Shown here piece after piece: positions 1-42,455 of a stretch of DNA of 42,455 nt (position 1 is its first letter; every line of letters begins with the position of its first letter). The notes beneath the pieces are model-generated. The model made no database searches and had not been told where the DNA came from. It saw only the letters and a list, made by a program, of their open reading frames with translations. The stretch comes from Lachnospiraceae bacterium. GTDB lineage: Bacteria > Bacillota > Clostridia > Lachnospirales > Lachnospiraceae. The stretch spans positions 121,496 to 163,950 of the forward strand of contig JAAUZM010000029.1 of NCBI GenBank assembly GCA_014804605.1. The letters are read 5' to 3'. The translations under genes and the position numbers were made by a program.

Positions 1-1
1 G

Positions 2-1552
2 ATTCTGAAAAGCAATAAAGCACAGTATGAATATGATATCCATGCGCTGGTGAAGGCGTTCTATCCTGCATGGGAGCTTAAGGTTCTCACACCGGAATCC
101 GTGGTGAAGGACAGGAGAATACGGGAAACGGCTCCTGTGATGGAATTGGAGTTTGGTGAGACGGAAGTAAAATTTATTATATATCCTGACGTACTTTATG
201 CGGGACAGCATAATGATATAAATGATAGAGGTTTACATAACTCTAAGCATGAGGATAAATACGCCCAGGATAAATCTGCTAATGTGAATACTCCGCATAT
301 TTACACATGGTGCAGTACAGATCAAGTGAATATATCAGGGTATAAGGATGAATTCAAGCGCTTCCTCTACACGGCATTGCAGGAAGAGGCAGGAATCACA
401 CTCCCGTGGGGGAATCTGACAGGCATCCGTCCCACGAAGATCGCCATGACGATGTTGGATGGCGGCAGCAACGAACAGGATGTGGCGGCATTTCTCCGGG
501 AAAAGCACTTTGTCAGTGAGGAAAAGATCGCCTTGGCAATCGACATTGCGAAGCGGGAACGGGAAATCTTAAGCAGACTGCACTATGAGAACGGTTACAG
601 CCTCTATATTGGTATTCCGTTCTGCCCGACTACCTGTCTGTACTGTTCATTTACTTCTTATCCGATCAGTGTGTGGAGAGAGCGGGTAGCGGATTATCTG
701 ACGGCGCTCGAACAGGAGATGGAGGCAGTAGTGCAGATACAGCAGGGAAAGATACTGGACACCGTTTACATCGGCGGCGGTACACCCACAGCGCTGTCTG
801 CGGATGAATTGGACAGACTGATTACAAGATTAAAAAGCACTTTTGATTTTAGCACCGTACAGGAGTTTACGGTGGAGGCAGGGCGCGCGGATAGTATCAC
901 AGAAGATAAATTAAGAGTGCTGCGCCGACATGGCGTCACAAGGATATCCGTGAATCCGCAGACTATGAAACAGGAGACACTGAAGCTGATCGGCAGGCAG
1001 CATACGGTAGAGCAGGTGATAGACGCTTTCCGGCTGGCGCGTAAGGTCGGGTTTGATAATATCAACATGGATATCATACTGGGACTTCCGGGAGAGACCA
1101 AAGAAGACGTGGAGGCGACGATAGAAGCGATCCTTGCTTTGGCACCGGATTCTCTGACTGTGCATTCCCTTGCGGTGAAGCGGGCTTCCGGTCTGCATAA
1201 GTGGATCGAGGAAAACGGTGTTACCGCCTACAACAACACGGAGGAGACTATGCGGATCGCGGCAGCAGGCGCACGGGCTATGGGCATGGAACCTTATTAT
1301 CTGTACCGGCAGAAAAATATGTCGGGTAATTTTGAGAACGTGGGGTATTCCGTGAAGGATAAGTATGGGATCTATAATATTCTAATTATGGAGGAGATGC
1401 AGACGATTGTTGCGCTGGGAGCGGGTTCGATTACAAAGAGAGTATATCCTGGCGGACGGATTGAACGCTGTGAGAATGTGAAGGAAGTGGCGCAGTATAT
1501 CGAGAGAATCGACGAGATGATTGAGAGGAAGAAACAGCTTTTAACTGATTGA
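2..1552 (+). CDS. hemZ: Oxygen-independent coproporphyrinogen III oxidase-like radical SAM protein HemZ (5' partial)
   Basis: Radical SAM enzyme of the HemZ/HemN group, expected to act on coproporphyrinogen III in anaerobic heme synthesis in the cytoplasm. The frame is open from the first bases of the window, so the true start lies upstream; the GTG at 50 is internal, because family-like residues (YEYDIHALVKAFYP) span it. The radical SAM cluster motif is CPTTCLYC, a CX3CX2C pattern, following GIPF. The SAM-binding glycine motif YIGGGTPT and the later strand NMDIILGLPGET also fit. The C-terminal region with YRQKNMSGNFENVGY matches the HemZ subgroup. A roughly 30-residue Asn/His/Asp-rich stretch in the N-terminal part (positions 211-300) looks like a lineage-specific insertion. 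Family assignment is firm; the exact substrate in HemZ subgroups is less certain, since many HemN-like proteins are not true oxidases. Confidence 0.92.
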   Translation: MLKSNKAQYEYDIHALVKAFYPAWELKVLTPESVVKDRRIRETAPVMELEFGETEVKFIIYPDVLYAGQHNDINDRGLHNSKHEDKYAQDKSANVNTPHIYTWCSTDQVNISGYKDEFKRFLYTALQEEAGITLPWGNLTGIRPTKIAMTMLDGGSNEQDVAAFLREKHFVSEEKIALAIDIAKREREILSRLHYENGYSLYIGIPFCPTTCLYCSFTSYPISVWRERVADYLTALEQEMEAVVQIQQGKILDTVYIGGGTPTALSADELDRLITRLKSTFDFSTVQEFTVEAGRADSITEDKLRVLRRHGVTRISVNPQTMKQETLKLIGRQHTVEQVIDAFRLARKVGFDNINMDIILGLPGETKEDVEATIEAILALAPDSLTVHSLAVKRASGLHKWIEENGVTAYNNTEETMRIAAAGARAMGMEPYYLYRQKNMSGNFENVGYSVKDKYGIYNILIMEEMQTIVALGAGSITKRVYPGGRIERCENVKEVAQYIERIDEMIERKKQLLTD

Positions 1553-1559
1553 TGGTTAA

Positions 1560-1676
1560 TATTATCACTTTTTCGAACAGAAGTCCGACACAGGACTGCA
1601 GATAGAACTTTTACAGAAATACCTGTTCATTCCGCTTGACATCTTCAAGAAAAGTAAGGTAAAAAGAAATGGATAA
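1560..1676 (+). pseudogene. Open 38-codon ORF scrap without start codon
   Basis: After a stop at 1557-1559 the frame stays open for 38 codons and ends with TAA at 1674-1676. The translation reads like a real protein tail (FEQKSDTGLQIELLQKYLF then IPLDIFKK) but has no ATG, GTG or TTG and no ribosome binding site. It may be the C-terminal remnant of a lost gene between hemZ and the toxin-antitoxin pair. The family is not recognised, and chance is possible for so short a frame. Confidence 0.2.
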
Positions 1677-1680
1677 TTTT

Positions 1681-1708
1681 TTGATTCTGTGATATGTTAT
1701 TTATAACA
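1681..1708 (+). promoter_or_regulatory. Possible promoter and operator of the toxin-antitoxin pair
   Basis: A TTGATT (1681-1686) and a TATAAC (1702-1707) are separated by 15 bases, a short spacing. An inverted repeat TGTTA-TTTA-TAACA (1695-1708) covers the -10 region 22 bases before the antitoxin start. Autoregulation through such a site is usual for type II toxin-antitoxin operons; here it is inferred from position only. Confidence 0.3.
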
Positions 1709-1730
1709 GCATTGAGAAAGGATGATTTAT

Positions 1731-1889
1731 ATGGCAACAGCAATAGCGGCAAAAACAGTAGAAAGATCCTCTTCCATAGATGATGCAATGGAAGTGTTGT
1801 TTGGTAAACTTGATGAAGCGATTGACGATATGGAAAGCGGAAGAGTACAGACTATAGAAGAGGCGTGGAAGGAAATTGACAGCATATAA
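1731..1889 (+). CDS. Small antitoxin of a type II toxin-antitoxin pair
   Basis: A 52-residue acidic protein starting MATAIAAKTVERSSSIDD and ending in EEAWKEIDSI. AGAAAGG lies 9 bases before the ATG. It is followed after 9 bases by a RelE/ParE-type toxin, with GGAG between the genes serving the second start. The helical C-terminal part (DEAIDDMESGRVQTIEEAW) resembles the toxin-wrapping tail of RelB-like antitoxins. It seems too short to hold a full ribbon-helix-helix or AbrB DNA-binding domain, so repression may depend on the first 20 residues or be weak. The role is inferred mainly from gene order; I did not identify the exact antitoxin family. Confidence 0.7.
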   Translation: MATAIAAKTVERSSSIDDAMEVLFGKLDEAIDDMESGRVQTIEEAWKEIDSI

Positions 1890-1898
1890 GGAGTACAA

Positions 1899-2237
1899 AT
1901 GAATAAGCGTTATAGGGTTGTAATCGCTCAAAGCGGCAAAACTGATGTAAAGAATAAAAAACATTATATCATCCAAAATTTCAAGTACCGTGAATATGCG
2001 GAAAATTTATCTTTGAGAATCAGAAAAGCCGCTGAGGAATTAGCGATATTTCCAACCAGCCACCAAACAACGGGGTTTCAATATCGTGGATATGATATTT
2101 ATATGAAAACACAAAGCAATCATCTATTTTTTTATGTAATTGATGATGATAAAGATATTGTAACTATACTCCGTATTTTGCAGGATGGTATGGATTGGGA
2201 ATACATAATTCAACGGTGGATTCAAATAAATTCATAG
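1899..2237 (+). CDS. RelE/ParE-type toxin
   Basis: A 112-residue basic protein of the RelE/ParE superfamily fold. The order is a first strand (YRVVIAQSGKTDVK), a helical pair with many basic residues (YAENLSLRIRKAAEELAIFP), a GYDIYMKTQSNHLFFYVID strand segment and an ending strand IVTILRILQDGMDWE. The line VTILRILQDGMDW matches the closing strand where RelE/ParE toxins carry catalytic or binding residues. Usual family length is 90 to 115. RelE members cut mRNA on the ribosome and ParE members inhibit gyrase; sequence alone does not tell which this is. It is co-transcribed with the preceding 52-residue antitoxin and followed by a good terminator. Confidence 0.85.
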   Translation: MNKRYRVVIAQSGKTDVKNKKHYIIQNFKYREYAENLSLRIRKAAEELAIFPTSHQTTGFQYRGYDIYMKTQSNHLFFYVIDDDKDIVTILRILQDGMDWEYIIQRWIQINS

Positions 2238-2266
2238 TGAAAAGAAATGCTCTGTGTACAACGTGA

Positions 2267-2304
2267 AGGCGTATGGAACGGAAAACCATGCGTCTTTTTC
2301 TTTT
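2267..2304 (+). terminator. Rho-independent terminator after the toxin gene
   Basis: A 10-bp stem (2267-2276 with 2286-2295, including two G-U pairs) and a 9-base loop are followed by TTTTTCTTTT. It closes the toxin-antitoxin operon. Confidence 0.8.
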
Positions 2305-2354
2305 GATGGAAGAAATGTAATTTTCCTCTTTCTCATTCAAACCACGCAAATCAC

Positions 2355-2383
2355 TTGCACCTTGCAAACTTGTTTACTATAAT
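2355..2383 (+). promoter_or_regulatory. SigA-type promoter of the EAL sensor gene
   Basis: TTGCAC (2355-2360) and a consensus TATAAT (2378-2383) are 17 bases apart, about 70 bases before the start at 2452. A small TGCC/GGCA hairpin (2401-2414) lies in the leader. Confidence 0.7.
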
Positions 2384-2451
2384 TAAACATATAATAGTCG
2401 TGCCTGTGAAGGCACTGAACAGTTACGAATAATCAGAAAGGGCAAAGTCTT

Positions 2452-5376
2452 ATGGAGAAGATACATAAAAGAACGCATGGCAGAGCAGCCAGGTTACTTG
2501 TGTCTATGCTTGTGGTGGCACTTCTGGCATCAATTGGCGGTACCGGAGTTGTACATGGCGCGGAAAAGTGCACAGTCCGTGTCGGGTTTTTCCCTATGGA
2601 AGGTTACAATGAGACCAGAGCGGACGGCAGCCGCACAGGTATGGATGTTGAGTACTTGGAGGCGCTGAGCGATTATGTCAATTGGAACATTGAATATGTG
2701 GAATGCGAAAGCTGGGACGATGCCCTGACTATGCTTTTGGATGAACAGATAGATCTGGTGGGTTCGGCGCAGTATTCTGCGGAACGGGTGAAGCTGTACC
2801 GGTATGCGAACTTAGCCAGTGGATATACCTTTGGCGTGATTGCCGTAAACGGTGACAGCACATTTGCATATGAAGACTTCGACGCGATGCGCGATGCCAC
2901 CTTCGGTGTTGTGGGCAGTTACATACGAAAAGACGAATTTTACGAATATATGGCAGATCACGGTATTTCAAGTCTTAAGGTAAAGGAATACGAAAATACG
3001 GCAGCTCTGCATGAAGCATTGAATACCGGGGAAATTGATGCCCTCGTACATTCCCTGACGGAGGTTCGCGAAGGGCAGCGTGTGGTCGGCAGGTTTGCGC
3101 CCATGCCTTTTTATTACATAACCTATCAGGGTAACGATGAACTGATACGGGAACTCAATCAGGGAATCGCAGATTTGAAGATGAACCGGCCTGATCTGGA
3201 AAATGAACTGATGGTAAGGTATTATGACAGCAGACTGGATCAGACGATTCTGTTGACAAATAATGAGAAGCAGTATATTGCGGAAAAAGGGACATTGACC
3301 GTAGGATATTTAGATGGTTACTATCCGTTCTCTTACGAGCATGAAGGTGTCTATATGGGGCTTTCCAAACAAATGTTGGAGGAGGTGTCTGTGAGCGCAG
3401 GTGTCCTTTTTAACTATGTGAGGATGGAAAGCATGGAGGAGGCTAAGAGAGCCCTGAAAAGCGGTAGTATCGATATCTTAAGCTACTGTGGGGAGACAGT
3501 TCAGCGCATGCAGGCAGACGGACTGGCATCCACGAAAGAGTATGCTCAGGTACCCCAAGTCATTATTATGAGAAGGAATGACAAATCAGATTCGATAAAT
3601 GTTCTGGCTGTGGAAGAAAGCAACGCTTCAGGGGCGGCAGTGCAGAAATTCATCGATGAGAATACGCGTCTTTTGCTCTATTCCACACAGCTGGAGAGCC
3701 TGAATGCGGTGATGGCCGGCAAGGCGGACGCTGCCATATGTGATGGGTATCTGGCGGAGTATCTGCTCGGTTCCCAGCTTCGTTTCAACAAGATGGAGAT
3801 CCACAGTGTGCTGAGCGACGTTCACAGCATCTGTATGCTTGTGGCGGATAACGAGGATTTGCCGCTTCTCGGTATTTTAAATAAGGAGCTGCTCGGGGTC
3901 AGCGACAAGATGGTCAATGACTATATGCTTCAGGATAATTTCTATTCCAAGATGAGTATGGCGAACTTTATCAGCGATCACAGTATTCCGATCATTCTTG
4001 TCTTGTCGTGCTGTGCTGTGGCAATCATTCTGGTGCTGTTCTTTCTGCTTCGGAACAGTATGCGGGTTCAGAAGCTGATGTACAAGGATACGGAATTTAA
4101 TGTTTGGAACCTTCATTATTTGAGGTATCGGGCAACACAGAAACTGGCAGCGGACAAAAACAGTAATTATGCCGTCGCCTACACGGATATCGGTCAATTT
4201 AAGAGTTACAACGCGTTGTATGGTTGGAATGCGGGACAGCGTATACTGGAAATAATCATCGAGGCGCTCCATGCGGAAATAGATGATAAAAATGAACTCT
4301 ACGCCAGAAGCTATGGAAGCCATTTTGTTCTTTTTATGAAGTATGATAATGTGGAAGCCCTGCGAAGCCGTCTGATGAACATCGCGGATAAGATATCTTC
4401 ACGAATCTACGAAAAAGTAGATACCCATATGTCTCTGGCTATAGGTGTAGGCTGTCTGGAGAACGGGGACGACGATTTACAGCGTGCTTTGTCTGAGGGC
4501 ATACAGCTGGTAGATTCTTTAAAGAGCAGCTACAGCAACGCGGTACAGATTTATGATGACAAGCTGCGGGCACAGCTGAGAGAGACGCATGAGCGGGAAA
4601 AGCTTTTGGAATCTGTCGATATCAATAAGGACTTTGTGGCTTATTATCAGGCGAAGGTGGATATTCGTAATGAAAAGATCGTGGGTGCCGAAGCGTTGGT
4701 ACGCTTCAAGGACCCAACAGCGGATGGAGCCATTCGCACGCCGTGGTTTTTTGTACCCTATTATGAGCGCACCGGCAGGATTAAGGAGATTGATTTCTTT
4801 GTTATGGAAAGCGTGTGTAAAATGCTGCGCCGGCGCATTGATGAGGGCAGGAATGTTGTACCGGTGTCCTGCAATTTTTCCAGAATACATTTTACGGAGG
4901 ATGGTTTCCCTGAAAAGTTTGAGTCCATTATAGACAGATACCGGATTCCCAAAGATCTGATCGAGGTGGAGATTACAGAGACACTTGTGGTAGAGGATGT
5001 GCAGCAGCAGAAGGTCAAGGAGACCGTAGACATCCTGCGTGAAAAGGGCGTGCATCTCTCCATAGACGATTTCGGGTCTGGGTATTCTTCACTGGGAGTG
5101 TTTGAGCAGATACCGGCATCCGTTATTAAGCTGGATCGTTCTTTCTTGCTCAATAACGAAAATCGTACCAGACAGGTGCAGATCATGAAGAATATAGTAA
5201 ATCTTGCCAAAGATCTGAACGCCCAAGTGGTCTGTGAGGGCGTGGAGACAGAGGACGATACGGAACTTATGATGGAGATCGGCGCTTATGTGGCACAGGG
5301 TTACCGCTACTGTAAGCCGATACCGGAGGATGTGTTTGAGAAAATGCTGGAGGGAAATACTGCCTCGAATAAGTGA
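2452..5376 (+). CDS. Membrane sensor with two solute-binding domains, degenerate GGDEF and active-looking EAL domain
   Basis: Predicted cyclic di-GMP phosphodiesterase with an extracytoplasmic sensor. Residues 10-37 form a signal peptide or anchor. Two tandem family-3 solute-binding domains follow (about 40-260 and 280-490), then a membrane helix (about 510-534), a GGDEF-type domain (about 545-700) and an EAL domain (about 710-965). The GGDEF signature is replaced by YGSHF (621-625), so cyclase activity is unlikely and the domain may be regulatory. The EAL domain keeps E747-A-L and family catalytic positions seen as CNFSRIHF, EVEITET, DDFGSGYSS, VIKLDRSF, CEGVET and AQGYRYCKP. By homology the sensor would bind an amino acid-like ligand and adjust cyclic di-GMP breakdown. 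It is monocistronic, with its own promoter and a hairpin after the stop. Confidence 0.93.
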   Translation: MEKIHKRTHGRAARLLVSMLVVALLASIGGTGVVHGAEKCTVRVGFFPMEGYNETRADGSRTGMDVEYLEALSDYVNWNIEYVECESWDDALTMLLDEQIDLVGSAQYSAERVKLYRYANLASGYTFGVIAVNGDSTFAYEDFDAMRDATFGVVGSYIRKDEFYEYMADHGISSLKVKEYENTAALHEALNTGEIDALVHSLTEVREGQRVVGRFAPMPFYYITYQGNDELIRELNQGIADLKMNRPDLENELMVRYYDSRLDQTILLTNNEKQYIAEKGTLTVGYLDGYYPFSYEHEGVYMGLSKQMLEEVSVSAGVLFNYVRMESMEEAKRALKSGSIDILSYCGETVQRMQADGLASTKEYAQVPQVIIMRRNDKSDSINVLAVEESNASGAAVQKFIDENTRLLLYSTQLESLNAVMAGKADAAICDGYLAEYLLGSQLRFNKMEIHSVLSDVHSICMLVADNEDLPLLGILNKELLGVSDKMVNDYMLQDNFYSKMSMANFISDHSIPIILVLSCCAVAIILVLFFLLRNSMRVQKLMYKDTEFNVWNLHYLRYRATQKLAADKNSNYAVAYTDIGQFKSYNALYGWNAGQRILEIIIEALHAEIDDKNELYARSYGSHFVLFMKYDNVEALRSRLMNIADKISSRIYEKVDTHMSLAIGVGCLENGDDDLQRALSEGIQLVDSLKSSYSNAVQIYDDKLRAQLRETHEREKLLESVDINKDFVAYYQAKVDIRNEKIVGAEALVRFKDPTADGAIRTPWFFVPYYERTGRIKEIDFFVMESVCKMLRRRIDEGRNVVPVSCNFSRIHFTEDGFPEKFESIIDRYRIPKDLIEVEITETLVVEDVQQQKVKETVDILREKGVHLSIDDFGSGYSSLGVFEQIPASVIKLDRSFLLNNENRTRQVQIMKNIVNLAKDLNAQVVCEGVETEDDTELMMEIGAYVAQGYRYCKPIPEDVFEKMLEGNTASNK

Positions 5377-5390
5377 AGGATCCATACCCT

Positions 5391-5421
5391 AAAAGACAGC
5401 CGGGTGCGCCCGACTGTCTTT
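5391..5421. terminator. Shared hairpin between convergent genes
   Basis: AAAGACAG pairs with CTGTCTTT, with an inner CGGG/CCCG stem. The U-rich run is better on the minus strand (CTGTCTTTT). It sits between the stop of the EAL gene and the stop of the AraC gene, overlapping the latter, and probably serves both directions. Confidence 0.6.
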
Positions 5422-6256
5422 AGTGCTTCTGCCTCATTCTAAGCTTATGCGGCGTCGTGCCGTAGGTTTGTTTGAACATCCGCATGAACTGCTTATAATT
5501 TGTTATTCCGTTTTTTTCCAGCAAGAAGGTAATACTCTCATCTGTCTGTATCAATTCCTGATAAAATCGCATAAGACGCACCTGTGACACGTAAGTGAAG
5601 AAAGTCTGTCCGGTATATTTTTTAAAAAGGCGGCAGAAATATTCGGGAGTGACACTAAGCTGTGTCGCGATCTGGTTAAGGGATATTTGTTCCCGATAGT
5701 GTCTGCGGACATATTGCATGCTCTGTTCAATGCGCAGGAAATCCCGCTCCGTGCGTTTTCTATTTTGTACGCTTAAGAGAGAGGAACCCTTTGTGTACAG
5801 AAGATAAAGAAAATAGTAGAGCCGTGTAAAGAACAGCAGATGCCATCCCTTATCCCTGTTCCGATCCAGATCGATAAACTCCCGGAAGATTTCGCATAAC
5901 CGGAGATTCAGTGAATCGGGAGAGGAGTCATGCGGAAGATATTCAGAAAAGTGAAGCAGCTTCCAGTCTGTGCTAATGCGCTCCAGATGGATGGAAGGAA
6001 TCTGAAGCAGATAATAATGACAGTCTCCGAGTGCGTGAGTGTAGTGAATATCCTGAGGATTGACGATCAGAATATCGGATGTGAGAAGTTCATAAGAGGC
6101 CTCGTTAATATAGGCAGTCATTTTGCCCTTGGCTATATAAATTATTTCGAGGTGCTGATGCCAGTGCGCCGGGACGAGAATATCGGAATTCTCTACGGAA
6201 GAAAAAAATACCTGAGTCAGTTCATCATCGTGGATCGTTTCGTGTTCGCAGTGCAT
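5420..6256 (-). CDS. AraC-family transcription regulator with N-terminal cupin domain
   Basis: A 278-residue regulator. The N-terminal cupin-like ligand domain contains HWHQHLEIIYIAKGKM and a following NPQDIHYTH. The C-terminal domain has two helix-turn-helix units (ISLNQIATQLSVTPEYFCRLFKKYTG and ITFLLEKNGITNYKQFMRMF) and ends with the family signature YGTTPHKLR. The start at 6256 (MHCEHETIHD) is chosen because CGGGAGG lies just upstream; a possible ATG 14 codons earlier lacks a ribosome binding site. It is divergent from the GH3 beta-glucosidase, with facing promoters in the shared 254-base gap, so it probably controls that gene in response to a sugar. The ligand is not known from sequence. 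Confidence 0.9.
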   Translation of the reverse strand: MHCEHETIHDDELTQVFFSSVENSDILVPAHWHQHLEIIYIAKGKMTAYINEASYELLTSDILIVNPQDIHYTHALGDCHYYLLQIPSIHLERISTDWKLLHFSEYLPHDSSPDSLNLRLCEIFREFIDLDRNRDKGWHLLFFTRLYYFLYLLYTKGSSLLSVQNRKRTERDFLRIEQSMQYVRRHYREQISLNQIATQLSVTPEYFCRLFKKYTGQTFFTYVSQVRLMRFYQELIQTDESITFLLEKNGITNYKQFMRMFKQTYGTTPHKLRMRQKH

Positions 6257-6312
6257 GGGTGCCTCCCGGGAAATACCTGTTAAGGTCAATATAATCATAA
6301 AATTTATGCTTA

Positions 6313-6341
6313 ATTATAGCTAATATTATATGCAATATCAA
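6313..6341 (-). promoter_or_regulatory. Promoter of the AraC regulator gene
   Basis: Read on the minus strand, TTGATA (6336-6341) and TATAAT (6313-6318) are 17 bases apart, 57 bases before the chosen start at 6256. It abuts the oppositely directed promoter at 6344-6373. Confidence 0.65.
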
Positions 6342-6343
6342 GA

Positions 6344-6373
6344 TTGACCTATATTTTAAGCAATATTTATTAT
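6344..6373 (+). promoter_or_regulatory. Promoter of the GH3 gene, with possible regulator half-sites
   Basis: TTGACC (6344-6349) and TATTAT (6368-6373) are 18 bases apart. The direct repeat GCAATAT occurs at 6332-6338 and 6360-6366, 28 bases apart and flanking the -35 box. This geometry could suit two AraC-family subunits; the binding role is inference. The leader before the start is about 135 bases long and carries a GGCAG/CTGCC hairpin near 6482. Confidence 0.5.
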
Positions 6374-6510
6374 AGATTAACAGAGTACTGATACTTATAA
6401 TGTATTATAAAGTAGAAGAACGGACATTGGCGTATAGTAACGGACAAGCTATTGCGCGGAGTAAATTGTAACGAATAATCAGGCAGAATCTGCCGGAAAA
6501 GAGGGATAAG

Positions 6511-8916
6511 ATGGAGAGATGGGCAAGGGCGAAATATCAGCCGAATCTGCCTCTGAATGAGGGGCAACACGTAACTGCATCAAAGGAGCATATCACGCTG
6601 TCAAAAGAAGCAGCAAAAGAAGGAATGGTATTGTTAAAAAACGATAAGAATCTTCTGCCGCTTCGTGCCGGTAGCAGAGTGGCTCTTTTTGGTAAAGGAA
6701 GTTTTGATTATGTAAAGGGCGGCGGCGGAAGCGGTGATGTGACCGTCTCTTATGTGCGCAATCTGTATGACGGGTTGAAACTTCAGGAGGATACGGTGAC
6801 ATTATATGAGCCACTGTCTGATTTTTATCGCGATGACGTAAAGGAACAGTATGCGAAGGGTGCGGCGCCCGGTATGACAGTAGAGCCGTCTCTTCCGGAC
6901 GAGCTGGTGGAGGGGGCGAAGGCATTTGCAGACACGGCAATTATTACCATCAGCCGTTTCTCGGGAGAGGGTTGGGATCGTTCCAGTGTGGAGTATGACG
7001 GAGAGTATAATCCATGGGAAACGGAAACCAGTATGCCTAAGATTGCAGGAGCAATTTTCGAGGACGGGGATTTCTATCTGACCAAAAAAGAAAAGGAAAT
7101 GATTCTGAAGGTAAAGGAAAACTTCGCGAAGGTGGCGGTGGTATTAAATATCGGCGGTGTCATAGATAGCACATGGTTCAAAGAGGATAATGCGATTTCC
7201 TCCGTACTTGTAGCATGGCAGGCCGGTATGGAAGGCGGACTTGCAGCGGCTGAACTCCTCTGCGGTAAAGCATCTCCTTCCGGCAAGCTTCCGGATACTT
7301 TTGCAAGACGTTTAGAAGACTATCCATCCACGGAAAACTTCCATGAATCTCCGCATTATGTAGATTATACGGAAGATATTTATGTTGGGTATCGTTATTT
7401 TGAAACGATTCCGGGAGCGGATGGCAAGGTATGCTATCCTTTTGGATTCGGTCTGTCATATACACAATTTGAGATAGTCCCCCGGAGAACTCTGATGGAG
7501 GACGGTGTGATCAGGATCACCGTGCAGGTAACGAATATCGGTAAAGCAGAGGGTAAGGAAGTAGTACAGGCATATTACAGTGCACCGCAGGGGATATTGC
7601 AGAAGCCATGCAGAGAACTGGCGGCATTTGCAAAGACAAGAAGCCTTCTGCCCGGAGAGAGTCAGACTGTAGTACTGGAATTTGACAGAAATGAAATGGC
7701 ATCTTATGATGATTTAGGCAAAATCGCGGAATCGGCATATGTGCTGGAAAAGGGAACCTATGAATTCTATGTGGGCAATTCGGTAAGAGATACCTGCAAA
7801 CTGGACTTTTCCCTGACTCTTACGGATAATGAAGTAGTGGAACAGTTAAGCAGGAAGGCGGCGCCGACCAGTCTGAAGAAGCGTATGCTTGCGGACGGCA
7901 GTTATGAGGAACTTCCCTTATCACAGGCGAACGACCCTAACGAGTGCGTGCTTGTAAAGATGGAAGGCGGTACGGAGGAAGCGTTGACTCCTTCAGTCAG
8001 AAGCCGTGAAAGCTATCTGCTTCTGAAACCTTATGCAGAAGGGGCAAGACCTTTTATAGAAGTGGCAGAGGGTAAAATGACGATGGAGGAGTTTGTTGCG
8101 CAGTTAAGTGATGAAGACCTCATTCATATGCTGGGCGGACAGCCGAACACATCGGTAGCCAATACTTTCGGTTACGGCAATCTTCCGGAATATGGCGTAC
8201 CCAACATTATGACCGCGGATGGACCGGCGGGTCTCAGGATCTGTCTGAATACTACCGCATGGCCCTGCGCCACACTGCTTGCTTCAACATGGAATACAGA
8301 ATTGATAGAGCAGGTAGGTAAAGCCGGAGCGGAAGAAGTGAAGGAAAATAATATTGCCGTTTGGCTGACCCCCGCAGTAAATATTCATAGAAATCCGTAC
8401 TGTGGGCGCAATTTTGAGTACTATTCCGAGGATCCTTATCTGACTGGTAAGCTGGGAATTGCTATGGTGAAAGGAATCCAATCACAGCATATTGCGGCGG
8501 CAGTGAAGCATTTTGCATGTAATAATAAGGAAACCAACAGAAAGCACAGTGATTCCAGAGTTTCGGAACGTGCGCTCAGGGAAATTTATCTGAAAGGCTT
8601 TAGGATGATCGTGAAGGAGGCTGATCCGTGGGTGATCATGTCCGCATACAATATGATAAACGGGCATCGGTCTTCCGAAAATCATGAGCTTCTGGAAGAT
8701 ATCCTGCGCGGCGAATGGGGCTATAAAGGCATGGTCACCTCAGACTGGTGGACGAGAGGCGAGCATTATAAGGAGATTAAAGCCGGCAACGATGTGAAAA
8801 TGGCGTGCGGCTTCCCGGAGCGTGTGAAGGAAGCGATGGAGAAGGGCGTGATTGGCAGAGATGATCTGGTAAGATGTGCGAAGAGAGTGCTGGAACTGAT
8901 TTTGAAGATCGATTAA
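6511..8916 (+). CDS. GH3 beta-glucosidase with swapped domain order
   Basis: An 801-residue glycoside hydrolase family 3 enzyme without signal peptide, so probably cytoplasmic, releasing glucose from beta-glucosides. The domain order is reversed from the common one. The alpha/beta sandwich domain comes first (about 20-310, containing KEGMVLLKNDKNLLPL and KLPDTFAR). A fibronectin III-like domain follows (about 325-420), and the TIM barrel lies at the end (about 520-800, containing TADGPAGLR and AVKHFACNN). The predicted nucleophile is D745 in VTSDWW. Swapped GH3 enzymes are known from rumen and gut Clostridia such as Ruminococcus and Butyrivibrio. The start is supported by GAGGGA 5 bases upstream. 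It is transcribed from its own promoter next to an AraC gene and ends in a good terminator. The exact linkage cleaved is not determined; beta-1,3 and beta-1,4 are both possible. Confidence 0.92.
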   Translation: MERWARAKYQPNLPLNEGQHVTASKEHITLSKEAAKEGMVLLKNDKNLLPLRAGSRVALFGKGSFDYVKGGGGSGDVTVSYVRNLYDGLKLQEDTVTLYEPLSDFYRDDVKEQYAKGAAPGMTVEPSLPDELVEGAKAFADTAIITISRFSGEGWDRSSVEYDGEYNPWETETSMPKIAGAIFEDGDFYLTKKEKEMILKVKENFAKVAVVLNIGGVIDSTWFKEDNAISSVLVAWQAGMEGGLAAAELLCGKASPSGKLPDTFARRLEDYPSTENFHESPHYVDYTEDIYVGYRYFETIPGADGKVCYPFGFGLSYTQFEIVPRRTLMEDGVIRITVQVTNIGKAEGKEVVQAYYSAPQGILQKPCRELAAFAKTRSLLPGESQTVVLEFDRNEMASYDDLGKIAESAYVLEKGTYEFYVGNSVRDTCKLDFSLTLTDNEVVEQLSRKAAPTSLKKRMLADGSYEELPLSQANDPNECVLVKMEGGTEEALTPSVRSRESYLLLKPYAEGARPFIEVAEGKMTMEEFVAQLSDEDLIHMLGGQPNTSVANTFGYGNLPEYGVPNIMTADGPAGLRICLNTTAWPCATLLASTWNTELIEQVGKAGAEEVKENNIAVWLTPAVNIHRNPYCGRNFEYYSEDPYLTGKLGIAMVKGIQSQHIAAAVKHFACNNKETNRKHSDSRVSERALREIYLKGFRMIVKEADPWVIMSAYNMINGHRSSENHELLEDILRGEWGYKGMVTSDWWTRGEHYKEIKAGNDVKMACGFPERVKEAMEKGVIGRDDLVRCAKRVLELILKID

Positions 8917-8959
8917 GAGAAGAGCTGTAAGATCGATTTTGTATGTCGATAGAATAAAA

Positions 8960-8997
8960 CCGGGACGCTTATGATAGGATAGGGCGTTCCGGCTTTT
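8960..8997 (+). terminator. Rho-independent terminator after the GH3 gene
   Basis: A 9-bp stem (8960-8968 with 8984-8992, one G-U pair) is followed by CTTTT. Confidence 0.75.
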
Positions 8998-9122
8998 GCA
9001 TTGTAAGTTGCCTTTAGATCTGGGGAAATTAACTGCGGAATGGATACGGTGCAAACGGAACGATGAGAAAACGTATGGCAAATTATTATTCATGTCCTAT
9101 GATGAATTATGCGATAAATAGG

Positions 9123-9163
9123 GATATCAAAGGGAGAAAATTCCTTTGGTATCTTTCTTTTTT
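9123..9163 (+). terminator. Strong orphan rho-independent terminator
   Basis: A 13-bp stem (9123-9135 with 9141-9153, two G-U pairs) and a 5-base loop are followed by TTTCTTTTTT. It lies about 160 bases after the first GH3 terminator with no intact gene between them. It may be left from a lost gene or may insulate the downstream locus. Confidence 0.8.
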
Positions 9164-9191
9164 ATATTGCGTATTTTTATCTGGTTATTAT

Positions 9192-9260
9192 ATGTCACAT
9201 TTTTAACATTTTGTACAATATTTTGATATATGTGCTTTGAAAAAATTAGTAAAATTCAAA
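9192..9260 (+). promoter_or_regulatory. Upstream control segment shared with the paralogue at 30423
   Basis: These 69 bases align without gaps to 30308-30376, with about 51 matches by eye. Conserved blocks are ATGTCA, TTTGATATAT, a run of A and AGTARAATTYAAA. In both places the segment ends 50 to 60 bases before the ATG of a coiled-coil gene with the same N-terminal motif. No good -35/-10 pair of the SigA type is visible, so an alternative sigma factor or an activator site is possible. Confidence 0.5.
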
Positions 9261-9314
9261 TGGATAGGTGTAAGTAGCGTATATTTAGGATAAACGCTAA
9301 AGGAGAAAGGTACC

Positions 9315-10196
9315 ATGACTGAGAAAGAGTTTTCAAGGCTGTCGCGGAAGGAACTGCTTAAGTTGTTGCTTATGCAGGTCCGGGAACAGAACCAACTCGA
9401 AGAGCAAATGGCTGAGATGACTAAGCAGGTTCACGAATGGGAGGAAAGTCGTGGGCGTTTGGAACAAAATTTGGATGCCAAGAATGGGCAGATAGCGGAG
9501 TTAGAAAGGTATCTGGGTGAAAAGGACGATCAGATCAAGGCGTTGAAAGAATGTATATCTGAAAGGGACGATCAGATCAAAAAGCTGGAAGGCTGTATAT
9601 CTGAAAAGGACGACCGAAGTAAGGCATTGGATAACTGCATATCTGAAAAGGATGGCCAGATAGAGGCACTGAAAGGATGTTTGGTTGAAAAGGATGACCA
9701 GATCGAGGAATTGGCAGTATGTATTAGTGAAAAAGATAGGCAAATCGAGAAACTGGAAGAGTATTTGCTCAAGAAAGATGAGCAGTTTAAGGAATGTAAA
9801 GCGCGCTTGAGTGATAAGGACAACAGGATTCGGGAGTTGGAGGGCACCCTTGAGTACGAGCGTGAACTAAAGAATATTCGGCTTTCAGAGTCCGACGACG
9901 CCATCGCTGAGACGGCATTAAAATTGAATGAAATTTTTGAGGCGGCGCAGAAGACTGCAGATCAATATTTAGAGAATATTGCATTGCTCGCTGGGAAGCA
10001 TGATATTGGGGGTGAAGGCATCCGGAATAAAGCTGCAGTCAAAGAGAAAAGCGAGAGAAAAGAGATTAAAAACGCCGGTTCAGATTTATCCGGCATGATC
10101 CGGAATGAGGGAAAAAAGGGATTTGAAGCCTTGAGGCGTGGAATGTCTGATATAAAGCGTAACGTTGGGAAAGATGTAAGGAAAAAGGAGAGATAA
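9315..10196 (+). CDS. Coiled-coil protein with 14-residue Cys-containing repeats
   Basis: A 293-residue charged protein with no signal peptide or membrane segment, so probably cytoplasmic. The N-terminus carries a short motif (EKEFSRLSRKELLKLLL) that recurs in the paralogue at 30423. Residues about 30-190 are a continuous coiled coil of 14-residue repeats of the type CISEKDDQIEALKG. Cysteines sit exactly 14 residues apart at 80, 94, 108, 122 and 136, in heptad position g. The C-terminal 100 residues are charged and end in a Lys/Arg-rich tail. AGGAG precedes the ATG. It is the first gene of the surface-fibre locus, only 4 bases before a signal peptidase gene. I know of no assigned function; a scaffold or positioning factor for the export machinery is a guess. 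Confidence 0.85.
   Translation: MTEKEFSRLSRKELLKLLLMQVREQNQLEEQMAEMTKQVHEWEESRGRLEQNLDAKNGQIAELERYLGEKDDQIKALKECISERDDQIKKLEGCISEKDDRSKALDNCISEKDGQIEALKGCLVEKDDQIEELAVCISEKDRQIEKLEEYLLKKDEQFKECKARLSDKDNRIRELEGTLEYERELKNIRLSESDDAIAETALKLNEIFEAAQKTADQYLENIALLAGKHDIGGEGIRNKAAVKEKSERKEIKNAGSDLSGMIRNEGKKGFEALRRGMSDIKRNVGKDVRKKER
9483..9840 (+). repeat. In-frame 42-base tandem repeat coding a heptad-doubled coiled coil
   Basis: About eight diverged units of 42 bases. Cys codons start at 9552, 9594, 9636, 9678 and 9720, exactly 42 apart, flanked by Tyr codons at 9510 and 9762 in the same register. Confidence 0.85.
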
Positions 10197-10200
10197 ACGG

Positions 10201-10782
10201 GTGGGTGAGAATGGCAGTAAAGTTCCTACGGTGGAGATGATCGAAGCGGAACTTGAGAAAGAGCAGCATAAGAATAAATATCATAAAGCGTTAAGAAGTA
10301 CGGTGTATGCACTGATTGTTGTGGCGGCGGTAACAGTCATTATCGCGGTTCTGGTATTTCCGGTACTTCAGATTACGGGAACATCCATGACGGATACTCT
10401 GCAGAATGGCGACATCGTAATTGCTTTGAACAGCTCCGACTATAAGCTGGGTGATATAGTAGCGTTTTACTATAATAATAATATTCTGGTGAAAAGAGTT
10501 ATTGCATCCTCCGGCGACTGGGTGGACATAGATATGGACGGAAACGTAACGGTCAACGGAGAAGCAATTGACGAGCCATATATATCCGAGAAGTCGTTGG
10601 GTTATTGCGACATTACACTTCCCTATCAGGTGCCGGACGGACGAAACTTTGTGATGGGGGATCACCGGGAGACATCAATGGATTCCCGCAATTCGGCGAT
10701 AGGCTGCATCAGTGATGATATGGTTGTAGGTAAAATCTTTTTCTGCGTATGGCCTTTTGCGGATCTTGGGGTTGTGAAATGA
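10201..10782 (+). CDS. lepB: Signal peptidase I (Ser-Lys type)
   Basis: A 193-residue membrane peptidase that removes signal peptides from exported proteins. It has a cytoplasmic N-terminus, one membrane helix (about 33-56) and an extracellular catalytic domain. The nucleophile is S62 in GTSMTDTL and the general base is K98 in ILVKRVIA. The conserved C-terminal box reads NFVMGDHRETSMDSR. The start is GTG at 10201, with AGGAG 10 bases upstream and only 4 bases after the previous stop. Its position directly before the giant LPETG protein suggests a dedicated pilus peptidase, as in other Gram-positive pilus islands. Confidence 0.93.
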   Translation: MGENGSKVPTVEMIEAELEKEQHKNKYHKALRSTVYALIVVAAVTVIIAVLVFPVLQITGTSMTDTLQNGDIVIALNSSDYKLGDIVAFYYNNNILVKRVIASSGDWVDIDMDGNVTVNGEAIDEPYISEKSLGYCDITLPYQVPDGRNFVMGDHRETSMDSRNSAIGCISDDMVVGKIFFCVWPFADLGVVK

Positions 10783-10833
10783 TTCGGTGTGAATAGCAGT
10801 AAACAGATATATATATGAAAGGGAGACGGCAAT

Positions 10834-13800
10834 ATGAAAAATACAATTTTCGTTCAGGCTGCAAATTTTTTACATGAACGGCGCGATAACAGACGATGGC
10901 GGGCAGTTGTAATCTGTCTGGCTATTGTGGTTGTATGTGCAACTGCCTTAGGTCTGTCAAAGAGAGGGCAGGCTTTAACACGCGGGGAAGATGTTCTGAA
11001 CTGCCGGTTTATTGTACATGAACACGGCGAGAGCTGCTATGATGAAAATGAGAATCTCATATGTACCATGGCGGATTATGTGTTCCATGAACATGATGAA
11101 TCCTGCTATGATGCGGATGGGGAATTGATATGCCGTCTGCCGGAAATAAAAGAGCATGTACATACGGACGACTGCTTCACATCTGAGGATCTTCTGATAT
11201 GTGGAAAAGAAGAAAATGCGGGGGCAGAAGAATCGACGGAAAACATGGAGAATCCGCTTGCTGACGATATCAGTGTTGAGGACATTGAGACCGCAGACGC
11301 TGTTGCATATGCGGACGAAGACATTGCTGTATATGATGACACTGCATCAGGAGGAGGGGAACTGATTTGCGGATATGCAGAACACACTCATGATGGGAGC
11401 TGCTATGAAACTGTAGTGTTATCTTCCGGTCAGGATGAAGTGAGAGAAACATTTATTTGCACGCAGACAGAACACACTCATGATGACTCCTGTCTGGACG
11501 AGGAGGGAAACTTGGTATGCGCACAGGAAGAACATGCCCATGGTTCTGACTGTTATGAATATGAAACGATACCCGGCGAAGATGAAGTGAGTGAGATTCT
11601 GATTTGCGGGCAGGAAGAGCATATCCATGGTGATGAATGCTATAGCGCCGGGACAGCCACTGATACGACAGACCCGGGTTCAATAGATACAGCAGAACCG
11701 GATACGGCAGAGCCGGGTGTAGCAGAACCGGATTCGACGGAGAATACGGAAGGTGTCCATGTACATACGGAGGCCTGCTACAAGACGGTTCGGAAACTGA
11801 TCTGCGGCGAGAAAGCGGCACATATCCATGATGATAGCTGCTATGATAACAATGGCATTGCGGTTTGCGGTGCACCTTATGTAGAATCGGTAGAGACACA
11901 TGTCCACGACAAAGAGTGCTTCAAATCCGGTGATGCAGATGATATGGAATATAGTAAGTCTTATAGCAATGATGATATTGTAGTGACTGCGGCCTATAAG
12001 AAATCGGCCAATATTCCTGTAGAAGCGAAAATGGATGTGGAGCAGATTATAATAGAAGAAAACGATCTGGAAGAATATAAACAGCGTCTGGAAACTGTGT
12101 TAGAGCAAGACGAGATGCCGGCGATGCTATTAAGTCTCCGGTTCAGCACGGATGACGAACTGTTTATACCTGAAGATACCATAAGCCTCACGGTAGAGTT
12201 CTTAAAAGACAATATTTATGCCGAAGGGGATATGGCTAAGGTAGCAAGCATTACAGAGAATAGCGCTGAGGCAATTATCAGTGCGAATATAGACGATACA
12301 CATTCTGTAACTTTTGATGTGGATGAACTTACAGATCTTGCGTTTATCGCATATGAGGAGAAGGAAGCCCGCACTCTGACTTATGAGGGAGCGGATTATA
12401 TCGTGACGGTCGCTCTCGGCGAGGAGACGTTGGTTCCGGAAGATGCTGAACTGGTAGTAGAACAGATCACAGAAGAAAACGATCCGGAAGCTTACGAAGC
12501 ATGTTATGGCAGACTGGAAGAAGCAGAAGGCATGTTAGACGAGAATGAAATGCCGGCGCTGCTGCTTGATATGGGAATATATGCAGAGGGTAATGAGATT
12601 GTACCGGATGAGACAATGGATGTTACGGTACAGTTCTTGAACCGCGAGATTTATTTCGAAGGGGATGCCGTCAAAGCGGCACACCTCACGGCGGATGGTA
12701 TTGAACTGCTTGCAGCTTCCGCTATAGATGAAGAGGTTTCCACAACATTTACGGTGGATGCACTTGCAGAATTTGCATTTATTACAGATGGTGATATCCG
12801 CACACTGACAGCGGAAGGCGAAGACTTCATCGTGGCTGTAAGGTTTGGTCCGTCTGCAAAGATTCCGGAAGATGCACAGCTTGTCGCAAAGCGTATTACC
12901 GAAGAAAATGATCCGGAGCAGTTCACGACAAGAGAGGATCAGCTTCAGGATGAGATCGAAGATGAAATCATTGCTTTAGGCGCACTGTTTGATATTAGCT
13001 TCTACGATGCGGAGGGTATGGAAATTGAACCACAGGATGTCGTGGATGTTAAGATTCAGTTGCTTGACAAAAAAGACGTTGAGGAAGCTGACTCTGTTAG
13101 GGTCGCCCACTTCGTAGAAGATGAAGAGACTGCGGAAGAGAGTATAGAGATTATTAAAGATGCGGATGTTAGCAAGGATGGGGACGGCAGTCTGTCTACA
13201 ACCTTCCAGACGGAGAGCTTCTCACTGTATGCAATTACGGTTAATTCAGACGTAATAAATCAGTCTACGCTTAGAAAAGCTATAAAACTGGCTCAGCAAG
13301 GAGATTCGGGCTTAGTTAGATTGATGAATGATATTGTCTTTACTAAAACGGCAGATGAGGGTGACGCGGATGGAGCCATGTCAATAGATGCGGGTAAAAG
13401 TGTTACTCTCGACCTTAATGGATACACAATTACAGTAGACCCGTCAAATGGTGGCAGCGTTACCTTATTTAACATTAGGGGCAGTTTAAATATAAAGGAT
13501 TCTTCATCTGGCAAGGAAGTAACAGAGAAGCTGATTGGAGTGTCCAGTAAAGACATGGATAATACTTCGAGGCTTGATTATGATGATGCGAATAATCACC
13601 TGAATTTCATGACTTGTTATATTACCAAATCAGATGTGATAGATCCGTCAACCGGAGCAACAAGAGAAGATGTGTATGAATATACAGTATCCGGACACGG
13701 AGCAATTGTAGGATCTAAGCAAAATGAAAGTCCGTTGCTCTGGGTGACAGGGCAGGGAACATTGGATATTGATGATGGTGTGATTGTTGGCGGAAACGGG

Positions 13801-16503
13801 AAACGAGCAGTGGAGATATCAGGTAGCGGTAATACAGCAGTTGCAGATTTACGAGATTGTTATCTGGTTAATAACATTATTACTAATATTAAGGACGTGG
13901 GTGGCGGAGCAGTTTACTGTGGAAACGGTGGCACGATCAACGTTCATGATAAGGCGGTCATTTCAGGTAATATGGGTTGGCAAGGGGGAGCAATTTACGT
14001 CGGTGCTTCTACGATTAATATGTATGGCGGATATATTACCAATAACGAAACGGCCTTTGGAGCAAATAAAAAAGAAGGAGAGCAAGCTAACTATGGCGGC
14101 GGCGGCGGTATACTTCTTCGCAATGCAAGTATTCACATGGAGGGAGGTTTTGTTACCGGAAATAGAGTTTATACCGGTGGTGGCGGTATTTCAATTGAAG
14201 GAGATACTGCCAGAGAGCGTCAAATTGTAGGAGGCTTTATTTCGTCAAATTACTGTCTCGGGTCCCGTGGCGACGGCGCCGGTATAGCGCTTTATGATAA
14301 ATCTAGCATTGAGATTAATGCGGAAGAGGGTAAGAAGGTATACATTACCAATAATGAGGTGTTTGCAGATGGTGACTGGGGCGGCGCCGGAATGTTCGTT
14401 GGTGAAAATTCAACAGCAAACTTGTACGATACCTTGATTACAAATAATTTGGCGGAAGGATTCGGGGGAGGTTTGTCGGGCTGTTCTACCGGACGTATTA
14501 TTAATAGAGGCGAACTGGATGGAGCAGCGATTTTTGATAATACAGCATTGGGTTCGAAGAAGAGTGGTTACTCCTCCTCTAAGAAGGAGGATAAAACATA
14601 TACCGAGAATAATCCGGCATTCTGGGAATTTGATTCGGATGGCAGATACTACTTTCAGGACTGTTTTACAGCTTTATACACGGAACTGGATAACACGATG
14701 CTGGGCAATGGTTCTGAGAACTGGGATGGCAGTATAGATGGAGAAAGAATTGATACGACTGCAAATTACTGGAGTTCTTCCTATATTGCCGGATTAACGG
14801 CTTATCCTACCGATGAGGGTAAGAATAACGCAATGAATGCTGCGAATGTTTATATCAACGGAAATCATTCGGTTGTTCATGGCGGCGGCATTATGTGTAA
14901 TGGAATTATGGTAATTGGTGAACATCCGCATGAAATAGAGATTACTTCGGCTATGAAGTTAAAAGCCAAAAAGAAGTTGGTGAACGCAAACGACGCAAGC
15001 GGAAAGCCTTTAGAAATGGATGAGGGACAGTTCTCATTTACCATATATTCCGATGAGGAATGTACGAAGCTCATAACAACGGGAACAAACGATGAGAACG
15101 GCAACATCTCATTTGTTGACTTTCTGAAGTTTGACCTGAAGAATGACTTTCCAGAGGAAACAGAAGGAACATACATATACTACATTAAAGAAGATGATGC
15201 AGCGCAAAATCCTCTCAACATTGAGATCATATCGGATGATACATTATATCGTATGACAGTTACGGTAACAAAATCAGATCATGGTAAGGTTGCCGGCAGT
15301 AATATTGATAAATATATTGATGATATTACACACGTTCTGCTGGAGAAAAAGGATGGAAGTAACTGGGTAACAGTCTATGAAAATACGAATCGGCTTACTA
15401 ACGAAAAGCATCCAGTTGAACTTAATTTAAGTTCCAGCAATGGAGAGGCTCTTTTTACCAACACAAAATCGGGTGTACTCGAAATCGAAGTTGAGAAAAG
15501 ATGGAACTATAAAGAGGGTTATGAGCCCGGCGGGGAATCTGGTACAAACGACATAGTGTGGGTTTCGGTAGGGTTGTTTAATGGTGGTAGAGAGTTAGAA
15601 GGAATTGATCCTAATTACAAGCGATTAGTATTGAATGCTGAAAATGGCTGGAAAGGCAGCTGGAAAAATCTTTCGCTTGAGGGGAGCCCAGAGGACTACA
15701 TTGTAATGGAAGTGGAAGTAGGACACGCGGATGGTAGGGTAGAGCCGGCTGATTGGCTGTTTGCACCGACATTTGAATATAGTAATGAGAAGGATGGTGT
15801 TGGTAAAGTCACGATCACAAATACTCCTAAAACTAACGGACTTGAGTTTGTCAAAAAGGGCTATGACGGTAAGTTTGTTTATGGGGCTAAGTTCGAGATT
15901 TACATGATGGATAAAGACGATAATGAGCCGGATATAAATAAGAAATACAGTAATCCAAACGTGCTTTGGTTTTCCCATGTTTCGGATGGCTATGAACGTA
16001 TTGATTATGATGATATTACAGATGTAAATTCGGCGCGTACAACAACTACACTTAGTACGAATGTTGAGGGTAAACTTAGGATTGCTAATCTTTGGTGGGG
16101 GTCGTTCCTTATCAGGGAGGTTAAGGCACCTGTCGGATACAAACCGGTACATGATCATATTGTTGATTATTCAGGTGGAACTGCCACACAAAAAATGTTG
16201 TGTGTACTGCCAAATGGTGAAATCAAACAAAATGGCGTAGATGGTTATATGTGTTCTGTCTTTGAAAAGATACCGGCATCAGAATTGGTCAATACCCCGG
16301 AGGATAGAGGCAGTGATTACTTCGACTACGTGAGCGATGTCCTTATATGGAAAATGATCGATCCGGAGGATCAATATGAATTGCCGGAGACAGGTGGAAA
16401 AGGAACCATTTATATTAGTATTTTGGGAGGCCTATCGTTCTTTGGTATCGCAGCCTTAATGTATATGACATTTCGGCGTAGAAGGAATGGATTAAGAAGA
16501 TGA
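10834..16503 (+). CDS. Giant LPETG surface protein with His/Cys repeats, beta-helix and Cna/SpaA-like domains
   Basis: A 1889-residue cell-wall or pilus-tip adhesin candidate. It has an N-terminal basic stretch and hydrophobic signal segment (about 22-46). Ten HxHx3C repeats (62-362) with associated LIC motifs come next, then three related modules of about 140 residues (about 379-805). A Gly/Asn-rich right-handed beta-helix region follows (about 815-1370, rungs such as GGAVYCGNGGTINVHDKA). Cna-B/SpaA-type domains fill about 1370-1840. The end has the sorting motif LPETG (1850-1854), a hydrophobic helix and an RRRRNGLRR tail. The LPETG motif makes it a substrate for a sortase, probably the class C enzyme at 18133. 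Its size and the beta-helix suggest binding of glycans or host surfaces. AGGGAG precedes the ATG. Confidence 0.92.
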   Translation: MKNTIFVQAANFLHERRDNRRWRAVVICLAIVVVCATALGLSKRGQALTRGEDVLNCRFIVHEHGESCYDENENLICTMADYVFHEHDESCYDADGELICRLPEIKEHVHTDDCFTSEDLLICGKEENAGAEESTENMENPLADDISVEDIETADAVAYADEDIAVYDDTASGGGELICGYAEHTHDGSCYETVVLSSGQDEVRETFICTQTEHTHDDSCLDEEGNLVCAQEEHAHGSDCYEYETIPGEDEVSEILICGQEEHIHGDECYSAGTATDTTDPGSIDTAEPDTAEPGVAEPDSTENTEGVHVHTEACYKTVRKLICGEKAAHIHDDSCYDNNGIAVCGAPYVESVETHVHDKECFKSGDADDMEYSKSYSNDDIVVTAAYKKSANIPVEAKMDVEQIIIEENDLEEYKQRLETVLEQDEMPAMLLSLRFSTDDELFIPEDTISLTVEFLKDNIYAEGDMAKVASITENSAEAIISANIDDTHSVTFDVDELTDLAFIAYEEKEARTLTYEGADYIVTVALGEETLVPEDAELVVEQITEENDPEAYEACYGRLEEAEGMLDENEMPALLLDMGIYAEGNEIVPDETMDVTVQFLNREIYFEGDAVKAAHLTADGIELLAASAIDEEVSTTFTVDALAEFAFITDGDIRTLTAEGEDFIVAVRFGPSAKIPEDAQLVAKRITEENDPEQFTTREDQLQDEIEDEIIALGALFDISFYDAEGMEIEPQDVVDVKIQLLDKKDVEEADSVRVAHFVEDEETAEESIEIIKDADVSKDGDGSLSTTFQTESFSLYAITVNSDVINQSTLRKAIKLAQQGDSGLVRLMNDIVFTKTADEGDADGAMSIDAGKSVTLDLNGYTITVDPSNGGSVTLFNIRGSLNIKDSSSGKEVTEKLIGVSSKDMDNTSRLDYDDANNHLNFMTCYITKSDVIDPSTGATREDVYEYTVSGHGAIVGSKQNESPLLWVTGQGTLDIDDGVIVGGNGKRAVEISGSGNTAVADLRDCYLVNNIITNIKDVGGGAVYCGNGGTINVHDKAVISGNMGWQGGAIYVGASTINMYGGYITNNETAFGANKKEGEQANYGGGGGILLRNASIHMEGGFVTGNRVYTGGGGISIEGDTARERQIVGGFISSNYCLGSRGDGAGIALYDKSSIEINAEEGKKVYITNNEVFADGDWGGAGMFVGENSTANLYDTLITNNLAEGFGGGLSGCSTGRIINRGELDGAAIFDNTALGSKKSGYSSSKKEDKTYTENNPAFWEFDSDGRYYFQDCFTALYTELDNTMLGNGSENWDGSIDGERIDTTANYWSSSYIAGLTAYPTDEGKNNAMNAANVYINGNHSVVHGGGIMCNGIMVIGEHPHEIEITSAMKLKAKKKLVNANDASGKPLEMDEGQFSFTIYSDEECTKLITTGTNDENGNISFVDFLKFDLKNDFPEETEGTYIYYIKEDDAAQNPLNIEIISDDTLYRMTVTVTKSDHGKVAGSNIDKYIDDITHVLLEKKDGSNWVTVYENTNRLTNEKHPVELNLSSSNGEALFTNTKSGVLEIEVEKRWNYKEGYEPGGESGTNDIVWVSVGLFNGGRELEGIDPNYKRLVLNAENGWKGSWKNLSLEGSPEDYIVMEVEVGHADGRVEPADWLFAPTFEYSNEKDGVGKVTITNTPKTNGLEFVKKGYDGKFVYGAKFEIYMMDKDDNEPDINKKYSNPNVLWFSHVSDGYERIDYDDITDVNSARTTTTLSTNVEGKLRIANLWWGSFLIREVKAPVGYKPVHDHIVDYSGGTATQKMLCVLPNGEIKQNGVDGYMCSVFEKIPASELVNTPEDRGSDYFDYVSDVLIWKMIDPEDQYELPETGGKGTIYISILGGLSFFGIAALMYMTFRRRRNGLRR
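11017..11919 (+). repeat. Ten HxHx3C repeats in the giant surface protein
   Basis: HxH pairs lie at residues 62, 85, 108, 184, 214, 234, 263, 309, 330 and 356. Each is followed three residues later by Cys (usually CY), and many by a second Cys in L-I-C about 10-20 residues on. Two His and two Cys per unit could bind a metal ion, or the Cys could pair as disulfides. Confidence 0.9.
11970..13250 (+). repeat. Three tandem modules of about 140 residues
   Basis: Each module starts with an IVTV-like strand and carries VPEDAELV and ITEENDPE-like motifs. Each ends with a Thr-Phe-rich strand such as TTFTVDALAEFAFIT. Starts are near 11970, 12390 and 12822, giving periods of about 420 and 432 bases. 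Confidence 0.8.
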
Positions 16504-16550
16504 TGCAGCTGTAAATCGTGAGGTTTATATATAAGAGGAGGAAGTAATAA

Positions 16551-18104
16551 GTGAAACACATAAAGAAGTTTATGTGCCTGATACTGGCAGTTGCGCTGGT
16601 ATTCGGAATGGGAATTACAGTGTTTGCTGCTGAAGAGGGTGCCGGCGCGGAAGGTAAACAGATGACCTATAGGATTACAGCGCCCGCTGTTGAAGGTGGG
16701 TATCACTATACCTATGTGGTGTACCAGATTTTTACCGGTGATGATTTAGAGGGTGATGGTTCAGAAGATATCCTGTCCAATATTGTATGGGGACAGAACG
16801 GTTCCGGTACTGTCGGCGAGTCGGTTGATCAGGATACGTTGAAAAAGTTGGAAGCTGCGGCGGATAAAAGTGATCAAGAGATACTCAATATCATTAAAAC
16901 AGATTGCTTGAATGCTGACAGTACTCCTTTTACAATAATTACCTCCGGGAACTCCGTTGAAGTTCCGGCAGGCTACTATCTGATTAAGGATGAAGATAAT
17001 TCAGTGAATGGGGATGATGCCTACACGACCTATATTATGCAGGTAGTAGGAGATGTAGTAATTAAGCGAAAATCCGGGAAGCCTGTTGTGGATAAGGAAG
17101 TTGAAAATGATAAGAATGTCTTTGATGAAACGGCTGACCATGCAATCGGTGAGACCTTCCGATTCAAACTGACTGCTACGGTACCTGCGGAGACAGATCT
17201 TGCAGCCTATGAAACATATCAGTTAGTATTCCATGATACGATGTCTGCAGGTGTAACTTTTGAGAAGATTGATAGTGTTACGGTTAAGATTGGTGAAAAG
17301 GATAAATCAGTAGATAGCTATTCTTGCACTGCTGTAGAGGAGCAGGCCGGTGGAGAGTGGACTCTTATAATTGATGACTTGAAGGGTATTGTTGGTGATG
17401 ATTGGGGAAATGTCGAGATAACTGTTGAAGTACTTTACAGTGCGCATCTGAATGCAGAGGCAGTAATTTCTAAAGGTAATGAGACGAATGCAGCGGTAAA
17501 TAATAATAAAGTTGCATTAGAGTATTCAAACAACCCGAATGTGAATGGAACGGGATTGGGCAAGACTAAAGAAGATACCGTCTTTGTATTCACCTATGAA
17601 TCAGATTATACAAAGATTGACGGCAATAACAAGGAAGGTTTGAAAGGTGTAACTTTCAAATTGTATAAAGATGAAGAAAAAACTGAGGTAGTTAAATTAT
17701 TTTTCGATAAGGATAAGAACGCTTATCGCCCGGTTATAGGTGACGAAGAGCCAGTGGAAGAGATGACATCCGGCATAGGCGGTCAATTCAATATTATTGG
17801 TCTGGATGCAGGAATCTATTATTTGGAAGAGGTTAAGGGACTGGATGGATATAATAAGATTGAGGAGCTGGTAAAGATTACAATTACAGCAGAACATTCA
17901 GAAAACCAATCGGGAGCAGGGGCTGATCTGACACTGACCATACCAAAGACTAAAGATAAAGATTCTCTTGAGATCGAAAATTTTGGCGGCACCACACTGC
18001 CACGCACCGGTGGTAGCGGTACAACAATTTTCTATGTATTAGGAAGTATTCTGGTACTGGGATGTGGTGTGATCCTTGTTGTCAGAAAACGCATAAACAA
18101 ATAA
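16551..18104 (+). CDS. LPRTG fimbrial pilin (probable backbone)
   Basis: A 517-residue sortase-assembled pilin. The signal peptide (about 1-26, ending TVFAAEE) is followed by a pilin N-terminal domain. An isopeptide-forming domain (about 175-350) starts with KPVVDKEVENDKN. A SpaA/Cna-B domain (about 355-455) has the E-box-like YYLEEVKGLDGY. The end carries LPRTG (483-487), a hydrophobic helix and VRKRINK. The first K of VDKEVE is a candidate isopeptide lysine. The start is GTG at 16551, with GAGGAGGAAG upstream. It lies between the giant LPETG protein and a class C sortase, the usual order adhesin-backbone-sortase. Confidence 0.92.
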   Translation: MKHIKKFMCLILAVALVFGMGITVFAAEEGAGAEGKQMTYRITAPAVEGGYHYTYVVYQIFTGDDLEGDGSEDILSNIVWGQNGSGTVGESVDQDTLKKLEAAADKSDQEILNIIKTDCLNADSTPFTIITSGNSVEVPAGYYLIKDEDNSVNGDDAYTTYIMQVVGDVVIKRKSGKPVVDKEVENDKNVFDETADHAIGETFRFKLTATVPAETDLAAYETYQLVFHDTMSAGVTFEKIDSVTVKIGEKDKSVDSYSCTAVEEQAGGEWTLIIDDLKGIVGDDWGNVEITVEVLYSAHLNAEAVISKGNETNAAVNNNKVALEYSNNPNVNGTGLGKTKEDTVFVFTYESDYTKIDGNNKEGLKGVTFKLYKDEEKTEVVKLFFDKDKNAYRPVIGDEEPVEEMTSGIGGQFNIIGLDAGIYYLEEVKGLDGYNKIEELVKITITAEHSENQSGAGADLTLTIPKTKDKDSLEIENFGGTTLPRTGGSGTTIFYVLGSILVLGCGVILVVRKRINK

Positions 18105-18132
18105 TGAACCGGAGTAAGGAGCGTCCGATAAG

Positions 18133-19014
18133 ATGGTGAAATTTTTGAAAAAACATCTGACTACGATTATATTATATTCGGGTTTATTATTCGGACTTTG
18201 CTTATTGCTGTATCCACATGTATCGGACTGGTGGAATTCATTTCACCAGTCCCGGGCAATTGTTTCCTATGTGGAGGCGGTCGGGGATATGAGCGGTGAA
18301 GACATGGAAATGTTGTTGGAAGAAGCACGGGCGTATAATAGGCGGCTGGCGGCAAAGGGCACCGGTTTCCAGCTCACGGAGGAGGAAAAGGCGGAGTATG
18401 AGTCTCTTCTGGACATTTCCGGTACGGGCATCATGGGTTATGTACAGATACCGAATATCAATGTCAGCCTGCCTGTCTATCATGGCACTGATGAGGCAGT
18501 TTTGCAGATTGCCGTAGGGCATATCGCGGGAAGCAGTCTTCCGGTTGGTGGTGAGAGCACCCACAGCGTCCTTTCGGGACATCGAGGTCTGCCCAGTGCA
18601 AAGCTTTTCACGGATTTAGATCAGATTCAGGAAGGCGATATTTTTTCCGTCACAGTGTTGAATGAGACGATTACCTATCAGGTTGATCAGATCCGCACTG
18701 TACTGCCGACAGAAGTGTCGGATCTGCGGATCGTTTCCGGCGAGGATCATTGTACACTTGTCACCTGTACTCCTTATGGCATCAATAGCCATCGGATGCT
18801 TGTGAGGGGCAGGCGTATTGAAAATACGGAAGAAGCTGTTATACTGAATGCCGAGGCTGTCCGGATTAAACCCTATCTTGTAATTCCGGCAGTAGGCATC
18901 CCGATCGTCTTCGGGCTGTTAGTTACGCTGCTGATCTATTATCATGTCAAACGGCCGGAGAAGACAGAGGAAGAGCTGTTTGAAGAACTTAAAAAAATAG
19001 ACAACAAAGAGTGA
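18133..19014 (+). CDS. Class C (pilus-polymerising) sortase
   Basis: A 293-residue transpeptidase expected to join pilin subunits through the LPxTG threonine and a lysine. It has an N-terminal membrane helix (about 10-30), the sortase barrel (about 95-228) and a C-terminal membrane helix (about 247-268), a layout typical of class C. Catalytic residues are H150 in SGHRGLP, C212 in TLVTCTPYG and R221 in NSHRMLVRG. AAGGAG lies 11 bases before the ATG. No clear lid motif (DPF/DPW) was seen in the 60-100 region; this differs from some pneumococcal enzymes. Confidence 0.93.
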   Translation: MVKFLKKHLTTIILYSGLLFGLCLLLYPHVSDWWNSFHQSRAIVSYVEAVGDMSGEDMEMLLEEARAYNRRLAAKGTGFQLTEEEKAEYESLLDISGTGIMGYVQIPNINVSLPVYHGTDEAVLQIAVGHIAGSSLPVGGESTHSVLSGHRGLPSAKLFTDLDQIQEGDIFSVTVLNETITYQVDQIRTVLPTEVSDLRIVSGEDHCTLVTCTPYGINSHRMLVRGRRIENTEEAVILNAEAVRIKPYLVIPAVGIPIVFGLLVTLLIYYHVKRPEKTEEELFEELKKIDNKE

Positions 19015-19027
19015 GGAGGATACGCCC

Positions 19028-20095
19028 ATGAAAAAAGAATTCCATGGCAGGCGGACCGGGAGGAGCGGTTTCGCTGGAAGGTCGTTAATGACATTGGCAT
19101 TAGTGTTCAGCTTAATTGTTACACTGCCTTTTTTGAGCAATGCGGCGGAGAATGATGGCGGCCGGGAAGGTTCGGTGACTGTGAGCGCAGCGAACGCTGA
19201 TGAGTTTCCTGACTTGGCGGAAGCGGAGTTGGTGATTGATCTGTATAAAGTTGCCGAGGTGTCTATGGTGGATGACGGGTATTCTTATCAGTTGGTTTCA
19301 CCGTATGCAGGGCTGGTCATTCCTGATGTAATGAATAGCGATAAGTGGCGTAAGCTGTCACAGGAGGCCGCTGAGATTACGTTGGATACAGAGAGCGGGA
19401 GCAGCAGACAGGAACCCTATAAGACGGGTGTGACACAGCAGGCGATAGGGGAACTTGAACCGGGGCTTTATCTTCTTGTTGTCAGGAACAACGGAGCGAC
19501 GAATTATGTTACGACGACGAAGGACGGAGCTGCTATTGTTACCAGAGTCTCTTCCGGTGCGCATACCTATACATTTCTTCCGGAGTTAGTGTCTCTGCCC
19601 ACGAAGGAGCCTGACGCGAATGGCGTAATCAATACTGATAACCCCGGCGACTGGATCTATGACATTGAGGTTACCCTCAAGCCGGAACAGGAATTAAATA
19701 ATGGTTCACTGAAGATTGTGAAGACCTTACAGGGCAGTAATACAGGTAAAGAGCCTGAGACCTTTGTATTCGATGTGGAAGCCGTACTAGACGGCGTGAA
19801 GGTCTACAGTGACGTGGCCACCATGGTATTCAACGGTCCGGGTGTGCAGGAACTCCTGATAGAGAACATTCCGATAGGCGCAACCGTAACAGTGACTGAG
19901 GTATACAGCGGCGCCAGATGCACACTTGTTACATCGGGCACACAGACGGTAACAATTGCGGCGGATGAGATTGTTTCCGTTGCTTTTACCAATAAATATG
20001 ATGGCAACAACGGCGGGGGGAGTATTACGAACCATTTCCGGCACGAAGCGGATGGTTGGAAGCTCGATCAGTTGTATGATAAATCTCAGAGGTAA
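19028..20095 (+). CDS. Secreted pilin-like protein without sorting signal
   Basis: A 355-residue protein with a signal peptide (cleavage near SNAAEND, residue 40). A pilin-like N-terminal domain (about 48-185) has the GLYLLVVRN and TFLPELVSLPTK strands typical of pilin backbones. A second Ig-like domain (about 215-325) starts LKIVKTLQGSNTG and ends VSVAFTNKYD. The C-terminus (NHFRHEADGWKLDQLYDKSQR) has neither LPxTG nor a membrane helix, so it cannot be anchored as an ordinary sortase substrate. GAGGAGG precedes the ATG, and the gene is 13 bases after the sortase stop. It may be a minor subunit, a tip cap or a released protein. Confidence 0.85.
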   Translation: MKKEFHGRRTGRSGFAGRSLMTLALVFSLIVTLPFLSNAAENDGGREGSVTVSAANADEFPDLAEAELVIDLYKVAEVSMVDDGYSYQLVSPYAGLVIPDVMNSDKWRKLSQEAAEITLDTESGSSRQEPYKTGVTQQAIGELEPGLYLLVVRNNGATNYVTTTKDGAAIVTRVSSGAHTYTFLPELVSLPTKEPDANGVINTDNPGDWIYDIEVTLKPEQELNNGSLKIVKTLQGSNTGKEPETFVFDVEAVLDGVKVYSDVATMVFNGPGVQELLIENIPIGATVTVTEVYSGARCTLVTSGTQTVTIAADEIVSVAFTNKYDGNNGGGSITNHFRHEADGWKLDQLYDKSQR

Positions 20096-20109
20096 GGGGG
20101 ATGATGGAT

Positions 20110-20604
20110 ATGAAAAAAAGAAATATCTTTAAGAATATCTTCCTCGTATCCTTTGCGGCTGTATTGATTCTGACTGCAGGCATAGGAAAGGCGAGTGCAT
20201 ACTTTACCACTTACGCGCGGGCCGCGGGCGGTTATCGTATCAGCATAGACTATGATACGGAGATTGAGGAGAAATTCTCTGACTGGAAGAAGAGAGTTGT
20301 CATTAAGAATAAAGACGGTTCCCAACCGGTATATGTCCGTGCGAGAGCATTCTGCGGAGAAGAGTACAGCCTGACTTATTCAGGTGATAAGTGGACTCTT
20401 GGGAAAGATGGCTACTGGTATTATAATGACATTCTATACGGCGGAAGCCAGACGGCTGAATTGGTGGTTAAGATTGACAAGATTCCTGAAGGTGTTGAGG
20501 AAGCGGAATTAAATGTAGTGGTTATATATGAGTATACACCTGTCAAGTATAATCAGGACGGAAAGCCTTATGCTGACTGGTCGGAAAGGGGGAAAATTGA
20601 ATGA
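20110..20604 (+). CDS. SipW-dependent secreted protein (TasA/CalY-like signal region)
   Basis: A 164-residue protein with a hydrophobic N-terminus ending GKASAYFTTYARAAGGYRI. This resembles SipW-processed TasA/camelysin-type proteins, where the Ala-Tyr-Phe stretch follows the cleavage site. The mature part is a compact beta domain with VKIDKIPEGVEEAELNVVV. The start at 20110 is preferred over ATGs at 20101 and 20104 because the GGGGG ribosome binding site ends directly at 20100. The stop overlaps the next start (ATGA). A SipW peptidase is encoded 2.5 kb downstream. TasA relatives form biofilm fibres; this one is shorter than TasA and its polymerisation is not established. Confidence 0.82.
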   Translation: MKKRNIFKNIFLVSFAAVLILTAGIGKASAYFTTYARAAGGYRISIDYDTEIEEKFSDWKKRVVIKNKDGSQPVYVRARAFCGEEYSLTYSGDKWTLGKDGYWYYNDILYGGSQTAELVVKIDKIPEGVEEAELNVVVIYEYTPVKYNQDGKPYADWSERGKIE

Positions 20605-21314
20605 GAACAAAACTTAAATTCGGATCTCCCAAGCTTACGGCGGCATTATTTATTCTGGCAGGCGTGCTTTTATTCGGAAGCTCTATCGGGGGCGCGAGCG
20701 CAGCGCTGACGTACTTCTCTGAATCTTACCGGTCACAGGTGGAAATGTATGATATTGGTGTGACATTGAATGAGAACGGCAAGGGTATCTCCAAGCGGGA
20801 TTATCAGTCGTATTCAGATGGTCAGTGGGAGGAAGGCGTAGGAGTCCTGCTTGAGAACAGGTGGTCAAACGAGAACCCTTTGAAGCTTGGTACGGCTTAT
20901 GAGGAGGCTGTCTCTGTCACGAACAGTGGTTCCATTGATCAGTATGTGAGGGTAAGCTTATATAAATATTGGGTTAAGAATGGAGAAAAACGGCAGGATT
21001 TAGATCCTGACCTGATTGAATTGAATCTGGCAAACGTAGGATCCGGCTGGATAATCGATGCGAGCGCTTCTACTGCTGAACGAACGGTTCTGTACTATAA
21101 CAGGATTCTGGGCGTAGGAGAGACCTCTGTTCCGGCAACGAATACATTGACGATTAGCGCTAAGGTGTTGGATGAGGAGGAGCAGTATAATGGAGCGGAA
21201 TTCAGGATCGAGGCGGAAGTGGATGCAGTACAGACCCACAATGCCGAGGATGCCATATGGAGTGCATGGGGGCGTGGGGTCCGCGTCAATAACGGCTCTC
21301 TGAGTCTGAATTAG
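20601..21314 (+). CDS. Second SipW-dependent secreted protein
   Basis: A 237-residue protein with a signal region (about 10-35) ending SSIGGASAALTYFSESYRSQ, similar in layout to the previous gene. The mature domain contains LGTAYEEAVSVTNSGSIDQYVRVSLYKYW-type beta strands, as in TasA/CalY-like proteins, and a VPATNTLTISAKV strand. The last 30 residues contain DAIWSAWGRGVRV. It overlaps the preceding gene by 4 bases, so it is probably translationally coupled and made in a fixed ratio. The pair may form a heteromeric fibre or a fibre plus anchor. Confidence 0.8.
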   Translation: MRTKLKFGSPKLTAALFILAGVLLFGSSIGGASAALTYFSESYRSQVEMYDIGVTLNENGKGISKRDYQSYSDGQWEEGVGVLLENRWSNENPLKLGTAYEEAVSVTNSGSIDQYVRVSLYKYWVKNGEKRQDLDPDLIELNLANVGSGWIIDASASTAERTVLYYNRILGVGETSVPATNTLTISAKVLDEEEQYNGAEFRIEAEVDAVQTHNAEDAIWSAWGRGVRVNNGSLSLN

Positions 21315-21325
21315 GAGGGATTACT

Positions 21326-22150
21326 ATGAAAAATAGATTGATTAGTTTGTGCCTTATTCTCCTGCTTATAGGCGGTATATCCTTTCCTGTTCATGCGGAG
21401 ACCTATCAGGGCAGTTCCGGATGGCGTGTGGCGTTTACTAATGGTAAGAGGCTGGAAAGTAATTTTAAGACCGCAGATCTGGATGAGGCGGTCAGCGGTC
21501 TGCAGCCGGGCGATAATATTATCTTTACCCTGCAACTGCAGAATGATTACAGTGAGTCCACTGACTGGTGGATGACCAATGAGGTTCTGCATTCTTTGGA
21601 GGATACCAGTGCTAACAGCAACACTCATGGCGGCGCGTATACATACGTCTTAACTTACACGGATAAGGCGGGCGAGGCGGTCACTCTGTTCAGCAGTGAA
21701 TCGGTCGGCGGCGATATCATAAGCGGCGCCGGAGAGGGACTGCACGAGGCAACGGATGCGATGGAGGATTATTTCTATCTGGATACTCTCTCCACCGGGC
21801 AGAGGGGTACCGTCACACTGGAGATTGCTCTGGACGGCGAGACACAGGGAAACGACTATCAGGATACGCTGGCGGATCTGCAGATGAATTTTGCAGTGGA
21901 GATAAACTCCAGCGGAAATCGGGTCAGAAGGCTGCGAGAGATGAGTTCGGACTTCTCCTTAAGAAAACTTATAAACGGAGAATATGATTTTGGCTCATCT
22001 ATTATTGCTTTATCTAACATTGTAAAGACGGGTGATGTAGCACACCTGATGTTGTATGTGATTTTGATGGCTGTCAGCGGAATCGGAATCCTGCTTCTGG
22101 CCATATACAGTATGAAGCAGAAAAGAAAAGAAGAAAAGGAGGCGGAGTAG
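21326..22150 (+). CDS. Surface protein with noncanonical VKTGD sorting-like signal
   Basis: A 274-residue protein with a signal peptide (about 1-24, ending PVHAE), a beta-rich extracellular domain (about 25-210) and a C-terminal IVKTGD (232-237). A hydrophobic helix (about 240-262) and a KQKRKEEKE tail follow. This order mimics a cell-wall sorting signal, with IVKTG in place of LPxTG. AGGAGGG precedes the ATG. A class B sortase is encoded 1.5 kb downstream and could use such a motif; alternatively the protein simply stays in the membrane. The extracellular domain is not recognised beyond similarity in layout to TasA-locus anchors. Confidence 0.8.
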   Translation: MKNRLISLCLILLLIGGISFPVHAETYQGSSGWRVAFTNGKRLESNFKTADLDEAVSGLQPGDNIIFTLQLQNDYSESTDWWMTNEVLHSLEDTSANSNTHGGAYTYVLTYTDKAGEAVTLFSSESVGGDIISGAGEGLHEATDAMEDYFYLDTLSTGQRGTVTLEIALDGETQGNDYQDTLADLQMNFAVEINSSGNRVRRLREMSSDFSLRKLINGEYDFGSSIIALSNIVKTGDVAHLMLYVILMAVSGIGILLLAIYSMKQKRKEEKEAE

Positions 22151-22151
22151 T

Positions 22152-23126
22152 ATGGGAAAGATGAGAAAAAGATTTGGCGTACTGCTTATTGCCGCTTTGA
22201 TTTTTATTTGTTTTCCGGCTGTTCCCGCAAGGGCTGCATCTGGAGGCTACACTTATACGATCCGCTTATATTCCGGTCAGCAGGGGACATTTGCTAACGG
22301 GCAGAGAGTGCTCACTTACGAGGGGCTTTCTTATGGATCGACCGTGACATTTAATCCAAACGACGGTAATGTGGTCTTAAATGACGGCAGTAAATATTAT
22401 ATCAAAGGGATACGTGAGAGTGGAAGAGACAACAATACGGTAAGTTCTCCTTCGTTTACGGTGGTGGGAGACAGGGACTATGTGGTGGCATACGGTTTGC
22501 GCGGCAACATGGTGGCGTATACAGTCAATTATGTGGATATAAGCGGAAGTGCGCTGGCGCCCAGTGAGACTTATTACGGCAACGTGGGAGATAAACCGGT
22601 CGTTGCTTTCCTGTATATTGACGGGTATCAGCCTCTGGCGTATAATCTGACGAAGACACTTGTAGAGAACGAGGCGGAGAATGAATTTACGTTTGTCTAC
22701 GAACTGCTTACAGGGGCGCAGCCCAACACGACAGTGACAAGACAGATAGGGTCTGAAACCGGAAGAACAATGGTGGAAGTGATAGAGGGATCTTCAGACC
22801 GCAGGACAGGTTCAGATCAGCTATACGATTTTCAAAATGCGGACGGCGATTTGAATGGAATGTCTCTGTCGGAACCGCAGGATATGATAGATCTGGATAA
22901 TCCGGATGATATGGATATGGACGGTATCTTTCTGGAGGATCCTGCAGTGCCTTTGGCGGATATGAAATTTAAGCTCGGACCTATTGAAGTAGACGCGAGA
23001 ACGTTGCTTATTTTGTGCGTGATCATAATAGCCGCAGCAGTGATAGCGGCAGCGAGCTACTGGTTCTGGAAACCTTACAGGAAGAAGGATAAGAATGAAG
23101 AAGAAGATGCTGCCCAGCCTGTGTAA
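22152..23126 (+). CDS. Membrane-anchored surface protein with MucBP-like domain
   Basis: A 324-residue protein with a signal peptide (about 1-29, ending VPARAAS), an N-terminal beta-grasp-like region (about 30-120) and a MucBP-like domain (about 122-185, YTVNYVDISG to ENEFTFVYEL). An acidic linker with DLDNPDDMDMDGI precedes a membrane helix (about 283-305) and a charged cytoplasmic tail KKDKNEEEDAAQ. No sorting motif is seen. The start overlaps the previous stop (TAGTATG) and has AAGGAGG upstream; its own 3' end overlaps the SipW gene by 32 bases. MucBP domains occur in adhesins, so a role in adhesion or in holding the fibre base is plausible. Confidence 0.82.
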   Translation: MGKMRKRFGVLLIAALIFICFPAVPARAASGGYTYTIRLYSGQQGTFANGQRVLTYEGLSYGSTVTFNPNDGNVVLNDGSKYYIKGIRESGRDNNTVSSPSFTVVGDRDYVVAYGLRGNMVAYTVNYVDISGSALAPSETYYGNVGDKPVVAFLYIDGYQPLAYNLTKTLVENEAENEFTFVYELLTGAQPNTTVTRQIGSETGRTMVEVIEGSSDRRTGSDQLYDFQNADGDLNGMSLSEPQDMIDLDNPDDMDMDGIFLEDPAVPLADMKFKLGPIEVDARTLLILCVIIIAAAVIAAASYWFWKPYRKKDKNEEEDAAQPV

Positions 23127-23583
23127 TCTGTTGGGAACCCTGATACTGCTTTTGGTCATTGTTTCCTGTCTGCCGTTGACTGTGCCGCGCCTGTCAGGGT
23201 ATGAAATTTATGAAATAGTCAGCGGCAGTATGGAGCCGGAGATTCCCGTGGGGAGCGTTATCTATGTAAAAAATGTGCAGCCTGAGGATATTGAGGAAGA
23301 AGACGTGATTGCTTTTTGGAGCGGCTCCACTGTCATCGCCCACCGGGTGAGGCAGAATAAAGTGGTGGAGGGAGAGTTCGTTACGAAAGGAGATGCCAAT
23401 GCCGCCGAGGACTTGAGGGCAGTTTCTTATTCTGAATTGATCGGCAGGGTAGTTTACCACTTTCCGGTGGCGGGACACCTGATGGCGTTGTATACTAGTA
23501 ATGTTGGTAAGATTTATGTGATTCTTTTTGCAGCGTGTGGTGTTATGCTGAATATGCTGGCGGGATGTCTGCGTGACCGATGA
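23095..23583 (+). CDS. sipW: SipW-type signal peptidase (Ser-His type)
   Basis: A 162-residue signal peptidase of the archaeal/ER type that processes TasA-like proteins. It has an N-terminal membrane helix (about 9-28), nucleophile S45 in SGSMEPEIP and H83 in VIAHRV in place of the Lys of ordinary bacterial enzymes. KGDANAAED supplies the conserved Asp region, and a C-terminal hydrophobic helix spans about 140-157. The start lies inside the previous gene with AAGGA upstream, indicating coupling. Its likely clients are the proteins at 20110 and 20601. It is distinct from the Ser-Lys peptidase at 10201, so the locus carries two signal peptidases with different chemistry. Confidence 0.93.
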   Translation: MKKKMLPSLCNLLGTLILLLVIVSCLPLTVPRLSGYEIYEIVSGSMEPEIPVGSVIYVKNVQPEDIEEEDVIAFWSGSTVIAHRVRQNKVVEGEFVTKGDANAAEDLRAVSYSELIGRVVYHFPVAGHLMALYTSNVGKIYVILFAACGVMLNMLAGCLRDR

Positions 23584-23623
23584 ACAATTTATGATTGTAA
23601 GAATTGATACATGGAGGGCATAA

Positions 23624-24421
23624 ATGGGAAAAAGGATAAGGTGGATTATGATAATATTGCTTATAGCAATATTTTTGTTTTGTGCCGGATCTCTTGTAGG
23701 TGTCCTGAATCAGTATAAGACTGTTGAGCAGGTTTACATCGATTCGGCAAAGCAGTACACGATTGCAGAAGATAACGGAAGCGATGAGACAAATACGGAA
23801 ACTGAAGAGGAAGCCGAGACGGAAACCGTGACGGAGTACGCTCCGATCAGTGTTGATTTTGAGTCTCTGCAGGAAGTGAACAGTGATGTGGTCGGCTGGA
23901 TTTACTGTGCGGATACGGTGATTAATTATCCGATACTCGAGGGGGAGGATAACGATTTCTATCTTCATCATACCTATGAAGGGGAATACAGTTCGGCGGG
24001 ATCTATTTTTATAGAGGCCGCTAATCGACCGGGGTTTGTGGATTCCAACACGGTGATTTACGGTCATCACATGAAAGACGGATCTATGTTTGCTTCTTTG
24101 GACAATTGGGCGGATCAGGAGTATTATGAGGAACATCCCGTTATGTGGCTGCTGACGCCTGAACAGGATTACAAGGTCGTTTTGTTTAGCGGCTATACGA
24201 CATCTGCATATTCGGATACTTACTTGATTTTCACCGGACCATGTGATGAGTTTGACGAGTATCTGGCGGACTGTGTAGAGAAGTCGGATTTCCGGACTGA
24301 TGTGGAACTGGATCTGGACGGATATTATGTATTGCTTTCAACCTGCGCATATTCGTTTGAGGATGCCAGATATGTCCTGCATGGGATGCTGATTCCGGTG
24401 GACAGGCAGCAGGTTGGTTAG
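23624..24421 (+). CDS. srtB: Class B sortase
   Basis: A 265-residue sortase with an N-terminal membrane helix (about 6-25), an acidic Glu/Thr-rich linker (about 48-72) and a class B catalytic domain (about 75-262). Residues expected in the active site are H148 in IYGHHMKDG, C241 in LLSTCAYSF and R249 in EDARYVLHG. Class B enzymes usually attach proteins to the cell wall, often with motifs that deviate from LPxTG. In Clostridia they may anchor pili or single proteins. The VKTGD protein at 21326 is the nearest candidate client. GGAGGG precedes the ATG. Confidence 0.93.
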   Translation: MGKRIRWIMIILLIAIFLFCAGSLVGVLNQYKTVEQVYIDSAKQYTIAEDNGSDETNTETEEEAETETVTEYAPISVDFESLQEVNSDVVGWIYCADTVINYPILEGEDNDFYLHHTYEGEYSSAGSIFIEAANRPGFVDSNTVIYGHHMKDGSMFASLDNWADQEYYEEHPVMWLLTPEQDYKVVLFSGYTTSAYSDTYLIFTGPCDEFDEYLADCVEKSDFRTDVELDLDGYYVLLSTCAYSFEDARYVLHGMLIPVDRQQVG

Positions 24422-24436
24422 GCAGGAGGGATATAC

Positions 24437-25468
24437 ATGAAGAAATTGAATAAGGCAGTCTTTATTTTGCTGGCGGTTTCTTTGGTTGCTGTATTGTTGG
24501 CGGCGTGTGGTATGGAAGCTCCTGCCGCGTCGGACCGTGAAGCAGGGGGCGCTTCTTCCGATACAGATAGTGGGGCTGGTCGTGATTCCGTCGATACGGA
24601 CCGTGAATCAGACGATACTTCCTCTGATGTAAGCCGTGAATCAGCACATTCTTCCGCACCCTTTACACCGGCCGGTATTCCGGAGGCGTCAGGCACTGTA
24701 GTAGAAGAAAATGATTCTGCCGTGATTGATTATTCCAATACGATGGACGGATATGTGATGGTGGATTTCTCCAAGGACACGGGGAATCCTTTGAAGGTGC
24801 AGGTGACAGGTCCTACTACAACTTATACTTACAATTTGGACGCGGGTGAATGGACTGCATTTCCCCTGTCGGACGGTGATGGGAACTATAAGGTGACAGT
24901 GTATGAGAGCATGGGCAATGAAAAGTACAGTACAGTATTGGCAGCTTCTTTTCAAGTGACCTTGGATAGTGAGTTTGCTCCTTTTCTTCATGCCAATCAG
25001 TATGTTGATTACTGCAATGCGACAGATACGATGGCAAAAACGGCGGAGCTGACGGGCGGGACGACGGATACGTTGGAAAAAGTCGGAAGAATATATGATT
25101 ATGTGATAAAGAATGTGACCTATGACACGCAGAAGGCTGCCAGCGTAGAGAGCGGATATCTTCCAGTGTTGGATGATGTGCTCGCTTCCAAAAAAGGGAT
25201 ATGTTTTGACTATGCCGCCCTGATGGCGGGTATGCTGCGGAGTTGTGAGATTCCCTGCAAGCTGGTGGTGGGATACTCCGGAAATGCTTATCACGCATGG
25301 ATCAGTGTGTGGACCGATGAGTCCGGATGGCTGGACGATGTCATCTATTTTGACGGTCAATCATGGCAACGTATGGATCCTACTTTTGCCTCAGCAAACC
25401 AAGGAAGTGCTGCCGTCATGGAATACATCGGTGACGGGAACAATTATATGGCGCAGTATCAATATTGA
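24437..25468 (+). CDS. Lipoprotein with transglutaminase-like domain
   Basis: A 343-residue exported lipoprotein. The lipobox is LLAAC, followed by a low-complexity Ser/Asp/Arg/Glu linker (about 28-75). A beta domain (about 90-180) precedes the transglutaminase-like (papain-fold) domain (about 195-330). The catalytic triad is visible as C256 in KGICFDYA, H286 in AYHAWI and D314 in RMDPTF. Such domains can cross-link, hydrolyse or bind peptides. In a fibre locus it might form or edit side-chain bonds at the cell surface; that is inference. GGAGGG precedes the ATG, 15 bases after the sortase stop. It is the last gene of the sortase/SipW half of the locus. Confidence 0.88.
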   Translation: MKKLNKAVFILLAVSLVAVLLAACGMEAPAASDREAGGASSDTDSGAGRDSVDTDRESDDTSSDVSRESAHSSAPFTPAGIPEASGTVVEENDSAVIDYSNTMDGYVMVDFSKDTGNPLKVQVTGPTTTYTYNLDAGEWTAFPLSDGDGNYKVTVYESMGNEKYSTVLAASFQVTLDSEFAPFLHANQYVDYCNATDTMAKTAELTGGTTDTLEKVGRIYDYVIKNVTYDTQKAASVESGYLPVLDDVLASKKGICFDYAALMAGMLRSCEIPCKLVVGYSGNAYHAWISVWTDESGWLDDVIYFDGQSWQRMDPTFASANQGSAAVMEYIGDGNNYMAQYQY

Positions 25469-25504
25469 AATAATAGAAAAATATCATGACAGGATTGGAG
25501 TTTT

Positions 25505-26548
25505 ATGATGAAGAAGACGATCACACATGAAGCGATATCTTCCCTGTGTCTGGAACTGTCCCTGCTTCTCAACGCAGGCGTAGGATCGGGGGATGCGTTA
25601 GCGCTGATTTCGGAAGAGAGCGATTCGGGATATAAGGAACTGTTGGCGGAGATGGCACATAACGTAGATGAGGGGATGTCTCTTTCGGCAGCCTTTAAAG
25701 ACACCGGGAGGTTTCCATCCTATGTCTGCGGTCTGGTGGAGGTAGGAGAGCAGGCGGGACATAGTGTTGAAGCGCTCGCGGCACTCGCCCGATACTATGA
25801 ATACAGAGTCAGGCTGGAGCGGAAAATCAGAAGTTCGCTGCTGTATCCGACGGTGATGCTTTTTTTAATGCTGATAGTTATCGGCGTGCTGTTGGTGAAA
25901 GTTCTTCCCATATTTGATGATGTCTATAAGTCCATGGGAAGTCGGCTTACCGGCGTGGCGGGCGGATTGCTGAATCTGGGGCAGTGGCTCGATGGAATTA
26001 TGCCCATTTTGTGGGCGGTTCTTATCGTTTTGGCATTATTTGTGCTGGCTTTTACTGCAGTTGAGCCTTTTCGTGCGCTGTTGGTATCTCGATGGAGGCG
26101 CAGACGTGGGGATAAGGGACTGTCGCGGCAGATGAATACTGCCCGTATCGCGCAGGCGCTTTCAATGGGAATGTCCAGCGGTCTGTCGTTGGATGAGTCC
26201 GTTTCTCTGGCTGCCGGAATGATGGAGGATGTGGCAGGCGCCGTGAAGAGATGTGAAGCTTGCCGGGAGAAGCTGGAGCAGGGACAACCGCAGGGAAGCG
26301 CCCTTAGAGAGAGCGGTCTGCTGCCCGCTTATTTCTGCCGACTGCTGGAGCTGGGAATGAGGAGCGGAGCAGGGGATGCGGCCATGGAGAAGATTGCCAA
26401 TGACATATCGGAGGAAAGCGATGCGGCGTTGGAAGCAATGGTGAACCGTGTGGAGCCGGCGCTTGTGTTGGTATGTTCTGTGCTGGTGGGATTAATCCTG
26501 CTGTCCGTGATGCTGCCGCTTATGCGGATCACGACGATGATAGGATAG
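25505..26548 (+). CDS. PilC/GspF-type inner-membrane platform protein
   Basis: A 347-residue protein with two T2SSF domains (about 10-130 and 205-335) and membrane segments near 110-135, 170-190 and 320-345. Conserved features are the GLVEVGEQAGHSVEALAALARYYEYR line in the first half and the matching LLELGMRSGAGDAAMEKIAND in the second. Family members form the membrane platform on which a pilus or pseudopilus assembles and which the cytoplasmic ATPase drives. GGAG lies upstream, and the gene begins 36 bases after the transglutaminase gene. It opens the type IV-pilus-like half of the locus. Confidence 0.92.
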   Translation: MMKKTITHEAISSLCLELSLLLNAGVGSGDALALISEESDSGYKELLAEMAHNVDEGMSLSAAFKDTGRFPSYVCGLVEVGEQAGHSVEALAALARYYEYRVRLERKIRSSLLYPTVMLFLMLIVIGVLLVKVLPIFDDVYKSMGSRLTGVAGGLLNLGQWLDGIMPILWAVLIVLALFVLAFTAVEPFRALLVSRWRRRRGDKGLSRQMNTARIAQALSMGMSSGLSLDESVSLAAGMMEDVAGAVKRCEACREKLEQGQPQGSALRESGLLPAYFCRLLELGMRSGAGDAAMEKIANDISEESDAALEAMVNRVEPALVLVCSVLVGLILLSVMLPLMRITTMIG

Positions 26549-26573
26549 TAAAGCAAAGGAACATGGTATCGGG

Positions 26574-26894
26574 ATGAGAAGAAAGAAGAATGGTTTAAAT
26601 GTAATCCGGGGAGTGTTATTGCCCTGCGTCATTGCCGCGGTGCTTATATGCTTCATTTCCGCGCTGGATAGTCTTGACAGTGGTATGAATGAGGAGAATC
26701 TGCGACAGATGGAGGAAGCTCTGCGCAAGGGGTGTGCGACATGTTATGCTGTGGAGGGCGCTTATCCCCCGGATCTGGAATATTTGAAGGAGCATTACGG
26801 TATTCGGGTGGATGAGACGAAATATACGGTTTTTTACAATTCGTTCGCTCAGAACCTGATGCCTGATATTACGGTGTTGGAGAATATGCCATGA
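26574..26894 (+). CDS. Small pseudopilin-like membrane protein
   Basis: A 106-residue protein with a basic start (MRRKKN), one membrane helix (about 12-32) and a short extracellular domain containing CATCYAVEGAYPPDLEYLKEHYG. This Cys-rich helix followed by YPPDLEYL resembles the first strand region of pseudopilins. No classic G/F-x-x-x-E prepilin cleavage site is present. The ribosome binding site is weak (GGG near the ATG), and the stop overlaps the next start (ATGA). It is read as a minor subunit by context. Confidence 0.75.
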   Translation: MRRKKNGLNVIRGVLLPCVIAAVLICFISALDSLDSGMNEENLRQMEEALRKGCATCYAVEGAYPPDLEYLKEHYGIRVDETKYTVFYNSFAQNLMPDITVLENMP

Positions 26895-27373
26895 AGAAAA
26901 GAGTGACGGAGTATCATTTTGCAAGTCTGGCTGCTCTGTTATTGTTCGGTGTGTTTGCAGTTTGTGTGGCTATGGTGCTGTTGATCGGTGTAGATGCCTA
27001 CAGACGGCTGGTTACACGGGATGAGACAGTCCATGACCGTAGCATTAGTATGCAGTATGTAGCCATGAGAGTGCGGCAGGCGGAAGGACCGGACTGTATC
27101 AGAACGGAAGAGTTTGGCGGCGTGAATGCGTTGGCGCTCACTGACAGCGCGGGCTGCATTACCCGGGTGTATTACTATGACGGTCATATTATGGAATTGT
27201 ATACGGATGCCGATAATGTTCTGTCTCCGGCAGCGGGAGAGCAGGTCATGGAGGCTGGGGGATTGGATTTTTCTCTGAATGACGGGTTGTTGACGGTAAC
27301 TGCCATAGACCCGGAAGGGGAGCAGAGTATTCTGAGGCTGTTCATACATAGCAGAGGGGAGGCTGGAACATGA
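26891..27373 (+). CDS. DUF4860-like pseudopilin-type protein
   Basis: A 160-residue protein with one N-terminal membrane helix (about 12-37) and a small beta domain. Strands such as LALTDSAGCITRVYYYDGHIMELY and LLTVTAIDPEGEQSILRLFIHSRGE match what I recall of DUF4860 proteins next to PilC and PilT genes in Lachnospiraceae. It overlaps both neighbours by 4 bases (ATGA), so the whole set is probably translated as a coupled group. Function is unproven; a pseudopilin-type subunit is the likely role. Confidence 0.78.
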   Translation: MKKRVTEYHFASLAALLLFGVFAVCVAMVLLIGVDAYRRLVTRDETVHDRSISMQYVAMRVRQAEGPDCIRTEEFGGVNALALTDSAGCITRVYYYDGHIMELYTDADNVLSPAAGEQVMEAGGLDFSLNDGLLTVTAIDPEGEQSILRLFIHSRGEAGT

Positions 27374-27813
27374 AGAGTAAAGCGCCTCTGGCATTGATAG
27401 AGCAGATCGTGATGGTGTTGGTGTTTGCTCTGGCAGCCGCCCTGTGTATTCAGGCTTTTGTGAAGGCCGATCACATATCCCTGCGAAGTGAGGAGACGAG
27501 CTGCGCAGCACTTGCTGCTCAGGATGCTGCTGAACTGATTAAGTACAGCGGCGGAGATATGGAGCATGCCCTGTCACAGGCAGGAGAATTGCTGGGCGGT
27601 ACTTATGCTCAGGGCATGCTATATATTGACTATGATGAGGATTGGAATCTGACGGAGCAAGACGGCGTCTACCGTCTGACAGCTCAGGGAGTGCCCGTGG
27701 AAGAGCCGGGGCTGCAAAAGGCGCTGGTGCAGGTTGTCACAGGTGCCCCGGAGGATTGTGAACTTTTGTTTGCGCTTGAGGCGGCATGGCTGGAGGTGAG
27801 TCCCGATGAATGA
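27370..27813 (+). CDS. Type IV pilin-like protein with LIE motif
   Basis: A 147-residue protein with a short basic leader (MKSKAP) and LALIEQIVMVLVFALAAAL. The Glu in LIE corresponds to Glu5 of type IV prepilins, but the usual Gly before the cleavage point is replaced (Ala-Pro). The body contains AALAAQDAAELIKYSGGD and ends ALEAAWLEVSPDE. Start and stop overlap the neighbours. If processed at all, it would need a peptidase with relaxed specificity; no prepilin peptidase gene is seen in this window. Confidence 0.78.
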   Translation: MKSKAPLALIEQIVMVLVFALAAALCIQAFVKADHISLRSEETSCAALAAQDAAELIKYSGGDMEHALSQAGELLGGTYAQGMLYIDYDEDWNLTEQDGVYRLTAQGVPVEEPGLQKALVQVVTGAPEDCELLFALEAAWLEVSPDE

Positions 27814-28213
27814 AAAAGAACGCTTTTCAATGCCCACAACGGGCGGGATCTCTCTGCTGGTGGCATTTGCGGTGCTGTGTCTGACGGTTTTCGCGCTGAT
27901 GAGTCTGTCCAAAGTTCAGGCGGACAAGCGAATGGCGGACGCGTCCCTGCAGGCAGTGACGGATTATTACGCAGCGGATTGTGAAGCATGGAGGATTCTG
28001 GCACTTTTGCTGGAGGGAGAGGTTCCGGAGTGTGTCACGCAGGAGGACGGTGTTTACGCTTATAGCTGTCCCATTTCGGAGACGCAGAACCTTAAGGTGG
28101 AAGTGCTCCTAGAAGGGAAGCATTATACGATCCTGCGCTGGCAGGCAGTTTCTGAACGCGAAGAAAGCGGAGGGGAGAGCATGGGTCTGTGGGATGGGAC
28201 TTTACCGTTTTGA
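27806..28213 (+). CDS. Small membrane protein of the pilus-like operon
   Basis: A 135-residue protein with a polar leader MNEKERFSMPTTGG, a membrane helix (about 15-36, ISLLVAFAVLCLTVFALMSL) and an extracellular domain with AADCEAWRILALLLEGEVP and CPISETQNLKVEV. The GG before the helix could be a prepilin-like cleavage point, but the Glu at +5 is missing. GGAGGTGAG precedes the ATG, which overlaps the preceding gene. Role by context is a minor pseudopilin or TadE-like subunit. Confidence 0.75.
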   Translation: MNEKERFSMPTTGGISLLVAFAVLCLTVFALMSLSKVQADKRMADASLQAVTDYYAADCEAWRILALLLEGEVPECVTQEDGVYAYSCPISETQNLKVEVLLEGKHYTILRWQAVSEREESGGESMGLWDGTLPF

Positions 28214-28276
28214 CCGGTTGGATGGTATTCATCATACCGACAGTAAAGTTTATAGCTGAGAAGGAGAGAAATAGAA

Positions 28277-29338
28277 ATGACAGAATTGATAGAATATTTA
28301 CAACGGGCAGTGGTGGATAAGGCGTCCGATTTATTCATTGTAGCCGGAGGAAAAATATCGGAGAAGGTTGAGAAGGTTATGATTCCTATAAGCGAAGAAT
28401 CGGTAACTCCCGCGGAGGCGGAGCGACTGATTACCGAGTTTTATACGCGTGCGAACCGTCCGATGGAAGGATATCTCGAGCGGGGGGATGACGACTTTTC
28501 CCTTTCTATTCCGGGACTTGCCCGTTTTCGTATCAACACCTACCGCCAGAGGGGATCTATGGCTGCGGTTGTGCGTGTGGTAATCTTTGATATTCCGGAT
28601 TGGAGGAGTATCCATATTCCTGATCAGGTTATGGAGCTTTCTTCCGTTACCCATGGTATGGTACTGATGACGGGAACGGCAGGAAGCGGAAAATCTACGA
28701 CTCAGGCATGTATTATTGACCGGATCAACCGGACACGTGGCTGCCATATCATCACCCTTGAGGATCCTATTGAGTATCTTCACAGAGACCAGAAAAGTAT
28801 CATCAGCCAGAGGGAGATTGCCATTGATTCAGAGAACTATCTGACGGCACTGCGCGCTTGCCTGCGGCAGGCGCCTGATGTGATCCTGTTGGGGGAGATG
28901 CGTGATCATGAGACGATCCGGACGGCAATGACGGCGGCGGAAACAGGGCACCTTTTGATTGCTACGCTTCATACGCAGGGTACAGTGAACTCTATCGATA
29001 GGATAATAGATTCTTTTCCCAGCAGCCAGCAGATGCAGATTCGTACACAGTTGAGCATGGTATTGAATACGGTGGTGTCCCAGCAGCTTTTGCCCGGTAT
29101 TAATGGAGAGCTGATACCGGCATACGAGGTCATGCGCATGAACAATGCTATCAGAAGCCTGATCCGTGAGAGCAAGAGCCATCAGATTGACAATGTCATC
29201 GCATCAGGAAGCGGAGAGGGAATGGTCACTATGGATCAGTCTATTCTTAAACTATATCAGGAAAAAAGAATCACAAAGGATACCGCTTTGGAATATGCTG
29301 AACATCCGGAGCAGATGCTCAGACGTATGGGAAATTAG
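28277..29338 (+). CDS. pilT: PilT-type retraction ATPase
   Basis: A 353-residue hexameric secretion/pilus ATPase. The N-terminal domain spans about 1-115 and the RecA-like domain 116-340. Walker A is GTAGSGKST (133-141), the Walker B region is DVILLGEMRD (201-210), and the His box is ATLHTQ (229-234). The C-terminal AIRSLIRESK corresponds to the AIRNLIREGK box that marks PilT rather than PilB. PilT proteins depolymerise type IV pili. No extension ATPase is encoded nearby, so this motor may act alone or with a PilB encoded elsewhere. AAGGAG precedes the ATG. It is the last gene of the 20-kb run and faces a convergent AraC gene. Confidence 0.93.
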   Translation: MTELIEYLQRAVVDKASDLFIVAGGKISEKVEKVMIPISEESVTPAEAERLITEFYTRANRPMEGYLERGDDDFSLSIPGLARFRINTYRQRGSMAAVVRVVIFDIPDWRSIHIPDQVMELSSVTHGMVLMTGTAGSGKSTTQACIIDRINRTRGCHIITLEDPIEYLHRDQKSIISQREIAIDSENYLTALRACLRQAPDVILLGEMRDHETIRTAMTAAETGHLLIATLHTQGTVNSIDRIIDSFPSSQQMQIRTQLSMVLNTVVSQQLLPGINGELIPAYEVMRMNNAIRSLIRESKSHQIDNVIASGSGEGMVTMDQSILKLYQEKRITKDTALEYAEHPEQMLRRMGN

Positions 29339-29387
29339 AAAGACAGTCTGTCAAAAAACAGAAACCGGCTCTGAGAGCAGAGAAATA

Positions 29388-30128
29388 TTACCACGAAGTG
29401 CGGTAATAGTGGTCGCGGTATCTTTTGGGTGTCACGCCGACCTGTTTCTTGAAGATTTTAATAAAGTAGCTCTGAGAAGAAAATGCCAGAAAATTCGCGA
29501 TTTCGATCAGGCTGTAATTTGAATATTTTAGCAGGTGTTGCGCTTTTTCGATTTTCATTTCACAAATGTAGTCGTTGATGGAGATGTTAAGCTCTTTCTT
29601 AAAAAGCCGGGAGAGATAGCTGGGGGAAAGCCCGGCATGTTCGGCAAGGGCTTCCACGGTGATTCTTTGATTTATATGGCTGTAGATATAGTCCATACAA
29701 ATTATGACAGGTTTTGACAGCATGGCGTTTTTCTTCACCAGAATCATTTTTCTTGTATAGTCAAGAGCCATTTGCTTATGGAGTTTTGAGATGGCCTCAA
29801 TGGAAGTACAGGAATCCATTTTCAAAATATAGAAGTCGCTGAGGCGGAATGCCTGTTCTAATTCCATGCCCGCCTCCACACAGCGCCTCGTGATCATGGC
29901 AACCGTGACAATAAAATGATATTTAATATTTGTCAGGGGATTGGTAGAGAGTATACCCATCCCATCCGGATTGGTAAAAGTATTCTCGTCGCAGTTCTTC
30001 TGCACAAACTCTATATTGCCCGAACTGACCGCCTGATAAAAAGAATATTCCTCTTCTAACGGGCGGTGTGCAAGAGATTCTTCATTTTTTTTGAGTTCAT
30101 CCTGATACCATTCACTTCGTAAATTCAT
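29388..30128 (-). CDS. AraC-family transcription regulator
   Basis: A 246-residue protein with a helical N-terminal domain (about 1-140, ITRRCVEAGMELEQAFRLSDFYI) of the type seen in two-component-like or YesN-like AraC proteins. Two helix-turn-helix units follow (VEALAEHAGLSPSYLSRLFK and IEIANFLAFSSQSYFIKIFK), with the closing signature VGVTPKRYRD. GGGAGA lies before the ATG. It is convergent with pilT and divergent from a gene set including the GH16 enzyme. A nearly identical 36-base repeat near its promoter and before the GH16 gene is a likely binding site, so it probably controls laminarin use. Confidence 0.9.
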   Translation of the reverse strand: MNLRSEWYQDELKKNEESLAHRPLEEEYSFYQAVSSGNIEFVQKNCDENTFTNPDGMGILSTNPLTNIKYHFIVTVAMITRRCVEAGMELEQAFRLSDFYILKMDSCTSIEAISKLHKQMALDYTRKMILVKKNAMLSKPVIICMDYIYSHINQRITVEALAEHAGLSPSYLSRLFKKELNISINDYICEMKIEKAQHLLKYSNYSLIEIANFLAFSSQSYFIKIFKKQVGVTPKRYRDHYYRTSW

Positions 30129-30422
30129 ATTATTTCTCCCTCAGGTCTGTGGTTAAGATACAGTGCATTTTCATCAGGAACCGCATCGCGGATGCTGAAT
30201 GTGTATTTATTATATCATGAATTTGATATTTTTGTATATAACCTTATCAAGCTATGTTTTTTCAATCAATTTAGAAGCGTATGTTGCGGGAAGCTCAATA
30301 TTGCTCCATGTCATATATTTATCATTTTTTTCACTTTTTTGATATATATATCCCAAAAAAAACAGTAGAATTTAAAACAAACAGATAGCGCTACTTTTGG
30401 CAAATGCAAAAGGAGAAAGTAT
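30129..30422. promoter_or_regulatory. AT-rich control region between AraC and the coiled-coil paralogue
   Basis: No gene is seen. It holds the first copy of the 36-base repeat (30210-30245), a minus-strand TATAAT (30209-30214) that could serve the AraC gene, and a 69-base segment (30308-30376) alignable to the leader at 9192-9260. AGGAG lies before the ATG at 30423. Confidence 0.6.
30210..30245 (+). repeat. 36-base regulatory repeat, copy 1
   Basis: It matches 30767-30802 in 33 of 36 positions by eye, with 29 of 31 in the core 30215-30245. It carries a TATAAC-like -10 element in the same place as copy 2. It lies 82-117 bases upstream of the AraC start. Confidence 0.8.
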
Positions 30423-30710
30423 ATGATGGAGAAAGAGTTTTCAAAGCTGACGCGGCAGGAATTGCTTGAGCGATTGCTTTTGCAAGGTCAGAAACAAAGG
30501 CAATTGGAAGAACAAATTGCTGAGATGACTGAGCAGATTTATATATTGGAACAATGTTTTAATGTTAAAGACAGGCTGATTGTGGAGCTGGAAGGGTATT
30601 TAGACGAAAACGATGAACAAATTGCTGCACTGAAAAAAAGCCTTAGTGAAAAAGATAACCAGATAGAGAGGCTGAGCGCCAGTTTGGAGCAAATGTTTAA
30701 GAGCCCGTAA
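30423..30710 (+). CDS. Short coiled-coil paralogue of the 9315 protein
   Basis: A 95-residue protein. The first 35 residues (EKEFSKLTRQELLERLLL, then QLEEQIAEMTEQ) closely match the protein at 9315. The rest is a shorter coiled coil with repeats such as DENDEQIAALKKSLSEKDNQI and no Cys ladder; the protein has a single Cys near residue 40. There is no signal peptide. AGGAG precedes the ATG, and the upstream segment is shared with the 9315 gene. It sits directly before the GH16 gene. Function is unknown; the recurring N-terminal motif suggests a small family used beside surface or secretion loci. Confidence 0.8.
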   Translation: MMEKEFSKLTRQELLERLLLQGQKQRQLEEQIAEMTEQIYILEQCFNVKDRLIVELEGYLDENDEQIAALKKSLSEKDNQIERLSASLEQMFKSP

Positions 30711-30718
30711 GTTCGGAG

Positions 30719-30738
30719 AATCTGCAAAATAGCAGATT
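30719..30738 (+). terminator. Weak hairpin after the coiled-coil paralogue
   Basis: AATCTGC pairs with GCAGATT (7 bp) around a 6-base loop. No clean U tract follows, so it may be an attenuator-like hairpin or chance. Confidence 0.3.
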
Positions 30739-30766
30739 GACAAGGACTTTCTGGCTTGCTTTTGTT

Positions 30767-30802
30767 TTATGTCATGAATCTGATATTTTTGTATATAATC
30801 TT
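30767..30802 (+). repeat. 36-base regulatory repeat, copy 2, with -10 element of the GH16 gene
   Basis: It matches copy 1 at 30210-30245. It contains TATAAT (30794-30799) about 73 bases before the GH16 start but no recognisable -35 box, the pattern of an activator-dependent promoter. Confidence 0.8.
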
Positions 30803-30871
30803 GTATATTGAAAGCGGATATCAGGTTATAATTCTGACATAATCGTAGAAGTGGAAACGAAAGGAGTTAAT

Positions 30872-33259
30872 ATGAAAAAGAACTTATGGAAAAGTATAGT
30901 GGCAATTCTTACAGTGGGGGCAGTTATTCCGTTTACTGTGTCCTGCGGTAGCAATGAGGGAGGAGAAAACGTGAATACGGAGAATACGGAAACTGTTGTA
31001 TCGGAAGATGATCATTCGGAGCCGGAGAACCCGGAAACGAACGAGCCGGAAGCCGGTCATGAAGGATACACTCTGGTATGGGAGGAGCAGTTCGATGGGG
31101 ATTCCCTGAATAGGGATGACTGGAATGTTGAGCTGCATGATCCGGGATGGGTGAATGAGGAATGGCAGGCATATGTTGATTCCACTGACAATATTTACAT
31201 AGAAGACGGGGATCTGGTAATCAAACCGATCGAAACGGTAAATGAAGACGGAACGAAATCTTATACATCAGGAAGAGTGAATACGCAGAACAAACATGAC
31301 TTCAAGTACGGGCTGTTTGAAGCCAGACTGAAGGTTCCGAAAGGACAGGGATTTCTGCCGGCATTCTGGATGATGCCCACGAGTGAAAATCTCTATGGAC
31401 AATGGCCCAGATGCGGTGAGATCGATATTATGGAAATTATGGGACAGGCAACGAACACTTTATACGGAACGATTCATTTCGGCAATCCCCACAGCGAAAG
31501 TCAGGGGACTTATGTATTGGAAGGGAGTAAATTTTCCGATGATTACCATATCTTTAGTGTAGAGTGGGAGCCGGGAAAGATCAGCTGGTATGTGGACGGT
31601 AATCTGTTCCATACGGAGAATGACTGGTATTCCAGGACAGAAGGACAGGGTGAAATTACTTATCCGGCGCCTTTTGACCAGCCGTTCTATATCATTCTGA
31701 ATCTGGCTGTCGGCGGCAGCTGGGTAGGATATCCTAATTCAACCACGGACATTGCGAATGCGGAATACAGAATTGATTATGTACGGGCATACCAGAAGGA
31801 CAGCTATGATGAGAATGTGGAAAAGCCGGTCGAGGAGGTTGTTATACGGGAACCGGATGAGAACGGGAATTATGTCAATAACGGAGATTTCGCTGATGCG
31901 GAGGATTTAACGGATGAGTCGGACTGGAAGTTCCTCACGGCTCTTGGAGGGGCGGCAACCGCCCAGATTCAGGACAATGAGATATTCATTGATTCCACAG
32001 CAGAAGGAACTGAGGAGTATAGTGTGCAGCTCGTGCAACCGGATATTCCGATGCAGAGGGGTGGCACATACCTGATCAGCTTTGATGCTTACGCAGATGC
32101 GGACAGAATTATGAAGGTAGCTGTAACAGCACCCTACCGCGACTGGATTCGTTATTTTGAAGATACGCCGGTGGATCTGACAACTACAAAGCAGACATAT
32201 ACATTTGAATTTACAATGAAGGACAGTGATGATGGTAGGGGACGTCTGGAGTATAATATGGGTGCGGATGGTTCCACGGCAGGCATTCATATAAGCAATG
32301 TATCGGTTATTAAGACGGGTGAAGTGGATCTTGGCAGTGAAGAAAAGACTGTGCTGGCGGACGGAAACTATGTCTATAACGGAAGCTTTCAGGAGGGTAC
32401 AGGCCGTATGGAATACTGGGATACATCGGCTGCAGGCGCTGCGGAAGTCACGGTAACCAATGAAAATAACATAAGGAAACTGAAAGTGTCGGTTCCGGAA
32501 GGAATCACAGCTGATGAGCCGGCGGTGATCTTCCAGCAGGGGCTCGCATTGCCGGAAGGAGACTATGCAGTAAGTTTTCTTGCTGAAGGAGAAAGCGGAA
32601 AGCATGTGAATGTAACAGTGGCCGGTCAGGAGTTTGAAGTGGAGCTGACAGGTCGGGAGCAGAGTTTTGGTCAGAAACTCAGTATTGCCGGCAAATTGGC
32701 AGAGGAGGACGCACGTATTGCATTTACGTTTAGTGAACCCGGAGTGTTCTATCTGGATGATGTCCGTGTCGAAGAGGACAGTCTGATCAAGAACGGAAGT
32801 TTCAATGCGGGATTTGCAGGATATGAGGTCTATGCGTACAGTGCTTCCGATGTGGAATATGTGGTGGACAGCCTGAGCGAAGAAAATGCGGCAGATTTCT
32901 CGATCCTCAATACGGGAGATGAGGCATGGAAGATTCAGCTGAAGCAGAATAATATTGAATTGCAAAATGGGCAGTGGTACAGACTTTCTCTGAATGCAAA
33001 GTCGGATATTGACAGAAAGCTCATGTTTGCGATTCAGAGAGACGGAACGGATGATGATGACTGGACGCCCTATTCAGGAGAATCGATTGTGGAGCTTGGC
33101 AGTGATTATCAGACCTATGAAATAGAGTTTCAGATGGAAGCAGATACTGATCTTAAGTCTGTACTGAGTATTTCCATGGGAGCCGTTGATGGAACGCAGA
33201 TCGGACAGAAACACCGTGTATGTATTGATAATATCACTCTGGAAAAGATTGAAAAATAA
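30872..33259 (+). CDS. GH16 laminarinase-like lipoprotein with three carbohydrate-binding-like modules
   Basis: A 795-residue exported endo-beta-glucanase candidate. The signal ends TVSC (Cys25, lipobox slightly atypical), followed by an acidic linker. The GH16 domain spans about 65-315 with catalytic motif EIDIME (E183 and E188), as in beta-1,3-glucanases. Three beta-sandwich modules follow (about 330-490, 500-645 and 650-795), each starting like NGDF or NGSF, as in CBM4/9-type modules. The start at 30872 is chosen because AAAGGAG lies 5 bases upstream; an ATG 7 codons earlier has no site. It is 57 bases before a GH94 gene, with no terminator between. Likely substrate is laminarin or cereal mixed-linkage glucan. 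Confidence 0.9.
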   Translation: MKKNLWKSIVAILTVGAVIPFTVSCGSNEGGENVNTENTETVVSEDDHSEPENPETNEPEAGHEGYTLVWEEQFDGDSLNRDDWNVELHDPGWVNEEWQAYVDSTDNIYIEDGDLVIKPIETVNEDGTKSYTSGRVNTQNKHDFKYGLFEARLKVPKGQGFLPAFWMMPTSENLYGQWPRCGEIDIMEIMGQATNTLYGTIHFGNPHSESQGTYVLEGSKFSDDYHIFSVEWEPGKISWYVDGNLFHTENDWYSRTEGQGEITYPAPFDQPFYIILNLAVGGSWVGYPNSTTDIANAEYRIDYVRAYQKDSYDENVEKPVEEVVIREPDENGNYVNNGDFADAEDLTDESDWKFLTALGGAATAQIQDNEIFIDSTAEGTEEYSVQLVQPDIPMQRGGTYLISFDAYADADRIMKVAVTAPYRDWIRYFEDTPVDLTTTKQTYTFEFTMKDSDDGRGRLEYNMGADGSTAGIHISNVSVIKTGEVDLGSEEKTVLADGNYVYNGSFQEGTGRMEYWDTSAAGAAEVTVTNENNIRKLKVSVPEGITADEPAVIFQQGLALPEGDYAVSFLAEGESGKHVNVTVAGQEFEVELTGREQSFGQKLSIAGKLAEEDARIAFTFSEPGVFYLDDVRVEEDSLIKNGSFNAGFAGYEVYAYSASDVEYVVDSLSEENAADFSILNTGDEAWKIQLKQNNIELQNGQWYRLSLNAKSDIDRKLMFAIQRDGTDDDDWTPYSGESIVELGSDYQTYEIEFQMEADTDLKSVLSISMGAVDGTQIGQKHRVCIDNITLEKIEK

Positions 33260-33315
33260 AGAGCTATGTTTGTGAATCGGTTTTACAATATCTAATATTT
33301 TGAAGGAGAATGAGA

Positions 33316-35730
33316 ATGAAGTTTGGTTATTTTGATGATGCGAAACGAGAATATGTAATTGACAGGCCGGATACACCGGCACCTTGGGCGAACTATCTTG
33401 GTTCCCCGGAGTATGGCGCTATTATTTCCAACAATGCCGGCGGATACAGCTTTGCGAAATCCGGCGCCAACGGCAGGATCCTGCGTTATGTTTTTAATAA
33501 TTTCGATCAGCCCGGACGTTACATTTATATCCGTGATAACGCGAGTAAAGATTATTGGTCTGCATCGTGGCAGCCGGTGGGGAAGGATCTTGCAGATTAT
33601 AAAAGTGAATGCCGCCATGGAACGGCATACACCAGAATGAATGCGGATTATAGTGATATTCATTCAGAGGCTTTATATTATGTTCCGCTGGACAGATCCT
33701 ATGAAATCTGGAATCTGAAAGTGACGAATCTTTCTAAGGAAGCAAGAAGTCTGACGATTACAGGATACGCAGAGTTTACCAATGTCAATAATTATGAGCA
33801 TGATCAGGTGAATTTACAGTATTCGCAGTTTATTACAAGGACAGCTTTTAAGGGAAATCGGATTTGTCAGATGATCCATGGAAATCTGGATACTTTGGAG
33901 AAAGGCAAGGATGTAGATAACAAAACTGTTATTGAGCGCTTTTTTGGTCTGGCAGGAGCGGAAGTTTCTTCATATTGCGGAGATAAAGAACAGTTCCTTG
34001 GGCGGTATCATGGTTATGGCAATCCCGAGGGCGTGATTCGGGGAGATCTCGGAGGAGAACTTAATTATAATGAAAACGGATGCGGCGTTCTTTCAGCTCA
34101 GCTTTCATTAGCACCGGGAGAGACGAAGAGTATAGCGTTTGTTCTGGGTATGAAAGAGAACGCAGAAGCAGAGAGTATTTTGGAACAGTATCAGAATCCC
34201 GAAGAAACATGCGGGAAGGAGCTGGAGGAATTGATTGCCTATTGGCATGGGAAGCTCTCTCATTTTCAAGTGAAAACACCCAGTCCTGAATTTGATACCA
34301 TGATTAATACTTGGAATGCTTATAACTGCTTTATGACATTTATATGGTCACGTGCGGCTTCTTTTATTTATTGCGGTCTTCGCAACGGATACGGCTACCG
34401 TGATACGGTGCAGGATATACAGGGGGTGATCCATCTTGCGCCGGAAATGGCAGTGGAGAAGATTCGTTTCATGCTTTCAGCGCAGGTGGATAACGGCGGT
34501 GGTCTGCCTCTTGTAAAGTTTACCCATAGCGCAGGGCATGAGGATACGCCGGATGATCCGTCTTATGTACAGGAAACAGGACATCCTGCATACCGGGCGG
34601 ATGATGCGCTGTGGTTGTTCCCGACGGTTTACAAATATGTTTCCGAAGCAGGAGATCTTTCTTTTATTGACGAGGTTATTCCCTTCGCAAATAAGGGCGA
34701 TGGTACAGTATATGAACATCTGAAACGCGCCATTGATTTTTCCATGAACCATTTGGGAATTCATGGTATGCCCGCCGGATTGTACGCGGATTGGAATGAC
34801 TGCCTGAGGCTTGGCAAAGACGGGGAATCTTCTTTCGTGGCGCTGCAGTTTTATTATGCCATGACAATTATGAAGAAATTTGCTGCATATAAAGAAGATC
34901 AGGATTATATTGGTTATCTGGATGAGAAACAGGAGAAACTCGGATCAATCATACAAGAACTTTGCTGGAACGAAGACAGATTTATTCGGGGATTTACGGA
35001 AAAAGGTGAAGTTATCGGGAAACGTACGGATCCGGAAGCAAATATGTGGTTGAATCCCCAGAGTTGGGCAGTGATCAGCGGATTGGCCACGGATGAGCAG
35101 GCAGATGCGGCATTGGATACGGTATTCGAAAGATTGAATACGGAATATGGAGCGCTCTTAATGGATCCGCCGTATCATGAGAATGCTTTTGACGGTGCAC
35201 TTGCAGTGATTTATAATCCGGGAACGAAAGAAAACTCAGGTATTTTTTCACAGTCACAGGGCTGGATCATTCTTGCAGAGGCGCTTAGGGGGCATGGGGA
35301 TCGTGCTTATACATATTTTATGGAAAACGCCCCGGCAGCTCAGAATGACAGAGCGGAGATACGCAGGCTGGAGCCATATTGTTACGGGCAGTTTACGGAA
35401 GGAAAGGCAAGTCCGCATTTCGGACGGTCTCATGTGCACTGGCTGACAGGAACCGCCTCTACGGTTATGGTAGGATGCGTAGAGGGAATACTGGGCATGC
35501 GCCCTGATTTCTATGGACTCAGGATAGCGCCTTCGATTCCGAAGGAATGGGAAGCTTTTGAAATTGAGAAAGATTTCAGAGGGTACCATTTGCATATCGT
35601 AGTCAGAAACCCCGGACATGCGGAGTCAGGCTGCAAGAAACTTATGGTAAATGGGAGAGAAATGGAAGGAGATTATATTCCGGAAGAATTCCTAAAGGGG
35701 CAGTCGGAAATTGAATTGATCATGTCATAA
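33316..35730 (+). CDS. GH94 disaccharide phosphorylase
   Basis: An 804-residue cytoplasmic enzyme of glycoside hydrolase family 94, which splits a beta-linked glucose disaccharide with phosphate to give glucose 1-phosphate. The N-terminal beta-sandwich starts MKFGYFDD and has GGYSFAKSG; the (alpha/alpha)6 domain carries the catalytic Asp in YADWNDCLRLG. Cellobiose, laminaribiose and longer dextrin phosphorylases share these motifs. The GH16 neighbour favours laminaribiose or cellobiose. The start at 33316 is preferred over 33310, since AAGGAG is then 7 bases away. It forms an operon with the GH16 gene and ends in a terminator. Confidence 0.9.
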   Translation: MKFGYFDDAKREYVIDRPDTPAPWANYLGSPEYGAIISNNAGGYSFAKSGANGRILRYVFNNFDQPGRYIYIRDNASKDYWSASWQPVGKDLADYKSECRHGTAYTRMNADYSDIHSEALYYVPLDRSYEIWNLKVTNLSKEARSLTITGYAEFTNVNNYEHDQVNLQYSQFITRTAFKGNRICQMIHGNLDTLEKGKDVDNKTVIERFFGLAGAEVSSYCGDKEQFLGRYHGYGNPEGVIRGDLGGELNYNENGCGVLSAQLSLAPGETKSIAFVLGMKENAEAESILEQYQNPEETCGKELEELIAYWHGKLSHFQVKTPSPEFDTMINTWNAYNCFMTFIWSRAASFIYCGLRNGYGYRDTVQDIQGVIHLAPEMAVEKIRFMLSAQVDNGGGLPLVKFTHSAGHEDTPDDPSYVQETGHPAYRADDALWLFPTVYKYVSEAGDLSFIDEVIPFANKGDGTVYEHLKRAIDFSMNHLGIHGMPAGLYADWNDCLRLGKDGESSFVALQFYYAMTIMKKFAAYKEDQDYIGYLDEKQEKLGSIIQELCWNEDRFIRGFTEKGEVIGKRTDPEANMWLNPQSWAVISGLATDEQADAALDTVFERLNTEYGALLMDPPYHENAFDGALAVIYNPGTKENSGIFSQSQGWIILAEALRGHGDRAYTYFMENAPAAQNDRAEIRRLEPYCYGQFTEGKASPHFGRSHVHWLTGTASTVMVGCVEGILGMRPDFYGLRIAPSIPKEWEAFEIEKDFRGYHLHIVVRNPGHAESGCKKLMVNGREMEGDYIPEEFLKGQSEIELIMS

Positions 35731-35753
35731 ATGTATATGCAACTAAAACAAAA

Positions 35754-35803
35754 ACCCGTTTCTTTTAGGTGGAACATACTAATGGAAACGGGTATTCCTT
35801 TCT
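35754..35803 (+). terminator. Rho-independent terminator after the GH94 gene
   Basis: A 9-bp stem (35754-35762 with 35785-35793) and a 22-base loop are followed by ATTCCTTTCT. Confidence 0.7.
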
Positions 35804-35830
35804 GATAATCTATGAATGTTCAAACTCCTA

Positions 35831-35859
35831 TTGACAATCGTAGCATCCTACCATATAAT
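35831..35859 (+). promoter_or_regulatory. Consensus SigA promoter of the MarR-MATE operon
   Basis: TTGACA (35831-35836) and TATAAT (35854-35859) are exactly 17 bases apart, both full consensus, 33 bases before the start at 35892. Confidence 0.9.
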
Positions 35860-35875
35860 TTCCGTAGGATGCTAC
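35840..35875. promoter_or_regulatory. Perfect 12-bp inverted repeat operator of the MarR regulator
   Basis: GTAGCATCCTAC (35840-35851) is the exact inverse of GTAGGATGCTAC (35864-35875), with 12 bases between. The left arm fills the promoter spacer and the right arm follows the -10 box, so bound repressor would block the polymerase. The gene directly downstream is MarR, so autoregulation is likely. Confidence 0.85.
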
Positions 35876-35891
35876 AAAAGGAGGACGCACG

Positions 35892-36314
35892 ATGAATATC
35901 AACAAAGCAGCAATCTTAATCAAAAAAGCCTCACTTGAATTTGAAAAGGTCGCCAATCCGATCTTTGTGGAATATGATCTGACCGCATCGCAGTACAGGA
36001 TTCTCAAATTTCTTTACACAAGCGAATCGCGGACTGCGCGTGTAGTGGATTTAGAAAAGCACTATTCTATGACACATCCTACTACACTGGGTCTGCTGGA
36101 GCAGTTGGAAAAGAAAGGTTTTATAAGGCGTGTGCCGAATCCGAATGATGCCAGAGGAAAGCTCGTGGCGTTAACAGAAAAAGCGGATGTTATGCAAAAT
36201 GAATTAGAGATATTAGGGGATAAGATTGAGAAGAAACTGACGCGGCGGCTGACAGCAGAGGAAACCGTGCAGCTTATCGGGCTGCTAAATAAACTGCTGG
36301 GGCTGGATCAATAG
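35892..36314 (+). CDS. MarR-family transcription regulator
   Basis: A 140-residue winged-helix repressor. Dimerisation helices lie at both ends. The recognition region reads VVDLEKHYSMTHPTTLGLLEQLEKKGFIRR, and the wing has PNPNDARGKLVALT with the DxR signature. AGGAGG is placed before the ATG. It probably represses its own operon, which continues with a MATE exporter 52 bases later, and responds to a toxic compound or metabolite. The ligand is not evident. Confidence 0.92.
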   Translation: MNINKAAILIKKASLEFEKVANPIFVEYDLTASQYRILKFLYTSESRTARVVDLEKHYSMTHPTTLGLLEQLEKKGFIRRVPNPNDARGKLVALTEKADVMQNELEILGDKIEKKLTRRLTAEETVQLIGLLNKLLGLDQ

Positions 36315-36366
36315 GGAGTTATAAGATAAACCGCAAAAGCAACGAGCATGAGGAGAGATATTTATT

Positions 36367-37746
36367 TTGGAGAAAGAAATCGTTAAGGAACAAAATCCAT
36401 TAGGAACAAGACCGATACCGAAGATGCTTCTATCGCTGGCGGTTCCGGCTGTAATTGCCAATCTGGTCAATGCCGTTTACAATATTGTCGATCAAATATT
36501 TATCGGGAATAAGATCGGTTATCTTGGAAATGCCGCAACAAATGTTGCCTTTCCATTAACTACAATCTGTATGGCGATAGGGTTGATGGTCGGCCTTGGC
36601 TCTGCGGCTGGATTCAATTTGAATCTTGGGAAGAAAAAACCGGAGGAGGCAAAGGGGATAGCGGGGACTGCTTTTACATCCCTTCTGCTCTGCGGCATAC
36701 TGATCTGCATTTTGGTGAGACTTTTTTTGCAGCCACTTATGGTGGCCTTTGGCGCTACGGAGGATATTCTGTCTTATGCGATGGAGTATTCCGGTATTAC
36801 CTCTTTTGGGATGCCATTCCTGCTCTTTTCCACGGGTACGAATCCATTGGTTCGTGGCGATGGAAATGCACGGTATTCTATGGCCGCTGTTATCACAGGT
36901 GCAATTTTGAATATCATATTGGATTATACTTTTATGTATGTCTTTAGCTGGGGAATTGCCGGAGCGGCATGGGCTACTGTGATCGGACAGATTGTCTCGG
37001 CGGTTTTATTGATGCTGTACTTCCCAAAGTTTCAGCACGTAAAATTTAAGACAGGTGACTTTCTCCCAAAAGGGAAATATATCATACAGATCTGCAGGCT
37101 GGGTTTTTCATCGTTTGCTTTCCAGTCATCCACCCTTGTGGTGCAGGTGGTACTCAACAATCTGCTCAGGACTTATGGAGCACAGTCCGTGTACGGCAGT
37201 GAAATTACCATCGCAGTGGCCGGAATCATGCAAAAAATCAATACAATCTTTGTAGCTGTCGTGATTGGAGTCGTGCAGGGGTCACAGCCGATTTGCAGTT
37301 TTAATTACGGCGCAAGAAAATATAAAAGGGTGCGTGAAACGGTGCGGCTTCTGATGGTTTCGACAACAGTCCTGTCAACGGTTGTATTTCTTCTGATACA
37401 GTGTTTCCCGAGACAAATCATGAGTCTGTTCGGAGAAGGCACAGAGGAATATTTTGAGTTTGCAATAAAGTATGCAAAGGGATTTACTGCAGTTATGTTT
37501 CTAAATGGCATACAGACTTCCTGCACAACCTTCTTTCCTTCCATCGGAAAGGCGTGGAAAGGCTCTGTCATATCGCTTTCCAAGCAGCTTGTTTTGCTTG
37601 TGCCGCTTCTCATTCTGTTAACGCAATGGCTGGGACTAAACGGAATCATAATTGCAACTCCGATTTCAGATGCGCTGGCATTTATGATCGCTGCATTGTT
37701 TCTTTGTTTCGAGATGAAGCACATGCCAAAAGAAGATGTGGCTTAA
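36367..37746 (+). CDS. MATE-family multidrug/cation exporter
   Basis: A 459-residue membrane transporter with twelve predicted helices that exports drugs or metabolites in exchange for Na+ or H+. Family features are the start segment LGTRPIPKMLLSLAVPAV, NLVNAVYNIVDQIFIG and the second-half repeat VVQGSQPICSFNYGARKYKR. The start is TTG at 36367, with AGGAG 11 bases upstream; the family N-terminus fits this start and no ATG is better placed. It follows MarR and probably is derepressed with it. The substrate is unknown. Confidence 0.9.
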   Translation: MEKEIVKEQNPLGTRPIPKMLLSLAVPAVIANLVNAVYNIVDQIFIGNKIGYLGNAATNVAFPLTTICMAIGLMVGLGSAAGFNLNLGKKKPEEAKGIAGTAFTSLLLCGILICILVRLFLQPLMVAFGATEDILSYAMEYSGITSFGMPFLLFSTGTNPLVRGDGNARYSMAAVITGAILNIILDYTFMYVFSWGIAGAAWATVIGQIVSAVLLMLYFPKFQHVKFKTGDFLPKGKYIIQICRLGFSSFAFQSSTLVVQVVLNNLLRTYGAQSVYGSEITIAVAGIMQKINTIFVAVVIGVVQGSQPICSFNYGARKYKRVRETVRLLMVSTTVLSTVVFLLIQCFPRQIMSLFGEGTEEYFEFAIKYAKGFTAVMFLNGIQTSCTTFFPSIGKAWKGSVISLSKQLVLLVPLLILLTQWLGLNGIIIATPISDALAFMIAALFLCFEMKHMPKEDVA

Positions 37747-37789
37747 TGCATTACTGGAAAAAGAAATTGAGAAGAGGAAAGGATTTTAT

Positions 37790-38479
37790 ATGTGGAAAAA
37801 AAGGATTGTGGCCATGGCGGTGCCGATGTTTCCGGGGATGTCTGCCTGTTCCTTCACTATGGATGAATCAACTGAATTAGTTGAACCACCCGCTGTGGAG
37901 CAGAAGACGTTCTCTGATGATAGTGCCGCAGAGGAAGCTGGCGAATTGGAAGAGGATGAGGAAATGGGCGAAGCGGCTGAACTTCCTCGAATCAATGCGG
38001 GTGAAACAGCGACAGGGAAAAGTATCTATGTAGATCAAAATGGTGCTGCAGCTACGATTCCAGATGGATTTACGGTTTCTGGGAACAACGATGAAAGCAT
38101 GATCCATACGGGGCTTGTGATGATTGGTTCAGATGAAAGTGAGTTTGTATGGGTACCGATTGCGGAAACGGAGGTCGTGGAGGACAGTACGAGTTGGGGA
38201 AATTATAGTAATAATACATTTGCAGATGTCAGAGGCTATGGAGAAACAGGACAGTGGGAAGAAACAAAGGCGAATAATATCTATGATCTTGCAGGTAATT
38301 ACTGGGAGTGGACGCAGGAGCGATCTGGTGGGGAAAGTTATGCCGCCAGAGCCGGAGGATACAGCATCATGGGTGGAGCCTGTACTGGCTATAATTATCC
38401 GGTGGTATTTCGCAGTGGACTTCCGGGAAATGACCACCATCCCAACATTACGTTCCGAGCAGCGCTTTATCTGAATTAA
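37790..38479 (+). CDS. Lipoprotein with SUMF1/formylglycine-generating-enzyme-like domain
   Basis: A 229-residue exported protein. The start at 37790 (MWKKRIVAMAVPMFP) has AAAGGA upstream and gives a signal ending MSAC; an upstream ATG at 37736 would overlap the MATE gene and lacks a site. After an acidic linker (about 25-70), residues about 90-229 resemble the SUMF1-like fold, with FVWVPIAE, NIYDLAGNYWEWTQE, a RAGGYSIMGG segment and FRAALYLN at the end. This C-type-lectin-like fold often only binds ligands; the Cys pair of a real formylglycine enzyme is not evident, so catalysis is doubtful. It probably belongs to the MarR-MATE operon. Confidence 0.8.
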   Translation: MWKKRIVAMAVPMFPGMSACSFTMDESTELVEPPAVEQKTFSDDSAAEEAGELEEDEEMGEAAELPRINAGETATGKSIYVDQNGAAATIPDGFTVSGNNDESMIHTGLVMIGSDESEFVWVPIAETEVVEDSTSWGNYSNNTFADVRGYGETGQWEETKANNIYDLAGNYWEWTQERSGGESYAARAGGYSIMGGACTGYNYPVVFRSGLPGNDHHPNITFRAALYLN

Positions 38480-38540
38480 ATAAAAATGGTGGAGTTGAGC
38501 ACAATGAGCAAAATATTGTAGAAGGAAGGAGCCAGAGAAA

Positions 38541-39473
38541 ATGACAGACATCAAAAGACTTGGACTTGGCACAATGGGAATGAATCTATCTAATGCAGAG
38601 AGGTCTATGGAAACAATTCACTACGCGTTGGATCAAGGAATTACGATCTTCAATACGGGAGAATTTTACGGTGGGGGAGAAAGCGAGCTTGTAATCGGAC
38701 AGGCTCTCAAGGGAATCCCGCGTGACAAATATTTTCTTTCGGTCAAATTCGGTGTGCTGCCGAAACCGGGTGGCGGCATCTATGGACTGGATGTAAAGCC
38801 TTTTCATGTAAAGGCGCATCTTGCCTACTCCATGCACAGGCTTGGTCTTGATTATATAGACCTGTATCAGCCCGCGAGGATGGATGAGACTGTCCCGGTA
38901 GAGGAACTCATTGGTGCGCTGGAGGAATGTGTGAAGGAGGGCTATATTGGCAGCATCGGTCTGACACAGATTCCTGCACAAACCTTGGAAAAAGCGGTAA
39001 AGATACATTCTATTCATACGGTTGAACTCGAGTATTCCCTTGCTTGCCGCCGGATTGAAACAAACGGGATTCTTGAGGCGGCAAAGAATAATCATATCGA
39101 TGTTATGGCTTTCGGAGTATTAGCCCATGGTCTTCTTTCGGAACGTACATTCGGAAATACTGTAACCGGCAGATCAGGACTTTTTACGCCGGATAATATC
39201 TGTATGGTTTCCGATTTGAAAGGGATTGCAGATGAGAAAAATACTACCATAGAGAAACTTGCACAAGCCTATATCTATGCAAAGCATCCTGATATGAGTA
39301 TTTTAATCGGAACAACCAGCAAGGAACATTTGCAGGATTCCATTGATGCATTGTCTCTGGAACTTACTTCAAATGATATACAAAGAATTGAGAAAATCTT
39401 TCTGCCGGATAAAGTGCAGGGCAGCGGTATGCGGGATTTTGTGTTCCGGGATGGAAGAATGGGACTGAAATAA
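38541..39473 (+). CDS. Aldo/keto reductase with changed catalytic tetrad
   Basis: A 310-residue TIM-barrel oxidoreductase. Family landmarks are RLGLGTMGMN, FYGGGESE, SVKFG, EDLY-type strand IDLYQPARMDE and a late nucleotide-binding segment ILIGTTSKEHLQDS. The tetrad Asp is Asn here (FNTGEFYG rather than FDTAxxYG) and the usual His of QHR is replaced by Pro (QPAR); Tyr and Lys are kept. I recall similar changes in pyridoxal-reductase-like members, but this is not verified. AAGGAAGGAG lies upstream. It may reduce an aldehyde, possibly a vitamin B6 or sugar-derived compound. It follows the SUMF1-like gene by 61 bases. Confidence 0.85.
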   Translation: MTDIKRLGLGTMGMNLSNAERSMETIHYALDQGITIFNTGEFYGGGESELVIGQALKGIPRDKYFLSVKFGVLPKPGGGIYGLDVKPFHVKAHLAYSMHRLGLDYIDLYQPARMDETVPVEELIGALEECVKEGYIGSIGLTQIPAQTLEKAVKIHSIHTVELEYSLACRRIETNGILEAAKNNHIDVMAFGVLAHGLLSERTFGNTVTGRSGLFTPDNICMVSDLKGIADEKNTTIEKLAQAYIYAKHPDMSILIGTTSKEHLQDSIDALSLELTSNDIQRIEKIFLPDKVQGSGMRDFVFRDGRMGLK

Positions 39474-39595
39474 GCAGCAAACAAATTTTAAAAGATTCAG
39501 CATTGTGGTAACATGATATTATTCGGAAAAATGGAGCAGGTCTTTAAACCATGGATATCTGATTCAAGTTTATGGCAGAAGGAGAGTGTATATCA

Positions 39596-40732
39596 ATGGA
39601 AACAAGAAAAATGGACAAACTGAATATTGAGACTTCTTTGCTCGGTTTCGGGTGTATGCGTTTTCCCACGACTGCGGACGGGGAAATTGATGAGTCCGAA
39701 GCGGAGAGAATGCTTGACAAGGCAATTGTGGCAGGGGTAAATTACATCGACACCGCTTATCCCTATCACAATGGGAAGAGTGAGCTTTTCGTGGGAAAAG
39801 TACTGAAGAAGTATGACAGAAATTCCTTTTATCTGGCAACGAAGCTTCCCGTTTGGCTGGTACATACGGTGGAGGATGTGGACAGACTATTGGATGAGCA
39901 GCTGCACAAGCTGCAGACAGACCATATCGATTTTTATCTCATGCATGCCATGGATAAGGCACATTGGGATCAGATGAAGGAAATAGGGTGTATCGAGCGC
40001 CTTGAAAAGCTGAGGGAAGCCGGTAAAATCAAATATATCGGATTTTCTTTCCATGACAAATATGAAACATTCGAGGAGATGATAGAGGCCAAGGATTGGG
40101 ATTTTTGTCAAATTCAGCTTAATTACATGGATACCTGGGAACAGGCCGGATTGAAAGGTTATGAGCTGGCAGCTTCTAAAGGCATTCCGCTGGTGATCAT
40201 GGAGCCTGTCAAAGGTGGTTCGCTGGCAGTCTTTGCTGAGGATATCATGGATAAATTTCATAGATTGGATGCAGATGCTTCTGCGGCTTCCTTTGCGCTT
40301 CGCTGGGTGGGAAGCCTGCCGGGAGTGAAGGTGATCTTAAGCGGCATGTCCACCATGGAACAGGTGGACGATAATTTGAAAACATTCGGGTCCTTCAAAC
40401 CGTTGACAGGGGAAGAAGAGAAGACGATCAGTCAGGTGACGGAGATATTAAGGAGCCGTGTACAGAATGGCTGTACCGGATGCCGTTACTGTATGCCATG
40501 TCCGGCAGGGGTTGATATTCCGGGATGTTTTGCGTCATGGAATACATATCATATGTACCAGAATTATAATGTAGTTAAGTGGAGATGGGAGCAGGCGCTG
40601 GGAGAAGGAAAGCAGGCTAAGAACTGTATCAAGTGCGGAAAGTGCGAGCAGATGTGCCCGCAGAAGCTTTCTATCCGCCTGAATCTCGAGAAGGCACAGG
40701 CAGATTTGGATAAGAAGGAAATGGTTCTGTAA
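39596..40732 (+). CDS. Aldo/keto reductase fused to a C-terminal ferredoxin-like domain
   Basis: A 378-residue protein. An aldo/keto reductase barrel (about 1-270) has the complete tetrad: D in NYIDTAYPYH, Y in the same motif, K in LATKLP and H in YLMHAMD. The C-terminal part carries two Cys groups typical of 4Fe-4S binding, CTGCRYCMPCPAG and CIKCGKCEQMCPQ. This architecture is common in anaerobic Clostridia and lets the reductase exchange electrons with ferredoxin-like partners. The start at 39596 (METRKMDKL) is chosen since AAGGAG lies about 11 bases upstream; an ATG 8 codons earlier contains that site. It ends in a terminator. Confidence 0.9.
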   Translation: METRKMDKLNIETSLLGFGCMRFPTTADGEIDESEAERMLDKAIVAGVNYIDTAYPYHNGKSELFVGKVLKKYDRNSFYLATKLPVWLVHTVEDVDRLLDEQLHKLQTDHIDFYLMHAMDKAHWDQMKEIGCIERLEKLREAGKIKYIGFSFHDKYETFEEMIEAKDWDFCQIQLNYMDTWEQAGLKGYELAASKGIPLVIMEPVKGGSLAVFAEDIMDKFHRLDADASAASFALRWVGSLPGVKVILSGMSTMEQVDDNLKTFGSFKPLTGEEEKTISQVTEILRSRVQNGCTGCRYCMPCPAGVDIPGCFASWNTYHMYQNYNVVKWRWEQALGEGKQAKNCIKCGKCEQMCPQKLSIRLNLEKAQADLDKKEMVL

Positions 40733-40745
40733 AATTTAATAGAGC

Positions 40746-40777
40746 CGCCCTACTCGTTTTATGGGTGGGGCGATTTT
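40746..40777 (+). terminator. Rho-independent terminator after the second aldo/keto reductase gene
   Basis: A 10-bp GC-rich stem (40746-40755 with 40763-40772, two G-U pairs) and a 7-base loop are followed by ATTTTG. Confidence 0.75.
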
Positions 40778-40818
40778 GCTAAGCCGCATATGATTTTGCG
40801 GGTGACGGTGGTCTGAAC

Positions 40819-40846
40819 TTGTAATTGATTTCGTGTATGGTACAAT
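40819..40846 (+). promoter_or_regulatory. Possible promoter of the beta-helix lipoprotein gene
   Basis: TTGTAA (40819-40824) and TACAAT (40841-40846) are 16 bases apart, about 117 bases before the start at 40963. Confidence 0.45.
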
Positions 40847-40962
40847 AAGACATGAAGTTATACTAAGGCATCAAAGAATGTCGTTTAAGTACAACTAAGT
40901 CATGTCTGTATATGATGCAGATGGGAGAGGCTAAGAGAGGATATTATAGGGGGCAAGCGAAG

Positions 40963-42455
40963 ATGGAGCACAGATATAAAACGATAATAAGGTATGTGGG
41001 TATGATTATGTTGATGATGGCTCTGTTGACCGGATGCGGCAATGCTGCTAAGCCTGTCAAGGCGGATATTAAGGATTTTCATGATTCCGTATTTGGAGAA
41101 AACACCTATATTTTTACGCCGGAGGATGAACCGGAACAGGTGCAGGCCGTGTTGGATGAACTGTATGCGAGTCAGGAAAGCAATCAGTTTGGAGCGAACC
41201 GGTATGCGGTATTATTTATGCCGGGAGAGTACGATCCCTCTATTCAGGTAAATATGGGATTTTATATGCATGTCGCCGGACTCGGACTTACGCCGGACGA
41301 TACCAAAATAGGGAATTTATCCTGTCTTGCCAGATGGCTGTCGGATGATCCTTCCAATCATAATGCTACCTGCAATTTCTGGAGGAGTGTGGAGAATATC
41401 AATATCGGAAACGATACTGTGTGGGCCGTGTCTCAGGCTACTTCCATGAGAAGAGTACATATTGAAGGCAGTCTGTACCTACACGATGATTACGGATGGG
41501 CGAGCGGCGGATTTCTGTCGGATTCTCTGGTTGACCGTATGGTGGATTCCGGTTCGCAGCAGCAGTGGCTTTCCCGCAACTGTAACTGGGGAACATGGAT
41601 GGGCGAGAACTGGAATATGGTATTTGCCGGAATCGGTGATAATAATGCTCCGAATGGCACATGGCCGGGTAAGAAATATACTGCCGTTGAGACAGTGGAA
41701 GAAATACAGGAGAAGCCATTTCTGACCTATGATGAAGAAAAGGGATACGGAATATTTGTGCCGGATACAAGAAAAAATTCCACAGGAATTTCATGGGATA
41801 AGGACATTGCGGGAACTTTTGTGGAAATGCAAGATATTTATGTTGCAAAACCAGATGTAGATACGGCGGAAACCATGAATAAAGCTCTGGATGAGGGAAA
41901 ACACTTGTTGCTTACGCCGGGGATTTACAGTCTTACAGAACCGATTGTGGTAGATCATGAAAATACGATCGTGATGGGAATGGGACTGGCAACGCTGGAA
42001 TCGAATGACGGAACTGTATGCATGAAAACAGCGGACCGCTCCGGCATCAAAGTCTGCGGACTTTTGTTTGAGGCAGGAGAAAAGAAGAGCGAAACCCTTT
42101 TGGAAGTGGGATATGATGTCTCGGAAGAAACTGCCGGGAAAGAGGTACCGGTATTATTAAGCGACCTGTTTTTCCGTGTCGGCGGGGCGGCCATGCACAA
42201 GACTCAGGTGGAAAACTGTGTCATGATAAAGAGCAGTCATGTGCTGGGAGATAATTTCTGGGTATGGCGGGCTGATCATGGGGATCAGGTTGGCTGGGAG
42301 CTGAATCAGGCGAAGAACGGGATTATTATTGATGGGGATTATGTGACAATGTATGCACTTCTGGTGGAGCATTTTCAGGAGTATCAGACCATATGGAACG
42401 GCGATTACGGAAAGACCTGTTTCTATCAGTGTGAGATCCCGTATGATGTACCGGC
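40963..42455 (+). CDS. Beta-helix lipoprotein, GH55-like candidate (3' partial)
   Basis: The frame is open for 497 codons from ATG at 40963 to the window end, so the protein continues beyond it. AGGGGG lies 10 bases upstream. The signal ends LLTGC, a clear lipobox. The rest is beta-rich and repeats related blocks. The first has YIFTPED, QAVLDELY, FMPGEY and HVAGLGLTPDD; the second has YVAKPDVDTAETMNKALDEG, LLTPGIY and VMGMGLATLES. This double right-handed helix is the layout of pectate-lyase-superfamily proteins, including GH55 exo-beta-1,3-glucanases. Other conserved-looking blocks are GSQQQWLSRN, NFWVWRADHGDQVGW and EHFQEYQTIWNG. I recall such proteins being annotated adenylyl cyclase or coagulation factor 5/8-like, which says nothing reliable about function. 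A beta-1,3-glucan role would fit the GH16 and GH94 genes, but is inference. Confidence 0.75.
   Translation, partial: MEHRYKTIIRYVGMIMLMMALLTGCGNAAKPVKADIKDFHDSVFGENTYIFTPEDEPEQVQAVLDELYASQESNQFGANRYAVLFMPGEYDPSIQVNMGFYMHVAGLGLTPDDTKIGNLSCLARWLSDDPSNHNATCNFWRSVENINIGNDTVWAVSQATSMRRVHIEGSLYLHDDYGWASGGFLSDSLVDRMVDSGSQQQWLSRNCNWGTWMGENWNMVFAGIGDNNAPNGTWPGKKYTAVETVEEIQEKPFLTYDEEKGYGIFVPDTRKNSTGISWDKDIAGTFVEMQDIYVAKPDVDTAETMNKALDEGKHLLLTPGIYSLTEPIVVDHENTIVMGMGLATLESNDGTVCMKTADRSGIKVCGLLFEAGEKKSETLLEVGYDVSEETAGKEVPVLLSDLFFRVGGAAMHKTQVENCVMIKSSHVLGDNFWVWRADHGDQVGWELNQAKNGIIIDGDYVTMYALLVEHFQEYQTIWNGDYGKTCFYQCEIPYDVP

Follow-up and report, generated by a model that had tools for sequence, protein, structure and literature searches.

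Two surface systems that work together appear, on balance, to have merged into a single apparent operon in the Lachnospiraceae DNA analysed here (the window: a stretch of 42,455 nucleotides of contig JAAUZM010000029.1, assembly GCA_014804605.1). The first system (9315-24421) would produce sortase C-dependent pili and secreted proteins processed by SipW, and the second (24437-29338) would be a minimal type IV filament-like machine. We consider it likely that the sortase/SipW cluster and the motor module are functionally coupled, because every examined genome of the family with a clear copy of the cluster's marker (the KTGD protein) also holds the module, because the association is specific to the KTGD-type cluster and because the two are linked repeatedly. 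Sortase/SipW fibres and type IV-like motors have so far been treated as separate systems; if the coupling is true, the making of sortase/SipW fibres would involve both a motor of type IV-like design and a transglutaminase-like enzyme at the cell surface, and the module would offer a testable setting for the passage and attachment of SipW-type proteins at the thick Gram-positive wall of gut commensals.

Gene content and layout of the block

The ORF list of the window contains 19 consecutive plus-strand open reading frames between 9315 and 29338 (Table 1); neighbouring frames are separated by 1-63 bases or overlap by 4-32 bases. The tightly packed same-strand block of the preliminary description, with gaps of 0 to about 70 bases and many overlaps, is thus real, but its count of 18 genes was one too low. 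Promoters and terminators were scanned over 8500-28400 and 29000-31000. The strong terminator-like stem at 9120-9156 marks the end of the unit upstream of the block, and the nine plus-strand stems past it are all short (5-7 pairs); none of them lies at 25470-25504, where a strong terminator had been named as possible evidence for two separate units. Over 8500-28400, promoter-like sites occur at chance level (32 seen versus 35.2 expected) and terminator-like stems on both strands are somewhat above it (17 versus 12.3 +/- 3.1). Judged from this layout, the 19 genes form one apparent operon.

Table 1. Features of the block and of its upstream border, with the evidence for each assignment
Feature	Coordinates	Strand	Evidence
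Terminator-like stem-loop closing the upstream glycoside hydrolase unit	9120..9156	+	16-pair stem, then CTTTTTTATA
Coiled-coil protein, first block gene	9315..10196	+	profile searches and sequence reading
Signal peptidase I, Ser-Lys type	10201..10782	+	TIGR02227 119.1 bits (cut-off 47)
LPETG-anchored surface protein, 1889 residues, SpaA domain	10834..16503	+	SpaA 26.6 bits (cut-off 23.1); TIGR01167 20.8 bits (cut-off 15.9)
LPRTG-anchored backbone pilin, isopeptide domain	16551..18104	+	TIGR04226 65.7 bits (cut-off 30)
Class C sortase (pilin polymerase)	18133..19014	+	NF033745 272.9 bits (cut-off 160)
Secreted pilin-like protein, DUF5979, no sorting signal seen	19028..20095	+	profile match; position conserved across genera
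SipW-type secreted protein 1	20101..20604	+	TIGR04090 31.3 bits (below cut-off 60)
SipW-type secreted protein 2	20601..21314	+	TIGR04090 22.0 bits (below cut-off 60)
KTGD protein, secreted, SipW-cluster marker	21326..22150	+	C-terminal VKTGD, membrane segment, positive tail
MucBP-domain membrane-anchored surface protein	22152..23126	+	PF06458 24.2 bits (cut-off 23)
SipW-type signal peptidase	23095..23583	+	TIGR02228 84.7 bits (cut-off 51.85)
Class B sortase	23624..24421	+	TIGR03064 193.7 bits (cut-off 153.75)
Transglutaminase-like lipoprotein, first module gene	24437..25468	+	PF01841 84.4 bits; lipobox LAAC
PilC/GspF platform protein	25505..26548	+	PF00482 144.2 bits (cut-off 25.2)
Pilin-like protein A (psA)	26574..26894	+	membrane segment, then CYAxEGxYP motif
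Pilin-like protein B (psB), DUF4860	26891..27373	+	PF16152 58.5 bits (cut-off 25)
Pilin-like protein C (psC)	27370..27813	+	Glu+5 kept (PLALIEQ), without G/A/S at -1
Pilin-like protein D (psD)	27806..28213	+	no match to a pilin model
PilT-family ATPase	28277..29338	+	TIGR01420 388.5 bits (cut-off 319.1)

Domains were called by Pfam and NCBIfam profile searches against the family cut-offs, and these profiles agree with the signal peptidase, class C sortase, SipW, sortase B, transglutaminase, PilC and PilT that had been named from the letters alone. The LPETG, LPRTG and LAAC (lipobox) motifs and the Ser-Lys and Ser-His peptidase motifs were read in the sequence, and we take them to have their customary meanings. 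The two SipW-type secreted proteins proposed earlier do match TIGR04090, but neither reaches the 60 bits of BsaA-family membership. For the first, the relatives inspected carry an AYFT-type stretch after the hydrophobic segment; for the second, TIGR04090 is matched at E <= 0.01 by 21/30 sequences of the alignment, and a PDB sequence search gave no significant match. The SipW-type signal peptidase is short of the Bacillus SipW model NF046067 (73.7 versus 190 bits), and the backbone pilin has relatives in the PDB, e.g. the FimA-like pilin 9uvm (E 5.9e-35). The KTGD protein, which scores just under the cut-off of the srtB_target model (TIGR03063, 17.1 versus 18.15 bits), is probably a substrate of sortase B, which would anchor it, and the MucBP domain may, by inference, point to adhesion to mucus. 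Across genera the order of this cluster is kept: pilins, class C sortase, two SipW-type proteins, KTGD protein, MucBP protein, SipW and sometimes sortase B. A coiled-coil match also adjoins the signal peptidase elsewhere (G193), which is weak evidence because such segments match easily.

In the case of the second half, the transglutaminase-like protein has an intact Cys-His-Asp triad (Cys256, His286 and Asp314, each in 98% of 62 aligned sequences), and a lipobox-like pattern is present in 36/61 relatives. The earlier division of the block at 25470-25504 was wrong and has been dropped: the transglutaminase gene travels with PilC in other genomes (it is present at 45/52 module loci) and is therefore grouped with PilC, the four pilin-like proteins and PilT. 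Each half keeps its own gene order in other genomes. Among full-length relatives of the PilT-family ATPase the Walker A pattern is found in 50/53 and the GExRD box in 53/53. That four proteins of this half are pseudopilin-like has partial sequence support: psB is a DUF4860 protein and psC keeps Glu+5, but psA and psD match no pilin model; psA has no Pfam family and no significant match in sequence searches including the PDB.

Co-occurrence and linkage of the two halves

The module, with its unnamed marker protein psA and DUF4860, is common: the DUF4860 marker finds it in 135/397 genomes of the family. At a threshold of E <= 1e-7, chosen after the matches were known, 43/43 KTGD-positive genomes hold the module, against about 15 expected from this base rate (Fisher 4e-23, the 397 genomes being treated as independent); at the relaxed E <= 1e-3 the figure is 44/50. 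Kinship between genomes was handled by a genus-level count (module in 37/37 KTGD-positive genera versus 118/334, p 2.7e-19, genera treated as independent) and by one within-genus test, in which the KTGD protein occurs in 3/77 genomes, all inside the 6/77 with the module (p 2.7e-4). Weaker support comes from the named genomes, where 26/31 with the SipW cluster hold the module versus 10/19. A TIGR02228 match above cut-off is present in 29/57 module genomes.

Broader factors did not account for the association. Class C sortase was rejected, with the module in 19/46 genomes overall (p 0.17) and in 7/34 of those without a clear KTGD protein (no enrichment), and SipW in general showed a moderate association (26/49, p 0.001) that was lost after removal of the KTGD-positive genomes (10/33, no enrichment). 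Were a shared lifestyle all that connects the halves, with each an adhesion system of its own that the same niche favours and their proximity due to joint switching-on, this restriction to the KTGD-type cluster would not be predicted. We regard such an explanation as somewhat unlikely, even though most module loci examined have no SipW cluster nearby, the module often has housekeeping-type neighbours in the 20 loci inspected by eye, and the divergent orientation of six of the 11 linked cases (see below) is explicable by co-regulation.

As judged by a search with a single query protein, a clear KTGD protein is missing from 92/135 module genomes, so that the module must have another or a wider job. 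Among the named SipW-cluster genomes, psA is unmatched in 5/31 (L180, L189, L190, L193 and L201); housekeeping-type genes stand downstream of SipW in L180, L190 and L193, at the place where L154 carries the module, a pattern suggestive of loss, with the reservation that these MAGs may lack parts of their genomes. The halves are hence not one inseparable unit, and the independence that the preliminary description had named as evidence against a single system is found for the module but not for the KTGD cluster.

In 11/43 genomes the KTGD and DUF4860 markers share a contig and are no more than 25 kb apart (rough binomial 2.5e-9 under random placement). The arrangement varies: six cases are divergent, one is convergent, one has the cluster downstream, and only three resemble the window. 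Co-directional composites occur in the named genomes L134, L140, L141, L142, L144, L154, L170 and L192. Among cultured gut commensals, Agathobacter ruminis JK623 has both parts, with SipW-cluster proteins at L191 and psA in the same strain. On the PilC tree the co-directional loci require at least two changes and seven divergent loci are scattered, a pattern that is, as far as the sequences tell, one of repeated gain or of gain with repeated loss. A chance operon fusion in a single lineage, devoid of functional meaning, would fit the window's nearest PilC relatives (L059, L071, L068 and L078), in which no SipW-type protein was found close to the module and whose genomes gave no KTGD match, the L071 sequence ending 1.4 kb before the transglutaminase. 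The co-occurrence and linkage counts and the separate linked groups on the tree disfavour it, as does the finding that L059 and L078 have a class B sortase match (weak in L078) 1.7-2.3 kb ahead of the transglutaminase gene, and we hold chance fusion to be highly improbable. The same counts back the coordinated surface programme of the preliminary description; no finding here shows the single composite fibre that it also offered.

A possible mechanism and the question of regulation

If the two systems are coupled, the machine, in which a surface transglutaminase-like lipoprotein joins a PilC platform, a single PilT-type ATPase and four pilin-like proteins anchored in the membrane, would build at most a short, envelope-spanning pseudopilus. 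This pseudopilus may push, position or pull the SipW-cluster products across the thick wall, where the transglutaminase-like enzyme may cross-link or trim them. We put this particular mechanism forward tentatively, with more doubt than confidence.

The prepilin cleavage motif [GAS]x4[DE] (as defined in PMC3244431) before a hydrophobic stretch is present in 0/4 pilin-like proteins of the window, whereas it was recognized in two canonical pilins from this genome. Across the 43/49 loci with exactly four called ORFs it was seen in no psA, psB or psD and in 21 psC (8 with G or A). The extension ATPase PilB is not among the 19 genes; the genome has one on contig 5, and a separate locus (L100) encodes PilB, PilC, PilD and canonical pilins. 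A PilB-like ATPase (T2SSE match better than 1e-110) is absent in 31/57 module genomes, some of which are incomplete. Prepilin peptidase is available outside the block (two PF01478 matches elsewhere in the genome, and matches in 149/150 family genomes). It is conceivable, but unlikely, that the module represents a class of type IV filament machine not described before, which is powered only by a PilT-type ATPase and largely dispenses with prepilin cleavage. In gut Bacillota and Coriobacteria it would then build or cross-link the SipW-sortase fibres, so that one assembly line would combine three surface-fibre chemistries.

By analogy with PilA2 of Clostridium perfringens, the module might instead act as a sensor at the cell surface and control the fibre operon: PMC7395162 reports PilA2-dependent inhibition of bsaA expression via the sensor kinase BsaS, and divergent arrangements would fit mutual regulation. 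Profile searches of the 19 genes found no sensor kinase, the nearest regulators found are AraC-type genes on the opposite strand (5420-6298 and 29388-30128), and the transglutaminase would be left unexplained, which makes a sensor role distinctly unlikely.

Relation to known surface systems

Like sortase-dependent pili with a SpaH/RrgB-type backbone, the block encodes a class C sortase (NF033745, 272.9 bits) and an LPXTG isopeptide backbone pilin (TIGR04226, 65.7 bits), the two features by which such pili are recognized, and a large LPETG protein; it misses the SpaH/EbpB major-pilin model NF033902 (61.5 versus 95 bits) and adds, in conserved order, SipW, the SipW-type secreted proteins, the KTGD protein and sometimes sortase B. 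On SipW together with class C sortase, the open-licence PMC literature, as far as accessible, gave only the review PMC5817068. The sipW-bsaABCRSD matrix operon of C. perfringens, as described in PMC7395162, likewise combines SipW with secreted matrix proteins, is adjoined by a srtB sortase gene and is affected by a type IV pilin. It differs, in that description, by having neither class C sortase pili nor type IV genes and by having a two-component system, which the block lacks, and the window's proteins are below the BsaA-family cut-off. TasA/CalY filaments of Bacillus cereus are described as sortase-independent in PMC13082335.

With monoderm type IVa pili, as presented in PMC6916266 and PMC3244431, the block shares the PilC platform and PilT ATPase; in contrast, PilB, PilD, PilM, PilN, PilO and a canonical major pilin are missing among its 19 genes, and three of the four pilin-like proteins never show the cleavage motif. 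The word transglutaminase is absent from the main text of PMC3244431, PMC6916266 and PMC6668835, no mention of DUF4860 was found in the open-licence PMC papers searched, and among the titles and abstract beginnings listed from that collection none described a sortase/SipW cluster linked with a type IV-like module. The closest parallel to the enzyme is archaeal: in PMC4858521, surface transglutaminase-family proteins are genetically tied to type IV pili, as in the block, where the transglutaminase is however a bacterial lipoprotein encoded beside PilC.

Composition and boundary of the two halves

The comparative analysis supports a coupling of the two halves of the block, the SipW cluster (LPXTG pilins, class C sortase, SipW-type proteins, SipW and sortase B) and the motor module (transglutaminase-like lipoprotein, PilC, the pilin-like proteins psA-psD and PilT), as far as gene content and linkage are concerned. 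The preliminary description was right in its observation of the gene block, and its gene list was confirmed by domain searches. A scan of 8500-28400 yielded as many promoter-like matches as expected by chance and a modest excess of terminator-like stems, those on the + strand within the block being short, and neither kind of signal singled out 25470-25504, where the halves had been divided.

Coordinates of the block, its markers and its surroundings
Feature	Position	Remarks
Solute-binding + GGDEF + EAL domain protein	2452-5376	~4 kb upstream of block
Glycoside hydrolase family 3 gene	6511-8916	permuted: C-terminal and Fn3-like domains before N-terminal catalytic domain
Strong terminator-like stem	9120-9156	between upstream hydrolase gene and block
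Gene block	9315-29338	19 genes, all + strand, maximum gap 63 bases
KTGD protein	21326-22150	marker of SipW cluster
Motor module	24437-29338	start revised here
DUF4860 (psB)	26891-27373	marker of motor half
AraC-type regulator	29388-30128	convergent with pilT; retained next to module in near twin G160
Family 16 hydrolase with carbohydrate-binding domains, then family 94 glycoside hydrolase gene	30851-35730	

DUF4860 was present in 52 of the first 150 family genomes and in 135 of 397 once all were included (the window's own among them), and in 6 of the 77 genomes of the window's genus. The 52 DUF4860 loci compared, which stem from 51 other genomes and several of which end at contig edges, contain matches to the window's transglutaminase (45), PilC (50), psA (51) and PilT (42). 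The transglutaminase gene lies immediately ahead of PilC on the same strand in 40 of them, beyond PilT in L079, L080, L082 and L084, and inverted in L053; it was unmatched in seven (L069 and L088, both cut short, and L045, L057, L066, L074 and L076, uncut). Since it thus travels with PilC, the module starts with the transglutaminase gene, and the division formerly placed at 25470-25504 must move. Visual inspection of 20 loci showed housekeeping-type genes as frequent neighbours of the module, but a class C sortase gene in L047 and, upstream of the module, giant secreted proteins in L037 (2881 aa) and L052 (3364 aa). These giant proteins, and the sigma-factor-like genes (by eye) that adjoin the module in L052 and L061, may represent other module partners.

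The SipW half is a conserved unit too. In 40 stretches with KTGD homologues, one per genome from 40 of the 43 KTGD-positive genomes (E <= 1e-7), the gene order is LPXTG pilins, class C sortase, pilin-like protein, SipW protein 1, SipW protein 2, KTGD protein, MucBP protein, SipW and, in some, sortase B, with class C sortase occurring in 24, SipW protein 2 in 37, SipW in 31 and sortase B in 9. Thirteen stretches carry distant KTGD proteins (~22-33% identity), only one of them with class C sortase and five with two SipW genes; in L237 the KTGD protein stands by itself. Named genomes contributed 79 class C sortase loci; SipW proteins are present at 31, and 8 of these 31 run co-directionally into the module (L134, L140, L141, L142, L144, L154, L170, L192). 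L134 belongs to G160, a near twin from the same genus, and is 85-99% identical to the window.

Sortase B adjoins the transglutaminase in L134, L140, L141 and L144 as well, and in L059 and L078 a class B sortase match (39% and 21% identity) precedes the transglutaminase by 1.7-2.3 kb with no SipW cluster visible; sortase B may represent an older connection between the halves.

Co-occurrence and linkage of the halves

At E <= 1e-3, 50 of the 397 family genomes contain a match to the KTGD protein. DUF4860 is present in all 43 with matches at E <= 1e-7, a cut that corresponds to a gap in the match list and was picked after inspecting it, and in 1 of the 7 weaker ones, at a base rate of 135/397. 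The association (Fisher p 4e-23; by genus 37/37 vs 118/334, p 2.7e-19) has p-values that are too small because genomes or genera were treated as independent. Within the window's genus, the 3 of 77 genomes with the KTGD protein all fall within the 6 carrying the module. As controls, among the first 150 genomes, 26 of 49 with SipW over the cut-off and 19 of 46 with class C sortase carry the module; without the KTGD-positive genomes these become 10 of 33 and 7 of 34, not above the base rate of 52/150, so that the association is specific to the KTGD-type cluster and sortase pili or SipW in general are ruled out as the module's associate. These counts support the 'coordinated surface programme' proposed earlier.

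Results that weigh against coupling came from the named genomes, where psA was detected in 26 of 31 having the SipW cluster vs 10 of 19 controls (p 0.02), the latter judged by their sortase locus only, so that a SipW cluster elsewhere in their genomes is possible. Three of the five misses, the metagenome-assembled genomes of L180, L190 and L193, have housekeeping-type genes next to SipW in the position that the module occupies in L154, and psA was unmatched in them; module loss is probable there, which implies that the module is not an absolute requirement.

In 11 of the 43 genomes the two markers share a contig and lie at most 25 kb apart. The halves are oriented as in the window in three (G000, the window's own, G081, G244), divergent in six (G028, G230, G254, G298, G307, G428) and likewise in G193 of the window's genus, and convergent in G278, while the cluster lies downstream in G299; in G075 SipW adjoins the transglutaminase on a different contig from the KTGD matches. 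Such recurring linkage in varied orientations is a prediction of functional coupling. A PilC tree with 71 rows requires two or more changes to account for the co-directional loci and shows the divergent ones scattered, a pattern equally compatible with repeated gain or with a gain followed by several losses.

Outside the family, psA was found in genomes titled Coriobacteriaceae, Atopobiaceae, Erysipelotrichaceae, Solobacterium, Faecalibacterium and Oscillospiraceae, with transglutaminase and PilC ahead of it in L280 and L282 (Coriobacteriaceae). The SipW cluster together with psA in L148, L150, L153 and L157, from genomes titled Coriobacteriaceae or Atopobiaceae, suggests inter-phylum transfer.

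Motor machinery and possible modes of coupling

The module clearly contains PilC and a PilT-family ATPase. Of 57 module genomes, 26 have a PilB-like ATPase (T2SSE, E < 1e-110); none was found in the other 31, some of them incomplete, which leaves the PilT-type enzyme as the only known module motor there. Further T2SSE proteins (~400 residues, probably of the Tad type) occur commonly in the module genomes. The window's 4.6 Mb genome has a second, separate type IV locus (L100, G000 contig 5) with PilB, PilC, PilD and canonical pilins, and a PilT-sized T2SSE ATPase ~6.5 kb before the PilB gene.

The putative 'pilin-like' assignment of psA-psD is based on their size, genomic neighbourhood and single N-terminal membrane segment, and on psC. 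Among the 43 of 49 loci in which exactly four ORFs were called, a cleavage motif occurs in psC at 21 (with G or A at -1 in 8) and never in psA, psB or psD. For psA no consistent Pfam family match was obtained; G62, Y64, P65, Y75, Y88 and P97 are invariant in 28 sequences. The Cys-His-Asp triad of the transglutaminase is intact in 98% of 62 sequences, and a lipobox-like pattern occurs in 36 of 61 relatives, whose start codons are uncertain. Transglutaminase-family proteins are likewise tied to archaeal type IV systems, in a role that PMC4858521 describes as unknown.

A short pseudopilus or envelope motor may act on the SipW-cluster proteins, which the transglutaminase would cross-link or trim. 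Alternatively, the halves may be linked through regulation, a live rival given that in C. perfringens, according to PMC7395162, a type IV pilin influences sipW-bsaA expression; the same source has BsaA polymers forming without need for the nearby srtB. There is a minor chance that the block is something new in kind. Upstream of it, the GGDEF/EAL protein is a possible cyclic-di-GMP input to the surface genes.
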